A program made the position numbers and the translations under genes. Under the pieces are notes generated by a model. It saw nothing but the letters and a program-made list of their open reading frames with translations. It was not told where the DNA came from and ran no database searches. A DNA stretch of 64,000 nucleotides from Ideonella sp. A 288 (lineage in GTDB: Bacteria; Pseudomonadota; Gammaproteobacteria; Burkholderiales; Burkholderiaceae_C). The stretch spans positions 10,317 through 74,316 of the forward strand of contig NZ_MWLO01000143.1 in assembly GCF_002198735.1 (NCBI RefSeq), in the 5' to 3' direction. Every line of letters begins with the position of its first letter. The first letter of the stretch is position 1. This document shows positions 1 through 64,000 of this stretch, one piece after another.

Positions 1-36
1 TCTGGGGGTGGGCGGGCTGGACGGTCGGGAGGGACG

Positions 37-555
37 TCAGGCGCGCAGCTTCTGGCGCTTGGGTGCCAGCATGGTGCCACGGCAGCCGGCCGTGCCGCAA
101 CGGCAGGCGAACTGCTTTTTGAGCGCCGGGGTGTAGCGCTCGTCGATGACCAGGCCGTAGTCGTAGAACAACTCCTCGCCCGGCGCGATGTCGCGCAACG
201 CCTTGATGAAGACGCGGGCGCCGTCTTCGTCGGCCTCGCAGTTGGGCGTGCAGGCGTGGTTGATCCAGCGCGCCGCGTTGCCGCCCACCTTGGCGTCGAT
301 GACATGCGCCTCGTCGATGTGGAAGTAGAAGGTGTGGTTGGGGTCGGTGGGGTCGTGCGGGTGGCGGCGCAGCGCCTCGTCCCAGCTGATCAGCTCGCCG
401 GTGTACTCGATGACCGTGTCGCCGGCCGCGATGGGCTGCAGCGCGAAGACGCCCTTGCCGTGCACGCCGCTCTTGCGCACCTGGATGCGCCGGCCTCCCG
501 CCGGGGCGGTGGCGGCAGAAGACTTCGGGCGGTCGGCTTGCAGGGTTGGCGTCAT
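37..555 (-). CDS. SET domain protein, putative lysine methyltransferase
   Basis: A 172-residue protein made almost entirely of a SET domain, the S-adenosylmethionine-dependent lysine methyltransferase fold. The N-terminal 20 residues are low-complexity; the core starts at about residue 24 with the V-x-G-K-G-V-F-A signature. The cofactor and active-site motif N-H-A-C is at residues 99-102, the E-L-F-Y-D-Y-G motif with the catalytic tyrosines at 128-134, and a post-SET-like cysteine cluster C-x-C-G-x3-C at 151-158. Stand-alone bacterial SET proteins of this size occur in many proteobacteria, but their substrates are mostly unknown. It is transcribed away from topB with a 148-bp gap and no obvious operon partner. 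The fold assignment is firm; the substrate is not known. Confidence 0.88.
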   Translation of the reverse strand: MTPTLQADRPKSSAATAPAGGRRIQVRKSGVHGKGVFALQPIAAGDTVIEYTGELISWDEALRRHPHDPTDPNHTFYFHIDEAHVIDAKVGGNAARWINHACTPNCEADEDGARVFIKALRDIAPGEELFYDYGLVIDERYTPALKKQFACRCGTAGCRGTMLAPKRQKLRA

Positions 556-703
556 TGGTTAAAGTGAATTCATGGGCGCGCGCGTGTACACCTGTGCAGG
601 CGCGCGCGAAGAGGACGGATTGTAGGCACGGCCCCAGACCCCGCCGGGGCGGGCCCCGAAGGACCCGCGCGGGCGGGCCGATCACCAGGAACACATCGCA
701 TCC

Positions 704-3313
704 ATGAGCAAGACACTGATCATTGCCGAGAAGCCCAGCGTGGCGCAGGACATCGTCCGCGCGCTCACCCCCGTGGCCGGCAAGTTCGAGAAGCACGCCG
801 AACATTTCGAGAACGACACCCACATCGTCACCTCCGCGGTGGGCCACCTGGTGGAGATCAAGGCCCCGGAGGAATACGACGTGAAGCGCGGCAAGTGGAG
901 CTTCGCGCACCTGCCGGTGGTGCCGCCGCACTTCGACCTGGCCCCCATCGACAAGGCCAAGACGCGGCTGAACGCGGTGGTCAAGCTGGTCAAGCGCAAG
1001 GACGTGGGCGCGCTGGTGAACGCCTGCGACGCGGGCCGCGAGGGCGAGCTGATCTTCCGCCTGATCGTGCAGTACGCCGACCCCACCGGCAAGGGCGCGT
1101 CGACCAAGCCAGTGCAGCGGCTGTGGCTGCAGAGCATGACGCCGCAGGCCATCCGCGACGGCTTCGACCACCTGCGCAGCGACCAGCAGATGCTGGGCCT
1201 GGCCGATGCCGCGCGCAGCCGCAGCGAGGCCGACTGGCTGGTCGGCATCAACGGCACGCGCGCGATGACGGCCTTCAACTCGCGCGACGGCGGCTTCTTC
1301 CTGACCACCGTGGGCCGGGTGCAGACGCCCACGCTGTCGATCGTCGTCGAGCGCGAAGAGAAGATCCGAAAGCACGTCTCGCGCGACTACTGGGAGATCA
1401 AGGCCGGCTTCGAGGCCGCCGCCGGCGGCTACGAGGGCAAGTGGTTCGACCCGAAGTTCAAGAAGGACGACGACCCCGATCGCCGTGCCGACCGGATCTG
1501 GAACGAGCGCGATGCCCAGGCCATCGGCGACGCGGTGCTGGGCAAGCCCGGTGTCGTCACCGAGGAGGCCAAGCCGAGCAACCAGAGCAGCCCGCTGCTC
1601 TATGACCTGACCACGCTGCAGCGCGAGGCCAACGGCCGCTTCGGCTTCTCGGCCAAGACCACGCTGAGCCTGGCGCAGGCGCTGTACGAAAAGCACAAGG
1701 TGCTGACCTACCCGCGGACCGACTCGCGCGCGCTGCCCGAGGACTACCTGGCCACCGTCAAGCAGACCTTCCAGATGATCGCCGGCGAAGACCTGCCTGG
1801 GCCGCTGAAGGCGCTGGCCCCGCACGCCGCCAAGGGCCTGAAGGAGGGCTACGTCAAGCCCACCAAGCGCGTGTTCGACAACGCCAAGGTGTCGGACCAC
1901 TTCGCCATCATCCCCACGCTGCAGGCGCCCAAGAGCCTGACCGAGGCCGAGGCCAAACTGTACGACATGGTGGTCAAGCGCTTCATCGCGGTGTTCTACC
2001 CGCCGGCCGAGTACATGGTCACCACCCGCATCACCAAGGTGGCCGCCGCGGTGAAGGGCCTGGGCGACGAGCAGTGCTTCCAGACCAACGGCAAGGTGCT
2101 GGTGAACCCCGGCTGGCTGGCGGTGTACGGCAAGGAGGCTCAGGACGAAGACGCCAACCTGGTGCCGGTGCAGCCGAGCGAGGTGGTGGCCAACGAGCAC
2201 GTCAGCGTCAACCCGCTGAAGACCCGCCCGCCGGCGCGCTACAACGAGGCCACGCTGCTGAGCGCGATGGAAGGCGCCGGCAAGCTGATCGACGACGACG
2301 AACTGCGCGAGGCCATGGCCGAGAAGGGCCTGGGCACGCCGGCCACGCGCGCGCAGGTGATCGAAGGCCTGATCGCCGAGAAGTACATGCTGCGCGACGG
2401 CCGCGAGCTGGTGCCCACGGCCAAGGCCTTCCAGCTGATGACGCTGCTGCGCGGCCTGGCGATCGAAGACCTGACCAAGCCCGAGCTCACCGGCAACTGG
2501 GAATACCAGCTGGCCGAGATGGAGCACGGCCGCCTGTCGCGCGACGCCTTCATGAAGGAGATCGCCAAGATGGCCGAGCGCATCGTGCGCAAGGCCAAGG
2601 AATACGACCGCGACACCATCCCGGGCGACTACGCCACGCTCACCTCGCCCTGCCCCAACTGCGGCGGCATCGTGAAGGAGAACTACCGCCGCTTCACCTG
2701 CACCGGCGCCGATGGCGCCAGCGAAGGCTGCGGCTTCTCGATGACCAAAATCCCCGGCGCGCGCAGCTTCGAGCTGCACGAGGTCGAGGCCTTCCTGCGC
2801 GACAAGAAGATCGGCCCGCTCGAAGGCTTCCGCTCGAAGGCCGGCTGGCCCTTCACCGCCGAGCTGAAGCTGGTGCGCGACGACGAGATCAACAACTGGA
2901 AGCTCGAGTTCGATTTCGGCGACGACGCCAAGAACGCCGACGGAGAGGCCGAGGCCATCGACTTCAGCGGGCAGGAAAGCCTGGGCGTGTGCCCCAAGTG
3001 CAAGGGCCGCGTCTTCGAGCACGGCACCAACTACGCCTGCGAGCATGCGGTGAGCGCGCCTGTCACCTGCGACTTCAAGACCGGCCGCATCATCCTGCAG
3101 CAGCCGGTGTCGCGCGAGCAGGCCGTCAAGCTGCTGACCACCGGCCGCACCGACCAGCTCGAAGGCTTCGTCTCCAACCGCACCAAGCGCAAGTTCAAGG
3201 CCATGCTGGTGTGGGACGAGAAGGAAGGCAAGGTCGGCTTCGAGTTCGCGCCGCGTGGCGAGAAGGCGCCAGCGGCGAAAAAGACCGCGGCGAAGAAGGC
3301 CGCTGCCAAGTGA
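704..3313 (+). CDS. topB: DNA topoisomerase III
   Basis: A type IA topoisomerase of 869 residues that passes single strands through a transient 5'-phosphotyrosyl break and decatenates replication and recombination intermediates. The Toprim domain opens with E-K-P-S-V-A (residues 9-14) and carries the acidic D-A-G-R-E-G-E motif near 108-114. The active-site tyrosine is Tyr336 in Y-P-R-T-D. After the toroidal core there are two zinc-ribbon-like cysteine clusters (near 650-680 and 765-790) and a lysine/alanine-rich tail ending K-K-A-A-A-K, a common DNA-binding extension in this family. The ATG start matches the usual topB N-terminus M-S-K-T-L-I-I-A-E-K. A DUF167 gene follows after 13 bp, so the two are probably cotranscribed. 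Confidence 0.97.
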   Translation: MSKTLIIAEKPSVAQDIVRALTPVAGKFEKHAEHFENDTHIVTSAVGHLVEIKAPEEYDVKRGKWSFAHLPVVPPHFDLAPIDKAKTRLNAVVKLVKRKDVGALVNACDAGREGELIFRLIVQYADPTGKGASTKPVQRLWLQSMTPQAIRDGFDHLRSDQQMLGLADAARSRSEADWLVGINGTRAMTAFNSRDGGFFLTTVGRVQTPTLSIVVEREEKIRKHVSRDYWEIKAGFEAAAGGYEGKWFDPKFKKDDDPDRRADRIWNERDAQAIGDAVLGKPGVVTEEAKPSNQSSPLLYDLTTLQREANGRFGFSAKTTLSLAQALYEKHKVLTYPRTDSRALPEDYLATVKQTFQMIAGEDLPGPLKALAPHAAKGLKEGYVKPTKRVFDNAKVSDHFAIIPTLQAPKSLTEAEAKLYDMVVKRFIAVFYPPAEYMVTTRITKVAAAVKGLGDEQCFQTNGKVLVNPGWLAVYGKEAQDEDANLVPVQPSEVVANEHVSVNPLKTRPPARYNEATLLSAMEGAGKLIDDDELREAMAEKGLGTPATRAQVIEGLIAEKYMLRDGRELVPTAKAFQLMTLLRGLAIEDLTKPELTGNWEYQLAEMEHGRLSRDAFMKEIAKMAERIVRKAKEYDRDTIPGDYATLTSPCPNCGGIVKENYRRFTCTGADGASEGCGFSMTKIPGARSFELHEVEAFLRDKKIGPLEGFRSKAGWPFTAELKLVRDDEINNWKLEFDFGDDAKNADGEAEAIDFSGQESLGVCPKCKGRVFEHGTNYACEHAVSAPVTCDFKTGRIILQQPVSREQAVKLLTTGRTDQLEGFVSNRTKRKFKAMLVWDEKEGKVGFEFAPRGEKAPAAKKTAAKKAAAK

Positions 3314-3326
3314 TCCTTGGTTGAGC

Positions 3327-3707
3327 ATGGCCAAGGCGCCGAAGCCACCGGGCGCGAAGCCGCCCGGCGAGGCCGCCTCGATCGCCGCGGCGCTGGACTG
3401 GCCCTGCCTGGTGGCACGCGGGGGCACGGCCTGCCTGCTCGACCTGAGCGTGGTGCCCAACGCCCGCCACACCGGCGTCGACGGACTGCACGACGGCGCG
3501 CTGCGCGTGCGCCTGTCGGCGCCGCCGGTGGACGGCAAGGCCAACGAGATGGTGTGCGACTGGGTGGCCGGCGAGCTGGGCTGCCCCAAGCGCGCGGTGC
3601 GTCTGCTGCGCGGCCCGGCCTCGCGGCGCAAGCAGCTGGAGATCGACCTGGACGCGGCCACCGTGGCGGCGTGGCTCGCGAAGGTGGTCTTGCCGGATCG
3701 CGAATGA
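3327..3707 (+). CDS. DUF167 (YggU-family) protein
   Basis: A 126-residue member of the DUF167/YggU family, small conserved proteins of unknown biochemical function. The diagnostic stretch is A-P-P-V-D-G-K-A-N (about residues 66-74), followed by the R-L-L-R-G motif and a C-terminal amphipathic region. I chose the ATG 13 bp downstream of the topB stop. An upstream in-frame ATG at 3255 lies inside topB and would add only a low-complexity arginine-rich leader. The proline/alanine-rich N-terminal 20 residues are not part of the family core. The position directly behind topB suggests cotranscription but says little about role. Confidence 0.88.
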   Translation: MAKAPKPPGAKPPGEAASIAAALDWPCLVARGGTACLLDLSVVPNARHTGVDGLHDGALRVRLSAPPVDGKANEMVCDWVAGELGCPKRAVRLLRGPASRRKQLEIDLDAATVAAWLAKVVLPDRE

Positions 3708-3741
3708 GCCCGCGGGCCGCCGCAGGGCATGATCGGTCGGC

Positions 3742-4752
3742 ATGAGTTTGATCGTCTTCCACAAGCTGCTGGCCATCTTCGCGACGGTGGCCATCGGCTG
3801 GTTCGCCGGGCGCATGCGCTGGCTGGGCCAGGCCGGCGAAGGCACCGACCCGGCGCGCACGATGGGCCACGCGGCCTTCTTCATCTTCGTGCCGGCGCTG
3901 CTGTTCCGCACCACCGCGCGGCTGGACCTGGGCGCCATGCCCTGGGCCACCGTGGTGGCGTTCTTCGTGCCGGTGATGTGCACGATGCTGGCGGTGTACG
4001 CGGTGCAGCGCTGGCGCCGGCCGGCACTGCCCGGCGCCAACCTCGAGGCCGGCGAGCGTGCCGCGGCGGCGCCGTCGTCGCGGGCCATCGCGGCGGTGTT
4101 CGGCAATTCGGTCCAGGTGGGCATCCCGGTGGCGGCGGCGCTGTTCGGCGAGGCCGGGCTGGGCATCCACATCGCGCTGGTCAGCCTGCACGCGCTGGTG
4201 CTGCTGTCGGTGCTCACGGCGCTGGTGGAACTGGACGTGGCCCGCGCCCGCGCGCTGCACGAGCCCACCGCCAGCCTGTGGCGCACGCTGGGCACGACGG
4301 CGCGCAACACCATCATCCACCCGGTGGTGCTGCCGGTGCTGGCCGGCCTGGCCTGGAACGCCACCGGCTGGGCGTTGCCCGGCGCGCTGGACGAGACGCT
4401 GCAGTTGCTGGGCACGGCCGTGGCGCCGCTGTGCCTGGTGCTGATCGGCATGTCGCTGGCCTACAGCCACGTCGGCGGTGCCCTGGGCGGCGCGCTGGCG
4501 ATCTCCGGCCTGAAGCTGCTGCTGCTGCCGGCGCTGGTGCTGGCGGTGGCGCACTGGGGCTTCGGCCTGGCCGGCCTGCCGCTGCAGGTGGCGGTGATGA
4601 TGGCCGCGCTGCCCACCGGCAGCAATGCATTGATCTTCGCGCAGCGCTACCGCTCGCAGGAGGCCGAGACCACCACCGCCATCGTGCTGTCGACGCTGGG
4701 CTTCGTGCTCACCGCGCCGCTGTGGCTGGCGGTGCTGGCGCGGCTGGGCTGA
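3742..4752 (+). CDS. AEC family transporter (auxin efflux carrier-like permease)
   Basis: A 336-residue polytopic inner-membrane protein with about ten hydrophobic segments in two five-helix halves separated by a short hydrophilic loop near residues 95-115. This is the layout of the auxin efflux carrier (AEC, PF03547) family. Recognisable family features are the G-N-S-x-Q-V-G-I-P stretch in the first half (about 121-129) and the L-P-T-G-S-N-A motif near residue 290. Bacterial AEC members move organic acids such as malate or malonate; the substrate here cannot be deduced. The ATG lies 34 bp behind the DUF167 stop, so it may be the last gene of the topB transcript. The gene downstream is convergent. 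Confidence 0.85.
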   Translation: MSLIVFHKLLAIFATVAIGWFAGRMRWLGQAGEGTDPARTMGHAAFFIFVPALLFRTTARLDLGAMPWATVVAFFVPVMCTMLAVYAVQRWRRPALPGANLEAGERAAAAPSSRAIAAVFGNSVQVGIPVAAALFGEAGLGIHIALVSLHALVLLSVLTALVELDVARARALHEPTASLWRTLGTTARNTIIHPVVLPVLAGLAWNATGWALPGALDETLQLLGTAVAPLCLVLIGMSLAYSHVGGALGGALAISGLKLLLLPALVLAVAHWGFGLAGLPLQVAVMMAALPTGSNALIFAQRYRSQEAETTTAIVLSTLGFVLTAPLWLAVLARLG

Positions 4753-4782
4753 GCGCCGCCGTCGCTGGGTGGCCGCCCGGCG

Positions 4783-5274
4783 CTACCTGCCGCCGGCCAG
4801 CGTCTCGCGCGGATCGTCCATCGTGGCCGAGGACAGAACGCGGCGTTCGCGGTCGAAGGTGACGGTGAACACCTTTTTCTGCTGGCCGTCGAGGAAGCGC
4901 CAGTCCCAGACCTCTTCGTCGGGCTTGCCGGCGAAGCTCTGCGTCTTGGCCGGCTTGCCCAGCGCACGGCGCACGTCGACCTGCGCCATGCCGGTCTGCA
5001 CCCGGGTGAAGTTGGCCGGCGTCAGCAACTGGCGCAGCGAGCTCATCTTGCCGTCGGTGCCGATGACGATGAGGTAGTTGGTCGAGCCCTCGGGCTGGCG
5101 CGGGTACTCGAGCACCTTGCTGCCGTCGGCCCGCTCGGAGACATGCGAGGGCTCGCCGAACTGCCTGCGCACATCGGTCTCGGTGGACAGCCCCTCTTCG
5201 AGCTTTTCGATGCGGTGCTGATCACAGGCGGCCAGCGCGGCGGCAGTGGCCAGGACAAGGGCAATGAGGCGCAT
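4783..5274 (-). CDS. BamE/SmpA-like outer-membrane lipoprotein
   Basis: A 163-residue predicted lipoprotein. The signal sequence ends in a lipobox L-A-A-C with Cys17 as the expected lipidation site. The mature part contains two BamE/OmlA-type units: G-L-S-T-E-T-D-V-R-R-Q-F-G-E-P near residues 27-41 and G-M-A-Q-V-D-V-R-R-A-L-G-K-P near 96-109. Such folds bind other envelope proteins; the best-known member, BamE, is an accessory subunit of the beta-barrel assembly machinery. The duplicated motif makes this more likely an OmlA-domain relative than the housekeeping bamE. I started at the ATG that gives the signal peptide; a longer frame to 5349 adds 25 residues that do not look like a leader. It is convergent with the AEC gene. 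Confidence 0.82.
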   Translation of the reverse strand: MRLIALVLATAAALAACDQHRIEKLEEGLSTETDVRRQFGEPSHVSERADGSKVLEYPRQPEGSTNYLIVIGTDGKMSSLRQLLTPANFTRVQTGMAQVDVRRALGKPAKTQSFAGKPDEEVWDWRFLDGQQKKVFTVTFDRERRVLSSATMDDPRETLAGGR

Positions 5275-5370
5275 GACTGCTTCCAGATACAACCAGGACG
5301 CCCCATTTTGCCCGCATCCGCCGACACCGGACCTGCGTTGTTCCCCCATGAATGCGCGGGGCAGGGTCCA

Positions 5371-6111
5371 CTAGCCTGGCCGGTCGAGCCATTGTTGCAG
5401 CGCCGGCGCCAGCCCCTGCCAGGCCGGCGCCGCACCGCCCGCCGGTGCGGCCAGCAGGCCGGGGCGGGGCGGGCCGGTGAGCCACTCGATGCCGGCGCTG
5501 GCGCTGTCGATCAGCGGCACCGGCAGGTCGGCGGCCAGGGCCTGCGCATAGCCCGCCAGACCGGCGCCGCCCAGGATCACCGCATCGACGCCGTGCGCGG
5601 CCCGCACGCACACGTCGCGCAGCAGCGCGATGGCGCCGGCCGGGTCGGCCGCCAGCTGTGCGCCGCTGGGCGCCACGGCATGCACCGCCGCCAGGCCGTC
5701 GGCCAGGCCCAGCGATGCGGCCAGGCGCTGCAGCATCGGCACCCAGGCGGCGCCGCCGGTGACGATGGCATAGCGCCCATGCAACGCGGCCTGCCGCATC
5801 GCCGCCTCGGCCAGGCCGACCACCGGCAACCCGGTGGTCTCACGCAGCGCCCAGACGCCGGGGTCGCCGAAGCAGCCCAGCAGCACCGCGTCGGCCCCGC
5901 CCCCGGCGGCCACGTGGCGCGCCCAGGCGTCCAGCGCGGCATGGCCGGCGATGGCATAGCCGGCCTCGCTGGCGATGTAGCTGGCGCCCAGCGTGGCCGT
6001 CAACGCGGTGAGCTCGACATCGCCTCGCCCGGCCAGCAGCGCCTGCGCATGGGCCAGCAGCCTGGCGCTGACCGCGGCCGAGGTGTTGGGATTGAGGATG
6101 GCCAGGCGCAT
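5371..6111 (-). CDS. Asp/Glu/hydantoin racemase-superfamily protein with one catalytic Cys replaced
   Basis: A 246-residue protein of the Asp/Glu/hydantoin racemase fold (HyuE-like). The N-terminus I-L-N-P-N-T-S (5-11) and the motif L-L-G-C-F-G-D-P-G (78-86, Cys80) fit hydantoin racemases. These enzymes use two cysteines on opposite faces of the substrate. The second motif, normally L-G-C-A-G, reads L-G-G-A-G here with Gly182 in the cysteine position, so ordinary two-base racemisation is unlikely. One-cysteine relatives are known as decarboxylases or isomerases (arylmalonate decarboxylase keeps only the second one). It is the last gene of the minus-strand ABC importer operon, 18 bp after the GntR gene, so it probably acts on the imported compound. 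The exact reaction is unknown. Confidence 0.8.
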   Translation of the reverse strand: MRLAILNPNTSAAVSARLLAHAQALLAGRGDVELTALTATLGASYIASEAGYAIAGHAALDAWARHVAAGGGADAVLLGCFGDPGVWALRETTGLPVVGLAEAAMRQAALHGRYAIVTGGAAWVPMLQRLAASLGLADGLAAVHAVAPSGAQLAADPAGAIALLRDVCVRAAHGVDAVILGGAGLAGYAQALAADLPVPLIDSASAGIEWLTGPPRPGLLAAPAGGAAPAWQGLAPALQQWLDRPG

Positions 6112-6129
6112 GGATGCGTTCGGACCGGC

Positions 6130-6906
6130 TCAGGCCACGGGGGCGCCGGGGCCGAGCAGCGCGGCCAGGTCGGTCGGCACGGGTTCGGCCGGTGCGAAGC
6201 ACAGGCCCGCCTCCAGTTCCGACAGGTGGCGCAGCATCAGCGCCTCGGCCTCGTCGGCGGCGCCGCGGCGCATGGCCGCGAGCAGGCCGCGGTGGTCGTG
6301 GCAGTTGCAGGCGTCGACCCAGCGCGTGGCACGGCGGGGCGTGGGAGCAGCGCGGGCGGCCCGCACCGGCCGCGTCAGGGCGCCGTCGCCATAGGTCATC
6401 AGCACGAGCGAGGTGCGCGACACCAGTTCGCCCAGCAGCCGCTGCAGCGTGGCATGGCCGGCCAGTTGCGCCAGCCGCAGGTGGAACTCGCCCGACAGCC
6501 GCAGCGCCGCCGGGTGGCGGCCCTGGCGGCGGGCCTGTTCCTCGTCGGCGATCAGCGCGGCCAGCGCGTCCAGGTCGGTGGCGCTGGCGCGGGCGATGGC
6601 GCGGCGCAGCAGAGTGGGCTCGATCAAGCGGCGCACCTCGAACACCTCGTGCGCCTCGTCGACGCTGGGCTCGGCGATGCTGGCCCCGCGGTGCGGCGAC
6701 AGCGTGACCACCTGCGACTGCGCCAGCCGGATCAGCACCTGGCGGATGCGCGTGCGCGACACGCCGTAGACCTGGCCCAGCTTGTCCTCGACCAGCTTGG
6801 TGCCGGGCGGCAGCCGGTGGTCCATCACCGCGGCGACGAGCTGGTCGTGGATGTCGGCGTCGGTGCAGGCGGCCGGCGTCGGCACTGTTGCGAGGGACGC
6901 CTTCAT
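6130..6906 (-). CDS. GntR family (FadR-type) transcriptional regulator
   Basis: A 258-residue regulator with an N-terminal winged helix-turn-helix (about 15-80, including L-P-P-G-T-K-L-V-E-D-K-L-G and V-S-R-T-R-I-R-Q-V-L) and a C-terminal all-helical FCD-type effector domain (about 95-225). The expected FCD metal ligands are present in the F-H-L-R-L and late histidine regions. Its ATG overlaps the stop of the upstream permease by 4 bases, so it is translationally coupled to the importer it probably controls. The effector is expected to be the transported compound or a product of the downstream racemase-fold protein. A candidate operator is the imperfect palindrome at 11236-11247 ahead of the first gene of the operon. 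Confidence 0.87.
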   Translation of the reverse strand: MKASLATVPTPAACTDADIHDQLVAAVMDHRLPPGTKLVEDKLGQVYGVSRTRIRQVLIRLAQSQVVTLSPHRGASIAEPSVDEAHEVFEVRRLIEPTLLRRAIARASATDLDALAALIADEEQARRQGRHPAALRLSGEFHLRLAQLAGHATLQRLLGELVSRTSLVLMTYGDGALTRPVRAARAAPTPRRATRWVDACNCHDHRGLLAAMRRGAADEAEALMLRHLSELEAGLCFAPAEPVPTDLAALLGPGAPVA

Positions 6907-7781
6907 CGCACCGCCCGCCGCCGCCGCAGGGCCGCCGCCACGCCGAAGGCCACGCCCACCACGGCCAGCGACACGGCGGTGGTCACCGTGCCCAGCGCGT
7001 AGATGGCCGGCGTGGTGACGGTGGTGGTCAGGCCCTGCAGTTCGAGCGGCAGGGTGTTGAGGTCGCCGATGGCTTGCGACGAGCGCGCGATCTCGTCCCA
7101 GCTGAGCGTGAAGCCGAACATGCCGATGCCCACCACCGACGGCCCGATCAGCGGCAGCACGACATGCCGGAAGGCCTGCCAGGGCGTGGCGCCGAGGTCG
7201 CGTGCGGCCTCTTCGTAGGCCGGGTTGAAACGGTTGAACACCGCAAACATGATCAGCAGGCCGAAGGGCAGCGTCCAGGTCAGGTGCGCGCCCAGGCCCG
7301 AGGTGTACAGGCCCAGAGAGGTGGTGTAGGTCTCCAGCACGCCGGTGGCGCCGACGGCGTCGAGCAGCCACTTCAGCGCGCCGTCGAGCAGGCGGAACTG
7401 CAGGCCGATGCCCAGCGAGACGATGATCGACGGCATGATCAGGCTGGCCACGGTGACGTAGAACAGCCCCTGCGCACCAGCCAGCGGCTTGCGGAAGGCC
7501 AGCCCCGCGCCCAGCGACAGCAGCACGGTCAGCGCCATCACCACCGTGCCCAGCGCCAGCGAGCGGCGCAGCGCCGCACCGATGTCGACCACGCCCAGGC
7601 CCTGCCACAGCGACTGGTACCAGTGCGTGGACCAGCCGCGCATCGGGAAGGTGAGACCGCCCTCGGGCCCCTGGAAGCTGAGCACGAAGATCGTCACCAC
7701 CGGCCCGTACAGGAACACCACGAACAGGCCGAACACCGCGGCCAGCGGCCAGAAACCCTTGGAGCGGCGATCGCCCGACAT
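6903..7781 (-). CDS. ABC transporter permease, PotC-like
   Basis: A 292-residue inner-membrane permease with six hydrophobic segments and the cytoplasmic E-A-A-x3-G-x-x-x-x-x-x-F motif (E-E-A-A-R-D-L-G-A-T-P-W, about 190-201) that docks on the ATPase. Order and similarity place it as the PotC-type second permease of a polyamine/opine-class (PotABCD) importer. It starts 2 bp beyond the stop of the first permease and overlaps the GntR start by 4 bases, so it is embedded in the operon. The C-terminus is arginine-rich. The long antisense frame across this gene is a composition artefact. The substrate cannot be read from sequence. Confidence 0.9.
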   Translation of the reverse strand: MSGDRRSKGFWPLAAVFGLFVVFLYGPVVTIFVLSFQGPEGGLTFPMRGWSTHWYQSLWQGLGVVDIGAALRRSLALGTVVMALTVLLSLGAGLAFRKPLAGAQGLFYVTVASLIMPSIIVSLGIGLQFRLLDGALKWLLDAVGATGVLETYTTSLGLYTSGLGAHLTWTLPFGLLIMFAVFNRFNPAYEEAARDLGATPWQAFRHVVLPLIGPSVVGIGMFGFTLSWDEIARSSQAIGDLNTLPLELQGLTTTVTTPAIYALGTVTTAVSLAVVGVAFGVAAALRRRRAVR

Positions 7782-7783
7782 GC

Positions 7784-8671
7784 TCACAGTTCCTTGCGCA
7801 GGTCGACCAGCCGGTTGAGCGCGACGATGATCATCAGCACCACCGCCAGCAGCACCACCGCATTGGCGGCGGCGAGCGGGAACTGCAGGTACGAGGTCTG
7901 CACCTGGATCACCTTGCCCACCGAGGCGATCTGCTGCCCGCCCATCACGCCGACGGTGACGAAGTCGCCCATCACGATCGTCAGCACGAAGATCGAGCCG
8001 ATCAGGATGCCGGTGCGCGACAGCGGCACCACCACGTTCCACAGCGTCTGCCAGCCGCTGGCGCCGCAGTCGTCGGCGGCCTCGAGCAGCGAGCGGTCGA
8101 TGCGCATCATCGAGTTGAAGATCGGCACCAGCATGAACATGGTGTACAGGTGCACGAAGGCCAGCACCACCGAGAACTGCGAGAACAGCAGCCACTCCAC
8201 CGGCTCCTGCACCCAGCCCATGCCGACCAGCGCCTGGTTGACCAGGCCATGGCGGCCCAGCAGCGGCACCCACGAGATCATGCGGATGACGTTGGACGTC
8301 CAGAACGGGATGGTGCAGACGATGAACAGCAGCGTCTGCATGCCCGGCGTGCGCACATGGAAGGCCAGGAAGTAGGCCACCGCGAACCCCAGCACCAGCG
8401 TCACCGCCCAGGTGAGCAGGCTGAAGGTGAGCGTGGACGCGTAGGTCTTCAGCGTGACGCAGGGCTCGGCCAGGTTGCCGCAGCCGTCGAAGATCGACAC
8501 GTAGTTTTGCAGCGTGAAGCCCGGCACCAGCTCGTAGTCGCTGGTCGGCCAGAAGCTCACCGCGCCCACCAGCAGCAGCGGCAGCACGAAGAACAGCGCG
8601 AACACGGCCGCGAACGGCCCGGCTTGCAGCCAGGCCGGCGGACCATTGTTCAGCGCATGCTCAGTCTTCAT
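7784..8671 (-). CDS. ABC transporter permease, PotB-like
   Basis: A 295-residue permease with six hydrophobic segments; the first, near residues 20-42, is the typical PotB N-terminal helix. A periplasmic insertion between helices 1 and 2 contains several cysteines (C-G-N-L-A-E-P-C). The EAA loop reads L-E-A-A-D-D-C-G-A-S-G-W at about 195-206. It pairs with the PotC-like protein to form the channel of the importer. It lies 131 bp downstream of the binding-protein gene, and that gap holds a large hairpin that could lower permease expression relative to the binding protein. Confidence 0.9.
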   Translation of the reverse strand: MKTEHALNNGPPAWLQAGPFAAVFALFFVLPLLLVGAVSFWPTSDYELVPGFTLQNYVSIFDGCGNLAEPCVTLKTYASTLTFSLLTWAVTLVLGFAVAYFLAFHVRTPGMQTLLFIVCTIPFWTSNVIRMISWVPLLGRHGLVNQALVGMGWVQEPVEWLLFSQFSVVLAFVHLYTMFMLVPIFNSMMRIDRSLLEAADDCGASGWQTLWNVVVPLSRTGILIGSIFVLTIVMGDFVTVGVMGGQQIASVGKVIQVQTSYLQFPLAAANAVVLLAVVLMIIVALNRLVDLRKEL

Positions 8672-8717
8672 GGCCTAACCGAAGCGACGCGGCGTGGCGA
8701 GATGCCGTCGCGAGCGG

Positions 8718-8782
8718 CCCGAGATTGCGACGAGAAGCGCAGCCGTACACCCGTACGGCGAGCATCGCAGTTGCGATATCGG
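8718..8782 (-). repeat. Long imperfect hairpin between binding-protein and permease genes
   Basis: The core is a perfect inverted repeat GCCGTAC (8742-8748) and GTACGGC (8753-8759) with a 4-base loop. The arms extend outward imperfectly: CCCGAGATTGCGA on the left pairs with TTGCGATATCGGG on the right, giving a stem of about 30 bp with bulges. In ABC operons a hairpin at this place commonly stabilises the upstream binding-protein message or attenuates the permease genes. It could also be a REP-like element. I saw no second copy in the window. Confidence 0.6.
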
Positions 8783-8802
8783 GTCGCGCAGCAGGCAGAT
8801 CG

Positions 8803-10083
8803 TCATGCCGCGACAAACTCATTCCACTTCTGGACCATGTAGGTGTTCTCGTCCATCAGCGCGTTCCAGCAGGCGATGCCGCCCATGCGCTGTTCGTACG
8901 AACCCCCGTCACGCACGCCGCCGGCCTTGTGCAGCAGGTCGCCGTTGGGGCTCTTGATGTCCTTCTCGGCGGCCTTGCCTTCCATCCAGTAGGCCCACTC
9001 GTAGGGCTCCATCTTGGCCTTGGCGGTCTCGAGCACGGCGCTGTAGTAGCCCTGGCGGTTGAGGTAGGCGCCGGCCCAGCCGTCGAGGAACCAGTTGATG
9101 AATTCGTAGGCGCCATCGAGCTTGCGGCCGCTCAACGTGGCCGGCAGGCCGAAGCCGGCGGCCCAGGCGCGGTAGCCCTCCTTCAGCGGCTGGAAGGTGC
9201 AGGCGATGCCCTTGGAGCGCACCGCGGTGACGGCCGGCGACCACATCGACTGGATCACCACCTCGCCCGAGGCCATCAGGTTGACGCTCTCGTTGAAGTC
9301 CTTCCACAGGCTGCGGAACTGACCGGCCTTCTTGGCCTCGATCAGCGTCTTGATGGTGAGGTCGATCTCCTTCTTGGTCATGTTCCCCTTGTCGGGGTAC
9401 TTGTACAGGCCCATGGCCTCGACCACCATCGCCGCGTCCATGATGCCGATGGACGGGATGTTGAGGATCGCCGTCTTGCCCTTGAACTCGGGGTTGAGCA
9501 GTTCCTTCCAGCTCTCGATCGGGCGCTTGATCAGGTCGGGGCGGATGCCCAGCGTGTCGGCGTTGTAGACCGTGGGGATCAGGCTCATGAACTGCGTCGG
9601 CGACTTGGCGAAGACCTTGCTCTTCTCGCCCTCGAGGAAGATCACCTTCTTCGGCGCGGTGCCCTGGTCGCCCACCGCCTTGCCGCCGACCAGGCCGGTG
9701 GTGAACAGCGGGGTGATCTTGTCGGCGTTCTTGATCTTCTTGACGTCGATGCCCTTCAGGTTGCCGGTGGGCACGATCTTCTTCAGCGAGAAGTACTCGG
9801 TGTCGATCAGGTCGAAGCTGTTGGGCGAGGTGACGGCGCGCTTGGTCACCTCGTCGGTGTTGACCGCCACGTACTGGATCGTGATGCCGGTGTCGGCCTT
9901 GAACTTCTCGGCGATGGCCTTGTCCTGGTTCACCGCGGTGCCCAGGTAGCGCAGGGTGATCTTCTCCTGCGCATGCACGGCCGGGAACAGGCCGGTGGCC
10001 AGGATGCCGGCCGTGCCCTTGAGCAGGGTGCGGCGCTGGCCGTCGGCGGCAAGAAGTGCCTTGGGGTCCTTGGGGTCGGTCAT
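8803..10083 (-). CDS. ABC transporter periplasmic binding protein, PotD-like
   Basis: A 426-residue extracytoplasmic binding protein of the polyamine/opine class. The N-terminus has a Tat-like leader ([13 protein letters not shown] near 17-29) ending at V-H-A-Q. The mature part begins with the typical I-T-L-R-Y-L-G strand and contains the S-F-D-L-I-D-T and Q-S-M-W-S-P stretches expected in this cluster. It sits 80 bp downstream of the ATPase gene and upstream of both permeases. No acidic polyamine-binding signature could be confirmed, so the ligand stays open. The neighbouring racemase-fold gene suggests an amino-acid-like or ureide-like compound. Confidence 0.9.
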
Positions 10084-10163
10084 GGGTGCTCTCTCCTTGG
10101 TGTGATGGGCGGGGACAGGACGGGGGCAGCGCCAGGGCGAAGCGGCGGGCGCGGGTGGTTCGT

Positions 10164-11156
<993 letters not shown>

Positions 11157-11235
11157 GCGTTGCCCTGCATGGGCGACGGCATTTGCAATCGATGTGCCAG
11201 CCGCCCAGGCCCCGCCATGCACTGCACTGGGGCGG

Positions 11236-11247
11236 ATTGCATACAAA
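11236..11247. promoter_or_regulatory. Candidate GntR operator in the importer/proA divergent promoter
   Basis: The stretch ATTGCATACAAA contains TTGCATACAA, a near-palindrome with 8 of 10 symmetric positions that resembles the TTGTATACAA-type sites bound by several GntR/FadR-class regulators. Related GCAAT pieces lie nearby (near 11165 and 11265). It is 80 bp upstream of the importer ATPase start, so autoregulation by the GntR at 6130-6906 is plausible. Inference only. Confidence 0.3.
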
Positions 11248-11327
11248 GCGGCCGCCAAGCCGCATGCAATCGGTGCGCGACGCCCGGCCTGCGCACCGCC
11301 GCGCGGCCGATCTGGGAAAATCGGGCC

Positions 11328-12608
11328 ATGAACCCGACCGACATCCCTGCGTACATGGCCCATGTGGGCGTGGCCGCCCGCGCCGCGTCCACCGCCATGG
11401 CCGCCGCCGGCACCGCGGCCAAGAACGCCGCACTGCGCGGCCTGGCGCAGCGCCTGCGCGCCGCCTCGGCCGACCTGCAGGGCGCCAACGCCCGCGACCT
11501 GGACGCCGCGCGCGCCGCCGGCCTGGCCGAGCCGATGGTCGACCGCCTGAAGCTCGGGCCGGCCGTCATCGACACCGTGGCCGAAGGCTGCGAGCAGATC
11601 GCCGCGATGCCCGACCCCATCGGCGAGATCACCGGCGTCAAGCGCCGCCCGTCGGGCATCAGCGTGGGCCAGATGCGGGTGCCGCTGGGCGTGTTCGGCA
11701 TGATCTACGAGAGCCGCCCCAACGTGACGATCGAGGCCGCCTCGCTGGCCATCAAGAGCGGCAACGCCGCCGTGCTGCGCGGCGGCTCGGAGGCCCTGCA
11801 CAGCAACCTGGCGCTGTGGCGCCTGGTGCAGGCCGCGCTGGTCGACGCCGGCCTGCCAGCCGACGCGGTGCAGCTGGTCGAGACCACCGACCGCGCCGCC
11901 GTCGGCCGCCTGATCACCATGCCCGAGTACGTGGACGTGATCATCCCGCGCGGCGGCAAGGGCCTGATCGAGCGCATCAGCGCCGAGGCCCGGGTGCCGG
12001 TGATCAAGCACCTCGACGGCAACTGCCACGTCTACGTCGACGCCGAGGTCGACCTCGATCTGGCCGTGCGCGTCACCGACAACGCCAAGACGCAGAAGTA
12101 CAGCCCCTGCAACGCCGCCGAATCGCTGCTGGTGCATGCGGCGCAGGCAGCCGCCTTCCTGCCACGCATCGGTGCGGTGTTCGCGGCCAAGGGTGTGGAA
12201 ATGCGCTGTGACGCCGCCGCCCGCGCCGCCCTGGCCGCCGTGCCCAACGCCCGCCTGGCCGACGCCACCGAGGCCGACTGGGCCGAGGAGTACCTGGCGC
12301 CGATCATCAGCATCAAGGTGGTGGCCGGCGTGGACGAAGCCATCGCGCACATCAACCGCCATGGCTCGCACCACACCGACGCGATCCTCACCACCAATCA
12401 CCCGAACGCGATGCGCTTCCTGCGCGAGGTCGATTCGGCCAGCGTGATGGTCAACGCCAGCACCCGCTTCGCCGACGGCTTCGAGTACGGCCTGGGCGCC
12501 GAGATCGGCATCTCCACCGACAAGTTCCACGCCCGCGGGCCGGTGGGGCTGGAGGGCCTGACGTCGATGAAGTGGGTGGTGCTGGGCCAGGGCGAGGTGC
12601 GCGGGTGA
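11328..12608 (+). CDS. proA: Gamma-glutamyl phosphate reductase
   Basis: The second enzyme of proline synthesis, reducing gamma-glutamyl phosphate with NADPH to glutamate-5-semialdehyde in the cytosol. The 426-residue length is normal. Diagnostic stretches are [15 protein letters not shown] (about 118-132), the I-P-R-G-G-K-G-L-I motif, and the catalytic cysteine in [13 protein letters not shown] near residue 265. The C-terminal [10 protein letters not shown] signature is intact. The ATG at 11328 is the first that starts the family N-terminus. Its stop overlaps the GTG start of queC by 4 bases (GTGA), so proA, queC and the LemA gene form one coupled operon. Confidence 0.97.
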
Positions 12609-13336
12609 CGCCACTCGCGACGGCCGCCACCGACCCGCGCACCGCCCTCGTCCTGTTCAGCGGCGGCCAGGATTCCACCGCCTGCCTGGCCTGGGCCCTG
12701 CAACGCTTCGCGCGGGTCGAGACGGTCGGCTTCGACTACGGCCAGCGCCACCGCATCGAGCTCGACTGCCGGCCGGTGGTGCGGGCCGCACTGGCCACTG
12801 CCTTTCCGAATTGGGCCTCGCGGCTGGGCGATGACCACCTGCTCGACCTGGCGCTGCTGGGCCAGCTCAGCGACACCGCGCTGACGCGCGAGCGGGCCAT
12901 CGAGATGCAGGCGGGCGGCCTGCCCAACACCTTCGTGCCCGGGCGCAACCTGCTGTTCCTCAACGTGGCCGCAGTGCTGGCCACGCGGCGCGGCGCCAGC
13001 GTGCTGGTGGGCGGCATGTGCGAAACCGACTACTCCGGCTACCCCGACTGCCGCGACAACACGCTCAAGGCGATGCAGGTGGCGCTGTCGCTGGGCCTGG
13101 ACGCGCCCATGACCATCGAAACCCCCCTGATGTGGCTGACCAAGGCGCAGACCTGGGCCCTGACGCATGCGCTGGGCGGCGAGCCGCTGTCCGCGCTGAT
13201 CGCCGAGCACACCCACACCTGTTACCTGGGCGATCGCGGCCAACGCCACGCCTGGGGCCACGGCTGCGGCGAGTGCCCGGCCTGCCGACTGCGCGCCGAG
13301 GGCCACGCCGCCTGGGTGGCGGGGCGCCTTTCATGA
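12605..13336 (+). CDS. queC: 7-cyano-7-deazaguanine synthase
   Basis: QueC converts 7-carboxy-7-deazaguanine to preQ0 using ATP and ammonia, a step in queuosine modification of tRNA. The 243-residue protein has the PP-loop L-F-S-G-G-Q-D-S-T (about 17-25) and the C-terminal zinc site C-x(n)-C-G-E-C-P-A-C with the first cysteine in H-T-C-Y-L-G. The F-V-P-G-R-N motif near residue 109 is typical. I used the GTG at 12605, which overlaps the proA stop; an ATG at 12572 would put 11 extra residues inside proA. The next gene overlaps its stop by 4 bases. Confidence 0.95.
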
Positions 13337-13878
13337 CCCATCTACCCTGGGGTTGGCTGGCCGCCGCGGCGGTGCTCGGCTTCTGGATGCTCGGCGCGTA
13401 CAACCGCATCACCGCGTTGCGCGGCGCCATCGGCACGGCCTGGCAACAACTCGATGCGCTGATCCAGGCGCGCCAGCAGGCGCTGGGCGCGCTGCTCGAC
13501 GCCGTGGAGCCCACGCTGGCCACCGAGCGCCCGGCGCTGGATGCGATGGTGGCCGCGCAGGTGCAGGTGGCCACCGCCGCCGAGGTGCTGCGCCGCCGCC
13601 CCGCCGCCGAAGAGCCGCCCGCCGTGCTGGCCAAGGCCGAGGCGGCCATCGGCGCGGCGCAGTCGCGGCTGCTGGCGCTGGTGGACCAGCATGCGCACCT
13701 GAAGGCCAACGAGACGGTGGCCACGCAGTTGCGCACGCTGGCCGACCTGGCACCGCGCGACCGTTTCGCGCGGCAGACCTTCAACGAGGCGGCGTCGGCC
13801 TACAACCTGGCGCTCGACCAGTTTCCGACGCGGCTGCTGGTGCGCGTGTTCGGCTTCCAGCGCGGCGGCACGCTGTAG
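13333..13878 (+). CDS. LemA family protein
   Basis: A 181-residue LemA-family protein with one N-terminal membrane helix (about 5-20) followed by Y-N-R-I and a long helical bundle rich in alanine. The N-E-A-A-S-A-Y-N stretch near the C-terminus (about 155-162) matches the conserved F-N-x-x-V-x-x-Y-N motif of the family. LemA proteins sit at the inner membrane with the helical domain exposed and have no settled biochemical role. The ATG overlaps the queC stop (ATGA), so it is coupled to the proA-queC operon, an arrangement with no evident functional link. Confidence 0.82.
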
Positions 13879-13885
13879 TCGAGCG

Positions 13886-14323
13886 TTATCCGCGCTCGCC
13901 CATGATCGACGCGGTGGCCACCAGCTCGTCGAACAGCGACATCGAGATCTTGCCCGACACCGAGTGCGGATCGAGCACCGCGGTGGCCGAGTACTTCAGC
14001 AGCAAGGCCGGGTTCAATCGCCCCATGTTCACCTGGCCCATCGACCAGCCGGCGAAGCGGCGCTCGCCGATCTCCTCGTAGCTGAGCAGCACCACGTCGG
14101 TGTGCCGCTTGTCGGCGGCGATGCGGTTGTACAGGTGGCTCACCGCCGCACGGCCGCCCTCGAGCGCCTGGATGAACACGCCGCCCGAAAAGCACAGCAG
14201 GCCGGTGATGCCGACGGCCGGGTTGTTCTGCTTGCTCTGCCGCAGGATCGCGACCAGTTCGTCCTGGCCGACGTCGGCGGCGGCACGGCTGGCGTACATC
14301 AATCGGACCAACATCATGTTCAT
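13886..14323 (-). CDS. BLUF domain blue-light photoreceptor
   Basis: A 145-residue protein consisting of one BLUF domain, which binds FAD and senses blue light through a tyrosine-glutamine hydrogen-bond switch. The expected residues are visible: the tyrosine in R-L-M-Y-A-S-R (residue 10), the asparagine in N-P-A-V-G-I-T-G (about 34), the glutamine in F-I-Q-A-L-E-G (about 52) and a tryptophan/methionine pair in G-W-S-M-G near 93-97. There is no fused output domain, so it must signal through a partner protein. It lies 11 bp downstream of folE on the same strand and is probably cotranscribed with it. Confidence 0.93.
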   Translation of the reverse strand: MNMMLVRLMYASRAAADVGQDELVAILRQSKQNNPAVGITGLLCFSGGVFIQALEGGRAAVSHLYNRIAADKRHTDVVLLSYEEIGERRFAGWSMGQVNMGRLNPALLLKYSATAVLDPHSVSGKISMSLFDELVATASIMGERG

Positions 14324-14334
14324 GGCTCCAGCGG

Positions 14335-15051
14335 TCAGGGGTGGGTCTTCTTGGACAGCAGCGACAGGAACTCGCGCCGCAGGTTGGGGTCTTTCAGGAA
14401 GGCCCCGCGCATCACGCTGTTGGTCATCGCGGTGTCGTCGTCCTTCACGCCGCGCCAGTGCATGCAGAAGTGGTCGGCTTCCATCACGATGGCCAGGCCG
14501 TCGGGCTTGACGCGCTCCTGCAGCGCGTCGGCCAGCATCACCACCGCCTCTTCCTGGATCTGCGGGCGCGTCATCACCCAGTCGCACACGCGGGCGTACT
14601 TGCTCAAACCGATCAGGTTGGAATGCTCGTTGGGCAGGATGCCGATCCACACCCGGCCCAGGATGGGGCACAGGTGGTGCGAGCAGGCGCTGCGCACGGT
14701 GATCGGGCCGACGATCATCAGCTCGTTCAGGCGCGAGAAGTTGGGGAACTCGGTGACCGAGGGCATCGGCACGTAGCGGCCGCGGAACACCTCTTCGATG
14801 AACATCTTGGCCACGCGCTTGGCCGTCTCGTGGGTGTTGTGGTCGCTCACCGTGTCGATGACCAGCGACTCGAGCACGCCCTGCATCTTGGCGGCCACCT
14901 CGGCACGCAGCTCCTCGAGTTCGCCCTCGCGGATGTGCTCGGCGATGTTGTCGTTGGCGTGGTAGCGGCAATCGGCGCCGACCAGGCGGTAGCGGATGCG
15001 TTCGGACGCTGGCAGGGCAGCCAGTTCGTCTTCGCTGCGGAAGATGGACAT
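14335..15051 (-). CDS. folE: GTP cyclohydrolase I
   Basis: FolE converts GTP to 7,8-dihydroneopterin triphosphate, the first step of folate and pterin synthesis. At 238 residues it carries an N-terminal extension of about 45 residues before the catalytic core. The zinc site C-S-H-H-L-C (about 125-130) and a second cysteine in A-R-V-C-D-W are present, as is the E-A-D-H-F-C-M motif near 190. The D-T-V-S-D-H-N-T-H-E-T segment precedes the usual R-V-A-K-M helix. The ATG gives M-S-I-F-R-S; longer frames to 15576 run antisense into rsmB. A BLUF gene follows after 11 bp. Confidence 0.92.
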   Translation of the reverse strand: MSIFRSEDELAALPASERIRYRLVGADCRYHANDNIAEHIREGELEELRAEVAAKMQGVLESLVIDTVSDHNTHETAKRVAKMFIEEVFRGRYVPMPSVTEFPNFSRLNELMIVGPITVRSACSHHLCPILGRVWIGILPNEHSNLIGLSKYARVCDWVMTRPQIQEEAVVMLADALQERVKPDGLAIVMEADHFCMHWRGVKDDDTAMTNSVMRGAFLKDPNLRREFLSLLSKKTHP

Positions 15052-15226
15052 GGGGTTCGTGCCCGGCCGACTGGAGCCCGCCGGGGTGGTTGAGCGGCAA
15101 CCGGCCCATTGTGCAGCGGGGCCCCGGCCCGTGCCTGCCTCGTGCCCATGCACTGGCGCGGCATGGGGTCGGCATGGGGCCGGCAGGTGGCCGCAGCAGC
15201 GCCAACCCACCGGATAGACTGCCCCG

Positions 15227-16546
15227 ATGACCCTGCCATCGCCACCGCTGGCGCGCCTGCTCGACCAGACCGCCGACGCGGTGGCCGCGGTGCACGCCGG
15301 CCGATCGCTGACCGAGTTGCTGGCCCGCTGCCCGCCCGATCTGCGTGCCGGCACGCAGGCGCTGGCCTTCCACGTGCTGCGCTGGTGGGGCGGCGCACAG
15401 GCGGTGCGCGCGCTGGTGGCGCCCAAGCCGCCGCCGCCGCGGGTGGACGCGCTGCTGGTCAGCGCCCTGGCGCTGGCCTGGCCCGGCAGCGACCCGCCGT
15501 ATGCCGAGCACACCCTTGTCGACCAGGCCGTGGCGGCGGCGCGCCACCGCACGCCGGCGGCGGCCAACTTCATCAACGCGGTGCTGCGGCGCTTCCTGCG
15601 CGAGCGCGACGCGCTGGTGGCCGCCGCCAGCCGCCAGCCCGAGGCCGCCTACCAGCACCCGGCCTGGTGGATCGAGCGCGTGCGCCGCGACTGGCCCACG
15701 CAGTGGACGGCCCTGCTGCAGGCGGCCAACCAGCACCCGCCGATGGTCTTGCGCGTCAACGCCCGCCGCGGCACGGCCGATGCCTACGTGCAGCGCCTGG
15801 CCGCGGCCGGTCGCCCGGCGCGGGTGGTCGGCGCACACGCGGTGTGGCTGGAGCGGCCCTGCCCGGTGACCGAACTGCCGGGCTTCGCCGAGGGCGACGT
15901 CTCGGTGCAGGACCTGGCCGCCCAGCGCGCCGCACCGCTGCTGCTGGGCGACGGCCTGCCGCCCGGCGCCCATGTGCTGGACGCCTGCGCCGCGCCCGGC
16001 GGCAAGACCGCCCACCTGCTGGAACTGGCCGAGCTCGACCTGCTGGCGCTGGACAGCGACGGCCAGCGCCTGGTGCGGGTGCAGGACACGCTGACCCGCC
16101 TGCACCTGCAGGCCCGTTTGCAGGCGGCCGACGCCAGCCAACCGTCGCGCTGGTGGGACGGCCGGCCCTTCGACGCCATCCTGCTGGACGCGCCCTGCTC
16201 GGCCTCGGGCATCGTGCGCCGCCACCCCGACGTGCGCTGGCTGCGCCGGCCCGACGACATCGCCGCGCTGGCCCGCCAGCAGGCCGCGCTGCTCGATGCG
16301 CTGTGGCCGCTGCTGGCCCCCGGCGGGCGGCTGGTGTACGCCACCTGCTCGATCTTCCGCGCCGAGGGCCAGGACCAGATCGACGCTTTTTTGCAACGCC
16401 ATGCCGCCGACAAGCCCCGGCTCGACCCCACGTCGCCGGGTCACCTGCCGGGCCTGCCGGACAATCCACCAGCCGCCTCCCAAGCGCCCCAGGCCACCGG
16501 GGACGGCTTCTTCTACGCCCTGCTCCGCAAGCCCGAGCACCTGTAA
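15227..16546 (+). CDS. rsmB: 16S rRNA (cytosine(967)-C(5))-methyltransferase
   Basis: RsmB (Sun/Fmu) methylates C967 of 16S rRNA using S-adenosylmethionine. The 439-residue protein has the N-terminal NusB-like RNA-binding domain (about 1-140) and a C-terminal Rossmann methyltransferase domain. Motif I is D-A-C-A-A-P-G-G-K-T (about 249-258). The two catalytic cysteines are in L-L-D-A-P-C-S-A-S-G (near 322) and Y-A-T-C-S-I-F (near 373). It is the first gene of the classical Burkholderiales operon rsmB - DUF4390 - ntrY-like - ntrX-like, and the next gene begins 22 bp downstream. Confidence 0.95.
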   Translation: MTLPSPPLARLLDQTADAVAAVHAGRSLTELLARCPPDLRAGTQALAFHVLRWWGGAQAVRALVAPKPPPPRVDALLVSALALAWPGSDPPYAEHTLVDQAVAAARHRTPAAANFINAVLRRFLRERDALVAAASRQPEAAYQHPAWWIERVRRDWPTQWTALLQAANQHPPMVLRVNARRGTADAYVQRLAAAGRPARVVGAHAVWLERPCPVTELPGFAEGDVSVQDLAAQRAAPLLLGDGLPPGAHVLDACAAPGGKTAHLLELAELDLLALDSDGQRLVRVQDTLTRLHLQARLQAADASQPSRWWDGRPFDAILLDAPCSASGIVRRHPDVRWLRRPDDIAALARQQAALLDALWPLLAPGGRLVYATCSIFRAEGQDQIDAFLQRHAADKPRLDPTSPGHLPGLPDNPPAASQAPQATGDGFFYALLRKPEHL

Positions 16547-16568
16547 AAACCGAGTCCGACGTGTCCCG

Positions 16569-17153
16569 ATGCGCCGTTCCCTCCCGCACCTGTCGCTGCT
16601 GTTGCTGCGCGCCGCTGCCCGATGCCTGTCGGTGCTGGTGCTGCTCGGCGCTGCCTTCGGCGCGCGCGCGCAGGGCGTCGAGCTCACCAGCCTGCACGCG
16701 CAGCGGCTGGACGGCGCGCTGACGCTCGAGTACCACGCCCGCCTCACGCTCACGCCGGCCATCGAAGACGCCCTGCAGCGCGGCGTGCCGCTGTACTTCG
16801 TCGCCCAGGCCGCCGTCTACCGCAACCGCTGGTACTGGCGCGACGAGCGCCTGGCCCGCGTCACCCGCAACTGGCGGCTGTCGTACCAGCCGCTCACCTC
16901 GAGCTGGCGCGTCAGCCTGGGTGGGCTGTCGCAGAACTTCGGCGCACTGCCAGAGGCCATGGCCCAGCTCACCCGTGTCAGCGGCTGGCGCCTGGTCGAG
17001 GCCGACCGGCTGGAGCCCGGCGAGCGCTACTACGTCGAGTTCAGCTTCCAGATCGACCGCAACCAGCTGCCCCAGCCGATGCAGATCGACATCGGCTCCG
17101 ACTGGAAGCTCGGCATCGAACGCACGCTGCGACTGTCCGACCTGGCTCCATGA
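16569..17153 (+). CDS. DUF4390 exported protein
   Basis: A 194-residue protein of the DUF4390 family, a short conserved protein of unknown function regularly found between rsmB and ntrY in betaproteobacteria. The N-terminal 35 residues form a signal peptide ending A-R-A-Q. The mature part is beta-rich with the typical Y-R-N-R-W-Y-W-R-D motif near residue 80 and F-Q-I-D-R-N-Q-L-P-Q-P near the C-terminus. Its stop overlaps the start of the kinase gene by 4 bases (ATGA). Location and coupling suggest a periplasmic accessory role for the NtrY-like sensor, but that is inference. Confidence 0.88.
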   Translation: MRRSLPHLSLLLLRAAARCLSVLVLLGAAFGARAQGVELTSLHAQRLDGALTLEYHARLTLTPAIEDALQRGVPLYFVAQAAVYRNRWYWRDERLARVTRNWRLSYQPLTSSWRVSLGGLSQNFGALPEAMAQLTRVSGWRLVEADRLEPGERYYVEFSFQIDRNQLPQPMQIDIGSDWKLGIERTLRLSDLAP

Positions 17154-19429
17154 CCAAGTCCACGCGCTGGGCGCTGCTGGTGGCGATGGTGGCCGTGGTG
17201 GGCACCTCGCTGGTGCTGGTGTACCTGCTGTCGCTCAGCACCGCCGGCCAGCTGCTCGAGCGGCACTTCGTCTGGCTGTACTGGGTGAACGTGGCGGTGG
17301 CCGCGATGCTGCTGCTGACCATCGGCCTGGCCGCGCTGCGGCTGGTGGTGCGCTGGCGGCGCGGCAAGTTCGGCAGCCGGCTGCTGGCGAAGCTCGCAGG
17401 CATCTTCGCGTTGGTGGGCGTGATCCCGGGCGTGCTGATCTACACCGTGAGCTACCAGTTCGTGGCCCGCAGCATCGACACCTGGTTCGACCAGCAGGTG
17501 GCCGGCGCGCTGGACGCCGGCCTGGCCCTGGGCCGCGGCACGCTCGATGCGATGGCCGCCGACCTGTCGGCCAAGGCCCGCGGCTCGGCCGACCGGCTGG
17601 CCGAGCAACGCACCGTCGTCGGCCCGCTGGCGCTCGAGCGCGTGCGCGAGCAACTGGCCGTGCGCGACGTGGTGCTGGTCGGCCCCTCGGGCCAGATCCT
17701 GGCGATGGCCGGCGGCAGTGCGTCGGCCATGGTGCCCGAGCGGCCGTCGCCCGCGCTGTTGCGCCAGGCCCGCGCCGGGCGCAGCGCCAGCCAGCTCGAA
17801 GGCTTCGACGACGAGGCCAAGCCCGGCGCCAAGCCGCACGCGCTGGTGCGCGCGCTGGCGCTGATCCCCAACAACGACATCAGCCTGGCCTCGGCCGAAG
17901 ACCGCTTCCTGATGGTGGTGCAGCCGGTGCCCGCACCGGTGGTGGCCAATGCGCTGGCCGTGCAGGGCGCCTACCGCGAGTACCAGCAGCGGGCCATCGC
18001 CCGCGACGGCCTGCGCCGCATGTACATCGGCACGCTGACACTGGCCGGCGTGCTGGCCATCTTCGGCGCGGTGCTGCTGGCGGTGATGCTGGGCAACCAG
18101 ATCGTGCGCCCGATGATCCTGCTGGCCGACGGCGTGCGCCAGGTGGCCGCCGGCGACCTCACCGCGCGGCCGGTGTTCGCGTCGCGCGACGAACTGGGCG
18201 GCCTCACCCGGTCGTTCGCCGACATGACCGAGCAGTTGTCGGACGCGCGCGAACAGGTGCAGCGCGGCGTGGCCCAGCTCGAAGGCGCGCGCACCCGGCT
18301 GCAGACCATCCTGGACAGCCTGACCGCCGGCGTCATCGTGTTCGACCGCCATGGCAGCATCGACACCGTGAACCCCGGCGCCACCCGCATCCTGCGCCAG
18401 CCGCTGTCGGCCTACCGCGGCCGCAAGCTCGATGAGGTGCCCGGCATGGCCGAGTTCGCCCAGCGTATCTGGCAGCGCAGCGAGCTGCACCGCACCAGCC
18501 CCGAGGCCGGCGAGCGCGACCACTGGCAGGATGCCTTCGAGCTGCCGCTGGGCGGCCAGGCCAGCGTCAACCTGCTGCTGCGCGGCGCGCAACTGCCCGG
18601 CGATGCGCGGCTGCTGGTGTTCGACGACATCACCGAGGTGGTGTCGGCCCAGCGCTCGGTGGCCTGGGCCGAGGTGGCGCGCCGCCTGGCCCACGAGATC
18701 AAGAACCCGCTCACGCCCATCCAGCTGTCGGCCGAGCGCATGGAGCACAAGCTCGAGGCCAAGCTGGAAGGCACCGACCAGGCCATGCTCAAGCGCTCGG
18801 TGGCCACCATCGTGGCCCAGGTGCAGGCGATGAAGCAGCTGGTGGACGAGTTCCGCGACTACGCCCGCCTGCCCGCCGCCCGGCTGGAGCCGCTGGACCT
18901 GAACACCCTGGTGCAGGACGTGATGGCGCTGTACGCCGCCGCCCACGAGCAGGGCCGCATCGAACTGCGGCTGCAGGCCGCCCTGCCGGCCATCGAGGGC
19001 GACGCCAGCCAGTTGCGCCAGGTGGTGCACAACCTGGTGCAGAACGGGCTGGACGCGGTGGCCGACCGGCCCGACGGCCTGGTGCGCGTGGCCACCGAAT
19101 CGGCGCGCAGCGAGACCGGCGAGCTGCGCGCCGTGCGCCTGAAGGTCAGCGACAATGGCCCGGGGTTCAGCGACAAGGTGCTCAAGCGCGCCTTCGAGCC
19201 CTACATCACCACCAAGACCAAAGGCACGGGACTGGGGCTCGCAGTGGTCAAGAAAATCGCCGAAGAACATGGCGCCCGCGTGCGCATCGCGAACCTGCAA
19301 GCCGACGCAGCGACCGAGTCCCCGGTGACCGGTGCGCAGGTTTCGTTATCATTTTCGCGTTTCGCCGCGGCCGCGCCTTCCGGCCCCGCGCCTGGACCCC
19401 AGGGCGAGCCCGCCGCGCAGCGGACCTGA
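17150..19429 (+). CDS. ntrY: NtrY-like membrane sensor histidine kinase
   Basis: A 759-residue two-component sensor. There are two N-terminal membrane helices (about 7-28 and 44-66), a third near 85-105, a periplasmic region, another helix near 300-325, then HAMP (about 325-378), PAS (about 395-500) and the kinase core. The phosphoacceptor is in the H-box R-L-A-H-E-I-K-N-P-L-T-P near 513-524. The N-box is H-N-L-V-Q-N-G-L-D-A, G1 is D-N-G-P-G-F and G2 is G-T-G-L-G-L-A-V-V-K-K. Autophosphorylation and transfer to the NtrX-like protein encoded 7 bp downstream are expected. The family controls nitrogen or redox-related genes in other proteobacteria; the signal here is unknown. Confidence 0.93.
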   Translation: MTKSTRWALLVAMVAVVGTSLVLVYLLSLSTAGQLLERHFVWLYWVNVAVAAMLLLTIGLAALRLVVRWRRGKFGSRLLAKLAGIFALVGVIPGVLIYTVSYQFVARSIDTWFDQQVAGALDAGLALGRGTLDAMAADLSAKARGSADRLAEQRTVVGPLALERVREQLAVRDVVLVGPSGQILAMAGGSASAMVPERPSPALLRQARAGRSASQLEGFDDEAKPGAKPHALVRALALIPNNDISLASAEDRFLMVVQPVPAPVVANALAVQGAYREYQQRAIARDGLRRMYIGTLTLAGVLAIFGAVLLAVMLGNQIVRPMILLADGVRQVAAGDLTARPVFASRDELGGLTRSFADMTEQLSDAREQVQRGVAQLEGARTRLQTILDSLTAGVIVFDRHGSIDTVNPGATRILRQPLSAYRGRKLDEVPGMAEFAQRIWQRSELHRTSPEAGERDHWQDAFELPLGGQASVNLLLRGAQLPGDARLLVFDDITEVVSAQRSVAWAEVARRLAHEIKNPLTPIQLSAERMEHKLEAKLEGTDQAMLKRSVATIVAQVQAMKQLVDEFRDYARLPAARLEPLDLNTLVQDVMALYAAAHEQGRIELRLQAALPAIEGDASQLRQVVHNLVQNGLDAVADRPDGLVRVATESARSETGELRAVRLKVSDNGPGFSDKVLKRAFEPYITTKTKGTGLGLAVVKKIAEEHGARVRIANLQADAATESPVTGAQVSLSFSRFAAAAPSGPAPGPQGEPAAQRT

Positions 19430-19436
19430 GAGACGC

Positions 19437-20144
19437 ATGGCAACGATACTTGTCGTAGACGACGAACTGGGCATTCGAGGCCTGCTGTCGGAGATCCTGT
19501 CCGACGAAGGGCACACCGTCGAGCTGGCCGAAAACGCCGCCGAGGCACGCGCCGTGCGCGAGCGCCTGCGGCCCGACCTGGTGCTGCTGGACATCTGGAT
19601 GCCCGACGTCGACGGCATCACGCTGCTCAAGGAATGGGGCGCGGCCAGCATGCTCAACATGCCCATCATCATGATGAGCGGGCACGGCACCATCGACACC
19701 GCGGTGGAGGCCACCAAGTACGGCGCCACCGCCTTCCTCGAGAAGCCCATCACGCTGCAAAAACTGCTGCGCGCCGTGGAGCAGGCGCTGGTGAAGCCGG
19801 TGCCGCGCACCAGCGTCGGCGCCCCGCTGCCCGCGGGCTACCGCGGCGAACTGGTCGGCGGCAACGGCTCGCTCGACGGCCTGGTGACCACCGGCCAGGC
19901 CAGCCCGCCGATGCCCGCGGTGCCGCAGGGCCCGCTGTCGCAGCAGACCTTCGACCTCGACCGCCCGCTGCGCGAGGCCCGCGACGCCTTCGAGAAGAGC
20001 TACTTCGAGTTCCACCTGGCCAAGGAAAACGGCTCGATGACCCGCGTGGCCGAGAAGACCGGCCTGGAGCGCACGCACCTGTACCGCAAGCTCAAGCAGC
20101 TGGGCGTCGACCTCAGCCGCAACAAGCGCGGCGGGCCGCTCTGA
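19437..20144 (+). CDS. ntrX: NtrX-like response regulator without AAA+ domain
   Basis: A 235-residue response regulator. The receiver domain covers about residues 3-120, with acidic residues D8-D9, phosphoacceptor Asp52 in L-L-D-I-W-M-P-D and the lysine in E-K-P-I. A Fis-type helix-turn-helix lies at the C-terminus (about 190-230, ending T-H-L-Y-R-K-L-K-Q-L-G-V-D). The central sigma54-activating AAA+ ATPase of alphaproteobacterial NtrX is absent and replaced by a linker of about 70 residues. This short form is usual in betaproteobacteria next to this kinase, so it is not a truncation. It should act by binding DNA without contacting sigma54. It ends just before the tRNA-Phe promoter. Confidence 0.9.
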   Translation: MATILVVDDELGIRGLLSEILSDEGHTVELAENAAEARAVRERLRPDLVLLDIWMPDVDGITLLKEWGAASMLNMPIIMMSGHGTIDTAVEATKYGATAFLEKPITLQKLLRAVEQALVKPVPRTSVGAPLPAGYRGELVGGNGSLDGLVTTGQASPPMPAVPQGPLSQQTFDLDRPLREARDAFEKSYFEFHLAKENGSMTRVAEKTGLERTHLYRKLKQLGVDLSRNKRGGPL

Positions 20145-20153
20145 AAAGCTGTC

Positions 20154-20159
20154 TATAAT
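20154..20159 (+). promoter_or_regulatory. Sigma70 -10 box of tRNA-Phe
   Basis: A perfect TATAAT lies 14 bp before the first tRNA base and 9 bp after the ntrX stop. No good -35 hexamer is visible at the expected spacing, which overlaps the ntrX 3' end. It shows that the tRNA is transcribed from its own start rather than only by readthrough. Confidence 0.65.
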
Positions 20160-20173
20160 CGCCGGCTCTACAC

Positions 20174-20249
20174 GGCCTGGTAGCTCAGTTGGTAGAGCAG
20201 CGGATTGAAAATCCGCGTGTCGGTGGTTCGATTCCGCCCCAGGCCACCA
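20174..20249 (+). tRNA. tRNA-Phe (GAA)
   Basis: A 76-nt tRNA. The acceptor stem GGCCTGG pairs with CCAGGCC, the D arm is GCTC/GAGC, the anticodon stem GCGGA/TCCGC encloses the loop TTGAAAA with anticodon GAA, and the T arm is GGTGG-TTCGATT-CCGCC. ACCA is encoded at the 3' end. The gene is intact. Its 3' end is a classical integration site for P4-type tyrosine integrases, and a broken integrase follows 180 bp downstream. I saw no second copy of the 3' half in the window, so no attR could be placed. Confidence 0.98.
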
Positions 20250-20291
20250 AGACCTTCGTTTCAGGACTTCCCAGCAGGTCCCGGAACATCC

Positions 20292-20326
20292 AAAAAGCCC
20301 CAAGAATCAAGCACTTGGGGCTTTTT
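20292..20326 (+). terminator. Rho-independent terminator after tRNA-Phe
   Basis: A perfect 13-bp inverted repeat, AAAAAGCCCCAAG (20292-20304) and CTTGGGGCTTTTT (20314-20326), with a 9-base loop and a run of five T. Because both arms end in A/T runs it can work in both directions. It isolates the tRNA-Phe transcript from the integrase remnant. Confidence 0.93.
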
Positions 20327-20370
20327 CATGTCCACGACGGTCTCGTGGAATCTCGTCCGGTTCCGGCGTG

Positions 20371-20430
20371 ATGGAGTAAAGACAGGTGTAACGGTGTCGT
20401 AGGCGGCCCGAGAACGCCGTTTTACTCCAT
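20371..20430 (+). repeat. Inverted repeat flanking the integrase leader
   Basis: ATGGAGTAAA (20371-20380) and TTTACTCCAT (20421-20430) form a perfect 10-bp inverted repeat separated by 40 bp. The right arm overlaps the start codon of the broken integrase. It could be an integrase arm-binding or autoregulatory site, or a long hairpin that hides the start codon. Confidence 0.5.
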
Positions 20431-21731
20431 GCCACGCAATCTGATCTCCTCCGAGGCCACCATCCGGGCGGTGAAGCAGGACGACCCGCGCAAGCGGCTG
20501 GTCGACGGCGACGGCGACGGCCTGGTTTTGCACCTGTTCGCCAAGAGCGGGATGCACAGCTGACGCCTGGACTACCGATTCCAGGGCAAGCGCAACACGC
20601 TCACGCTGGGCACCTTCCCGGACACCTCGCTCGCCCTGGCGCGCCGCAAGGCCGAGGCGGCCCGACAACTGCTGGCCGAAGGCTTTGCCCCAACCAGCAG
20701 CGCAAGGCCGAGCGCGAGATGTGGGCGGTGGAGCGCGTGGCCGAGGAGCGCCAGGCGCAGGGCCTTCCCGCAGTCGGCACGTTTGAAGCGGTGGCCCGCG
20801 AGTGGTTCGCCGTGCGGCGCGACGGCTGGTCCAAAAGCTACGGCGACAAGGTCATTGCGCGGCTGGAAACGGATGTCTTCCCGTACATCGGCCGGGTCCC
20901 GTGCGCCGACATCACCGGCCCCCAACTGCTGGAGGTGATGCGGCGCGTCGAGTCGCGCGGCGTCATCGAGACGGCCCACCGAGCGCTGCAGGACTCCGGC
21001 CAGGTTTTCGGCTACGCCGTGGCCACGGGCCACGCCAAGTTCAACCCGGCCCGCGAACTCAAGGACGCCCTGCGGCAGCCCACGCCGAAGCACCTTCCGG
21101 CCATCGTCGAGCCCAAGCGCCTGGACGAGCTGCTGCGGGCGATGTACGACTACGCGGCCACGCCGGTGGTCCGGGCGGCGCTGAAGCTGGCGCCGATGCT
21201 GCTGCTGCGCCCCGGCGAGCTGCGCTACGCCGAGTGGCCGGAGATCGACCTCGACGGGGCGCTGTGGTCGGTGCCCCCGCCGCCCGCATGAAGCGCGAGC
21301 TGCGGCAGAAGATGAGTGGCACGCCGCACCTGGTGCCGCTGCCGCGACAGGCCATTGCCGTGTTCCGCGAGCTGCAGGCCCTCACCGGCCAGGGCAAGCT
21401 GGTCTTCCGCGGCGAGCGCCACCACGACCGCGCGATGAGCGAGAACACGGTCAACGCGGCGCTGCGTGCGATGGGCTTCTCGGCCGACGAGGTCACCGGC
21501 CACGGCTTCCGCGCGACGGCGCGCACGATGCTGCACGAGCGGCTGGGCTACAGCCCGGATGTGATCGAGGCTCAGTTGGCGCACACCGTGCGCGACAGCC
21601 TGGGCCGGGCCTACAACAGGACGGAGTTCGTCGACCAGCGGCGCGAGATGCTGCAAACGTGGGCCGACTATCTCGATCAACTGCGCGACGGGAAAGACAC
21701 CGTGCCGCGAAAGCCCGGGAAGCGTGCATAG
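20429..21731 (+). pseudogene. P4-type tyrosine integrase, broken by a stop and two frameshifts
   Basis: The three frames together read as one site-specific integrase of about 430 residues with an N-terminal DUF4102-type arm-binding domain. The frame opens M-P-R-N-L-I and reaches an in-frame TGA at 20561-20563, where the family has tryptophan before R-L-D-Y-R-F. It continues to about 20690, where a frameshift leads into the frame beginning Q-Q-R-K-A-E-R. A second shift lies near 21270-21290. The catalytic residues survive in pieces: Arg in L-L-L-R-P-G-E-L-R, His-x-x-Arg in G-H-G-F-R-A-T-A-R, His in Q-L-A-H and Tyr in G-R-A-Y-N-R. The gene follows tRNA-Phe, so this is a relic of a tRNA-integrated element. 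Sequencing error could explain a frameshift but hardly all three lesions. Confidence 0.88.
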
Positions 21732-21793
21732 CACCCCACCGCGACACAGGTTTCGCAACGTCCGCCGAAGATCGCCATCCGCCTGACGCGGGC

Positions 21794-22462
21794 TCAAACA
21801 GCGGTGACGTTGAACTGGTCACAAGGCGCGCCCACCTGCCCTCGTTCGAGCTTCTCGACCCGAAGCCTCCGCAGCCCGCTCCGCTCAAAGATCGCGCAGG
21901 CGAAGCCCTTGTTCATCTGGCGTGACACATGGCGGATGCCCTGCCATTGGGGGTCGGCATCGTGAATGGCTTGCGCCCACGCCTGGCTCACCGCGTAGTC
22001 GGCCGACGCACTGATGTCGTTGTTCAGGCCCAGGGCCTTCAGCGCCGCCCCCGTCAGGTCGGCCAGAACCAGTGTCTTGCGCCGATCGCACGCAAAGCGC
22101 ACCACCGACCGCCCGGTGAGCTCGGCAGCGGGCACCTCGTGGGCGCCATCGACGAACCGGCCCGACTCGTGGATCACGCTCTCCGCAAAGGCGATCTCGA
22201 TCGAGCCGGCGGTGTAGCAGGTCCCGAATTCGCCGACGCGACCGGGATCGGGGTCGTCGAATCGGCGGATCCCTGAAGACCAGAAGTGCTCCGTGGCCGG
22301 ATACCGGCTCAGGCGCACCAGCGACCCACCTTCGATCCGGACAGGCCGAAGCAGGGTCTCGAACGTTCCGGCTTCAGGCAGCCGCAGCAACACGCGCGGC
22401 TCCTCGCTCGCGCGCCCAGGCCGCTGCCAACCGCTCCACCTTGGCCATCGCAACGCCGGCAT
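21794..22462 (-). CDS. RES-domain NAD-degrading toxin
   Basis: A protein of up to 222 residues with a RES domain (about 45-205), the fold of toxins such as MbcT and ParT that degrade NAD or ADP-ribosylate targets. The family pattern is visible: R-L-S-R-Y near 50, F-G-T-C-Y-T-A near 79-85, then an A-x-A-E-S motif near 91-95. The start is uncertain. The ATG at 22462 overlaps the antitoxin by 89 bases; a GTG at 22393 gives a 20-base overlap and a better N-terminus (V-L-L-R-L-P-E-A-G). The order antitoxin then toxin with overlapping ends is standard for RES toxin-antitoxin operons. It lies within the integrase scar. Confidence 0.85.
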   Translation of the reverse strand: MPALRWPRWSGWQRPGRASEEPRVLLRLPEAGTFETLLRPVRIEGGSLVRLSRYPATEHFWSSGIRRFDDPDPGRVGEFGTCYTAGSIEIAFAESVIHESGRFVDGAHEVPAAELTGRSVVRFACDRRKTLVLADLTGAALKALGLNNDISASADYAVSQAWAQAIHDADPQWQGIRHVSRQMNKGFACAIFERSGLRRLRVEKLERGQVGAPCDQFNVTAV

Positions 22463-22988
22463 CCAAGGCTGAGGTGACGGTCTTTCCGCCCAAGGCCCCG
22501 TGCTCGCGCAGCCAGAACATCAGCTTCTCGCTGGCACCGAGGTCGCCGAGAGCACGGCACACCGCGGCCACGGCCGCGCGATCGAGCCCCAGGAATGCGC
22601 GCGGGTAGTACAGCCGATTGCCGATCTTCACCGCGAAAACCTCGCCCCGGTCGGCTGCCGGTGCCAGCGCTTGGCGTGTGAGCCCCCAGGCCTGGGCGAG
22701 TTGTTGCCCGGGTACGACGAGGCCGTCCTTGATCCATTTCACCCGGGCCGCTTCACCCCGCGCGGTGGCCCCCGCCAGACCCCCCGAGGCAAGGGCCTGC
22801 GATGCGTTCGCGCTGGGCAACTTGGCAGGCGCCGCAGACGACCGAACGCCACGGGCCTTCGTGGGCGACAGTCCTTGGTGGGCGACCGCCGATCGAAGGC
22901 TGCCCAGGTCCTCGCTGAGCCGTCCCAGGGCAGCTTCGAGCTGCGCGATCCGGCGCAGGAGTACTGCAGTGTTGTCATGGGTGCGCAT
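22374..22988 (-). CDS. Probable antitoxin of the RES toxin
   Basis: A 204-residue protein directly upstream of and overlapping the RES toxin. Residues 8-40 look like a short coiled coil (R-R-I-A-Q-L-E-A-A-L-G-R-L). A low-complexity linker follows, then a helix-turn-helix-like segment (P-G-Q-Q-L-A-Q-A-W-G-L-T-R-Q-A-L near 115-130). A C-terminal segment, F-W-L-R-E-H-G-A-L-G-G-K-T-V near 165-178, resembles the toxin-binding MbcA/ParS/Xre module. The N-terminal coiled-coil half is unlike ordinary Xre-type antitoxins. ATG 22988 is preferred; ATG 23033 is possible but lies inside the operator-like repeats. Antitoxin identity comes from position plus the C-terminal pattern. Confidence 0.65.
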   Translation of the reverse strand: MRTHDNTAVLLRRIAQLEAALGRLSEDLGSLRSAVAHQGLSPTKARGVRSSAAPAKLPSANASQALASGGLAGATARGEAARVKWIKDGLVVPGQQLAQAWGLTRQALAPAADRGEVFAVKIGNRLYYPRAFLGLDRAAVAAVCRALGDLGASEKLMFWLREHGALGGKTVTSALDAGVAMAKVERLAAAWARERGAARVAAAA

Positions 22989-23018
22989 GCGGTGACCCTG
23001 GGCAAGTGCGGAAAATAG

Positions 23019-23045
23019 AGAAAACGGAGACATTGTAGAAAACGG
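23019..23045. promoter_or_regulatory. Direct repeat, candidate antitoxin operator
   Basis: AGAAAACGG occurs at 23019-23027 and again at 23037-23045, a period of 18 bp, in an A-rich patch unlike the surrounding GC-rich DNA. A degenerate third piece, GAAAATAGA, is at 23011-23019. The patch begins 31 bp upstream of the antitoxin start, where self-regulating toxin-antitoxin operons carry their operators. Roughly two helical turns between copies would suit a dimer pair. Confidence 0.5.
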
Positions 23046-23400
23046 CGACAGGCGCTTCGCATTGATGGGGGCGCAGCCGCCTGATGCAGCGGCCGGCGGG
23101 CGCTGAAGGTGCTGCCGCTTCTCAGGCGGCCGCGATCTGAACGCGCTGCCGGAGCGCGGCCCCCAAGCAGGCACTCGCGACCGATGGCCCCACCCCTCCG
23201 GCCGGGCGCCGGCAAATGGCTGACGGGCAGCCTGGTTCGTCGAACTCCGGCGCCCGCCCCGTTCATTCGGCCCGAGCCAGCCGGCACACCGGTCAGAGTT
23301 TGGACGTCACGCTCATCGGGTTGCTGCCGACGTGCGACTCATGCGTCACCTGGCCGCAATAGAGAGACGGAGCGGCCTTGCTGCCTCCCTGACTTCAAAC
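23046..23400. other. Non-coding gap between toxin-antitoxin operon and porin promoter
   Basis: About 355 bp with no convincing gene. Frames here lack family features and ribosome-binding sites; the long frame that runs from 23109 into the porin is only a 5' extension of that gene. I see no tRNA, terminator or repeat. It probably marks the junction between the integrase scar and the catabolic region. Confidence 0.55.
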
Positions 23401-23443
23401 TGTCCAGCGCCAGACAGATTTGCGGATTCTCCGCTCTTAGCAT
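23401..23443 (+). promoter_or_regulatory. Class-II Crp/Fnr-type promoter of the porin
   Basis: The operator is TGTCCAGCGCCAGACA (23401-23416), flanked by C and G so that CTGTC-N8-GACAG is symmetric. A -10-like TAGCAT lies at 23438-23443, with centres 32 bp apart. That spacing places the operator at about -41.5. The predicted start site is near 23450 and the porin GTG is at 23511. One of six matching operators in the region. Confidence 0.6.
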
Positions 23444-23510
23444 CCGATCGCATCGAGATGGCCGGGCATCGCATCGGCCGCCGTGCACCCATGCAACCCA
23501 GGAGACCACC

Positions 23511-24623
23511 GTGGCCCCGATTCGCACCCCCTTGCTGATTTCATCGCTCGCCCTGACCACCGCAGCCTGGGCGCAGACCTCGACCGTGCAGATCGAAGGC
23601 AACGTCGGGGTCGGCCTGACCTACAAGAACCACCAGACCGGCTCGAGCACGGTGAAGGAAGTCTCGCCCAACCTGCTGGTGGCGTCCTACGTCCGCTTCG
23701 GTGGCTCCGAAGACCTGGGCGGCGGCATGAAAGCCATCTTCCGGCTCGAAAGCAGTCTGAACATGGACACCGGCAACCCGGGCGGCAACGGCGCGGGTGG
23801 CAACAAGTTCTTCAACCGCCAGAGCTGGCTGGGGCTGGACATGGGCAGCGCCGGCACCATCACGCTGGGCCGGCAATTCCATGCCGCCACCGACCGCGCG
23901 ATCCGCACGTTCGACGTCTACAACGTGGGGGGTACCAGCCTGCACAGCACCCCGTTGGCCCTGTTCGGCGTGAACCGCTACGCGGGCAACGACACCCGGG
24001 TCGACAACTCGATCAAGTACCGCTTCGGCAGGCCCGGCGTGATCGACTTCGCCGTCAGCTACGGCTTCGGCGAGGTCGCCGGAAGCAGCAGCCTGGGCCG
24101 CAGCCATTCGGCCGAGGTGTCGCAGACCACTGCCACGTACAGCATCGGCGCGAGTGTCGTCAGCTTCAATGCACCGGCCCTCGTGGCCACTACTGGATTC
24201 ATGCCCAAGCACGACCTGGTGAGCATCGGCGGCAACGTCAAGCTCGGCGATTTCCGCCCCTACGTGGCGTACTACAAGAGCAAGCTCGACTCGACCACCG
24301 CTGGCCGGCTGACCCAGAAGAACGACATCCTCGATCTCGGACTGGCATGGACTGGCTACAGCCAGTTTCAGTTCAAGGGCAACTACATCGACGACAAGGG
24401 CACCAGCTTGAATGGCCTGGCCGGCCGCGACGGGCACAAGAAGACGCTGGTGCTGTCGGTCGAGTATTTCCTGTCGAAGCGCACCGCCCTCAATGCCGCG
24501 ATGTTCAGCAACCGGTTCAGCGACGGCTACAAGCTCGAAGCCACCAACATCGCTGCCTTGTCGCGCGACCCGGCAGCGGCGTCCGTCTCTGGCTGGTCGG
24601 CAGGCATCGTCCACGCCTTCTGA
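23511..24623 (+). CDS. Gram-negative porin (OmpC-like, Burkholderiales type)
   Basis: A 370-residue outer-membrane porin that forms a trimeric 16-stranded channel for small solutes. The signal peptide is about 21 residues, ending A-W-A-Q. The mature protein begins with beta-strand S-T-V-Q-I-E-G-N-V-G-V-G and contains the family motif S-R-F-G/S-x-E-D-L-G-G-G here as R-F-G-G-S-E-D-L-G-G-G. It ends in phenylalanine (H-A-F), the beta-barrel assembly signal. The start is GTG with AGGAG 6 bases upstream; upstream ATGs in frame give no signal peptide. It has its own operator-bearing promoter and is probably the outer-membrane entry route for the sulfate-ester substrates handled downstream. Confidence 0.93.
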   Translation: MAPIRTPLLISSLALTTAAWAQTSTVQIEGNVGVGLTYKNHQTGSSTVKEVSPNLLVASYVRFGGSEDLGGGMKAIFRLESSLNMDTGNPGGNGAGGNKFFNRQSWLGLDMGSAGTITLGRQFHAATDRAIRTFDVYNVGGTSLHSTPLALFGVNRYAGNDTRVDNSIKYRFGRPGVIDFAVSYGFGEVAGSSSLGRSHSAEVSQTTATYSIGASVVSFNAPALVATTGFMPKHDLVSIGGNVKLGDFRPYVAYYKSKLDSTTAGRLTQKNDILDLGLAWTGYSQFQFKGNYIDDKGTSLNGLAGRDGHKKTLVLSVEYFLSKRTALNAAMFSNRFSDGYKLEATNIAALSRDPAAASVSGWSAGIVHAF

Positions 24624-24635
24624 TCGGTCGGACGA

Positions 24636-25379
24636 TCACAACCTGGCACGCTCGGCGAGCTTGCCAGGGTCGGTGATGGTGATGGTGGAGTAGCGCAGTT
24701 CGATCAGTCCATCCTTGCGCAACTGCTGCACCGCGAAGTTGGCGCGCTGGCGGCTCACGCCCAGCCAGTCGCCCAGGTCGCTCTGTGCGATCTTCATCTG
24801 GAGCAGCACGCCTTCGGGGCGCTTGAGCCCGTAGATCACGCTCAAGGTCTGCAGCAGGCGGGCCAGCCGCAACTCCAGCTGCATCGACGGGTCAGAGGCC
24901 AGCCGTTCGTAGAGCATGCGGCTGCGAAACGCCAGCTGCCGCTCGAAGGCGCGGGTCAGCGCCGGGTCCAGCTCCCGCAGCGATCGGATGGTCTCGCCCG
25001 GGATGAGCAGCACGGTGGTGCCTTTCGATCGCGCGCACAGATCGTTCACATGGCCCATGCCGTCCAGCATGCTGATCATGCCTGCCACGTCGCCGGGCTG
25101 CAGAAAACTCACCAGGTGCCGGTGCCCGTCGTGCCGCAGCAGCGAGGCTTCGATCGAGCCCTCGACGATCAGGCACAGCATGTCGAAGGGCGAGCCGCGC
25201 TGCGCCAAGACCTCGCCCTTGCTCAGCGTGCGCCAGCGTCCGGCATCGATCAGCGCTTCCAGCGTGTCCGCGCGGCAGTCGCGAAAACCCAGAGCCTGTC
25301 CCAGCAGGGTGCGGGCGACGGCCCGGCGGGACTCGCTGCCGTGCTTTGTCGGAGTTTTGACAGAACCGGTGGGGGGCAT
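24636..25379 (-). CDS. Crp/Fnr family transcriptional regulator 1
   Basis: A 247-residue regulator with an N-terminal cyclic-nucleotide-binding-like sensor domain (about 30-150) and a C-terminal winged helix (about 165-235). The recognition helix V-S-R-Q-R-A-N-F-A differs from both CRP (S-R-E-T-V-G-R) and FNR. The CRP phosphate-binding stretch G-E-L-x10-R-S-A is replaced by G-M-I-S-M-L-D-G-M-G-H-V-N-D, so cAMP is an unlikely ligand. No FNR-type iron-sulfur cysteine motif is seen. It is about 60 percent identical by eye to the regulator at 31102. A TGTC-N8-GACA operator lies within its first codons and faces the decarboxylase/GMC operon on the other strand, suggesting it activates that operon and represses itself. 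Confidence 0.9.
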   Translation of the reverse strand: MPPTGSVKTPTKHGSESRRAVARTLLGQALGFRDCRADTLEALIDAGRWRTLSKGEVLAQRGSPFDMLCLIVEGSIEASLLRHDGHRHLVSFLQPGDVAGMISMLDGMGHVNDLCARSKGTTVLLIPGETIRSLRELDPALTRAFERQLAFRSRMLYERLASDPSMQLELRLARLLQTLSVIYGLKRPEGVLLQMKIAQSDLGDWLGVSRQRANFAVQQLRKDGLIELRYSTITITDPGKLAERARL

Positions 25380-25389
25380 CTTCTAGGCT
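25347..25389 (+). promoter_or_regulatory. Class-II Crp/Fnr-type promoter of the decarboxylase/GMC1 operon
   Basis: Operator TGTCGGAGTTTTGACA (25347-25362) followed by -10-like TAGGCT (25384-25389), centres 32 bp apart. It drives rightward transcription to the TPP-enzyme gene at 25487. The operator overlaps codons of the divergent regulator gene, whose annotated start is at 25379, so binding could also block that gene. The downstream half TTGACAG is shared with three other copies. Confidence 0.6.
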
Positions 25390-25486
25390 TCGCGCTTCGG
25401 GCCATTTTGAGGCCCGTGCCGGCGTTTGTCGCCCGGGACTCCCCGGGGCCGTGGCACGCGTTGGCGCACCGGAGACACCCCCTGCC

Positions 25487-26017
25487 ATGGACCTCAGCGC
25501 GCATTCCATTTCCGCTTCAGCCGGCATTGCCGCCCTGCGACGCAACCGTGTCGACCATGTGGTCACCGTGCCCGACTGGGTGCAGTTGTCGCTGCATCAG
25601 CGCCTGCAGGACGGTGTCGAAGGCATCCGCCTGATCAACTGTGCCAACGAGAACCAGACCGTCACCGTGGCCGCGGGCCTGACCATCGGCGGCAAACGGC
25701 CGATCCTGATGATGCAGAACCAGGGCCTGTACAACTGCCTGAACACGCTGCGCGCGGTGTGCCTGGACGCGCACATCCCGATGGTCTTCATGGTCGGCCA
25801 GTTCGGCCGCGAGTTCGCCAACCTGGGCCAGCCGGCGACGCAATCGCGGCGAACCATGGTGAGCATCATGGAGCCCTTGCTCAAAGCGATCGCCGTGCCC
25901 TTCCACTGCCTGGACCGGGAAGTCGATCTGCCCCGGATGGACCTGGCCTTCGAACAGGCCGAGGTGCGGCGGACTGCCGTGGTGCTGCTGGTCGGCGCGC
26001 CGATGGCCTGGCAATGA
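25487..26017 (+). CDS. Thiamine-diphosphate decarboxylase, N-terminal (Pyr) subunit, ComD-like
   Basis: A 176-residue protein equal to the pyrimidine-binding domain of ThDP enzymes, of the type encoded as a separate alpha subunit in sulfopyruvate decarboxylase (ComD) and phosphonopyruvate decarboxylase. The catalytic glutamate that activates ThDP is Glu55 in A-N-E-N-Q, followed by the A-A-G-L-x-x-G-G-K-R-P pattern and M-M-Q-N-Q-G-L-Y-N-C-L-N near 74-85. Its stop is within 18 bp of the C-terminal subunit gene. The pair should decarboxylate a 2-oxo acid in the cytosol. No sulfoacetaldehyde acetyltransferase is nearby, so the true substrate may instead be an aromatic or alkyl oxo acid. Confidence 0.85.
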   Translation: MDLSAHSISASAGIAALRRNRVDHVVTVPDWVQLSLHQRLQDGVEGIRLINCANENQTVTVAAGLTIGGKRPILMMQNQGLYNCLNTLRAVCLDAHIPMVFMVGQFGREFANLGQPATQSRRTMVSIMEPLLKAIAVPFHCLDREVDLPRMDLAFEQAEVRRTAVVLLVGAPMAWQ

Positions 26018-26034
26018 CAACAAGGGAGACGACC

Positions 26035-26757
26035 ATGATGAACATCGTGCAGGCCTGCGGGGTGGTGGCGAAGTCGCGCGGCGACGCGATCCTGGTGTCG
26101 ACGATGTTGTCGATGTTCATCTTCGACCGCATCGAGGGGGCCGATGGCAAGGCCCGCAGCGTGCCCTTGCTGGGCGGCAAGGCCGGGCTGGTGCTGGGGC
26201 TGGCGGTGGCCAAGGTGAAGCAGAAGCTGGCCAGCTCCGGGCCAGCGGGCGAAGTGGCCACCACCGGTCGCATCAGCTCCGTGCCCTTGATGGGCGGTGC
26301 CGCCGGACTGGGCCTGGGCCTGGCCCTTGCGCAGCCGCAACGCAGGGTGGTGGTGATGGACGGCGACTCCAGCCTGCTGATGGAACTGGGCGGCCTGGCC
26401 ACCGTGGCGGCGGTGGCGCCCCGGAACCTGCTGCATATGGTGGTGGCCAACGGCACCCAGTTCACCGGCCTGGGCAACCTGAAGATCGTGACCACCGATT
26501 TCCAGTTTGCCAAGGTGGCCCGTGATGCGGGCTATGTGCATGCCGAGCGCATCGCCGATGGCGCGGTGTGGGCCGAGCGCTTCCCGAAACTGCTGGCCAT
26601 GGACGGCCCGGTGTTCGTCGAGTTGATGGTCGAGCCCGTGCCGCAGCAGACCAAGCCTGGCTTCGAGCAGGAGGAAATGCCCGACCGCCAGTTCGACCGC
26701 ATGGGCCAGGAGGCCTTGGCCCTTCAGGCCATGCTGGCTCAGGACATGGCGGGCTGA
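26035..26757 (+). CDS. Thiamine-diphosphate decarboxylase, C-terminal (PP) subunit, ComE-like
   Basis: A 240-residue partner of the preceding subunit carrying the diphosphate- and Mg-binding domain: M-D-G-D-S-S (108-113) and the distal asparagine Asn139 in V-V-A-N-G, the standard G-D-x(n)-N motif. I chose ATG 26035, which has AAGGGAG 6 bases upstream, rather than ATG 26014 that overlaps the previous stop. Unusually, residues 42-60 (V-P-L-L-G-G-K-A-G-L-V-L-G-L-A) are repeated at 82-100 (V-P-L-M-G-G-A-A-G-L-G-L-G-L-A), an internal duplication of about 120 bp. The GMC oxidoreductase starts 2 bp after the stop. Confidence 0.85.
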   Translation: MMNIVQACGVVAKSRGDAILVSTMLSMFIFDRIEGADGKARSVPLLGGKAGLVLGLAVAKVKQKLASSGPAGEVATTGRISSVPLMGGAAGLGLGLALAQPQRRVVVMDGDSSLLMELGGLATVAAVAPRNLLHMVVANGTQFTGLGNLKIVTTDFQFAKVARDAGYVHAERIADGAVWAERFPKLLAMDGPVFVELMVEPVPQQTKPGFEQEEMPDRQFDRMGQEALALQAMLAQDMAG

Positions 26758-26759
26758 GC

Positions 26760-28373
26760 ATGACCGACACCTTCGACCACATCGTCGTCGGCGCCGGCTC
26801 GGCCGGAGCAGCCCTGGCCGCGCGCCTCACCGAAAGCGGGCAGCACACCGTGCTGCTGCTCGAAGCCGGCCCGCCCGACACCAACCTGTGGACGCGCATT
26901 CCGGCCGGTGTGATCCAGGTGCTGCAGCAGGGCAAGGTGACGCGCAGCTTCTTCACCCAGCCCGACCCACAGATGAACGACCGCCGCATCTACTGGCCGC
27001 GCGGCTGGGTGGTGGGCGGATCTTCCACCGTCAACGGCATGATCTGGGTGCATGGCACGCCGCGCGAATACGACCTGTGGGCCCAGGATGGCTGCCCCGG
27101 GTGGGCCCACGCTGACCTGTTGCCCTGGTTCAAGCGCATCGAAGACTACGCGGCCGGCGATGCCGCGCACCGCGGCAAGGGAGGGCCGGTCACCGTGACC
27201 GAGTTCAAGCCCGTGGATGAGCTGCCCGACGCTTTCCTCGACTCGGTGCAGGCCGCGGGCGTGGCGCCCCGCGTGAAGGACTACAACGTGCGCGGCCTCG
27301 GTGGCAGCTACCTGCAGTTCAACACCCGCAATGGCATCCGCTGCAACACGCGCATGGCCTACCTCGATCCGGCCCGCGGGCGCCACAACCTGACGATCAA
27401 GACGGGCGCACTCGTGGGGCGTGTGCTGATCGAGAACCACCGCGCTGTCGGTGTGCGGGCGCATGTCGACGGGCGTGAAGTCGACTTCCGCGCCAAGCGC
27501 GAAGTCATCCTGTGCGGCGGCGCTTTCAACTCACCGCAGTTGCTGGAGCTCTCGGGCATCGGCCGCCGCGCGGTGCTGGCCACCGCCGGCGTTCCACTGC
27601 TGCACGAGCTGCCGATGGTGGGCGAGAACCTGAGCGAGCATGTCTACAGCCCGATGCAATTCCGGGTCAAGCCGGGGGTGAGCTGGAACCGCGATCTTTC
27701 CAGCCCGATCGGCCAGGCCAAACTGGGCCTGCGCTGGCTGCTCAAGCGCGACGGCCCGATGTCCAGTGTGACCATCACGGCGCAGGCCTTCGCGCCCAGC
27801 CGGCCCGAGGGCCAGGACGCCGAGCTGAAGATCCAGATCCAGCAGGTCAGCACACCGGGCAATCGCGGCGCCGGCAAGATCACGCTGGACGATTTCGACG
27901 GCGTGACCATCGCGTCGTTCCAGATCCGTCCCCGCTCTCGCGGCCGCACCCACATCGTCAATGCCAACGCCGCGGCCGACCCGGTGATGGTCTCCAACCA
28001 CTTCACGCACCCCGACGATCTGGAGGCATGCCTGCTGGCATTGAAGATGTCCCGTCGCGTGGCTGGCGCCGGACCGATGGCGCGCCTGATCGACGAAGAG
28101 GTGCGCCCCGGCCCGAAGGCCGCCAGCGACGAGGCATTGGCGGCCTACCTGCGCGCCACGGGCGCCACCGCCTATCACCCGGTGGGCACCTGCCGCATCG
28201 GCACCGATGCGGCGCAGTCGGTGGTCGACCCGCAGCTGCGCGTGCATGGCATCCGCGGTCTGCGGGTGGCCGACGCGTCGGTGATGCCCACCATCGCATC
28301 GACCAACACCAATGCGATCGCCATCGTCATCGGCGAGCGGGCGGCGGACTTCATCCGCCAGGACCCGGCTTGA
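26760..28373 (+). CDS. GMC family FAD-dependent alcohol oxidoreductase 1
   Basis: A 537-residue flavoprotein of the glucose-methanol-choline family, which oxidises alcohols to aldehydes with bound FAD. The dinucleotide motif G-A-G-S-A-G is at residues 11-16, the G-G-S-S-T-V-N-G-M-I-W motif near 87-97, and the second GMC signature G-A-F-N-S-P-Q-L-L-x-L-S-G-I-G near 255-269. The catalytic base is His473 in Y-H-P-V-G-T-C-R, paired with an asparagine near 518. No signal peptide, so cytosolic. It is coupled to the split decarboxylase and resembles choline or polyethylene-glycol dehydrogenases in general, but the substrate is not determined. GMC2 at 37414 is a paralogue. Confidence 0.93.
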   Translation: MTDTFDHIVVGAGSAGAALAARLTESGQHTVLLLEAGPPDTNLWTRIPAGVIQVLQQGKVTRSFFTQPDPQMNDRRIYWPRGWVVGGSSTVNGMIWVHGTPREYDLWAQDGCPGWAHADLLPWFKRIEDYAAGDAAHRGKGGPVTVTEFKPVDELPDAFLDSVQAAGVAPRVKDYNVRGLGGSYLQFNTRNGIRCNTRMAYLDPARGRHNLTIKTGALVGRVLIENHRAVGVRAHVDGREVDFRAKREVILCGGAFNSPQLLELSGIGRRAVLATAGVPLLHELPMVGENLSEHVYSPMQFRVKPGVSWNRDLSSPIGQAKLGLRWLLKRDGPMSSVTITAQAFAPSRPEGQDAELKIQIQQVSTPGNRGAGKITLDDFDGVTIASFQIRPRSRGRTHIVNANAAADPVMVSNHFTHPDDLEACLLALKMSRRVAGAGPMARLIDEEVRPGPKAASDEALAAYLRATGATAYHPVGTCRIGTDAAQSVVDPQLRVHGIRGLRVADASVMPTIASTNTNAIAIVIGERAADFIRQDPA

Positions 28374-28591
28374 GAAGCACCCGACACGCTGCACCGATCA
28401 CCGGGGGCGCCACCGGCATCGGGTTGGCAGCTCAGTTGGCGGATGAATTCTGGGATGACTTTCAAGCTGAGCACTTCGAGATGCTGATCGGCAAGACCAA
28501 GCTGCTGCACTGGCTGCGCCGGCTTTCGCCGACCTTGACCGACAGGATCATGCAGGTGCAGCCTGGCGCGCAGCCGGCGCAGCGGTGTTAA
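28370..28591 (+). pseudogene. Short-chain dehydrogenase remnant with internal deletion
   Basis: The 73-codon frame overlapping the GMC1 stop joins two ends of an SDR. The N-terminal part reads I-T-G-G-A-T-G-I-G-L-A, the NAD-binding T-G-x3-G-x-G motif of SDRs. After about 20 residues it jumps to E-M-L-I-G-K-T-K-L-L-H-W-L-R-R-L-S-P, a typical C-terminus of DltE-like SDRs. The central catalytic Ser-Tyr-Lys region (about 150-180 residues) is missing. No start codon precedes it except a TTG overlapping the GMC1 stop. I read it as decayed, the last gene of an originally four-gene operon. Confidence 0.75.
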
Positions 28592-28621
28592 AGCAGTGAC
28601 GCCGCCATCGCGGCGGTGTCC

Positions 28622-30934
28622 TCATGCGAGCTTCGACACCGGGCCCACGTAGGCCGCACGCATCGCGGCCTGCACAGCCGCCTCATCGATCTGCATCGGC
28701 GTACCGGGTGCCTGCGGCCCCGGTTCGATGCGCACGCTCTCGATCGCACCGGCATAGCGGAACGTGCCGCGGTCCGCGTAGCGCTCGCTCACCGCCTGGC
28801 GGCGGCTGATGCCCACGCTCAAGCCCCCGGAGGGCAGGCGCACGAGGGTGGGCGAGAGATCGGCTTCAGACTGAACCACCTGGCCGTTGAGCGTGAAGCG
28901 GCCTTGCCCCCGGCGGTCGCCGAGCGCGCGGTAGTCGAGCGTGAACTGCTGCGCGCCCACGCACAGCGGGATCGGTGCCAGCTCGATCGGCCGATTCCAG
29001 AGCTGGAAGACGAAGTGCAGCGCGCCATCCATCACGAAGGCGGTCATGCCCGCAAAGCGGTCGCCCATCGCAAGGATCACGCCCTCCTGTCCTTCCTGCC
29101 AATCGAAGCGTGCGCTGAGCAGGAAGCTGCGATCGGCAATCAGCGGCGAGACCACGACGGTGGGGATCGCGTGCCCGTCGCGGAAGAACTCCCGCGCCGT
29201 GGATGCATCGGCCAGCTCGTGCGGCGGCAAGGTGATCGCGCGGCGGTCGTCCCGGTTGTCGATCGGGTAGACGTAGTTGGCCGTGGCCTCGGCCTCGAAC
29301 TCGGCGACCAGGCGCTTCAGCACCTCGGGCTGGGTCGCGGCCAGATCGTGGATCTCGGTCGGGTCGTTGGCCAGGTCGAACAGCATCCAGTTGTCCAGGT
29401 CCATCGTGGGTGCGGGCGGCTGCAGCGAGACGATCTTCCATCCGCCGCTGATGTAGCCGCGGTTGCCTTGCAGCTCGTAGTACTGGCGATCGCGCTGCTG
29501 CGGCGCGGCGCTGTCGCCCAGCATCTCCACAAAGCTCCTGCCATCCATCTGGCGGGTGCGCAAACCGTTGAAGGTGGTTGGATAGTGGCCCCCGGTCAGC
29601 GCCAGCACGGTGGGCAGCACGTCGGTCACATGGATCCACTGCGGCCGCGTGGTGCCGCGGCTTGCGATGCCGCGCGGCCAGTGAGCCACGAAGGGCACGC
29701 GGATGCCACCGGCCATGGGTGTGCGCTTGTAGTAGCGATAAGGCGTGTTGGACACCTGGGTCCAGCCGCTGGGGTAGGCAGCGTAGGTGTCGTCGCCGCC
29801 CACGCGGTCTTCGGCCAGCAGTCGTTTCACGGCGGCTGGGTCTTCGGCAAAGCCCTGGCGCCGGTCGTGCAGGTTCATCACGCCGGTGGGCCCGCCGATC
29901 GAGTTGGCGCCGTTGTCCGAGGTGATCAGGATCAGCGTGTTGTCGAGCTGGCCGCTTTGTTGCAGGAAGGTCAGCAGTCGGCCGATGTTCTGGTCGGCGT
30001 TGTCGACCAGGCCGGCATAGCATTCCATGTAGCGGGCAAACAAGGCGCGTTGGTCGGCGGGCAGATCGGCCCACGCGGGCACGCCGGGGTTGCGTGGCGG
30101 CAGCTGCGCATTGGCTTCGATCAGCGCCATGGCGCGCTGTCGTTCGAAGCGGTCTGCGCGCAGCGCGTCCCAACCGGCGTCGAAGCGGCCGCGGTACTTG
30201 GCCAGGTCGGCCGGCTTGGCCTGCAACGGCGTGTGCGGGGTCTGGAAGGCCATGTACAGAAAGAAGGGTTTGGCCGGCGCGCTGGCGCGGTGCTCGGCCA
30301 GCCAGCCGATGGCGCGGCCGGTGTAGTCGTCGGGCGCGAAATAGCCTTCTGGATAACGATCGATCTGCGCGATCTGATTGCCCTCCATCATGCGGTCGGG
30401 CTGGTGGTAGTTGGTTTCGGCACCCATGAAGCCGTAGAAGCGCTCGAAGCCTCGCTGCAGCGGCCAGGAGCTGGTGTCACCGCCCGCGTGCAGGTTGCGG
30501 TCGTAGGTGTTGTGCCACTTGCCAACGGCCAGGGTGGACCAACCCTGGGCGCGCAGCAGCTCGGCCATGGTGGGCGCGTCCTTGCTCATCTCGCCGCGGT
30601 AGCCGGGATAGCCGGGGTCGTTGTGCGTGAGCCATCCGCAGCCCACGCTGTGCGGGTTCTTGCCTGTCAGCAGCGCGGCGCGGGCCGGCGTGCACATCGG
30701 CACCGTGGTGTAGCCGGTGAAGCGCAGGCCATTCGAGGCCAGGCGGTCGATGTGCGGCGTGTCGATCTCGCCGCCGTAGCAGCCGAAGTCCGAGAAGCCC
30801 AGGTCGTCCAGCAGGATGACGACGATGTTGGGACTGAAGGCCGGCGCGCACGTGGGTGTGGGCCAGTGTGGCATCGACTCGGCCAGGGTGCGGCCGATGC
30901 GGCCGGCGAATCCGGCGTTGGGGACTGATGGCAT
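28622..30934 (-). CDS. Large cytosolic type I sulfatase 1
   Basis: A 770-residue type I (formylglycine) sulfatase that hydrolyses sulfate esters to alcohol and sulfate. Metal ligands are in I-L-L-D-D-L-G-F-S-D (Asp43-Asp44), and the cysteine to be converted to formylglycine is Cys81 in C-T-P-A-R-A-A-L-L-T-G. Further motifs are V-G-K-W-H-N-T and S-D-N-G-A. The last 220 residues form an extra beta-rich domain, giving the length typical of AtsD-like actinobacterial enzymes. There is no signal peptide, so it should act in the cytosol on imported ester. ATG 30934 is preferred over 30991. A formylglycine-generating enzyme is not in the window. It is closely related to the sulfatase at 32896. Confidence 0.93.
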   Translation of the reverse strand: MPSVPNAGFAGRIGRTLAESMPHWPTPTCAPAFSPNIVVILLDDLGFSDFGCYGGEIDTPHIDRLASNGLRFTGYTTVPMCTPARAALLTGKNPHSVGCGWLTHNDPGYPGYRGEMSKDAPTMAELLRAQGWSTLAVGKWHNTYDRNLHAGGDTSSWPLQRGFERFYGFMGAETNYHQPDRMMEGNQIAQIDRYPEGYFAPDDYTGRAIGWLAEHRASAPAKPFFLYMAFQTPHTPLQAKPADLAKYRGRFDAGWDALRADRFERQRAMALIEANAQLPPRNPGVPAWADLPADQRALFARYMECYAGLVDNADQNIGRLLTFLQQSGQLDNTLILITSDNGANSIGGPTGVMNLHDRRQGFAEDPAAVKRLLAEDRVGGDDTYAAYPSGWTQVSNTPYRYYKRTPMAGGIRVPFVAHWPRGIASRGTTRPQWIHVTDVLPTVLALTGGHYPTTFNGLRTRQMDGRSFVEMLGDSAAPQQRDRQYYELQGNRGYISGGWKIVSLQPPAPTMDLDNWMLFDLANDPTEIHDLAATQPEVLKRLVAEFEAEATANYVYPIDNRDDRRAITLPPHELADASTAREFFRDGHAIPTVVVSPLIADRSFLLSARFDWQEGQEGVILAMGDRFAGMTAFVMDGALHFVFQLWNRPIELAPIPLCVGAQQFTLDYRALGDRRGQGRFTLNGQVVQSEADLSPTLVRLPSGGLSVGISRRQAVSERYADRGTFRYAGAIESVRIEPGPQAPGTPMQIDEAAVQAAMRAAYVGPVSKLA

Positions 30935-31007
30935 GACGTGGCTTTCTGCGGACCAAATCCCCCGCGCCCTGCCAACACGGACGGCACCCAAGCGCTGAGG
31001 ATCCGGC

Positions 31008-31050
31008 AGCCTAGCGGGCGCGAGCGTCAGGCTCTGTCAATCCGTTGACA
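31008..31050 (-). promoter_or_regulatory. Class-II Crp/Fnr-type promoter of sulfatase 1
   Basis: Operator TGTCAATCCGTTGACA (31035-31050), the most symmetric copy: CTGTCAA-N4-TTGACAG over 31034-31051. On the minus strand a -10-like TAGGCT runs 31013-31008, centres 32 bp apart, and the sulfatase ATG is at 30934. The same TAGGCT hexamer is used at 25384. Confidence 0.65.
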
Positions 31051-31101
31051 GTTTCGGGCTGACCCCTTCGGGACACGCCATCGGGCCGACATCAGGGCCG
31101 G

Positions 31102-31806
31102 TCAGCCTTTGGCCTTGTTGGCCAGACCGGCGGGGTCGACGATGGTGATCGCCGAGTAGCGCAAGCTGATCAGCCCGTCGCGCTCCAGTTGCTGGATCAC
31201 GAAGTTGATTCGCTGCCGGCTCGCGCCCAGCCAGTCGGCCAGGTCGGACTGAGACACCTTCATGTCCAGCAGCACAGTGCCGCCCTCGCTCGGCCGGCCG
31301 TACAGGCCGATCAGCAGGTGCAGCAGGCGGGCCAGGCGGGCGTCCAGTGGCATCGAGGGGTCGGCCGACAGGCGCTCATAAAGCAGGCGGCTGCGAAACA
31401 CCAGTTGCCGCTCGAAAGCCGGGCCCAGCATGGGATCGAGCAGGCGCTGGCGCCGGATGTCGTCGCCGGGCACCAGCAAGACCGTGGTGGAGTGGCGCGC
31501 GCGCAGGTCGTTCACGTGGCCTTGGCCATCGATCAGGCACATCAGGCCGACCAGATCGCCCGGCTGCAGGTAGCTGATCAGGTGGCGGCGGCCATCGTGG
31601 CGCAGCAGGCTCACCTCCAGCGATCCTTCGACCACCAGGCACAGCATGTCGAACGGATCGCCTCGGGTCAGGAACAACTCGTTCTTGCCCAGCGCCCGCG
31701 AGTGGCCGGCGGCGATCAGCGCGTCAAGCGTTTCGGGGCGGCAGTCGCGAAAGCCCAGCGCACGGCCCAGCAACTCGCGCGCCGTTGCCTTGGCGGAAGT
31801 CCCCAT
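31102..31806 (-). CDS. Crp/Fnr family transcriptional regulator 2
   Basis: A 234-residue paralogue of the regulator at 24636, with the same domain order: sensor beta-roll (about 17-137) and winged helix (about 152-222). The recognition helix reads A-S-R-Q-R-I-N-F-V, differing from regulator 1 at few positions, so both could read the same operator. The CRP cAMP motif is again absent (V-G-L-M-C-L-I-D-G-Q-G-H-V-N-D). I chose ATG 31806 because the upstream alternative (31845) would place the TGTC-N8-GACA operator inside the coding region. It is divergent from the TTT-sulfatase operon and likely its activator. Confidence 0.9.
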   Translation of the reverse strand: MGTSAKATARELLGRALGFRDCRPETLDALIAAGHSRALGKNELFLTRGDPFDMLCLVVEGSLEVSLLRHDGRRHLISYLQPGDLVGLMCLIDGQGHVNDLRARHSTTVLLVPGDDIRRQRLLDPMLGPAFERQLVFRSRLLYERLSADPSMPLDARLARLLHLLIGLYGRPSEGGTVLLDMKVSQSDLADWLGASRQRINFVIQQLERDGLISLRYSAITIVDPAGLANKAKG

Positions 31807-31812
31807 GGGGTT

Positions 31813-31855
31813 TGTCCGTGATTTGACAGAACCGGGCCTGCCCATTGCCTACTCT
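31813..31855 (+). promoter_or_regulatory. Class-II Crp/Fnr-type promoter of the TTT1-sulfatase 2 operon
   Basis: Operator TGTCCGTGATTTGACA (31813-31828) with -10-like TACTCT (31850-31855), centres 32 bp apart, upstream of the TTT binding-protein ATG at 31908. The operator is also 7 bp ahead of the preferred start of regulator 2, so binding should repress that gene. The stretch TTTGACAGAACCGG is shared with the promoter at 25347 (there TTTTGACAGAACCGG). Confidence 0.6.
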
Positions 31856-31907
31856 CCACGCTCCGAGATTTCATTGTCTTACCGATCTCAGCCCAAGGAC
31901 ACACCGC

Positions 31908-32885
31908 ATGAACCCCTGCATTTCGCGCCGCCACCTCATCGGTGGCCTGTTGGCCGCACCCGTGTGGGCGCCAACGGCGTTCGCGCAAGCCAGTTGGCCC
32001 ACCACCACGATCCGCATCGTGGTGCCGTCACCGGCTGGCGGTGGCGTGGACGCGTTCGCGCGGGTGGTGGGCGAACAGTTGGCTGCCGCGCTGAAGGTGA
32101 CGGTCCTCATCGACAACAAGGCCGGCGCCAGCGGGTTGATCGGCACCAAGGCCGCAGCGCAAGCGGCGCCCGACGGCTACACCATCGCCTACATCCATTC
32201 GGGCCTGGTGACCGTGCAGGCCATGAACCCGCGCCTGGACCTGCTGAAGGAACTGCGTCCCGTGGCCAAGCTGTCGTACTCGCCGTTCATGGCCGTGGTC
32301 AACGCCGAGTCCAGGTTCAAGACCATGCAGGACCTGGTGGCCGAGGTGCAGGCCCACCAGGGCAAGCTCACGTTCGGCTCTGGCGGCCCGGGCTCGCCCG
32401 CGCACCTGGCCGTGGAGTACATCGAGGAGAAGCTCGGCAACTTCAAGTGTGTGCACGTGCCGTTCAAGGGGGCAGCCGACTCGGCCAACGCCATCGTCGG
32501 CGGCCAGGTGGACTTCCAGGTCGGCTTGCTGGCCGCTTCGGTTCCGCTGGTGCAGGCAGGCAAGCTGCGCGCCCTGGCCGTGACCAGCCGCAACCGCCTG
32601 CCGCAATGGCCCAACGTGCCGACGATGTCGGAGGCCGGCGTGCCGGGCTTTGTCTTCGAGCCCTGGGGCGGCTTCGCGGTGCCGGCCGGCACCCCCGATG
32701 CGGTGATCGCGCGACTGAACGAGGTGCTGCCGGGCGTGCTGGCCTCGGCGCCGGTGAAAGACATGGTGGCCAAGCAGGGCTCAGTGATCGACTTCGCACC
32801 GCCCGCCGCCTTCGCGGCACAGATCGTGCGCGAGCTGGAAGTCGACAAGTTGGTCGTCAAGCGCCTGGGCATGACGCAACAGTGA
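31908..32885 (+). CDS. Bug/TTT family periplasmic binding protein 1
   Basis: A 325-residue tripartite tricarboxylate transporter (TctC/Bug) binding protein. The Tat-like leader S-R-R-H-L-I-G-G-L-L-A ends at A-F-A-Q (about residue 27). The mature protein starts W-P-T-T-T-I-R-I-V-V-P-S-P-A-G-G-G-V-D, the family signature with the ligand-anchoring loops. Other typical stretches are D-N-K-A-G-A-S-G and P-F-K-G-A-A-D. ATG 31908 with AAGGA upstream was chosen over 31845. No TctA/TctB membrane genes are in the window, so it is an orphan binding protein, as is common in Burkholderiales. It probably captures the sulfated or carboxylated substrate for the operon. Confidence 0.92.
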   Translation: MNPCISRRHLIGGLLAAPVWAPTAFAQASWPTTTIRIVVPSPAGGGVDAFARVVGEQLAAALKVTVLIDNKAGASGLIGTKAAAQAAPDGYTIAYIHSGLVTVQAMNPRLDLLKELRPVAKLSYSPFMAVVNAESRFKTMQDLVAEVQAHQGKLTFGSGGPGSPAHLAVEYIEEKLGNFKCVHVPFKGAADSANAIVGGQVDFQVGLLAASVPLVQAGKLRALAVTSRNRLPQWPNVPTMSEAGVPGFVFEPWGGFAVPAGTPDAVIARLNEVLPGVLASAPVKDMVAKQGSVIDFAPPAAFAAQIVRELEVDKLVVKRLGMTQQ

Positions 32886-32895
32886 GTGCGAAGCC

Positions 32896-35193
32896 ATGAC
32901 CCACTCGCGCAACGGCAATCCGCACGAGGCCTTCCAGGGCCACATCGAACGCCTGATCAAGGATTCCACGCCCTGGTGGCCGCCATCGGCCGCCGAGCGT
33001 GTGCATGGCAAGCCTAATGTGGTGGTGATCTACCTCGACGACCTGGGCTTCTCCGACCTGGGCTGCTACGGCAGCGAGATCGCCACGCCGCACATCGACG
33101 CGCTGGCCGCCGCCGGCCTGCGCTTCATGAACTACACGACGGTGCCCATGTGCTCGCCGGCACGCGCCGCGCTGCTCACCGGCAAGAACCCGCACTCGGT
33201 CGGATGCGGCTGGATCGCCCATGCCAACCCCGGCTACCCCGGCTACAAGAGCGAAATCGCGCGCGACGCGCCCACGCTGGCCGAGATCCTCGGTGACCAG
33301 GGCTACAGCACCATGATGGTGGGCAAGTGGCACAACACCTGGGGCCACCAGGTGCACGAGGCTGGAGATCGCAGCTCGTGGCCGCTGCAACGCGGCTTCC
33401 AGAAGTTCTACGGCTTTCTCGACGCCGAGACAAGTTACTTCCATCCTGAGCGGCTTTACGAGGGCAACAACCCGGTCGAGATCGACGCCTACCCGGCCGA
33501 CCACTTTGCCACCGACGACTGGACCAGCCGTGCCATCCGCTGGATGAAGGAGCACCACGCCAGCGAACCAACGCATCCGTTCTTCATGTACATGGCCTTC
33601 AATGCGCCGCACATGCCGATCCAGTGCAAGCCGGCCGACAGTGCCAAGTACCGCGACCGTTACAACTCAGGCTGGAACGCGTTTCGCCAGGCCCGCTTCG
33701 ATCGCCAGCGCGAGCTGGGCCTGATCGATGATCGCCACCGTCTGGCACCACTGCCGCCGGGCGTGGCGTCCTGGGACCAGCTCTCGGCCGAGAAGCAGGA
33801 GCTGTTCGCACGCTACATGGAGCTGTACGCCGGCCTGGTCGACAACATCGACCAGAACGTCGGCCGCGTCGTCGAGTTCCTGCGCCAATCGGGGCAGTTG
33901 GACAACACCATCCTGGTGATCAGCTCCGATAACGGCGCCAGCGCCGTGGGCGGGCTGGACGGCACGCCCAACTACGTCGACCAGCGCGAAGGCACGCCGG
34001 TGGACAACGCGCGCGCGCTGCAACTGGCGCGCGAAGGCAAGCTGGGCAACGACGAAACCATGGCCGCTTACCCCACGGGGTGGGCGCAGGTGTCGAACGC
34101 ACCGTTCCGCTACTTCAAGCGCACGCCGCTGAATGGCGGCATCCGTGTGCCCTTCGTGCTGCACTGGCCGCAACGCATTGCCGATGGCGGCGCGATCCGC
34201 CGCGAGTGGATCCACGTCACCGACGTCACGCCCACGCTGCTGGACCTGCTGGACATCGCCCACCCCGACGCGGTGAACGGCTTCGACGCGCGCAAGCCCG
34301 ATGGCGTGAGCTTTGCATCGATGCTGACCGACGCGGCCGCACGATCGCAGCGCACGCAGCAGCACTACGAACTGGAGGCCAACCGCGCCCTCATCAACGG
34401 CCGCTGGAAGATCGCCTCGCTGCAGCCGCGCGGCGGCAAGATCGAGACGCTGGACAACTGGATGCTGTTCGACCTGCAGGCCGACCCGTGCGAGACCACC
34501 GACCTGGCCGCGCAGCAGCCCGAGCGCGTGGCCGCGATGGCCCAGCGCTTCGACGACGAGGCCTGGGCCAACGACGTCTATCCGCTGGACAACCGGGCGC
34601 TGGAGCGTGCCGTCACCATCCCGCCCTTCCTGGCCGAGACGGTGAACACACCGCGCACCTTCTTTGCGGGCACGCCGACAGTGGCGCGCACCGTGGTGGG
34701 CCCGCTGCTGGCCGATCGCGACTTCACGATCCGCAGCCACTTCGATTGGCAGCCGGGCCAGCAGGGCGTGATCTTCGCCATCGGCGAAGTGTTTGTCGGC
34801 CTGGTGCTGTACGTGATGGACGATGCCTTGCACTTCATCTACCACCGCTGGATGTCGCCCACCGAGCTGCCGGCGGTGCCGCTGCGGCCCGGCTCGCAGG
34901 AGGTGCTGCTGGACTACCACGCACTCGGCCAGCGCAAGGGGGAAGGGAGGCTGCTCGTCAACGGCGTCGAAGTGGTGCCGATGACGGTGATGTCACCCAC
35001 GGTGATGGGCGTGCACGTCGAGGGCGTCGACGTTGGGCTCGATCGGCGCCAGCGCATTTCGCCGCGCTACGCGGAGCACGGCACCTTCCGGTACGACGGC
35101 GCGATCGACCGCGTGGTCATCACGCCGGGCGCGCAGGCCCCGGGCAGCATCTCGAACATGATCGAGGCGCGGGTGCATCGGCTGCGCGATTGA
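32896..35193 (+). CDS. Large cytosolic type I sulfatase 2
   Basis: A 765-residue paralogue of sulfatase 1. Metal-binding Asp48-Asp49 are in Y-L-D-D-L-G-F-S-D and the formylglycine precursor is Cys86 in C-S-P-A-R-A-A-L-L-T-G. The motifs V-G-K-W-H-N-T-W, H-P-F-F-M-Y-M-A-F-N-A-P-H and S-S-D-N-G-A are intact. The C-terminal 200 residues (from about 565) are the same extra beta-rich domain as in sulfatase 1. No signal peptide. It starts 10 bp after the TTT1 stop, so import and desulfation are encoded together. A different substrate range from sulfatase 1 is likely, given its separate operon with an enolase-superfamily gene and another GMC enzyme. Confidence 0.94.
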   Translation: MTHSRNGNPHEAFQGHIERLIKDSTPWWPPSAAERVHGKPNVVVIYLDDLGFSDLGCYGSEIATPHIDALAAAGLRFMNYTTVPMCSPARAALLTGKNPHSVGCGWIAHANPGYPGYKSEIARDAPTLAEILGDQGYSTMMVGKWHNTWGHQVHEAGDRSSWPLQRGFQKFYGFLDAETSYFHPERLYEGNNPVEIDAYPADHFATDDWTSRAIRWMKEHHASEPTHPFFMYMAFNAPHMPIQCKPADSAKYRDRYNSGWNAFRQARFDRQRELGLIDDRHRLAPLPPGVASWDQLSAEKQELFARYMELYAGLVDNIDQNVGRVVEFLRQSGQLDNTILVISSDNGASAVGGLDGTPNYVDQREGTPVDNARALQLAREGKLGNDETMAAYPTGWAQVSNAPFRYFKRTPLNGGIRVPFVLHWPQRIADGGAIRREWIHVTDVTPTLLDLLDIAHPDAVNGFDARKPDGVSFASMLTDAAARSQRTQQHYELEANRALINGRWKIASLQPRGGKIETLDNWMLFDLQADPCETTDLAAQQPERVAAMAQRFDDEAWANDVYPLDNRALERAVTIPPFLAETVNTPRTFFAGTPTVARTVVGPLLADRDFTIRSHFDWQPGQQGVIFAIGEVFVGLVLYVMDDALHFIYHRWMSPTELPAVPLRPGSQEVLLDYHALGQRKGEGRLLVNGVEVVPMTVMSPTVMGVHVEGVDVGLDRRQRISPRYAEHGTFRYDGAIDRVVITPGAQAPGSISNMIEARVHRLRD

Positions 35194-35225
35194 TGTCTAT
35201 ACCTATTCCCATAAGCGTTAGCGCC

Positions 35226-36215
35226 ATGCCAACCACCTTCCAGCCCACACGCCGTTACGCCATCCAAACCTGCGCCGCGCTGGCCGCTGGATGCGTCTTG
35301 CCGACAGCGAGGGCTCAAGCCGACTTTCCGCGTGGCCCGATCAAGATCATCATCCCGCTGCCAGCGGGCGGCGCCGCCGACGTGGGCGTGCGCGCGATGG
35401 CCATCGAACTCGAGAAATCGCTCAAGCACTCGGTGGTGATCGAGAACAAGCCGAGCGGCCTGTACCAGATCGGCCTGCAGGCGCTGCTGCAGGCGCCGGC
35501 CGACGGCCACACGCTGATGCACCTGAATTCCGGCATGGTGGCGGTGCAGGTGGTGCAGAAGCGCTTCGACCTCAACCGCCAGCTGATCCCGCTCACCGTG
35601 TCGGGCGAGACGCCAATGGTGCTGATGGTGGGCCCCGCCTCGCCGCACAAGGCGCTGAAGGATCTGGTCGCCTTCGGCCGCGCCAATCCGGGCAAGCTCA
35701 CCTATGCCACGCCCGGCCCCGGCAGCATCGAGCACCTGAAGGTGGCCGAGATCGAGAAGGTCGCAGGCTTCACGGGTCTGAACGTCGCCTACAAGGGCGG
35801 CCCCGACATGGTCAAGGCGGTGATCGGCGGCGAGGTTGACTTCGCCATTGCGCCGGCGATCTTTGCCGCTCAGTTTGCGCCCAAGGGACAGGTGAAGGTG
35901 CTGGCAGCGGTGGATGCCACCCGGCTGAAGGAGTTTCCCGAGGTGCCGACCATCGTCGAGGCCGGCGTGAACGTGTCGCCGTTGCGCCTGTGGGGTGGAT
36001 TCGCGGTGCTGGCGGGCACCCCGGCGCCCATCGTGCAGCGGCTGCACCGCGAGCTGGCCGCGGCGGCCACCGCCCCGTCGGTGGTCGAGCGGCTGACGCC
36101 CTTTGGCATGCTGATCCAGGCCAGCAAGAAGCCCGAGGATTTCAGAAGGCAGATTGACCTCGATGCCGCATGGATGAGCGAGACCGCCAAGGGCCTGAAG
36201 CTCGACCTCAACTGA
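35226..36215 (+). CDS. Bug/TTT family periplasmic binding protein 2
   Basis: A 329-residue second TctC/Bug binding protein in the same operon. The leader contains T-R-R-Y-A-I-Q-T-C-A-A-L-A-A-G and ends A-R-A-Q. The mature start G-P-I-K-I-I-I-P-L-P-A-G-G-A-A-D is the family signature. The start is ambiguous: ATG 35193 overlaps the sulfatase stop but adds an odd M-S-I-P-I-P-I-S-V-S leader, while ATG 35226 gives a normal one. It differs clearly from TTT1, so the two probably bind different ligands, perhaps the sulfate ester and its acid product. Confidence 0.9.
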   Translation: MPTTFQPTRRYAIQTCAALAAGCVLPTARAQADFPRGPIKIIIPLPAGGAADVGVRAMAIELEKSLKHSVVIENKPSGLYQIGLQALLQAPADGHTLMHLNSGMVAVQVVQKRFDLNRQLIPLTVSGETPMVLMVGPASPHKALKDLVAFGRANPGKLTYATPGPGSIEHLKVAEIEKVAGFTGLNVAYKGGPDMVKAVIGGEVDFAIAPAIFAAQFAPKGQVKVLAAVDATRLKEFPEVPTIVEAGVNVSPLRLWGGFAVLAGTPAPIVQRLHRELAAAATAPSVVERLTPFGMLIQASKKPEDFRRQIDLDAAWMSETAKGLKLDLN

Positions 36216-36251
36216 TCTCCGGCCGCTGTGCCCCGTGAACCTGGAGCCCCC

Positions 36252-37400
36252 ATGGCTGAATTCTTCGACCTCGCCTCCGAACTGAACATCGCCTCGGTCG
36301 ACCCCTGGGTGCTGCGCATCCCGATCGCCGAACCCGTGGTCACGCCCATGGGCGTGGTCGACAGCGCGATCGCGCTGTTCGTCAAGGTCACCGAGAAGTC
36401 GGGCGAAACCGGCTGGGGCGAGGTGTGGTGCAACTTCCCGCGCTACGGCGCGGCGCACCGCGCCACCATCGTCAGCAAGACCCTGGCGCCATTCCTCCAA
36501 TCGCGCAGCTTTGCAGGGCCCGGCCAGGCCTGGGACGCGATGCACCGGGCGTCGCACATCCTCGCGCTGCAAAGCGGCGAGAACGGGCCGATCTCGGCCG
36601 CCATCGCCGGCGTGGACATCGCCTTGTGGGACCTGGTTGGCAAGCGCTTGAATCAGCCGCTTTGGCAACTGCTCGGCGGGCGCAGCGACAAGGTGAGCTG
36701 CTACGCCAGCCTGGGCCGCGCCGGCGGTGGCGAGGCCTTGATCGAGCAGGGCCTGCAGCGCGGCTTCAAGGCCTTCAAGCTGCGCGTGTGGGACGACGTG
36801 GACAAGCACCTGACCGCCTACGTCAATGCACGCAAGCAGATCGGCGACGATTGCGAGCTGATGGCCGATGCCAATTCGAGCTGGCCGCAGGACCGCGCGG
36901 CCGACATGAGCCAGCGTTTTGCCGGGCTGAACATGTCCTGGATCGAAGAGGCCATTCCGGTGGACGCGCCCACGGCCGTTTGGCAGGACCTGGCCCAACG
37001 CTCGCCGGTGAAGCTGGCCGGCGGCGAGAACATGCTCAGCCGCGAGGCCTTCGAGCAGCACATCGCCACCGGCGTGTTCGCGGTGCTGCAGCCCGACATG
37101 TGCAAATGGGGCGGCTTCAGCGGCGGAGTGCCATTGGCGCGGTGTATCGTGGCATCGGGCGCACGCTTCTGCCCGCACATCTTCAGCGGCACGCCCGGCC
37201 TGCTGGCCAGCGGCCACCTGCTGGCTTCCGCCAACACCGCCGATGGCTCGCTGGAATACGGCATCGAGTACAACCCACCGCGCGACGACTTCATCACCCA
37301 CGCCTTCGAGGACGGCAAGCTCGTTCTGGGCGATGCGCCGGGGCTGGGCGTGGTGCTCGACGAAGAGCGCCTGGCCACCTACCGCGTGCGCCTGGCTTGA
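36252..37400 (+). CDS. Enolase-superfamily enzyme (mandelate racemase/muconate lactonizing type)
   Basis: A 382-residue member of the mandelate racemase/muconate cycloisomerase group, which abstract a proton alpha to a carboxylate. The barrel has K-x-K-like Lys176-Leu-Arg178 in F-K-L-R-V-W. Metal ligands are Asp206 (A-D-A-N), Glu232 (W-I-E-E) and Glu259 (G-G-E-N), with a candidate catalytic histidine His309 in C-P-H-I-F. The arginine in place of the second lysine argues for dehydratase or epimerase chemistry rather than a mandelate racemase. Together with GMC2, ALDH and the ThDP enzymes, it recalls a mandelate-like path for a 2-hydroxy acid. The start ATG is 36 bp after the TTT2 stop. Confidence 0.88.
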   Translation: MAEFFDLASELNIASVDPWVLRIPIAEPVVTPMGVVDSAIALFVKVTEKSGETGWGEVWCNFPRYGAAHRATIVSKTLAPFLQSRSFAGPGQAWDAMHRASHILALQSGENGPISAAIAGVDIALWDLVGKRLNQPLWQLLGGRSDKVSCYASLGRAGGGEALIEQGLQRGFKAFKLRVWDDVDKHLTAYVNARKQIGDDCELMADANSSWPQDRAADMSQRFAGLNMSWIEEAIPVDAPTAVWQDLAQRSPVKLAGGENMLSREAFEQHIATGVFAVLQPDMCKWGGFSGGVPLARCIVASGARFCPHIFSGTPGLLASGHLLASANTADGSLEYGIEYNPPRDDFITHAFEDGKLVLGDAPGLGVVLDEERLATYRVRLA

Positions 37401-37413
37401 GGCGCGGCCGTCG

Positions 37414-39060
37414 ATGGACAGCTTCGACTTCATCGTGATCGGCGCCGGCTCCGCCGGTGCCGCCGCCGCGGCGCGCCTGAGCGAGAGCGGACAACACAGC
37501 GTGTTGCTGCTGGAGCCTGGGGGCGTCACCAACACGCGGAACCACCGCATGCCGCTGGGTGTGGCCAACCTGGTCTACAACGACCGCTGGGTCTACCCCT
37601 ACACCAGCGGGCCGGAGACGTCGCTCGGCGGCTACAAGGTCTATTCGCCGCGCGGCTATGGCCTGGGCGGCTGCAGCGCCATGAACGGCATGATCTGGAT
37701 GCGCGGCAGCCGCGGCGAATACGACCACTGGCGCGACTTGGGCCTCGCCGGCTGGGGCTGGGATGACGTGCTGCCCTTCTTCAAGCGGCTCGAACGCTTC
37801 GACGAAGGCGGCGAAAGCCGCGGCAAGAGCGGGCCGGTGCGCATCAGCTGGTCGGAGAAGAACGCGCTGGGCGATGCCTTCCTGCAAGCCTGTGAGCAGG
37901 CCGGCCACCGCCAGGCCGAGGACTACAACAACGGCAGCATCGAAGGCTGGACCTACCTGCAGTCCAACACCTTCCAGGGCAAGCGCTGCAGCACCTACGA
38001 CGCCTACCTCAAGCCCGCCGCGAGCCGCGCCAACCTGACGATCGTCACCGGTGGCGCCGCCACCAAGCTGGTGCTCGAAGGCACGCGGGTGGTGGGCGTC
38101 GAGTACCAGCGGTCGGACCCGACACTCGGCTCCAAGGCCGCGCACTTTGCGCCCCAGTCGGTGAAGACGGCACGGGCGCGCTGCGAGGTGATCCTGTGCG
38201 CCGGGGCCTACCACAGCCCTGCCTTGCTGGAGCGTTCGGGCATCGGCCAGGCGGCGGTGTGCCAGGCCTTGGGCGTGGCCTTGCGCCACGAGTTGCCGGC
38301 GGTCGGTGAGCACATGCTCGACCACATGCGCACCTGCGTCTCGTACAAGGTGCGCAATGCGCTGACCATCAACGACATCATTCACAAGCTGTCGGCCAAG
38401 CTGCGCGCCGGCGCACAGTACTTTGCCACCGGCAAGGGTTGGCTGGCCACCGCCACGATGAATGCGCAGGTGGCAATGCGCGCATTTCCCGACAGCCCGC
38501 GGGCGGACTTGAAGCTGCAGCTCAACGCCATCGCCAACGACTTCTCGCAGCGTGGCCAGAGCAACTACCCCATCCCCACCTACAGCGGCATCTCGCTGCT
38601 GAACTGGCCAATCTACGCGCGCTCGGTGGGCCGCAGCCATGCCACCAGCCTGGACCCGTGGCGACAGCCCGACATCCTGACGAACTTCCTGAGCGCCCCC
38701 TACGACCAGGCGATCGCCGTGGCCGGCCTGCGGGCGGCGCGCAAGCTGGCAGAGCAGCCGGCGCTCAAACCCTTCATCATCCAAGAGACCTTTCCCGGCG
38801 TGGACCTGCGCAGCGATGACGAGTTGCTGGCCTATGCCCATGGCACGGGCCTCACCGTCTACCACCCCGTGGGCACCTGCCGCATGGGGCTGGACGCCGC
38901 CAGCAGCGTGGTCGACGCGCAGTTGCGCGTGCACGGCCTGCAGGGCCTGCGGGTCGCCGATGCGTCGGTGATGCCGACCATGCCTTCGTCCAACACCAAT
39001 GCCCCCTCCATCATGATCGGCGAGCGGGTGGCCCACTGGGCGCTGGCCGCCTTGTCATGA
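37414..39060 (+). CDS. GMC family FAD-dependent alcohol oxidoreductase 2
   Basis: A 548-residue paralogue of GMC1. The FAD-binding motif G-A-G-S-A-G-A-A is at 11-18, the first GMC signature G-L-G-G-C-S-A-M-N-G-M-I-W near 85-97, and the second G-A-Y-H-S-P-A-L-L-E-R-S-G-I-G near 266-280. The catalytic base is His484 in Y-H-P-V-G-T-C-R, and the asparagine partner lies in S-S-N-T-N-A-P. No signal peptide. It lies 13 bp after the enolase-superfamily gene and 49 bp before an aldehyde dehydrogenase, the expected next step, so alcohol to aldehyde to acid is a likely sequence. Confidence 0.94.
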   Translation: MDSFDFIVIGAGSAGAAAAARLSESGQHSVLLLEPGGVTNTRNHRMPLGVANLVYNDRWVYPYTSGPETSLGGYKVYSPRGYGLGGCSAMNGMIWMRGSRGEYDHWRDLGLAGWGWDDVLPFFKRLERFDEGGESRGKSGPVRISWSEKNALGDAFLQACEQAGHRQAEDYNNGSIEGWTYLQSNTFQGKRCSTYDAYLKPAASRANLTIVTGGAATKLVLEGTRVVGVEYQRSDPTLGSKAAHFAPQSVKTARARCEVILCAGAYHSPALLERSGIGQAAVCQALGVALRHELPAVGEHMLDHMRTCVSYKVRNALTINDIIHKLSAKLRAGAQYFATGKGWLATATMNAQVAMRAFPDSPRADLKLQLNAIANDFSQRGQSNYPIPTYSGISLLNWPIYARSVGRSHATSLDPWRQPDILTNFLSAPYDQAIAVAGLRAARKLAEQPALKPFIIQETFPGVDLRSDDELLAYAHGTGLTVYHPVGTCRMGLDAASSVVDAQLRVHGLQGLRVADASVMPTMPSSNTNAPSIMIGERVAHWALAALS

Positions 39061-39109
39061 CGGCGCTGGCTGCCGCGAACTGAGCAACACCGTCAACCTC
39101 GAGATCACC

Positions 39110-40579
39110 ATGAGCACCTTTCCTTCCCAGCTGCTGCAGCGCCCGCACCAGTTCATCAACGGCCAGTGGGTGGCCAGCGCCAACGCCTCGCGCCACGCGA
39201 TCATCAACCCCTACACCGAAGCCCCGCTCGGCTGGGCCGCATTGGGCGACGCCACCGATGTGGACGCCGCCGTGGCCGCTGCACGTGCCGCCTGGCCGGC
39301 CTGGGCCTCGATGCCGAGGCTGCAGCGCGCGCAGTGGCTGGGCAAGCTGGCGGGCGCCTTGAAGGCCCGCATCGACACCATCGGCGCGCTGGAGTCGGCC
39401 GAGATGGGCAGCCCGATCAGCTTCTCGCTGCTGGCGCAGGCTCAGTTGCCCGTGATGGTGATGGGCTCGTACGCCGAGATGGTGGCCGGGCCGGAAGAGG
39501 TGGAGCGCATCGGCAACTCGCGCGTGGTGCGCGAACCGGTGGGCGTGGTGGCCGCGATCACGGCCTGGAACTACCCGCTGCTGCTGCTGTTCGGCAAGGT
39601 GGCGCCCGCCATGGCCGCGGGCTGCACGGTGGTGGCCAAGCCCAGTGAGATCGCTCCGTTGACGAGCTATCTGCTGGCCGACGCCATGGCCGAGATCGGC
39701 TTCCCGGCGGGCGTGTTCAACCTGGTCAACGGCACCGGCATCGAGGTGGGCGAGGCGCTGGTGCGTCACCCGGACGTGGACATGGTGTCCTACACCGGCT
39801 CCACCGTCACCGGCCGCCGCATCATGGCCAACGCTGCACCCACGGTGAAGAAGCTGGCGCTGGAGCTGGGCGGAAAATCCGCCAGCGTGCTGTTGGCCGA
39901 CGCGCCGCTGGAGCAGGCGGTGCGCGGGGCGGTGCAGGGTGCCTTCATCAACGGCGGGCAGACCTGCATCGCGCTGTCGCGCTTGATCGTGCCGCAGGAA
40001 CTGCATGGCAAGGCCTTGGACATCGCGGCAGATGAAGCCGCCAGGTTCAAGCTGGGCGATCCGATGGACAAGGCCACCACGATGGGCCCGATGGCCTTTG
40101 CAGGGCACCGCGATCGCGTGCGCAAATTCATCCGCGAAGCCCTGACCGGTGATTCGCAGCTGGTGTGTGGCGGCGCCGAACAGCCGAAGGATCTGCCACA
40201 GGGCTACTTCGTCTCACCCACGATCTTCGGCAACGTCGACCCTCAGTCGACGCTGGCCCAGCAGGAGGTCTTTGGCCCGGTGTTGGCTGTGATTCCCAGC
40301 CGCGACGAGAACCACGCGGTGGAGATCGCCAATGGCACCATCTACGGCCTCAACGGCGCGGTGTGGTCGGCGGACCTGGCCCATGCGGTGGCGATTGGCC
40401 GCCGCCTGCGCTGCGGCAAGGTGGACATCAACGGCGGCGGCTTCAACATGAATGCACCGGCCGGTGGCTTCAAGCAATCCGGCATCGGGCGCGAGCGCGG
40501 GCGCTATGGGCTGGAGGAATACCTCGAGGTCAAGGCGCTGCAGTTCAACAACGAGGAACTGGCCACGCGGGCCGCTTGA
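39110..40579 (+). CDS. NAD-dependent aldehyde dehydrogenase 1
   Basis: A 489-residue aldehyde dehydrogenase that oxidises an aldehyde to its carboxylic acid with NAD. Motifs are the cofactor segment I-T-A-W-N-Y-P near 145-151, V-V-A-K-P-S-E near 174-180, the catalytic glutamate in L-E-L-G-G-K (about 252) and the catalytic cysteine Cys286 in G-G-Q-T-C. It is the last gene of the module-2 operon (TTT1, sulfatase 2, TTT2, enolase-superfamily, GMC2, ALDH1), all within short gaps. The next gene is convergent after 26 bp. Confidence 0.94.
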   Translation: MSTFPSQLLQRPHQFINGQWVASANASRHAIINPYTEAPLGWAALGDATDVDAAVAAARAAWPAWASMPRLQRAQWLGKLAGALKARIDTIGALESAEMGSPISFSLLAQAQLPVMVMGSYAEMVAGPEEVERIGNSRVVREPVGVVAAITAWNYPLLLLFGKVAPAMAAGCTVVAKPSEIAPLTSYLLADAMAEIGFPAGVFNLVNGTGIEVGEALVRHPDVDMVSYTGSTVTGRRIMANAAPTVKKLALELGGKSASVLLADAPLEQAVRGAVQGAFINGGQTCIALSRLIVPQELHGKALDIAADEAARFKLGDPMDKATTMGPMAFAGHRDRVRKFIREALTGDSQLVCGGAEQPKDLPQGYFVSPTIFGNVDPQSTLAQQEVFGPVLAVIPSRDENHAVEIANGTIYGLNGAVWSADLAHAVAIGRRLRCGKVDINGGGFNMNAPAGGFKQSGIGRERGRYGLEEYLEVKALQFNNEELATRAA

Positions 40580-40605
40580 AGCCCGGTTTCTGCGGCACGT
40601 GCCGG

Positions 40606-41496
40606 CTACTGGCTGTGCCTGCGGATGAAGGCCGACGTGGCGTCCACCATCTCGTCCAGGGTCGTGGCGTTCACGAACGCGTTGAAGCTGTGGTCCATCG
40701 GACGCACCCACAGTTCGCCCGGTCCGGGGTGATAGCTCAGCAGCACTTGACCCATGGCCGGCTGCGGCGTGACCACCGGATCGTTGGTGCCGACGGCGAC
40801 GAAGACGGGGCCGCTGTAGCGCGCCAGCTCGGCCACGGGAGAGACCTTGTACAGGTCCTCGAAGAATGCGGTCTTCAACGACACCTCGGCGCCCCAGGGC
40901 AACTTGGTGCTGACGGCTTTGCCGCCGCTGGCCAGCCCGCTTTTCACGTACTCGACGCCCAGAAAGGCTGGGTAGGTGGCGGCGGGCACCGAGGCGGGCG
41001 CCCACAGAGCCACCGACCGGACGAGTGTGGCGCTGCGCGCCGCCACCATCGTGGCCACCGCCCCACCCTGGCTCCAGCCGACAACCGACAGCCGCGACAC
41101 GTCGACCGACTTCAGTGTCTTCAGGAAATCAATGGCGGCAAGCGCGTCGGCGGCCTGCCCGGTGAGCGTCGTGTCTTCGAACTGGCCTTCGCTCTCGCCG
41201 CTGCCCCGGAAATCGATGCGCAAACTTGCCAGGCCCTGCGCTGCAAAGGCCTTGGCGGCGTGCGCAAAGATGCCTTCCTTCACCGCTGGCGTGGCCAGTT
41301 CATTGCGGCTGCCGGTGAAGCCATGCAGCATCAGCACCACGGGTGCCGTGCTGACGTTCGCTGGCAACTCCAAGGTGCCGACGACTTTCTGACCGGCGAC
41401 CTGGAACGACACCACCTGTTGGGCCAGCACCGCAGCTGACACTGCACTCAGGGAGGCGACGCCGATGCAGGCGGCGAGTAGCTTGAAGTGGCGCAT
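40606..41496 (-). CDS. Exported alpha/beta hydrolase
   Basis: A 296-residue alpha/beta hydrolase. The N-terminal 26 residues are a signal peptide ending V-L-A-Q, so the enzyme is periplasmic or secreted. The oxyanion region is M-L-H-G-F-T-G-S, the nucleophile elbow is G-W-S-Q-G, the acid is the aspartate in G-T-N-D-P, and the histidine is in M-D-H-S-F. It most resembles esterase/dienelactone-hydrolase-like proteins that act on small esters. It lacks an operator of the local regulon, being transcribed separately from the LysR gene upstream. A carboxylester-bond role in substrate processing is possible. Confidence 0.88.
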   Translation of the reverse strand: MRHFKLLAACIGVASLSAVSAAVLAQQVVSFQVAGQKVVGTLELPANVSTAPVVLMLHGFTGSRNELATPAVKEGIFAHAAKAFAAQGLASLRIDFRGSGESEGQFEDTTLTGQAADALAAIDFLKTLKSVDVSRLSVVGWSQGGAVATMVAARSATLVRSVALWAPASVPAATYPAFLGVEYVKSGLASGGKAVSTKLPWGAEVSLKTAFFEDLYKVSPVAELARYSGPVFVAVGTNDPVVTPQPAMGQVLLSYHPGPGELWVRPMDHSFNAFVNATTLDEMVDATSAFIRRHSQ

Positions 41497-41610
41497 GGCG
41501 CTTTCGTGGTGTGACGGGCAAAGGCAGGAATCGGCAGCATCCTGACTTCAGGAAACCCTGGAATCCAATATCTTTCAGGCCAATCTTCTTGATGTTTTGG
41601 ATATGAGTCG

Positions 41611-42492
41611 TCAGCGCGCCGTGATCATGGACACCATCTGCTGCACCACGGGCGACAACTCCTCCTCGCGATAGACGGCATACAGGTCGGCGGTGGGTGT
41701 CGGCGGGCGGATGCGCAGGAACTTGACGTCCGGCCACCCGATGCGCGACATCGACCACGGCAGCAGCGTCACCCCCATGCCTGCGCTGACCAAGGCCACC
41801 AGGGTCTGTGGCTCGATCGCGGTGCGGATCACGCGCGGCGTGAACCCCGCATCGACGCAGCACTGCGCCAGATACAGGGTGTCGGCCGCTGCAGGGGTGT
41901 CCAGCATGACGAAGTCCGCGTCGGCGAGGGATGACAGCGGAATGGACATCCGCCGGGCCAGCAAATGGCGAGCATGCACCACTGCGCCGAACTCCTCGGG
42001 GGCCACGCGCACGCTGCGGCAGCCCTCGGGCGCCTGCGCCACAGAGCGGAAGAAGCCGATGTCGATGCGCCGCTCCAGCAGCGACTGCACCTGCACGCTG
42101 GGCATCTGCTCTTTCACCGACCAGTTCACGCCGGGGTGGCTGGTGTGAAAGCGCCGCAGCAGGTTGGGGAACTCGCCCCACATCGCCGAACTGATCACGC
42201 CGATGCGGATGTGGCCCAGCTCGCCGCGGCCGATCTGCTTCACCGCATCCACGGCTTGTTCGAGGCGGGCGATCACCAGCTTGGCTTCTGCGGCCATCGC
42301 GGCGCCGGCTGCGGTGAGCTCGATGCCGCGCTTCTTGCGCAGCAGCAGCACCACACCCAGGCGATCCTCGAGTTGCTGAATCTGCTGGCTCAGCGGGGGC
42401 TGGCTCATGTGCAGGCGCACGGCGGCACGTGAAATGCTCAACTCCTCGGCCACCACCGAGAAATAGCGCAGAAGGCGGATGTCGATGCTCAT
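41611..42492 (-). CDS. LysR family transcriptional regulator 1
   Basis: A 293-residue LysR regulator. The N-terminal winged HTH covers about 1-60 (S-I-S-R-A-A-V-R-L-H-M-S-Q-P-P-L-S-Q-Q-I), and the effector-binding domain about 90-290. The hydrophobic N-terminus M-S-I-D-I-R-L-L-R-Y-F is standard; an alternative ATG 24 bases further upstream adds only eight residues. It is divergent from the TonB receptor across a 148-bp A/T-rich promoter region with an inverted repeat. By LysR habit it should activate the receptor and repress itself in response to a small ligand, possibly the aromatic substrate. Confidence 0.93.
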   Translation of the reverse strand: MSIDIRLLRYFSVVAEELSISRAAVRLHMSQPPLSQQIQQLEDRLGVVLLLRKKRGIELTAAGAAMAAEAKLVIARLEQAVDAVKQIGRGELGHIRIGVISSAMWGEFPNLLRRFHTSHPGVNWSVKEQMPSVQVQSLLERRIDIGFFRSVAQAPEGCRSVRVAPEEFGAVVHARHLLARRMSIPLSSLADADFVMLDTPAAADTLYLAQCCVDAGFTPRVIRTAIEPQTLVALVSAGMGVTLLPWSMSRIGWPDVKFLRIRPPTPTADLYAVYREEELSPVVQQMVSMITAR

Positions 42493-42546
42493 GAGGGTGT
42501 TGAGACTGGCAGACATATCTTAAACATTAATCTTGTCGGTGCTTTT

Positions 42547-42561
42547 CATATTTGCGATATG
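42547..42561. promoter_or_regulatory. Candidate LysR box in the LysR1/TonB promoter
   Basis: CATAT-TTGCG-ATATG is a perfect 5-bp inverted repeat with a 5-base spacer and fits the T-N11-A pattern of LysR sites. It lies 54 bp from the LysR start and about 80 bp from the receptor GTG, in the only strongly A/T-rich stretch nearby. Confidence 0.5.
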
Positions 42562-42640
42562 TATTCGTGTCACGCACCATCACTGCAAAGTTGGGCCGCG
42601 CCTGCGCGCCCGCATCCGTTTCGACCCACCGGAGTGCCCC

Positions 42641-44932
42641 GTGATCCATGCCTTTCGACTCAACCGGATTTCCACTGCGGCCGCGTTCGCCGTGCTTCAT
42701 GCCGGGGCCTGGGCGCAAGCTTCTGCCGACGCAGCCGAGGCAGGCAAGCTGCAGACCATCACGGTCACCGCCGAGCGGCGCGTCGAGAACCTGCAAAACG
42801 TCCCCAGTTCCATCAGCACCTTGGGCACGGAGTTGCTGGACGCCCTGAACACCGGCGGGCAGGACATCCGCATGTTGGCCGGCCGAGTGCCCAGCCTCAA
42901 CATCGAGTCCTCGTTCGGCCGCACCTTCCCGCGCTTCTATCTGCGCGGCTACGGCAACACCGACTTCCGCCTGAACGCCTCGCAGCCGGTCTCGCTCGTT
43001 TATGACGACATCGTGATGGAGAACCCCATCCTCAAGGGCTTCCCGGCCTTCGACCTCGACCGCATCGAGGTGCTGCGCGGGCCGCAGGGCACGCTGTTCG
43101 GACGCAACACGCCGGCCGGGGTGGTGAAGTTCGATTCGGTCAAGCCGACGCTGACAAAGGGCGAGGACTACGTCAGCCTGTCGTATGGCACCCACAACGC
43201 CGTCAACCTCGAGGGGGCCAAGAACCTGGTGGTGTCGCCCGAATCGGCGCTGCGCCTCTCGGTGCTGAACCAGACCCGCAGCGACTGGATCCACAACACC
43301 TTCGCCGCCGGCCCGACCAAGGACATGGAAGGCATGCGCGACAGTGCTGTGCGCCTGCAATGGCTGTACGAACCCAGCAAGCAGTTCAGTGCACTGGCCA
43401 ACGTGCACGCACGCGACTTCTCCGGCACGGCGCGCGAGTTTCGCGCCAACATCATCCAGCCCGGCACCAACGATCTGGTGCCGGGCTTCGACATCACCAA
43501 GGTGTCGTTCGACGGCCTCAATGAATCGCGCCTGAAGAACCAGGGCGCCAGCCTGCGCCTGCGTTGGAACCTGGGCGACGTGTCTCTGCACGCCATCACC
43601 GGCTATGAATCGGTCACCTCGTTCAGCCGTGGTGACGTCGACGGCGCCTCACCACCTTATGTGTTTGGCGGCGGTGCCGGTTCCACGCCGTTCTTCTCCG
43701 AGACCGCCGATGGCATCCCCAAGCACAGCCAATGGACACAGGAGCTGCGTCTGGAGTCGAACAGCAATGGTCCGCTGAGTTGGCAGACCGGCGTCTTCCT
43801 GTTCAAGGAGGACTACAAGGTCGAGAGCTTCGACTACGACTCCACCGCCGGCAACAAGCAGGTCGGCTACGAGCGCACCCACCAGAAGAACGACGCCTAC
43901 GCGCTCTTCGGTGCGCTCAACTACGCCGTCAGCCCGCAGCTCAAACTGCGCGGTGGCTTGCGCTACACCTGGGACAAGAAGAGCTTCAACGTCGAGGACT
44001 ACAACAGCTCGGCCTTCGTGCCCTGCGTGCTGTCCGCCAAGTGTGATCTGAAGGGACTTGGCGCCCAGGGACCCTTGAGCGCCAAGACCTCGGACAAGAA
44101 GCTGAGCTGGGACCTCAGCGGCACCTACGCGCTGGACCGCAACACCAACCTCTACGCGCGCGCCGCCACGGGATTCCGCGGTTCGAGCGTGCAGGGCGCC
44201 AGCGCCTTCAACGACCAATCGGTTGCCGGCCCGGAGAACAACACCTCCATCGAAGCAGGCATCAAGGCCGATCTGTTCGACCGCCGCGCGCGGCTGAACT
44301 TCGGCGTCTTCAGGTACACGGTGAAGGACTTGCAACTCACGGCCGTGGGGGGCGCGTCCGGGAACTCCAATGTGTTGTTGGCCGCGAAGAAGGCCACCGG
44401 CCAAGGCTTCGAGATGGACCTCCAGGCCTTTGTCACCAGCAACCTGTTGGCCACGTTGGGGCTGGGCTACAACGACACCCAGATCAAGGACCCGAACCTG
44501 GTGGTGTCGGTGTGCGGCAATGGCCAGTACATCACGCGCCCCAACTGCCAGGTGCTCGATCCTCAGCCCACGTCGTCCACAGCCAAGATCAATGGCAACC
44601 CGCTGCCGCAGGCGCCCAAGAGCACGGTGAACTTCACGTTGAAATACTCGCAGCCGATGGCCAATGGAGAGGTCTATGCCTTCACCGATTGGGTGTACCG
44701 CAGCAAGGTCAATTTCTTCCTCTACGAGGCGACCGAGTTCACCGGCAAGTCGCTCACCGAAGGTGGAGTGCGCGTGGGCTACACCTGGAACAATGGCAGG
44801 TACGACCTGGCGGCCTTCGGGCGCAACATCACCAACCAGATCCGCATCGTCGGCGGCATCGACTTCGTCAACCTGACCGGCTTCCTCAACGAGCCGCGCA
44901 CCTGGGGTGTGCAGTTCAAGGCGGCGTTCTGA
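42641..44932 (+). CDS. TonB-dependent outer-membrane receptor
   Basis: A 763-residue TonB-dependent receptor that imports a ligand through the outer membrane using energy from TonB-ExbBD. The signal peptide ends A-W-A-Q-A, followed by a TonB-box-like L-Q-T-I-T-V-T-A near 37-44. The plug domain (about 45-160) contains V-L-R-G-P-Q-G-T-L-F-G-R-N. The remaining 600 residues are beta-barrel, ending in phenylalanine (A-A-F). I used GTG 42641, preceded by GGAG; frames from 42533 add a region without leader character. Related receptors take up polyethers, sulfated glycans or aromatic compounds. Together with the porin it gives two outer-membrane routes into this region. Confidence 0.92.
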   Translation: MIHAFRLNRISTAAAFAVLHAGAWAQASADAAEAGKLQTITVTAERRVENLQNVPSSISTLGTELLDALNTGGQDIRMLAGRVPSLNIESSFGRTFPRFYLRGYGNTDFRLNASQPVSLVYDDIVMENPILKGFPAFDLDRIEVLRGPQGTLFGRNTPAGVVKFDSVKPTLTKGEDYVSLSYGTHNAVNLEGAKNLVVSPESALRLSVLNQTRSDWIHNTFAAGPTKDMEGMRDSAVRLQWLYEPSKQFSALANVHARDFSGTAREFRANIIQPGTNDLVPGFDITKVSFDGLNESRLKNQGASLRLRWNLGDVSLHAITGYESVTSFSRGDVDGASPPYVFGGGAGSTPFFSETADGIPKHSQWTQELRLESNSNGPLSWQTGVFLFKEDYKVESFDYDSTAGNKQVGYERTHQKNDAYALFGALNYAVSPQLKLRGGLRYTWDKKSFNVEDYNSSAFVPCVLSAKCDLKGLGAQGPLSAKTSDKKLSWDLSGTYALDRNTNLYARAATGFRGSSVQGASAFNDQSVAGPENNTSIEAGIKADLFDRRARLNFGVFRYTVKDLQLTAVGGASGNSNVLLAAKKATGQGFEMDLQAFVTSNLLATLGLGYNDTQIKDPNLVVSVCGNGQYITRPNCQVLDPQPTSSTAKINGNPLPQAPKSTVNFTLKYSQPMANGEVYAFTDWVYRSKVNFFLYEATEFTGKSLTEGGVRVGYTWNNGRYDLAAFGRNITNQIRIVGGIDFVNLTGFLNEPRTWGVQFKAAF

Positions 44933-44965
44933 CGGGGTGAAACTTGGTGTTGCGATGCAGGCCGA

Positions 44966-45445
44966 TCACTTGTTCTTCCTGACGTAGTCCACAAGGTACG
45001 CGAACTCCTCCACGCAGCCCGCCTCCACCTGGCCCTGCGCGAACTTGGCGACCGCGCCGCCGAGCAGCGGCACGCTGCACTTGCAGGTGTGCGTGATGCG
45101 GTAGATGCAGCCCTTGCCCGCGGGCACGAGTTCGAATTCCGCGCTCATCTTCACGGGCTGGCCAATGGCGTCCATCGTCAAGGTGCCAGTGCGGCCGCCC
45201 TCGGACTCGGCGTGCCAGGTTTCCTCGAACACCAGATCAGCCTCTGACGACATGACCTTGGCCACCAGAGCCGGCAAGTCGCGCTTCACGCGCCGCCTCA
45301 TCGTCACGGTCACGCCGCCGGCGGCCTTCTTGGCCTTGACGGTGGCGCTCAACTCGCCGAGCGCGGCACTGCGCGCTTCCAGCCACTTGGCGTCGGTGAG
45401 CAACGCGAAGACCTTGTCCACCGGGGCGCTGTACTTCTGTTCCAT
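44966..45445 (-). CDS. DUF2505 family protein
   Basis: A 159-residue DUF2505 protein, a SRPBCC-like fold of unknown role. The N-terminus Y-S-A-P-V-D-K-V-F-A-L-L-T-D is typical, and the C-terminus ends with a helix (V-E-E-F-A-Y-L-V-D-Y-V). No signal peptide. It is the last gene of the minus-strand operon unknown A - sulfatase 3 - acyl-CoA ligase - WS/DGAT - alkylsulfatase - DUF2505. SRPBCC pockets bind hydrophobic ligands, so a carrier for the long-chain alcohol or acid is conceivable, but that is inference. It is convergent with the TonB receptor. Confidence 0.85.
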   Translation of the reverse strand: MEQKYSAPVDKVFALLTDAKWLEARSAALGELSATVKAKKAAGGVTVTMRRRVKRDLPALVAKVMSSEADLVFEETWHAESEGGRTGTLTMDAIGQPVKMSAEFELVPAGKGCIYRITHTCKCSVPLLGGAVAKFAQGQVEAGCVEEFAYLVDYVRKNK

Positions 45446-45493
45446 CGTCGTTCTCCTCGTGAGGGTGAGTGAAGCAGCAAGCGTCCGAGGCCG

Positions 45494-47476
45494 TCAGCGC
45501 GTCACGATCGCAAAGGTGCCCGGTGCCTTGTCGATCAGCGCAAAGAAGCGCACCAGGTCGATCTTGCTGCCGGCGATCTGGAGGTCATCGGACAGCAGCG
45601 TGTCCGTCACCCCCGCGGTGCCAGCCATCATCTTGACGAAGATCGGCCGCGTCAGCGTCAGCGTGGCATTGGCGTCGCTGGCCGGTGCCGCCTTGCGGTG
45701 GTGCAGCACGGCGTTCTCGATCCACAGCACGAAGGATTCCTTGGTGTCGGTGAACACGAGGTTGACCTTCAGGTTCTTGCCGTCGGCAGCCTGGGCGTCC
45801 AGGCCGGCCGCCATGGCTTCGAGGAAGCGCTCGACGGGTGTGCGCCCGAGCATCTCCACCAGAAAGCGGCGGTCAATGCCTTTCGTGGGCGGGCCCTGGC
45901 GCAGCTCGGCCGCTGCCGTGAGGTAGCTGTTGCGCCAGGTGGCCGCTTCGGCCATGAAGCCCATCTGCTCGTAGCAGCGCGCCAGCAGTTCCTTGGCCGC
46001 CGCATGGGCCGAGTCGGCAAACACCACGTGGTTGAGCAGTTCCGCGCACCAGCGATAGTCGCCCTTGTCGAATGCGGCCTGCGCGGCCGCCACGGCCTTG
46101 TCGGCCCCACCGGCCAGCTCGACATAGCGCTTGGCCGAGTCGGCGGGCGGCAACGGGTTGAGGTGGGCCGGGTTGCCGTCGTAAGCACCCAGATAGAGCT
46201 GGTACACCGCCTTGACGTTGTGGCGCAGGTCGCCGTAATAGCCGCGCGCGCCGAAGTGAGACTCCAATGACTTCGGCAACTTGATCTTGTCGGCGATCTC
46301 GTAGGGCGTGAGGCCAGCGTTGATCATGCGCACGGTCTGGTCGTGCGTGTACTTGTAGACGTCGCGGTGCTGGGTGATGAACTGGGCGATGCGCTCGCGG
46401 CCCCAGATGGGCCAGTTGTGCTGGCCGATGTAGACCTCGGAGTCGCCCAATCGATCGAGCGCCTGCTGCATGTAGCCGGCCCAGCGCAGCGCATCGCGCA
46501 CCTTGGCGCCGCGCACCGGCAGCAGGTTGTGCATGGTCTGCGCGAGGTTCTCGGCGCCACCGTAGGTCTTCTTGCTGGGGATCGAGAAAGTCAGCTCGGC
46601 CGGCGCCTCGGCGCCGGGCACGTTGTGAAAGACGAAGCGCACGCCGTCCAGCACCAGCTCCTGCGTCGGCTCCTTGATGAGGATCGTGGGCTCCAGCACG
46701 CCGATCGCGCCGTAGGCCACGTTCTTGCCCAGGCCGGTGTCGACCAGGCCGCGAGCCGACCGCTCGAGATCCTTGCCGAACTGGTAGATCGAACGCCGCG
46801 CCATGGCGGTGCCGACCAGGATGTTCTCGCTGGTGGCTTCTTCCATGAAGCCCTCGGAGGCCACCACGGGGATCTGTCGCTGTGCCACCTCTTCGGCACT
46901 GGCCACGCCCAGCGCGCCGCCAAAGTGGTCGGCATGGCTGTGCGTGAAGACGATGGCCGTCACCGGCTTGTTGCCCAGGTGCTGACGTGCAAAGGTCAGC
47001 GCCGCGCTGGCGCTCTCGCGCGCGGTGAGCGCGTCCACGACGATCAGGCCGGTCTTGCCTTCGATCAGTGTCATGTTGGCGATGTCGAAACCACGCACCT
47101 GCCAGACGCCATCCACCACCTTGAACAGGCCGATCTGTGCATTGAGCACCGCGTGCCGCCACAGGCTGGGGTTGACCGTCGGCGGCGCCGGTCCATCGAC
47201 GAACTTGAAGGCGTCGAAGTCGACCAACACCGTGCCGTCGGCGCTGCTGATCTTGCCGCTGGGCCTTGCGATGAGGCCGCGCTTGGCATCCTCGAAATCC
47301 TGCGCATCGGCCAGGTTGAGCTGCTGGGCGAACAGCGCGTTGGCCGTTGCGGTGGTGGCCGAGGCACCGCCGACAGCGCTGGCAGCGGGTGCGTCGCTGA
47401 CCGGGCGGCTGCAGCCCACGCCGGCCAAGGCCGTCAACAAGGCGGCCAGCGCGCAGGTCAATGAGGGTCGGGTCAT
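45494..47476 (-). CDS. Linear primary alkylsulfatase (SdsA1-type), lipoprotein-like
   Basis: A 660-residue metallo-beta-lactamase-fold alkylsulfatase that cleaves alkyl sulfate esters such as dodecyl sulfate to alcohol and sulfate. The dizinc site is in H-S-H-A-D-H-F-G-G (179-187). The family stretches E-A-P-A-E-L-T-F, H-N-W-P-I-W-G and Y-K-Y-T-H-D-Q-T-V-R are present. The C-terminal 130 residues form the SCP2-like lipid-binding domain (near 530-655). The leader ends A-L-A-G-V-G-C, so Cys22 may be lipidated and the enzyme periplasmic. ATG 47476 is used; upstream codons give no leader. It shares an operon with an acyl-CoA ligase and a WS/DGAT, which would take the released fatty alcohol. Confidence 0.94.
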   Translation of the reverse strand: MTRPSLTCALAALLTALAGVGCSRPVSDAPAASAVGGASATTATANALFAQQLNLADAQDFEDAKRGLIARPSGKISSADGTVLVDFDAFKFVDGPAPPTVNPSLWRHAVLNAQIGLFKVVDGVWQVRGFDIANMTLIEGKTGLIVVDALTARESASAALTFARQHLGNKPVTAIVFTHSHADHFGGALGVASAEEVAQRQIPVVASEGFMEEATSENILVGTAMARRSIYQFGKDLERSARGLVDTGLGKNVAYGAIGVLEPTILIKEPTQELVLDGVRFVFHNVPGAEAPAELTFSIPSKKTYGGAENLAQTMHNLLPVRGAKVRDALRWAGYMQQALDRLGDSEVYIGQHNWPIWGRERIAQFITQHRDVYKYTHDQTVRMINAGLTPYEIADKIKLPKSLESHFGARGYYGDLRHNVKAVYQLYLGAYDGNPAHLNPLPPADSAKRYVELAGGADKAVAAAQAAFDKGDYRWCAELLNHVVFADSAHAAAKELLARCYEQMGFMAEAATWRNSYLTAAAELRQGPPTKGIDRRFLVEMLGRTPVERFLEAMAAGLDAQAADGKNLKVNLVFTDTKESFVLWIENAVLHHRKAAPASDANATLTLTRPIFVKMMAGTAGVTDTLLSDDLQIAGSKIDLVRFFALIDKAPGTFAIVTR

Positions 47477-47532
47477 CTTCGTCTCCTGTGGACGCAGCAA
47501 ACTCCACGCGCGAGCGGCAGGACAGGCGGTGC

Positions 47533-48912
47533 TCACTCGAGAATGCAGGCGTGCAGCTCGTCAAACGCCGTCTGCACATGGCCTGCAAGACCTTGCAGGT
47601 CGGGCAGGCCTTCGGCGGCCACCAGGCCAAAGTACAAGGTGCCCGCATAGCTGAACAGCGTGATGTTGAGCAGGTTGCTGGGTGGCAGCGTGCTGATGGG
47701 GTGCATCTCCTCCATCTTGGCGCCCTTGATGTAGAGGTACTCCTTCGGCCCCGGCACATTGGACACCATCGCGTTGCTCAGGGGCGGCAAGCGGTCGCTC
47801 AGTTTGAAGGTTTCCGCGCCCTGGGCCACCAGGCCAGTGAGGATGGTGTAGGACTCGATCGCCACGGGGGCCACGCTGTCCATCATCGCGCGCACATTGC
47901 GCAGCGAATAGCCGATGTTGCGCAGCCGCACATAGGGGTCGTCGGTGGGGGGCGACAGCTCGACTTGCACGATGCCGATCTTGTTGCCGGCCGACTTGTC
48001 GCCTTCGCGGCGCAGGTTCACCGGCATCTGGATGGTGATGGGGCGCTTCAGCTCGACGCCCTGGTCGGCCAGGTAGCGGCGCAGGGCGCCGTCCAGGCAG
48101 GTGAGCGCCACGTGGTTGACGGTGGACCGCGTGCGGTCGCGGATGCGGCCGATGCGGTCCATGGCGATACCGGTGGCCGCAAACTGCCGTCCGGCGGTGA
48201 CCTGTCCTGTGAGCAGGGTCTTGGCGCTGGAGACGAAGGGCAAGGCAATCGCGTTCTTGGTCAGCTTGGCGCCTTCCAGCAAGAGCATGGCCGCCAGCCG
48301 CCCGACCCCCATGGCGCGCTGCGTGGTGTCGGCCAGTTCCTTCCACACCGACTGAGCAACCTCTTGTGCCGCCTTCCTGCGCTTCACCGCATGCCCGCCA
48401 TGCTTCTGGGTCCACAGCGGCCACACCTGCAGGTCATCGGGATCGGACGCCATGGTTTCGGCAATCCAGCGCGACATGGTCACCCCGTCCGCGTAGGCAT
48501 GGTGAATCTTCTGATAGAGGGCAAAGCGGCCATCAGCCAGGCCATCGATCACATGCATTTCCCACAGCGGTCGGCTGCGGTCCAGCACCGGCTCGTGCAG
48601 CTTGGCCACGAAGGCATACAGCGCATGCCGATCATTGCCACCCCGAGGCAGGCGATGGAAGAAGATGTGCTGCGACAGATCCACCTCCGTGGCAGTCTTC
48701 CAGCTGGGCATGCCCGTCTTCGAGAACTCGACGACCCGATCAAACGGCGCCTTCAGATCGCTGTGGGTGAGGTATTCGCGGTAAAGGTTCCTGGCAAATG
48801 CGGTCGTTGATTTCGCCGGCCGCTTGCAGATCAGCAGGCCCGCCACGTGCTTGGGGCTCGCGGCGGTTTCGGCGATGAAGAAGCCGAAGTCCAGAAAGGA
48901 AAGTTTGCTCAC
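47533..48912 (-). CDS. Wax ester synthase/diacylglycerol acyltransferase
   Basis: A 459-residue WS/DGAT enzyme that joins acyl-CoA to a fatty alcohol (wax ester) or diacylglycerol. The catalytic motif H-H-x3-D-G is H-H-A-Y-A-D-G at 137-143. The N-terminus F-L-D-F-G-F-F differs from the common F-L-x-x-E start, and the N-V-P-G-P motif near 395 marks the second half. No signal peptide. It lies between an acyl-CoA ligase and an alkylsulfatase in one operon, which ties the fatty alcohol set free from alkyl sulfates to storage or detoxification as wax ester. Direct evidence for substrate preference is lacking. Confidence 0.92.
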   Translation of the reverse strand: MSKLSFLDFGFFIAETAASPKHVAGLLICKRPAKSTTAFARNLYREYLTHSDLKAPFDRVVEFSKTGMPSWKTATEVDLSQHIFFHRLPRGGNDRHALYAFVAKLHEPVLDRSRPLWEMHVIDGLADGRFALYQKIHHAYADGVTMSRWIAETMASDPDDLQVWPLWTQKHGGHAVKRRKAAQEVAQSVWKELADTTQRAMGVGRLAAMLLLEGAKLTKNAIALPFVSSAKTLLTGQVTAGRQFAATGIAMDRIGRIRDRTRSTVNHVALTCLDGALRRYLADQGVELKRPITIQMPVNLRREGDKSAGNKIGIVQVELSPPTDDPYVRLRNIGYSLRNVRAMMDSVAPVAIESYTILTGLVAQGAETFKLSDRLPPLSNAMVSNVPGPKEYLYIKGAKMEEMHPISTLPPSNLLNITLFSYAGTLYFGLVAAEGLPDLQGLAGHVQTAFDELHACILE

Positions 48913-49013
48913 GGCCGGGGTCCTGTGGCGGGTTTCCGGGGTGGTTCAGGCCGGACTTGCTGGGTCAAGCAGGCTGAAGCTCATGCGCCGGCTCGATGAC
49001 GGTCGGTCCGGGC

Positions 49014-50654
49014 TCAAGCCACATCCCGCAGCTCGCGCCGCAGGATCTTGCCGACCGTGGACTTGGGCAGTGAGTCGACAAAGCGCACGATCTTGGGCAC
49101 CTTGTAGGCGGTCATTTCCTTGCGGCAATGGGCCGTCAGCTCTTCGGCGGTCAGTGCCGAACCGGGCGCGCGTACCACGAACAGCTTCACCGCCTCTCCG
49201 GTCTTGGCGTCGGGCACGCCGATGCAGGCGCATTCGCCCACACCGGGGCAGGCGCTGGCCACGGCTTCCACCTCGTTGGGGAACACGTTGAAGCCCGAGA
49301 CGATGACCATGTCCTTCTTGCGATCGACGATCTTGAGGAAACCCTTGTCGTCGAACACGCCGACGTCGCCGGTGCGGAAGTAGCCATCGGCGGTGAAGGC
49401 CGCCACATTGGCTTCGGGCTGGTTCCAGTAGCCGCTCATCACCTGCGGACCCTTTGCGCAGATCTCGCCCGACTCGCCGATGGCGGCCTCGGTGCCGTCG
49501 TCCTTCAACAACTTGATGTCCGTGCCCGGCACCGGCAGGCCGGTGGTGCCGCTGAAGTCCTCGATCATGGCCGGGTTGAACGACAACACCGGACTGGTCT
49601 CCGACAGGCCGTAGCCCTCGCGGATGAAGGTGCCGGTGAGGGCCTTCCACTTTGCCGAGGTGGCGCCCACCACGGCGGCGCCACCGCCACCAGACAAGCG
49701 CAGGTTGGAGAAGTCGACTTCGCCAATGCGCGGGTGCATGCTCAGGCCCGCATACAAGGTGTTCACGCCGATGAAGATGCTGGGCCTGGCCTTCTTGAAG
49801 ACGTCGATGAAGCCGTCCATGTTGCGCGGGTCGGCCACCAGCCAGTTGTCTGCACCCACCGAGAAGTAGGTGATGAAGTTCACCATCAGCGCCATGATGT
49901 GGTACAGCGGAATGGCAGTGAGGATCACCTCCTGACCGTCGCGCAAGGCGCTGGGCATCATGGCCTTGTACTGCTCGGTGTTGGCCACCAGGTTGCGGTG
50001 CGACAGGCAGGCGCCCTTGGACAGCCCGGTGGTGCCGCCGGTGTACTGCAGGAACAGCAGGTCGTCGCCGCTGAGCGCGACGGGTGTGCGCTGCATCGAT
50101 GCGCCCTTTGCCAGCGCGTCGGCCAGCGGGATGCTGCCGACCAGCCGCGCGTCCACCGGCGGGCTGGGCAGTGCGGTGCCACTGCCGTCGCCCGGCGCCA
50201 CCGTGATCACGGTCTGGATGCCGGTCCTGGCGATCACTTCGGCCAGCGTGGGCGTCGAGCCGTTGTAGATGACGATGATCTTGCTGCCCGAATCATTCAA
50301 CTGGTGTTCGAGCTCGCGCGGCGTGTACATCGGGTTGACGTTGACCTGCACCCCGCCGGCGCGAATGATGCCCAGGCAAGCGATGGGGAAGGCCAACAGG
50401 TTGGGCGACATCACCGCCACGCGGTCGCCTTTCTTCACGCCGAGGGTCTGCTGCAGCCAGGCGGCGAACGCGGCCGACAAGCGGTCGACATCGGCGTAGC
50501 TCAGCGTCTGGCCGAATGAACGGAAGGCCGGCTTATCGGCATAACGCAGCATCGCTGCGTCCAGCAGATGCACGATCGACGGGTGGGCATCGGCATTGAT
50601 CCCGGCGGGGATGCCGTTGGCGCGGTGGGTTTCGAGCCAGGGTTGCGCGTGCAT
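49014..50654 (-). CDS. Long-chain fatty-acid-CoA ligase
   Basis: A 546-residue ANL-superfamily ligase that activates a fatty acid to acyl-CoA through an acyl-adenylate. The AMP-binding motif is Y-T-G-G-T-T-G-L-S-K (204-213), followed by G-Y-G-L-S-E-T-S-P near 343-351, the D-x-G-Y-F-R-T-G-D motif near 419-427, and the C-terminal lysine in S-T-V-G-K-I-L-R-R-E. It resembles FadD of the E. coli type. The gene lies between sulfatase 3 and WS/DGAT in the minus-strand operon and can provide the acyl-CoA partner for wax ester formation or beta-oxidation. It is not the only possible source of acyl-CoA. Confidence 0.93.
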   Translation of the reverse strand: MHAQPWLETHRANGIPAGINADAHPSIVHLLDAAMLRYADKPAFRSFGQTLSYADVDRLSAAFAAWLQQTLGVKKGDRVAVMSPNLLAFPIACLGIIRAGGVQVNVNPMYTPRELEHQLNDSGSKIIVIYNGSTPTLAEVIARTGIQTVITVAPGDGSGTALPSPPVDARLVGSIPLADALAKGASMQRTPVALSGDDLLFLQYTGGTTGLSKGACLSHRNLVANTEQYKAMMPSALRDGQEVILTAIPLYHIMALMVNFITYFSVGADNWLVADPRNMDGFIDVFKKARPSIFIGVNTLYAGLSMHPRIGEVDFSNLRLSGGGGAAVVGATSAKWKALTGTFIREGYGLSETSPVLSFNPAMIEDFSGTTGLPVPGTDIKLLKDDGTEAAIGESGEICAKGPQVMSGYWNQPEANVAAFTADGYFRTGDVGVFDDKGFLKIVDRKKDMVIVSGFNVFPNEVEAVASACPGVGECACIGVPDAKTGEAVKLFVVRAPGSALTAEELTAHCRKEMTAYKVPKIVRFVDSLPKSTVGKILRRELRDVA

Positions 50655-50717
50655 GAGGCAAGTCCTTTCAGTCCAGCGAGGCCGGTCGGCCGATGGGTTC
50701 GTGGTTTGTGCTTGGTG

Positions 50718-52253
50718 CTACTTCGGGTTCAGCAACGTCGCCGCGCCAATGCCAGAACCCTTCTGCCGTGGCGGGTAGTCCTGCAGGCTCTTGCCGAAGC
50801 GCTGCATCTGACCGCCAATCAGCGGCAGCAGGAAGCTCTTCTCCTTCATCCACAGCAAGTGGCCGCCGGTGTTGGGTGTCAGCTCGAAGGGGTCGAGCTT
50901 GATGTTCACCAGCATGCCGCCATCGAGCTTCTCGGCCGCACCCAGCCAGGTGTTCTTGAGCTGGAAGTGCAGCTTCCATTGGTCCACTCGCACCGCGTTG
51001 AATTCGTTCTCGGCATAGAAGAAGAACTCGCGGCGCTTGCTCTTGCCTTTGCCGGTGAGCATGTCGGTCTGGTTGTAGCCGTCGAGGAAGACCTTGTAGT
51101 CGCGCTCGCCGATCTTGGTGCCCTTGAGCAACCGCTCCTTGATGTCGCCGTCGCCCACTGCCGCCATGAGCGTGGGCAGCCAGTCCTCGCTGGCCATGAA
51201 TTCGCTGGTCCATTCGTTGGCGGCGATCCGGCCGGGCCAGCGCACGAGCATCGGTACGCGAAAGCCACCATCCCAAGTGGTGCCCTTCTCGCCGCGGAAC
51301 GAGGGTGTTCCCGCCTCGGGCCAATGCGCCAGGTTCACACCGTTGTCGGAGGTGAACATCACGATGGTGTTCTTGGCCGCGCCCATGTCGTCGAGCTGCT
51401 TGAGCAGTTTGCCGACGATGGCATCCAGGTGCAGCAGGCCGTCGGCATAGCGGCTGTGGCCGCTCTTGCCCATCCACTCGGGGCTGATGTGAATCTGCTG
51501 GTGCATGCGCGTGGGGTTGAACCACAGGAAGAAGGGCTTGCCGGTCTTCTGCGTGCGCTTGAGCCAGTCCTGCGTGACGGCCAGCACCTCGTCGTCAAAG
51601 GTTTCCTGGCGCTTGGCGCCGAGTTGTCCGCGGTCCTCGATGCGCTGCTTGCCCACCGGCCCGAAGCGGGGGTCGGCGGTGGGGTCGTCCTTGTCGGTGG
51701 CCCAGCTGTAGAGCACATTGCGTGGTCGCCCTGGGAAGTTGGCGTTCTTCGGAAACTCGGGTTGCTCGAACTGCTCCATCACGTTCAGGTGATAGAGCAG
51801 GCCGAAGAATTCGTCGAAGCCGTGTACCGTGGGCAGGTGCTCGTTGCGGTCGCCCACATGGCTCTTGCCGAACTGCGCGGTGGCATAGCCGCGGGCCTTG
51901 AGCATCTCGGCCAGCGTCGGGTCCTCGGCCTTCAGGCCCAGTGGCGCGCCGGGCTGGCCCACCGAGGTGAGTCCGGTGCGGATCGGGTACTGGCCGGTGA
52001 TGAAGGCAGCGCGCCCGGCGGTGCAGCTCGGCTGCGCGTAGTAGTCGCTGACGGTGAGGCCCTCGCGCGCCAGGCGGTCGATGTTGGGCGTGTTCACCGC
52101 GCCCAGGCCGCGGTGAATGGCCGAGACGTCGAAGGGCGCGACGTCGTCGGTCATGATCATCACGATGTTGGGTGGCGCGGCGGCGGATTGCGCCCACGCG
52201 CTGAGCGACAGGGCGCAGGCCAGGCCAGCGGCCAGGAATCGAAGCAAGCTCAT
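50718..52253 (-). CDS. Exported type I arylsulfatase 3
   Basis: A 511-residue type I sulfatase with an N-terminal signal peptide (about 21 residues, ending A-W-A-Q). Metal ligands are Asp36-Asp37 in M-T-D-D-V-A-P, and the formylglycine precursor is Cys77 in C-T-A-G-R-A-A-F-I-T-G, the C-x-A-x-R form. The G-K-S-H-V-G-D and S-D-N-G-V-N motifs are intact. It differs from sulfatases 1 and 2 in being exported and shorter, without the C-terminal domain. It is the second gene of the operon headed by unknown protein A, so it probably desulfates compounds in the periplasm. Confidence 0.94.
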   Translation of the reverse strand: MSLLRFLAAGLACALSLSAWAQSAAAPPNIVMIMTDDVAPFDVSAIHRGLGAVNTPNIDRLAREGLTVSDYYAQPSCTAGRAAFITGQYPIRTGLTSVGQPGAPLGLKAEDPTLAEMLKARGYATAQFGKSHVGDRNEHLPTVHGFDEFFGLLYHLNVMEQFEQPEFPKNANFPGRPRNVLYSWATDKDDPTADPRFGPVGKQRIEDRGQLGAKRQETFDDEVLAVTQDWLKRTQKTGKPFFLWFNPTRMHQQIHISPEWMGKSGHSRYADGLLHLDAIVGKLLKQLDDMGAAKNTIVMFTSDNGVNLAHWPEAGTPSFRGEKGTTWDGGFRVPMLVRWPGRIAANEWTSEFMASEDWLPTLMAAVGDGDIKERLLKGTKIGERDYKVFLDGYNQTDMLTGKGKSKRREFFFYAENEFNAVRVDQWKLHFQLKNTWLGAAEKLDGGMLVNIKLDPFELTPNTGGHLLWMKEKSFLLPLIGGQMQRFGKSLQDYPPRQKGSGIGAATLLNPK

Positions 52254-52292
52254 CGGGGTCTCCAGAGGGTTTTGTCAGCCCGTTCAGCGCGG

Positions 52293-53957
52293 TCAGTGCT
52301 TGAGCATGGCGCTGAGCTTCGAGGTGTCCACCGGGCAGCCCAGGGATTCGAAGCGCGCCTTCTCGCGCAGGTTGATCACTTGCGGCAGGTACTCGCCCAT
52401 GGCCTGCTGTTCACCGTTCAGCGACTTCACGTCGAACCAGCTGTGCTTGAACGCGGGGTTCACCAAGGTGTGGCGGTTGATGACGACGCCGAAGTCGGCC
52501 GAGCCGCCGGGGATGCCGTCGCCGTTGCCGTACTCGATCCATTCGACACCGCACTTGGCGTTGGCGTTGGCCGGGCGGTCGCTGGCGCGCGAGACCACCA
52601 CGCTGAAGTAGCCGCGCGCGTCGACCACCGGGTGCACGTTCTCGTCGTGCACGCAATCCACTGTGTTGCCGATGGGCGGCGCCGTGGAGGTGCACAGCGA
52701 CCAGTAGCGCATGTCGGCCTGATGGTCCATCGGCTCGGCCGTGCCGTCGAAGGTGCGCGGTGTGCTGGGCAGCTTGCCATGCACCACGTAGACCTTGCCG
52801 TAGGCCTGGCTCAGGTAGGTGAAGCCGTAGCGCGTGACCGGGTTGCTCCAGAAGCCGCCCTTCTCCACGGCCAGGCCGTCGCTGGGCAGTGCGGGGAAGA
52901 AGGTGCTCAGCATCAGGTGTTCGCGGTTGTAGAACTTGACCATCGGCGCCACATCGAAGTTGGTGGCCGGTGTGCGGTCGCCCGGCCGCCACGGCAGGCT
53001 GTTCAGCGCCAGCCACAGCTTGGGCGAGACGGTGATCGGCGACTGCTTGCCGCGCTTGTGTGGCACGTCGGTCGCGGCGCAGGTGTCTTGCTCGCTCAGC
53101 ACCTTGCCATCGGCCTGGTGCAATGCGGCCTTCGGCAAACCCACGCCGCCGGTCCAGTCGAGGCCGCGGTCGGGGATGTAGTTGCGCATGTGCATGCCCG
53201 TGGGCACGCCCGGCTCGCTGAGTGTGTAGACCGTGTTCTTGGGCCGCGCGGCCTGGTCGGCCGGCGGTGCGCCGTTGACGATGGTCAGCGTGTAGCGCCG
53301 CGGCTGCGCGTCGCGGCGCTCGCCAGGGCGGAAAGGATTGGCCGCGCCGGCATCTGGCTCGATCTCGCTGTCGTACAGGCCATCGCGCGGCACGCCATCG
53401 ACCGAGTAGGTGACGAAGCTCCAGTGGCGGATGTGCGGAAACTCGCCCTGCAGCACGATCTTGCCGCCAGCCGGGATGCTGAACCAGGCGGTGGAGAAGG
53501 TGTTGCCGATGTCGGGGATCTGGTTCTCGATGCCGTAGTCGTCCGGATCGGTGGTGTAGTAGCCGCTGCGCAGGCGGGGGCCCGGCCAGAAGCAGGTCTT
53601 GATGGCCACCGCCTTGTGCACGTTGTCCTTCCGTGCAATGTCGGTGACGCGCTCTGGCGGCATGGGCGTGAGCAGGTTGCCGGTGCCCTGGCTGCCCACC
53701 ACGTGGCCGTCGGCGCGCGGCACCGGGCCGCCGCGCGGGGTTTGCGGCAGCGAGCGGGCGCGTGGGTCGTCGTCGATGTTGGCGCCGGACGCGGCGTTGG
53801 CTGCCGGCTCGGGCGCAGACCAGGTGTAGGGGCCGCCGGTGGGGCGACCGGCGCCGCCATCGTCCTTGGCCAAGCCTCTCATCCAGACCATCACGATGAT
53901 GACCAGCAGGGCGATCGCACCGACGACTCGCAGCAGCCAGCGCAGCAGGGTTCTCAT
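52293..53957 (-). CDS. Unknown exported protein A, paralogue of protein B
   Basis: A 554-residue protein I do not recognise. Residues 7-26 form a membrane helix or signal anchor, followed by a low-complexity region to about 100 and a large beta-rich domain. It is a paralogue of the protein at 57756: T-F-S-T-A-W-F-S-I-P-A-G-G-K-I matches T-I-Y-W-G-A-K-F-T-I-P-D-G-A-K, M-R-Y-W-S-L-C matches M-R-Y-W-S-I-C, and both end with a cysteine-bearing C-terminus. It has paired cysteines that could form periplasmic disulfides. It is the first gene of the alkylsulfatase operon, with the promoter at 54029-54071. A periplasmic enzyme or binding role for sulfated substrates is possible; no function is assigned. 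Confidence 0.75.
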   Translation of the reverse strand: MRTLLRWLLRVVGAIALLVIIVMVWMRGLAKDDGGAGRPTGGPYTWSAPEPAANAASGANIDDDPRARSLPQTPRGGPVPRADGHVVGSQGTGNLLTPMPPERVTDIARKDNVHKAVAIKTCFWPGPRLRSGYYTTDPDDYGIENQIPDIGNTFSTAWFSIPAGGKIVLQGEFPHIRHWSFVTYSVDGVPRDGLYDSEIEPDAGAANPFRPGERRDAQPRRYTLTIVNGAPPADQAARPKNTVYTLSEPGVPTGMHMRNYIPDRGLDWTGGVGLPKAALHQADGKVLSEQDTCAATDVPHKRGKQSPITVSPKLWLALNSLPWRPGDRTPATNFDVAPMVKFYNREHLMLSTFFPALPSDGLAVEKGGFWSNPVTRYGFTYLSQAYGKVYVVHGKLPSTPRTFDGTAEPMDHQADMRYWSLCTSTAPPIGNTVDCVHDENVHPVVDARGYFSVVVSRASDRPANANAKCGVEWIEYGNGDGIPGGSADFGVVINRHTLVNPAFKHSWFDVKSLNGEQQAMGEYLPQVINLREKARFESLGCPVDTSKLSAMLKH

Positions 53958-54028
53958 GGGCAGTTCTCCGGTGTCTTGCGGCCCGTCGACACACGGTGCC
54001 CTGGCGCGGATCAAGCCGCGGACGCGCG

Positions 54029-54071
54029 AGCGTACGGCGTGGCCGTTCGGTGCACTGTCAAGGGATCGACA
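54029..54071 (-). promoter_or_regulatory. Class-II Crp/Fnr-type promoter of the protein A-alkylsulfatase operon
   Basis: Operator TGTCAAGGGATCGACA (54056-54071). Leftward, the minus-strand hexamer TACGCT covers 54034-54029 with its centre 32 bp from the operator centre, as in the other copies. Rightward, TAGGAT lies at 54096-54101 toward the octahaem gene, but its spacing is 35 bp and does not fit the class-II geometry. The site is in the divergent promoter of both genes. Confidence 0.6.
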
Positions 54072-54137
54072 CATTTGCACCAGGCGCTGGCATCGTAGGA
54101 TCGGTTCCCCGTGTCGTCCCCCACCGATCGCTCCGCG

Positions 54138-56498
54138 ATGCCCCGATCCATGGCCCAACGGCTGGTGCTGACGCTGTCGGTGGTCATGCTCAGCCTGGCC
54201 CCTTGGGTGGCTTGGACGGCGGAGGAGCCGACGCCAGATCATCGCGAGCCAACAAAAGGCGCCGGAACCTCTGTGGCCGCCGATTACGTCGGCAGCGGCC
54301 GCTGCACCGCGTGCCATGCCGAAGCCGGACGCGCCTGGCAGGGCTCACAGCATGCCAAGGCGATGCAGCCGGCGAGCCAGCGCACGGTGCTGGGCCGCTT
54401 CGACGGCCGCAGCGTGGCCCATGGGCCGAGCAGCACGCGCCCTTACCGCCGCGGTGGCGAATTTCGCGTCGCCACGCAGGGGGCCGACGGCCGCCCCGTC
54501 GATGTGCTCGTCAGCCACAGCTTTGGCGTGGCGCCCTTGCAGCAGTACCTGGTCAGCCGGCCCGACGGCCGCAAGCAGGCCCTGGGTCTGGCCTGGGACA
54601 GCCGGCCGGCGGCGGTGGGCGGGCAGCGCTGGTTTCAGCTGTTTGCGGGCGACGGCGAGCGACCGGGCCATCCGCAACATTGGTCGGGCATCGACCAGAA
54701 CTGGAACCACCAGTGCGCGGACTGCCACTCGACGAATCTGCGAAAAGGCTATGACGCGGCCAGCGATCGCTTTGCCACCACCTGGTCGGAAATCAACGTC
54801 GCCTGCGAGGCCTGCCATGGCCCCGGCTCGGCGCATGTGCGATGGGCCGAGACGCCCGCCGCGCAACGGCCCGATCTGCCCAGCCTCGGCCTGAGTGCCC
54901 GGCTCGATGAGCGCGCCGCTGTCGTCTGGATGCCGGACGCGGCCAGCGGCACGGCCCGGCGCGGCGCGCCACCCGCGCGCCGCAGCGAGGTCGAGGTGTG
55001 CGCGCGATGCCATGCGCGGCGTGGCCAGTTCAGCGACGAGCACCGCGCGGGCGATGCCTTGTTCGACGCCTTCCGACCCGCGTTGCTGGAGCCCGGCCTG
55101 TACCACGTCGATGGCCAGCAGCGCGACGAGGTCTACAACCACGGCTCCTTCCTGCAAAGCCGCATGCACGCGGCCGGCGTCACGTGCACCGATTGCCACG
55201 AGCCGCATGGCGGCAAGCTGCGCGCCGCCGGCAATGCGGTCTGCGCGCGTTGCCACGAGAGCGCGCGTTTCGACACCCCGGCACATCACCACCATGCACC
55301 TCAAGGACCCGGCGCCCAATGCGTGGCCTGCCACATGCCCACCACGGTCTACATGGGTGTGGACCCTCGGCACGACCACAGCCTGCGCATCCCGCGCCCC
55401 GATCGCACCGTCGCCCTCGGCGTGCCCAATGCCTGCGACCAATGCCATCGCGACCGCGGTGCGCCCTGGGCGGCCAAGGCCGTGCGGCAATGGTTTGCGA
55501 ATCCGAAGCCTGGCTTCCAAGCCTTCGCCGAAGCCTTCTTCGCGGCGGACGCCGGTGCCCCAGGTGCCGCGCAGGGGCTGACGGACATTGTGAGCGACCT
55601 GGCCCAAAGCGCGATCGCGCGCGCCAGTGCCTTGGCGCGCCTGGCGGCCCATCGCTCGCCAGCCGCGCTGCCGGTGATGGTCTCTGCACTGGACGACGCC
55701 GACGATCAGGTCCGCCTGGCAGCGGTGCAGGCGCTGGCGACGCTGGAACCTGGCTTGCGCGCGCGCCACCTCGGCCCACGGCTGGCCGACGCGCGGCGCG
55801 CGGTGCGCATCGAGGCCGCGCGCGCCCTGGCCGGCCCGGCCGAGCGGCGCCTGAGCGCTGCCGATCAAGCGATGTTCACCAAGGCCTTGGCGGAATTCGC
55901 CGCCGCCGAAGCCTTCAATGCCGATCGCCCCGAAGCCCATGTGCGCCTGGGGGATGTGCAGGCCGCGCGAGGCGCCGCAGACCAGGCCGCCGCCGAATAC
56001 CGGCTGGCGCTGCAGCGCGACGCCACCCACTTGCCGGCCTGGGTCGGCCTGGCGAACCAGCTGGAGCAGGCGGGCCAGGGCGCGCAGGCGCTGCAACTGC
56101 TGCGCGACGGGCTCGCGCGCAACCCGCGGGCCGCCGAGTTGCAGCACGCGCTGGGCCTGGCGCTGATCCGCAGCGCGGATCGCCAACAGGCCTTGCGCTG
56201 GCTCGCCGCGGCGGCCCGGGGCGCCCCCGACAACATCCGCTTCGCCTATGTGCATGCGGTCGCTTTGCACGACAGCGGAGACCGGGCCGCCGCGCTCCAG
56301 CAACTGCGTGCCGCGCGCCAGCGGCGCCCCTACGACCGTGATGTGCTGCTGGCGCTGGTGAGCTACGAGCGCGAGGCTGGCGAGCTGCGACGGGCCGCCG
56401 AGGCCGCCGAGTCCTTGCGTGGCATCGATCCGCAGAATCCTGCGTATGCTCGCCTGGCGGCCCAAATCACCGAGGCGCTGCGGGCCAAGTCGCGCTGA
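54138..56498 (+). CDS. Octahaem cytochrome c fused to HEAT/TPR repeats
   Basis: A 786-residue exported protein with signal helix (about 6-27, ending T-A-E). The first half has eight C-x-x-C-H haem motifs: C-T-A-C-H, C-A-D-C-H, C-E-A-C-H, C-A-R-C-H, C-T-D-C-H, C-A-R-C-H, C-V-A-C-H and C-D-Q-C-H. The second half (from about 470) begins with HEAT-like repeats and continues with three or more TPR units (A-x-L-G-D-V-Q-A-A-R-G-A-A-D-Q-A-A-A-E near 605). This architecture belongs to the multihaem TPR proteins, which may move electrons at the periplasmic side. The start is uncertain: ATG 54138, or GTG 54111. It is divergent from protein A and shares its operator. Confidence 0.88.
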   Translation: MPRSMAQRLVLTLSVVMLSLAPWVAWTAEEPTPDHREPTKGAGTSVAADYVGSGRCTACHAEAGRAWQGSQHAKAMQPASQRTVLGRFDGRSVAHGPSSTRPYRRGGEFRVATQGADGRPVDVLVSHSFGVAPLQQYLVSRPDGRKQALGLAWDSRPAAVGGQRWFQLFAGDGERPGHPQHWSGIDQNWNHQCADCHSTNLRKGYDAASDRFATTWSEINVACEACHGPGSAHVRWAETPAAQRPDLPSLGLSARLDERAAVVWMPDAASGTARRGAPPARRSEVEVCARCHARRGQFSDEHRAGDALFDAFRPALLEPGLYHVDGQQRDEVYNHGSFLQSRMHAAGVTCTDCHEPHGGKLRAAGNAVCARCHESARFDTPAHHHHAPQGPGAQCVACHMPTTVYMGVDPRHDHSLRIPRPDRTVALGVPNACDQCHRDRGAPWAAKAVRQWFANPKPGFQAFAEAFFAADAGAPGAAQGLTDIVSDLAQSAIARASALARLAAHRSPAALPVMVSALDDADDQVRLAAVQALATLEPGLRARHLGPRLADARRAVRIEAARALAGPAERRLSAADQAMFTKALAEFAAAEAFNADRPEAHVRLGDVQAARGAADQAAAEYRLALQRDATHLPAWVGLANQLEQAGQGAQALQLLRDGLARNPRAAELQHALGLALIRSADRQQALRWLAAAARGAPDNIRFAYVHAVALHDSGDRAAALQQLRAARQRRPYDRDVLLALVSYEREAGELRRAAEAAESLRGIDPQNPAYARLAAQITEALRAKSR

Positions 56499-56570
56499 CC
56501 GGTATCCTTCAGGCCCCTGTGATTGCCGAGGTTCGCATGACGATGCCATCCCTGAAGGAAACCCGGGGCC

Positions 56571-57497
56571 ATGTTGCCTGAGATCATGGACTTTCAAGGC
56601 ATCCTCGACGACATCAACGCGCAAATCCGGCCGCTGCTGGGCACGGGCGGTCGGGTGGCGAGCTACATCCCGGCGCTGGCGCGCGTTTCGCCCCACCAGT
56701 TCGGCATCGCCTTGCGCACCTGCGACGGGCAGGAGGCGGCGGCCGGTGACAGCGCGACGCCGTTTTCCATCCAAAGCATGTCCAAAGTGTTCACGCTCAC
56801 GCTGGCCATTCGCAGCCTGGGTGAGACGCTGTGGCACCGCATCGGGCGCGAGCCCTCGGGCAGCCCGTTCAACTCGCTGGTGCAACTGGAGACCGAGCGG
56901 GGCATCCCGCGCAACCCGTTCATCAATGCCGGCGCCATTGCCGTGGCCGACCGCTTGTTGACCCAGGGCGACGCCAAGGCCGAGATCCTGGGGCTGCTGT
57001 CCAGCTTGTGCGGTGATTCGATACGGATCGACCCCGAGGTGGCGCAGTCCGAAGCCGACACCGGGTTCCGCAACGCGGCGCTGGCCAATTTCATGAAGGG
57101 CTTTGGCACGCTGGACAACGATCCCAGCCACGTGCTGGATGTGTATTTCAACCAATGCGCCATCGCCATGAACTGCCTGCAGGTGGCGCGGGCGGCCGGC
57201 TACCTGTGCCGCGATGGCGCGCACCCGTACGACGGTTCGCCGCTGATCAGTGAAACCCAGGCGCGGCGCGTGAATGCGCTGATGCTCACCTGTGGCACCT
57301 ACGACGCGGCGGGCGAGTTTGCGTTCCGCATCGGTCTGCCGTGCAAGAGCGGCGTGGGCGGCGGCATCATGGCGGTGGTGCCCGACCGGCTGAGCCTGTG
57401 CGTGTGGTCGCCGGCGCTGGACCCCACCGGCAACTCCCATCTCGGACGCCTGGCGCTCGAACTCTTTGTGGCGCGGACGGGCTTGTCGGTGTTTTAG
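56571..57497 (+). CDS. glsA: Glutaminase
   Basis: A 308-residue serine-type glutaminase, deamidating glutamine to glutamate and ammonia in the cytosol. The catalytic Ser-x-x-Lys is S-M-S-K (Ser69, Lys72) in F-S-I-Q-S-M-S-K. The hallmark stretches P-S-G-S-P-F-N-S-L-V-Q-L-E and G-I-P-R-N-P-F-I-N-A-G-A are present, along with the C-terminal G-L-P-x-K-S-G-V-G-G-G-I. Length and motifs match E. coli GlsB. It begins 73 bp after the octahaem gene. It does not obviously fit the sulfate-ester theme and may be ordinary cargo. Confidence 0.95.
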   Translation: MLPEIMDFQGILDDINAQIRPLLGTGGRVASYIPALARVSPHQFGIALRTCDGQEAAAGDSATPFSIQSMSKVFTLTLAIRSLGETLWHRIGREPSGSPFNSLVQLETERGIPRNPFINAGAIAVADRLLTQGDAKAEILGLLSSLCGDSIRIDPEVAQSEADTGFRNAALANFMKGFGTLDNDPSHVLDVYFNQCAIAMNCLQVARAAGYLCRDGAHPYDGSPLISETQARRVNALMLTCGTYDAAGEFAFRIGLPCKSGVGGGIMAVVPDRLSLCVWSPALDPTGNSHLGRLALELFVARTGLSVF

Positions 57498-57556
57498 GAC
57501 GGGTCAGCTCGGCCAGTCCGTCGGGGCCTTTCCCACCATCTGCGCGACCTCTTGCT

Positions 57557-57703
57557 CGAGAAGGTTTCAAAGCCTTCACGGCCATGCCCCATGCCCGAGT
57601 CGTCGACGCCACCAAACGGCAGGTCGTGCGGGCCGACGTGGATCAAGGCGTCGTTGACCGACTCGCCACCGGACCGCACGCGGTCCAGTCGCATGCGCAC
57701 GCG
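57557..57703 (-). pseudogene. Aldehyde dehydrogenase C-terminal remnant
   Basis: Reading the minus strand gives about 49 codons, R-V-R-M-R-L-D-R-V-R-S-G-G-E-S-V-N-D followed by A-L-I-H-V-G-P-H-D-L-P-F-G-G-V. They match residues near 375-430 of the aldehyde dehydrogenase encoded at 59251. There is no start, catalytic region or intact C-terminus. The surrounding frame continues at both ends without homology. It sits directly after protein B on the same strand, which points to a lost second copy of the ALDH-B unit. Confidence 0.8.
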
Positions 57704-57755
57704 GTCACCGCCGCAGCCTGTCGACGATGACGTGGTCAAACTCTCCCATGCGGCG

Positions 57756-59240
57756 CTACTTCGCCTTGGCTGCGGCCTGCTGCGCGGCGTCCATCTCTTC
57801 GGTGTCTTTGGCGATCTGCGCCACAACGCCGGGTGAACGGCAGTTGAACGAAGACTCAAAGTTGGAGGTGGTCAAGTAGACACTGGTCGGCAGATAGGGG
57901 CCCATGACCGCTTTCTCGTCACCGGGCTTTTGAACTTCACGCGTGGTTTGCTTGAAGTTGGGATTGACCAGCATGTTGCGGATCATCGTGTTGCCCTGAT
58001 CGGGGTCATACATGCCGTCGCCATCGTCGGGCATGGGCAGCCAGTTGATGCCGCACTCAGGGTAGGCCGTGCGTGGGCGATCCGCCGCTTTGCTGAAGGC
58101 GATCACATAGTTGCGGTCCTTGTCGATGACCACTTCCTCGTCGTTCAGGCACTTGATGACCATGGTGTTGGCCGCACCCTTTTGCGAGCAGATGGACCAG
58201 TAGCGCATGTCAGCGTTCTTGACATCCATGATCTTCTCGCCATTCATGGTCTTGGGGGTGATGGGCAACTTGCCTCGGATCACGAACACCGGGCCGAACT
58301 TGCGGTTGTAGAAAGTGCGGATGTAGGTGTTGTCGGTGGTGGGGTAGAAGCCCTCGCTCTTGCGGCTGTAGTCGCCGGTCGGAATGCCCGTGAAGATGCT
58401 TTCGAACTGCTTGCGGTCAAACTGGGCGTACCAGGTGGCCGGGCGCGTCGCCGGGTGCGTGTCTGGCTTGCCTGGGGTGGTCAGCAACTCGCGGTAGCGC
58501 CATGCCGGCATGCCAAAGGCGTCAGGCGCCACGGCCAGGCGCTGGGTGGTGTTGAGGGCCTGACAGGCCGCCATGCCGCGCAAAACCTTGCCATCGGCCA
58601 GCGTCAAGACGGGGGAAGGCAGTGGCACGCCACCGGTGATGCCCGTGCCCTTGTCCGGCGTGTAGATGCGCAGAATGACGACCTGCTGCTTGCCCTCGCC
58701 GTTTTGTGGCGCGTTGATGAGCTTGACGGTCCGGCCATCCTCCAGATAGATGCCTTCCGGACGGCTGGTGTCGCGAACATTGCCGGTCTTGATCTCGATC
58801 TGGTAGGAGCGCTTCGAGGTGGTCCGGTCTGCGCCGTGGCGGGTGGTGTTGGTGTGCCCTGGCAGGGGCTCGATCAGATAGTCGGCCACGGTTTCCACCG
58901 GCTGGCCGCGTTCGTCATAGCTCACATACGACGTATAGCGCGAACGGGGGAACTGACCTTCCATGACCAACTTGGCGCCGTCCGGAATGGTGAACTTCGC
59001 ACCCCAATAGATGGTGTTGGTGTCAGGCCAAGCGGTGTTGTAGTAGGGGTCTCCGCTGTAAGGCCCTGTCTCCCAGAAGCAGGTCCGCACACCGGGAATG
59101 CCCGGTTTGGTGGTGTCATTCAGATTCTTGGGGCCGGACATCGGCACGGGGTCGGCGGCCACCGCCAGTTGGCTGGTCACCAGGGCGGCCACGGCAGCGC
59201 CCAGGGCGGCGAATCGAAGGATGTGGAATCGGTGGTTCAC
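57756..59240 (-). CDS. Unknown exported protein B, paralogue of protein A
   Basis: A 494-residue protein of unknown function with a signal peptide of about 27 residues (ending V-A-A-D after A-V-A-A-L-V-T-S-Q-L). The mature domain is beta-rich and parallels protein A: cysteine-containing C-F-W-E-T-G-P near 54, a G-Q-F-P-R-S-R-Y-T-S-Y-V-S-Y stretch near 97-110, and M-R-Y-W-S-I-C near 346. It is 10 bp downstream of the aldehyde dehydrogenase gene, so they are cotranscribed. Recurrence of this family beside sulfatase/dehydrogenase genes suggests a periplasmic step in the same pathways. No motif reveals a reaction. Confidence 0.75.
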   Translation of the reverse strand: MNHRFHILRFAALGAAVAALVTSQLAVAADPVPMSGPKNLNDTTKPGIPGVRTCFWETGPYSGDPYYNTAWPDTNTIYWGAKFTIPDGAKLVMEGQFPRSRYTSYVSYDERGQPVETVADYLIEPLPGHTNTTRHGADRTTSKRSYQIEIKTGNVRDTSRPEGIYLEDGRTVKLINAPQNGEGKQQVVILRIYTPDKGTGITGGVPLPSPVLTLADGKVLRGMAACQALNTTQRLAVAPDAFGMPAWRYRELLTTPGKPDTHPATRPATWYAQFDRKQFESIFTGIPTGDYSRKSEGFYPTTDNTYIRTFYNRKFGPVFVIRGKLPITPKTMNGEKIMDVKNADMRYWSICSQKGAANTMVIKCLNDEEVVIDKDRNYVIAFSKAADRPRTAYPECGINWLPMPDDGDGMYDPDQGNTMIRNMLVNPNFKQTTREVQKPGDEKAVMGPYLPTSVYLTTSNFESSFNCRSPGVVAQIAKDTEEMDAAQQAAAKAK

Positions 59241-59250
59241 GCAGGTCTCC

Positions 59251-60672
59251 TCACTTGGTCAGAAAGGCCAGCACCCGATCGGCAAACTTGCCGTAGGGCG
59301 GCCACAGGAACTTCAGCGAGCTGAAGCGCGCCTGGTAGAACACCGGGCGCAGTTTCGAAAACGTCTCAAAGCCTTCATGGCCGTGGTAATGGCCCATGCC
59401 GGAGTCTCCGACGCCCCCGAACGGCAGGTCGTGCTGGCCGACGTGGAAGAGGGCGTCGTTGACCGACACACCGCCCGACATCACGCGGTCCAGCAGCATC
59501 TGCACTTTTGCGCGGTCGTGGCTGAAGGGGTAGATGGCCAGCGGCCGCGGGCCGGCGTTGATGCTTTGGATCACCGTGCCCAGGTCGGTGTAGCCACGCA
59601 GCGGCAGGATGGGGCCGAAGATCTCGCGCTGCATCAGCACGCAGTCGTCGGGCGCGTTGAGCACGATGTGCGGGGCGATCTTGCGCGTGGCGCGGTCGAA
59701 GGCCGGGCCGGGGATCAGCGGCACCAGCCGGGCGCCGCGCTCGCGGGCGTCGTCCAGCGCCTGCAGCAAGCGATCAAAGGACCGCTGGTCGATGATCGAG
59801 GTGTAGTCCGGCGAGGCCAGGCTGGGGTAGCGCTGCGGCACGATGGTGAGCGCCAGCGCCACGAAATCATCGATGCATGACAGCGGCAGCCAGGCATGGT
59901 CCACCGTGGTGCAGATCTGGCCGGCGTTGAGGTACTTGACGAACAGGATGCGCTCGGCCGCCACCTTCAGCGGAAAGTCGTCGCAGACGATGGCCGGCGC
60001 CTTGCCGCCCAGTTCGAGTGTCACTGGACAGAGGTTTTGCGCCGCTGCGGCCATCACCGCGCGTCCGGTGGTGCCCGAGCCGGTGAACAGCAGGTGGTCG
60101 AACGGCAGCTTGGAGAACTCGATGCCCACGCCGCCGGTCTCGTCGAAGAACTGCAGCTTCTCGGGCGGAAAGTAGGCCGGCATCCGCTCGATCAGCACCT
60201 TGGCCAGGTGGCGCGAGTTCTCGCTCATCTTCACCATCGCGCGATTGCCGGCGGCGAAGATGTAGGACAGCGGCACGAGGCTCAGGTTGACCGGGAAGTT
60301 CCACGGCACGATCACGCCCACCACGCCCAGTGGCTGCGGGATCACGCGATTGCGTGCGCCGAAGAAATTGCGCAGGTCCACGGCGCGGCGCTGCGGTTTC
60401 ATCCAGCCGCGCAGGTGCTTGACGACATGGTCGATGCCGTCGGTGGCCGGAAAGATCTCGGCCAGCAGCGTTTCGTGGCGCGAGCGGTTGCCGTAGTCGG
60501 CGCTGATGGCGTCGCACAGCACGGCCTTGTTCTCACGGATGAAGCGTTGCAGCGTGCGCAGGTCGGCCTTGCGTTCGGCCAGGCTGGGCACCGGGTTGGC
60601 GACGTAGGCCTGGCGCTGCAGGTGCAGAACGGCTTGCAAGTGAGCGGTGAGTGCTTTGGAGGTCATGTCCAT
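59251..60672 (-). CDS. Aldehyde dehydrogenase 2, coniferyl-aldehyde-dehydrogenase-like
   Basis: A 473-residue aldehyde dehydrogenase resembling the coniferyl aldehyde dehydrogenase (CalB-like) branch of class 3 ALDHs. The cofactor segment is V-P-W-N-F-P near 122-127, the catalytic glutamate Glu220 is in L-E-L-G-G-K, and the catalytic cysteine is Cys254 in G-Q-I-C. The C-terminus ends in a hydrophobic tail (V-L-A-F-L-T-K), which occurs in membrane-associated members. ATG 60672 is chosen over a longer frame to 60771 that would cover the operator. It is upstream of protein B and may oxidise aromatic or aliphatic aldehydes released by the GMC enzymes. Confidence 0.92.
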   Translation of the reverse strand: MDMTSKALTAHLQAVLHLQRQAYVANPVPSLAERKADLRTLQRFIRENKAVLCDAISADYGNRSRHETLLAEIFPATDGIDHVVKHLRGWMKPQRRAVDLRNFFGARNRVIPQPLGVVGVIVPWNFPVNLSLVPLSYIFAAGNRAMVKMSENSRHLAKVLIERMPAYFPPEKLQFFDETGGVGIEFSKLPFDHLLFTGSGTTGRAVMAAAAQNLCPVTLELGGKAPAIVCDDFPLKVAAERILFVKYLNAGQICTTVDHAWLPLSCIDDFVALALTIVPQRYPSLASPDYTSIIDQRSFDRLLQALDDARERGARLVPLIPGPAFDRATRKIAPHIVLNAPDDCVLMQREIFGPILPLRGYTDLGTVIQSINAGPRPLAIYPFSHDRAKVQMLLDRVMSGGVSVNDALFHVGQHDLPFGGVGDSGMGHYHGHEGFETFSKLRPVFYQARFSSLKFLWPPYGKFADRVLAFLTK

Positions 60673-60763
60673 GCTCGGGCTCCGTGAGGGTCGACCGGGG
60701 CTCAGGCCCGTTTGGCGTGCGGCAAGCGCCGGCTCGCATGGTGGCGACTTGGGCACGGCCTTT

Positions 60764-60781
60764 CTGTCCACGAATGGACAG
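60764..60781. promoter_or_regulatory. TGTC-N8-GACA operator between ALDH2 and the ThDP enzyme
   Basis: CTGTCCACGAATGGACAG spans 60764-60781, a perfect 7-bp inverted repeat around a 4-base centre and the sixth copy in the region. It lies 92 bp before the ALDH2 start and about 170 bp before the gene at 60954. At the 32-bp class-II position neither strand shows a TA-N3-T hexamer (CACCAT leftward, CACAGT rightward), so the controlled direction is unclear. The 281-bp gap holds no other obvious feature besides AAGGAG before 60954. Confidence 0.55.
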
Positions 60782-60953
60782 ATGGGGAAAGGTCTCTAGA
60801 GCACAGTGCGGGGTGATCGTCCAAGCCCGGTGTTTGACTGAGAATCGATGCCGCCTGCCAGGCGGAGTCCCTTCTGATCGGGCCGTGGGCGCGACGCGAC
60901 AAGAGCTTTTGTGCACCCGCGCCAGTGCGCCGCTGCAGATACAAGGAGACCCC

Positions 60954-62612
60954 ATGGCCAATGGCGCCCAAGCCCTGATGAAAACGCTGGTCGATGCCGG
61001 CGTGACCGCCTGCTTCACCAACCCCGGCACCTCTGAAATGCACTTCGTGGCCGCCCTCGACAGCGAGCCCGCGATGCGCGCCGTGCTGTGCCTGTTCGAA
61101 GGCGTGGCCACCGGCGCGGCCGACGGGTATTCGCGCATGGCCGACAAGCCCGCCGCCACCCTGCTGCACCTGGGTTGCGGGCTGGGCAACGGCCTGGCCA
61201 ATCTGCACAACGCGCGCAAGGGCCGCGTGCCCATCGTCAACATCGTGGGCGACCATGCCACCACGCATGTGCCCTACGACGCGCAACTGCAGTCCGACAT
61301 CGAGACCGTGGCGCGCAACGTCTCACCGGGCTTTGTGCGCACGTCCAAGAGCACGGCCGAGCTGAGCCGCGACGCGGTCGATGCCATTGCCGCCGCGCGC
61401 AGCCTGCCCGGCCAGGTGGCCACGCTCATCTTGCCGGCCGATGTGTCGTGGGGCGAGGGCGCTGTGGCCGCGCCGCCGCCTGTGCTGCCCATGCCCCAGG
61501 GGGCTGACGATGCCACGGTGCAGGCCGTTGCCCAGGCCGTGCACTCAGGCGCCAGGTGCGCCTTCCTGCTGGGCGGGCGGGCCCTGCGCGAGCCCAGCCT
61601 GCTGGCTGCCGCGCGCATCGCGGCGCACAGCGGCGTCAAGCTGTATGGCGAGGTCTTCCCCACTCGGCTGGAGCGTGGCGCGGGCCGGCCCGTGGTGGAG
61701 CGACTGGCCTATCTGGCCGAACTGGCCACCGTGCAACTGACTGGCATCGACCACCTCATCCTGGTCGACGCCAAGGCCCCCGTCTCGTTCTTTGCCTACC
61801 CCGGCAAGAAGAGCTACCTCGTGCCCGACGCGTGCACCGTGCACACCCTGGCCGCGCCGGACCAGGACACCGTGATCAGCCTGAACAAGCTGGCCGAGGC
61901 CCTGGGGGCGCTGCACGCCCAGCCGCTGCTGCAAGCGGCGCTCCGACCCAGCCGCCCGCGCGGCAAGCTCACCGCCGAGAAGGTCTGCAAGGCTGTGGGG
62001 CATCTGCTGCCCGAGCGCGCCATCCTGGTGGATGAGGCCATCACCTCCGGGCTGATGCTGAACATCTTCACCGCCGGCGCACCAGCGCACGACTTCATCA
62101 CGCTGACAGGCGGCGCCATCGGCCAGGGCCTGCCCAACGCCGTGGGCGCGGCCGTGGCCTGCCCGGATCGGCCGGTGCTGGCGCTCATCGGCGATGGCAC
62201 CTCGATGTACACCATCCAGGCGCTGTGGACCATGGCGCGCGAGAAGCTCAACGTCACCACCATCATCTTCAACAACGCCTCGTACTCGGTGCTCAATGTG
62301 GAACTGGAGCGCGTGGGGGCGGACGAAGCGGGCCCCAAGGCCAAGGCGCAGCTGGACCTGACCGGGCCGGTGATGAATTTCGCCCAGATGGGGCAGAGCA
62401 TGGGGGTGCATGCGGTGCGCGCCACCACCACCGAAGAGTTTGTGCGCGCACTGGAGCAGGCCCTGGTGACGCCAGGGCCGCACCTGATCGAGGCCATGGT
62501 GCCGCAGGCGCTCGGCGGCCTCAAGCGCCGGGTGCTGCCGTGGCTGCTGCGCTCGCTGCCCAGCCTGCCTCAGCCGGTGGCGCGCGCGCTCAAGCGGAAG
62601 ATCGCGCCCTGA
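60954..62612 (+). CDS. Thiamine-diphosphate enzyme, benzoylformate-decarboxylase/acetolactate-synthase-like
   Basis: A 552-residue single-chain ThDP enzyme with three domains: Pyr (about 1-175), central (about 190-310) and PP (about 355-520). The ThDP-activating glutamate is Glu49 in F-E-G-V-A-T-G-A-A-D-G-Y. The diphosphate motif is G-D-G at 413-415, continuing to the asparagine pair in I-I-F-N-N. The closest named family is acetolactate synthase large subunit or benzoylformate decarboxylase; there is no regulatory subunit gene, and the context of dehydrogenases favours a 2-oxo acid decarboxylase. AAGGAG is 6 bases upstream of the ATG. Its 3' end overlaps the convergent LysR2 gene by 23 bp. 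Confidence 0.9.
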   Translation: MANGAQALMKTLVDAGVTACFTNPGTSEMHFVAALDSEPAMRAVLCLFEGVATGAADGYSRMADKPAATLLHLGCGLGNGLANLHNARKGRVPIVNIVGDHATTHVPYDAQLQSDIETVARNVSPGFVRTSKSTAELSRDAVDAIAAARSLPGQVATLILPADVSWGEGAVAAPPPVLPMPQGADDATVQAVAQAVHSGARCAFLLGGRALREPSLLAAARIAAHSGVKLYGEVFPTRLERGAGRPVVERLAYLAELATVQLTGIDHLILVDAKAPVSFFAYPGKKSYLVPDACTVHTLAAPDQDTVISLNKLAEALGALHAQPLLQAALRPSRPRGKLTAEKVCKAVGHLLPERAILVDEAITSGLMLNIFTAGAPAHDFITLTGGAIGQGLPNAVGAAVACPDRPVLALIGDGTSMYTIQALWTMAREKLNVTTIIFNNASYSVLNVELERVGADEAGPKAKAQLDLTGPVMNFAQMGQSMGVHAVRATTTEEFVRALEQALVTPGPHLIEAMVPQALGGLKRRVLPWLLRSLPSLPQPVARALKRKIAP

Positions 62613-63531
62613 GTTCAGGCAACGCCGCCGGGCTCTTCGATTGGCTCACCACGGTGGCCAAGCAATGGGCAAAGTAGGCTGCCGCGGGTGTCATGGGCAC
62701 GTCGGGTCGGGTGAGCAGCAGCACCTCGAGGTCGCCGGGGCGCAGTGGCGAGTTGGGCACGGCCACGATGCCGTGGGTCTCGGGCAGGCCCAGCACCAGG
62801 TTCGGGGCCACGGCGGCGGCGTCTGATCCGCGCAGCACCGCCAGGCCCGCGAGCGTCTCGGTCAACACCACCCGAGTGGGCGGGGCCACGCCGGCCAATG
62901 CGAACATGGCGTCCAGGCGTGGCTGCAAGCCGCCGGCAATGGGTTGCGTGAACACCCATTCCAGATCGGCCAGCGCGCGCGCGGTGGGCTCGGCCAACAC
63001 GGGATGGCCTTCGCGCACCAGCACGCATTGCGGCGCCAGCAGCAGGCGCTGGCGGACGAACTCGTCGCCTTGAAGCTCGCCCACGTCCGCGGCCACCGCA
63101 GCCATGTCGAGCGTGCCGTCACGCAGGCGCGGCAGCACGCGGGTCATCAGTCCCTCGATGAAGTGCACCTCCACATTGCGGTAGCGCTGGCGAAACCAGC
63201 GGAAGGCCTGGCCCAGCGAGATCATGGTGATGAACGGCGCGATGCCGATGCGCAGCGTGCCGGCATCGCCATCGTTGGCCTGCCGCAGGTCATCGCGGGC
63301 CAGCTCCAACTGCCGTGTCACCAGCCGCGCGCGGGCCAGCAGGCGGTGGCCGGCGGGGGTCAGCTCCACACCACGCGACAGGCGCACCAGCAGCGGCACG
63401 GCGGCTTCCTGTTCCAGCGTGCGCATCGACTTGCTGATGGCCGCCTGCGACAGGTTCAGCATGCGGGCCGCGGCACGGATGCTGCCGCTGTCGACCACCG
63501 CCACCAAGGCCTCCAGTTGCTGCAGTTTCAT
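62590..63531 (-). CDS. LysR family transcriptional regulator 2
   Basis: A 313-residue LysR regulator with N-terminal HTH (about 1-60; S-G-S-I-R-A-A-A-R-M-L-N-L-S-Q-A-A-I-S-K) and a substrate-binding domain from about 90. The N-terminus M-K-L-Q-Q-L-E-A-L is standard. It is divergent from the ABC binding-protein gene at 63719 and convergent with the ThDP enzyme. It probably regulates the transporter downstream; the effector is unknown. The final 23 bp overlap the end of the preceding gene tail to tail, which is unusual but acceptable for two intact proteins. Confidence 0.92.
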   Translation of the reverse strand: MKLQQLEALVAVVDSGSIRAAARMLNLSQAAISKSMRTLEQEAAVPLLVRLSRGVELTPAGHRLLARARLVTRQLELARDDLRQANDGDAGTLRIGIAPFITMISLGQAFRWFRQRYRNVEVHFIEGLMTRVLPRLRDGTLDMAAVAADVGELQGDEFVRQRLLLAPQCVLVREGHPVLAEPTARALADLEWVFTQPIAGGLQPRLDAMFALAGVAPPTRVVLTETLAGLAVLRGSDAAAVAPNLVLGLPETHGIVAVPNSPLRPGDLEVLLLTRPDVPMTPAAAYFAHCLATVVSQSKSPAALPELRARSSA

Positions 63532-63567
63532 GACGGCGGATTGTGGCGTGCATGGGTGCCTGGAAGT

Positions 63568-63603
63568 GACAACCCAAGGTGTTCGTCCGCACGATATGTT
63601 GTC
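63568..63603. promoter_or_regulatory. Candidate LysR site ahead of the ABC binding protein
   Basis: GACAAC (63568-63573) and GTTGTC (63598-63603) form an inverted repeat separated by 24 bp in the LysR2/ABC divergent region. It is 37 bp before the LysR2 start and about 115 bp before the ATG at 63719. Arms of this kind may be bound by a LysR tetramer. Weak evidence. Confidence 0.3.
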
Positions 63604-63718
63604 TCCCGCTGCGCGGGTGCGGTGTCTACGATTCGCGCCACGTGCCGCCCGGCCGGTGACGCCTTCCAGGTCGACGGCTGCGGCCGACGCTGACAACCCT
63701 CCATCGGAGATCCACCCC

Positions 63719-64000
63719 ATGACACACCGTTTGCTGGCCATCGTCGCGCTCATGCCCGCCCTGGTGGCGGCCCAGGACACCCTCACGGTGCGCATCGGCC
63801 AGGTTGGGCCCACATCCGGCCCGGCCGCCCACCTGGGCAAGGACAACGTCAATGGCGTGCGGTTGGCCATTGCCGACCTGAATGCGCGCGGCCTGCGCAT
63901 TGGCGGCAAGGTGGCGCACTTCGAACTGATCGCCGAAGACGACGCGGCGGACCCGCGGCAAGGCGTGCTGGCTGCGCAAAAGCTGTGTGACCAGAAGGTC
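63719..64000 (+). CDS. Leu/Ile/Val-type ABC periplasmic binding protein (partial)
   Basis: The first 94 codons of a branched-chain amino-acid-type binding protein; it runs off the window end. The signal peptide is about 18 residues, ending V-A-A-Q. The mature start T-V-R-I-G-Q-V-G-P-T-S-G is the family opening (I-G-x-x-x-P-x-T-G), followed by N-G-V-R-L-A-I-A-D-L-N and an E-D-D-A-A-D-P segment near 79-85. Members bind amino acids, amides or aromatic acids. The divergent LysR2 is its likely regulator. Confidence 0.9.
   Translation, partial: MTHRLLAIVALMPALVAAQDTLTVRIGQVGPTSGPAAHLGKDNVNGVRLAIADLNARGLRIGGKVAHFELIAEDDAADPRQGVLAAQKLCDQKV

Follow-up and report, generated by a model that had tools for sequence, protein, structure and literature searches.

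The six exact copies of the palindrome TGTC-N8-GACA identified in a catabolic gene cluster of Ideonella sp. A 288 are likely to be the operators through which two paralogous Crp/Fnr regulators, here termed R1 and R2, control a cluster-specific regulon. The DNA analysed (the window) is a stretch of 64,000 nt (assembly GCF_002198735.1, contig NZ_MWLO01000143.1, positions 10,317-74,316, forward strand). The cluster is an accessory region with a tRNA-Phe and an integrase remnant as neighbours, and is predicted to serve a sulfate-ester pathway. An att repeat of the tRNA-Phe end was looked for along C50:10317-103908 (no common word of at least 15 was found), and relatives of R1 were sought in a plasmid collection (no match). 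Literature searches on laureth sulfate/alkylsulfatase and on Crp/sulfate-ester regulators gave no fitting paper, as judged by title.

The initial annotation of this DNA had listed six such sites, and a full count over the window returned exactly these six (23401, 25347, 31035, 31813, 54056 and 60765). The estimate of about one chance occurrence per window was close to the mean of 0.77 exact matches (maximum 3) in 100 shuffled windows, none of which reached six, showing a density far above chance. The operators had been described as identical; this holds for their half-sites, but not for the eight bases between them. If at most one mismatch is tolerated, the window contains 19 matches versus 21.4 by chance, limiting the excess to perfect sites. 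Weak copies as further regulon members were ruled out, as one-mismatch matches were enriched neither for the word in the window nor genome-wide for the operator combined with its promoter hexamer (14 versus 11 for the control). Extending the count to the 6.98 Mb genome, as the initial annotation had proposed, gave 32 exact sites compared with 18 for a control word read backwards, with six of the 32 falling in the 0.9% of the genome that constitutes the window (binomial P ~4e-7). A crude classification of the 26 sites outside the window (13 intergenic, 13 coding) was given no weight, since two sites beside Crp/Fnr genes were placed in the coding class. The promoters of R1 and R2 (sites 25347 and 31813) are paralogous, with TTTGACAGAACCGG common to both, so that the window sites amount to about five independent ones; the flanks of the other window promoters are unrelated.

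A hexamer of the form TANNNT was found 21 bp downstream of the operator (gap 21, with the two centres 32 bp apart) at five of the six sites, namely 23401 (+), 25347 (+), 31035 (-), 31813 (+) and 54056 (-), bearing out the spacing previously proposed. At the sixth site, 60765, both strands have CANNNT at this gap. When gaps of 0-60 were scanned on the 12 strand-sides, gap 21 accounted for five TANNNT occurrences and all other gaps together for one. This operator-to-minus-10 distance is the geometry of class-II CRP/FNR activated promoters, in which the operator lies near -41.5, and supports a class-II reading of these predicted promoters. The TTGACA within the operator was rejected as a -35 box because of its distance of 21 bp from the -10. 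Outside the window, only two of the 26 sites have TANNNT at gap 21, both of them adjoining other Crp/Fnr genes. A refined composite, TGTC-N8-GACAG-N20-YANNNT, which was built from the window sites and their relatives and therefore from sites that it describes, has seven exact placements genome-wide, all at the six window sites (with one mismatch, 29 versus 15).

Operator 1 (23401..23416, +; TAGCAT at 23438-23443) lies upstream of a porin gene (Porin_4, 23511-24623, +). Operator 2 (25347..25362, +; TAGGCT) occupies nt 18-33 of the R1 frame (24636..25379, -) and is directed towards a divergent operon (25487..28373, +) encoding a split ThDP enzyme (N part 25487-26017, C part 26035-26757) and a GMC oxidoreductase (26760-28373). 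Operator 3 (31035..31050, -; TAGGCT) faces sulfatase 1 (PF00884, 28622..30934, -). Operator 4 (31813..31828, +; TACTCT) is similarly placed at nt 18-33 of the R2 frame (31102..31845, -) as annotated from 31845, an alternative start at 31806 being past the operator, and is directed towards a unit (31908..35193, +) of a TctC-type binding protein (31908-32885) and sulfatase 2 (32896-35193), which has 55% identity to sulfatase 1. Behind operator 5 (54056..54071, -; TACGCT) is a predicted unit (44966..53957, -) comprising P3, sulfatase 3, an AMP-ligase, a WS/DGAT, an SdsA-like alkylsulfatase and a DUF2505 protein. Operator 6 (60765..60780, without assigned strand; CACCAT on the - strand and CACAGT on the + strand) is situated between an aldehyde dehydrogenase gene (59251-60672) with P4 (57756-59240), forming a unit at 57756..60672 (-), and a divergent ThDP enzyme gene (60954..62612, +). 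P4 is a paralog of P3 (31.6% over 437 aa), and searches of both against Pfam and NCBIfam gave nothing significant. The target units initially named (porin, split ThDP/GMC, sulfatase units and the alkylsulfatase/WS-DGAT operon) were thus found behind operators, the last of these behind 54056, but the assignment had to be amended for 60765, which fronts the aldehyde dehydrogenase/P4 unit and the divergent ThDP gene.

R1 and R2 share 64% identity and a cNMP_binding plus HTH_Crp_2 architecture, and both score above the Pfam thresholds of PF00027 and PF13545, placing them in the Crp/Fnr superfamily. The predicted fold of R1 (mean pLDDT 77.5) matches CRP-family chains in Foldseek, although the low TM-scores (~0.5) mean that these ranks support the family and nothing finer. 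The recognition helix reads SRQRANF in R1 and SRQRINF in R2. A survey of HTH proteins in the genome gave 34 matches, and among the 30 loci read an SRQRxN helix was found in five. The word lies within ~1.5 kb of four of these five loci compared with 0/25 of the others (Fisher P 2e-4). The helix thus tracks the operator among paralogs, in favour of the initial proposal of R1 and R2 as binders; judged from sequence, they are the best candidates for the six sites. No paper on the recognition helix, peg-type clusters or a TGTCGTC site was found in the literature.

Besides R1 and R2, three SRQRxN regulators are encoded in the genome (C28, C43 and C18), of which C18 is without a site; all three could bind the same word. 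It is conceivable, if rather unlikely, that the sites are real with one or several of these as the main binder, in which case they would belong to a broader, overlapping network instead of a private regulon. The genes of C28 and C43 are themselves preceded by the same composite promoter, and the operator with its -10 hexamer at gap 21 is present in 21/21 genus genomes (65 matches; control gap 19, 0/21) and in 329/399 family genomes. These family composites are mostly of other subtypes (GACAA), and the C28 and C43 sites likewise continue GACAA, whereas the window sites read GACAG, a composite missing from the rest of the genome. The regulon had initially been described as local; TGTC-N8-GACA itself is not, and the local part is the GACAG subtype. 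R1 is rare in the family, being found in 7/399 and 3/399 genomes (own genome included in both).

The homologues of R1 in other genomes also adjoin GACAG operators. An exact site was found in nine of the ten homologue loci outside this genome, and five of the ten retain the ThDP/GMC operon with its operator (three exact, two with one mismatch) and spacing, the R/split-ThDP promoter having YANNNT at gap 21 in all five. The base following GACA was G in 12/12 promoters aligned. Seven of the ten exact sites in homologue loci are without TANNNT at gap 21 (including L063, L072 and L064-L066), and the neighbours of L064-L066 are PEP-CTERM-type, other than a sulfate-ester pathway. One locus (L062) holds together WS/DGAT, P4, aldehyde dehydrogenase, a sulfatase, R, split ThDP and GMC, a grouping of genes behind separate window operators that argues for one shared regulon. 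The operator is situated at nt 18-33 of the regulator frame in L030, as in R1 and R2, and in L062, L068 and L073 an ATG of this frame lies inside the operator. The pairing of regulator and operator therefore recurs in other genera.

Among characterized systems, the best PDB sequence match of R1 is Clr (7pza, phmmer E 1.3e-15), with GlxR first by fold. CRP-type proteins bind cAMP through a Glu and an Arg-Ser pair in the phosphate-binding cassette. Alignment of Clr (GEMALLDGQPRSAD) to R1 (GMISMLDGMGHVND) showed these residues to be replaced, and R1 thus does not carry a cAMP-type CRP cassette. The window half-sites also differ from the TGTGA half-sites of Clr, CRP and GlxR. R1 has three cysteines (35, 69 and 115) as opposed to the four cluster ligands of 4Fe-4S-type FNR. 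CooA structures hold S/T-R-Q in the recognition helix at the place of SRQRxN in R1 and R2. One source gives the CooA operator consensus as TGTC-N8-GACA (PMC7306483), equal to the window operator, and another gives it as TGTCGGCnnGCCGACA (PMC545781). However, R1 is distant from CooA (PDB phmmer E ~3e-4 and 7e-4; Foldseek rank 50, 19% identity), and its cluster is without link to CO genes. The C28/C43-type regulators of the same family have helix, word and 21-bp gap in common with R1 and R2, but differ in GACAA, other inner bases, other neighbour genes and wide distribution.

In the mechanism that we propose, an R1/R2 dimer would read the TGTC/GACA half-sites through its S-R-Q-R-x-N helix, with a DNA specificity resembling that of CooA, and once loaded with a ligand would activate sigma-70 promoters from ~-41.5. 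The porin, TctC-type uptake protein, sulfatases, GMC and aldehyde dehydrogenases and ThDP enzymes would be switched on together. As operators 2 and 4 lie over the start regions of R1 and R2, autorepression is predicted there, a point absent from the initial annotation, with a single bound dimer activating the divergent operon while holding the regulator down. R1 and R2 might instead be mainly repressors, with the 32-bp spacing reflecting blocked -35 regions and a ligand derepressing the regulon; the operator does overlap the -35 region, and activation and ligand are themselves predicted. We regard this as improbable, given that strictly fixed spacing, expected for Crp/Fnr activation, is unnecessary for repression, and that inspection of the six promoters by eye revealed no -35-like TTGACA at the customary 17-bp gap, any TTGACA belonging to the operator and lying at gap 21. 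Chance or shared ancestry, with palindromes carried by base composition and duplicated promoters, for which the paralogous R1 and R2 promoters and the identity between sulfatases 1 and 2 would speak, is very improbable in view of the shuffle, flank and gap counts above.

The proposed cluster regulon, in which R1 and R2 activate from the six operators, provides a complete and testable local set of regulators, operator, promoters and target units for a catabolic cluster that is otherwise unassigned, and ties separately located operons into one pathway. It also points to widespread Crp/Fnr activators with the CooA word that serve something other than CO, and the pairing of helix and word is usable for regulon prediction in hundreds of related genomes. 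More tentatively, the SRQRxN regulators of this bacterial family may constitute a large and hitherto undescribed Crp/Fnr activator branch that uses one promoter grammar (TGTC-N8-GACA, 21 bp, TANNNT) without a CooA or cAMP sensor, its members being distinguished by the base that follows GACA and by the eight bases between the half-sites. R1 and R2 would then be a portable switch moving with the sulfate-ester pathway, with an operator in the start-codon region of the regulator, where one site may both activate the pathway and shut off the regulator.

A count over the whole window returned six exact matches to the operator word TGTC-N8-GACA, at 23401 (+), 25347 (+), 31035 (-), 31813 (+), 54056 (-) and 60765 (both strands considered), the same six that had been named in the initial annotation, with none to add. 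Shuffled windows held a mean of 0.77 matches, with six reached in 0 of 100 shuffles, while permitting one mismatch added 13 sites, giving a total of 19 against 21.4 expected and thus no excess. Across the 6.98 Mb genome of Ideonella sp. A 288, in which the window is C50:10317-74316, 32 exact sites were found (18 for the pattern read backwards); the window makes up 0.9% of this sequence, and chance would be unlikely to place six of the 32 there (binomial P ~4e-7). Two loci in the genome (L005 and L059) carry an identical perfect palindrome, TGTCTTCTATAAGACA, on opposite strands and without a -10 hexamer at a gap of 21 bp; this probably belongs to a repeat.

A TANNNT hexamer was found 21 bp past GACA, 32 bp from centre to centre, at five of the six window sites, bearing out the spacing previously proposed. 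When gaps of 0-60 were scanned on the 12 strand-sides, TANNNT occurred five times at gap 21 and once at another gap (P ~2.5e-10 after 61 gaps, with strand-sides taken as independent and the background rate drawn from neighbouring gaps). At the sixth operator, 60765, the hexamer at gap 21 is CANNNT on either strand. Judged from this geometry, the reading of the window promoters as class II is well supported. The exact composite of word and hexamer has seven matches genome-wide, five in the window and two outside (C28:16234 and C43:76615), each of the latter adjoining another Crp/Fnr gene. These are the only two of the 26 sites beyond the window with TANNNT at gap 21; other gaps among the 26 were 22 (L012), 22 and 17 (L054) and 26 (L006). 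With one mismatch the composite gave 14 matches against 11 in the control, and the weight therefore rests on exact matches only.

The candidate binders put forward previously, R1 (24636..25379, -) and R2 (31102..31845, -), are Crp/Fnr proteins with 64% identity to each other and recognition helices SRQRANF and SRQRINF, respectively. A genome scan for the Crp helix-turn-helix gave 34 matches, 30 of which had DNA read (approximately 1.5 kb either side), and the SRQRxN helix was present in five: R1, R2 and paralogs on contigs C28, C43 and C18. The word lay within four of these five loci compared to 0 of 25 with other helices (Fisher P 1.8e-4, or 3.3e-4 when L101-L104, which are not clear Crp proteins, are left out); for the C18 paralog it was absent from the locus and also from 6.9 kb. 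The consensus given for CooA in PMC7306483 and PMC545781 is likewise TGTC-N8-GACA. CooA possesses S/T-R-Q at the helix position equivalent to SRQRxN. As the helix tracks the word among paralogs, R1 and R2 are the likely readers of the window operators. In alignment with Clr, R1 lacks the cAMP-binding residues, and it has three cysteines, making neither cAMP nor an FNR-type cluster likely; we infer that the effector is a ligand from the pathway.

Homologues of R1 are rare. The family search (E 1e-40) found them in seven of 399 genomes and the order search (E 1e-35) in three of 399, both counts including the genome studied, and a metagenome bin supplied a further one. An initial scan located the word in 8/8 homologue loci (seven of them 3.7 kb long), and with 10-20 kb read for each of the ten loci outside this genome it was present in nine, against a chance expectation of some 0.1 per 20 kb at the genome rate. 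Split ThDP and GMC genes occur in five of the ten (L030, L062, L067, L068, L073), where the operator preceding the ThDP gene is exact in three and has one mismatch in two, with YANNNT at gap 21 in all five. In L063 and L072 a full-length ThDP gene and TctC flank the site, one on each side, and TANNNT at gap 21 is absent. A PEP-CTERM-type gene adjoins the word in L064-L066 (one match below cut-off), with none of the window's pathway genes around the site. Overall, TANNNT at gap 21 was present at three of the ten exact sites in homologue loci and absent from seven. L062 holds WS/DGAT, a P4 homologue, aldehyde dehydrogenase, sulfatase, the regulator, split ThDP and GMC in a single cluster, genes that stand behind separate operators in the window.

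For R1, R2 and L030 the operator forms nucleotides 18-33 of the reading frame counted from the upstream ATG, while in L062, L068 and L073 a regulator-frame ATG lies inside the operator (start codons being predicted). The activating site therefore lies over the regulator start region in 6/6 divergent pairs; L067 differs, with regulator and ThDP on one strand. A dimer at the shared site would hold down the regulator's own gene.

Alignment of 12 promoters (six from the window and six from relatives, the L073 and L068 operators having one mismatch) showed G after GACA in 12/12, and in the -10 hexamer A at -11 and T at -7 in 12/12, with T as first base in 9/12. The refined motif TGTC-N8-GACAG-N20-YANNNT has seven exact genome placements, each of which falls on one of the six window operators, with 60765 counting once per strand; with one mismatch there are 29 against 15 in the control. 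Since the motif was learned from the window sites, that these match it is expected; the informative part is its absence from the rest of the genome.

The exact composite was found in 21/21 genus genomes (65 matches, the backwards control giving 2), whereas with a gap of 19 it was found in 0/21 (backwards control 3), and an SRQRxN protein lay within approximately 1.5 kb at 21 of 28 genus composite loci, some of these being opposite strands of a single site. Family-wide, the composite was present in 329 of 399 genomes and 125 of 141 genera, with control columns (not summed) mostly zero. Among 30 family composite loci read, SRQRxN was nearby in eight; a regulator profile, built to include the C28 and C43 paralogs, matched in 12 (one weakly), with none within reach in 18. 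Sites without the gap-21 hexamer had SRQRxN in 0 of 23 loci read. The family sites listed are mostly GACAA, compared to GACAG in the window. The suggestion that the word defines a local regulon thus does not hold for the word or composite, both spread over genus and family, but is retained for the GACAG form, confined to the window within its own genome.

The C43:76615 promoter, TGTCGTC..AACGACA...GCGTCAAA...CTANNAT, is strongly conserved, with counterparts in other family genomes and look-alikes in very many genera; in this genome it has an SRQRxN regulator on one side and an AMP-binding gene (acyl-CoA synthetase type) on the other. In counterparts of C28:16234 (e.g. L107, L113, L116, L125), a single operator next to an SRQRxN regulator has TANNNT at gap 21 in either direction and may be a class-II promoter that works both ways.

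Behind the window operators lie a porin, the split ThDP enzyme, GMC, and two sulfatases with a TctC protein; a unit of P3 (52293-53957), sulfatase 3, AMP ligase, WS/DGAT, an SdsA-like alkylsulfatase and DUF2505; and an aldehyde dehydrogenase with P4 (57756-59240) and a ThDP gene. The split ThDP resembles sulfopyruvate/phosphonopyruvate decarboxylases, scoring below their cut-offs. P3 and P4 are related (31.6% identity), P4 is 70% identical in L062, and neither had a significant match in Pfam or NCBIfam. Use of sulfate esters is a fair inference for the pathway. GMC, aldehyde dehydrogenase, TonB receptor and AMP ligase are known from polyethylene-glycol clusters, and an alkyl-ether sulfate substrate would fit them. 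Upstream lie tRNA-Phe (20174-20249), an integrase remnant (at 20719; phage integrase central domain only, PF22022) and, adjoining it, a RES-domain protein of a toxin-antitoxin type family (21794-22462). The arrangement of tRNA-Phe and remnant (20174-21291) resembles the border of an integrated element; a search of the contig gave no att repeat. As the split-ThDP N part occurs in 1/21 genus genomes, this one only, and given the position by tRNA-Phe and the remnant, the catabolic region looks acquired.

The regulatory mechanism is of a known kind. Three points are new: CooA-type operators are paired, inside a catabolic cluster, with two regulators that are neither CooA nor of the cAMP type; the operator lies within the regulator start region; and one promoter grammar is widely used at the family level.
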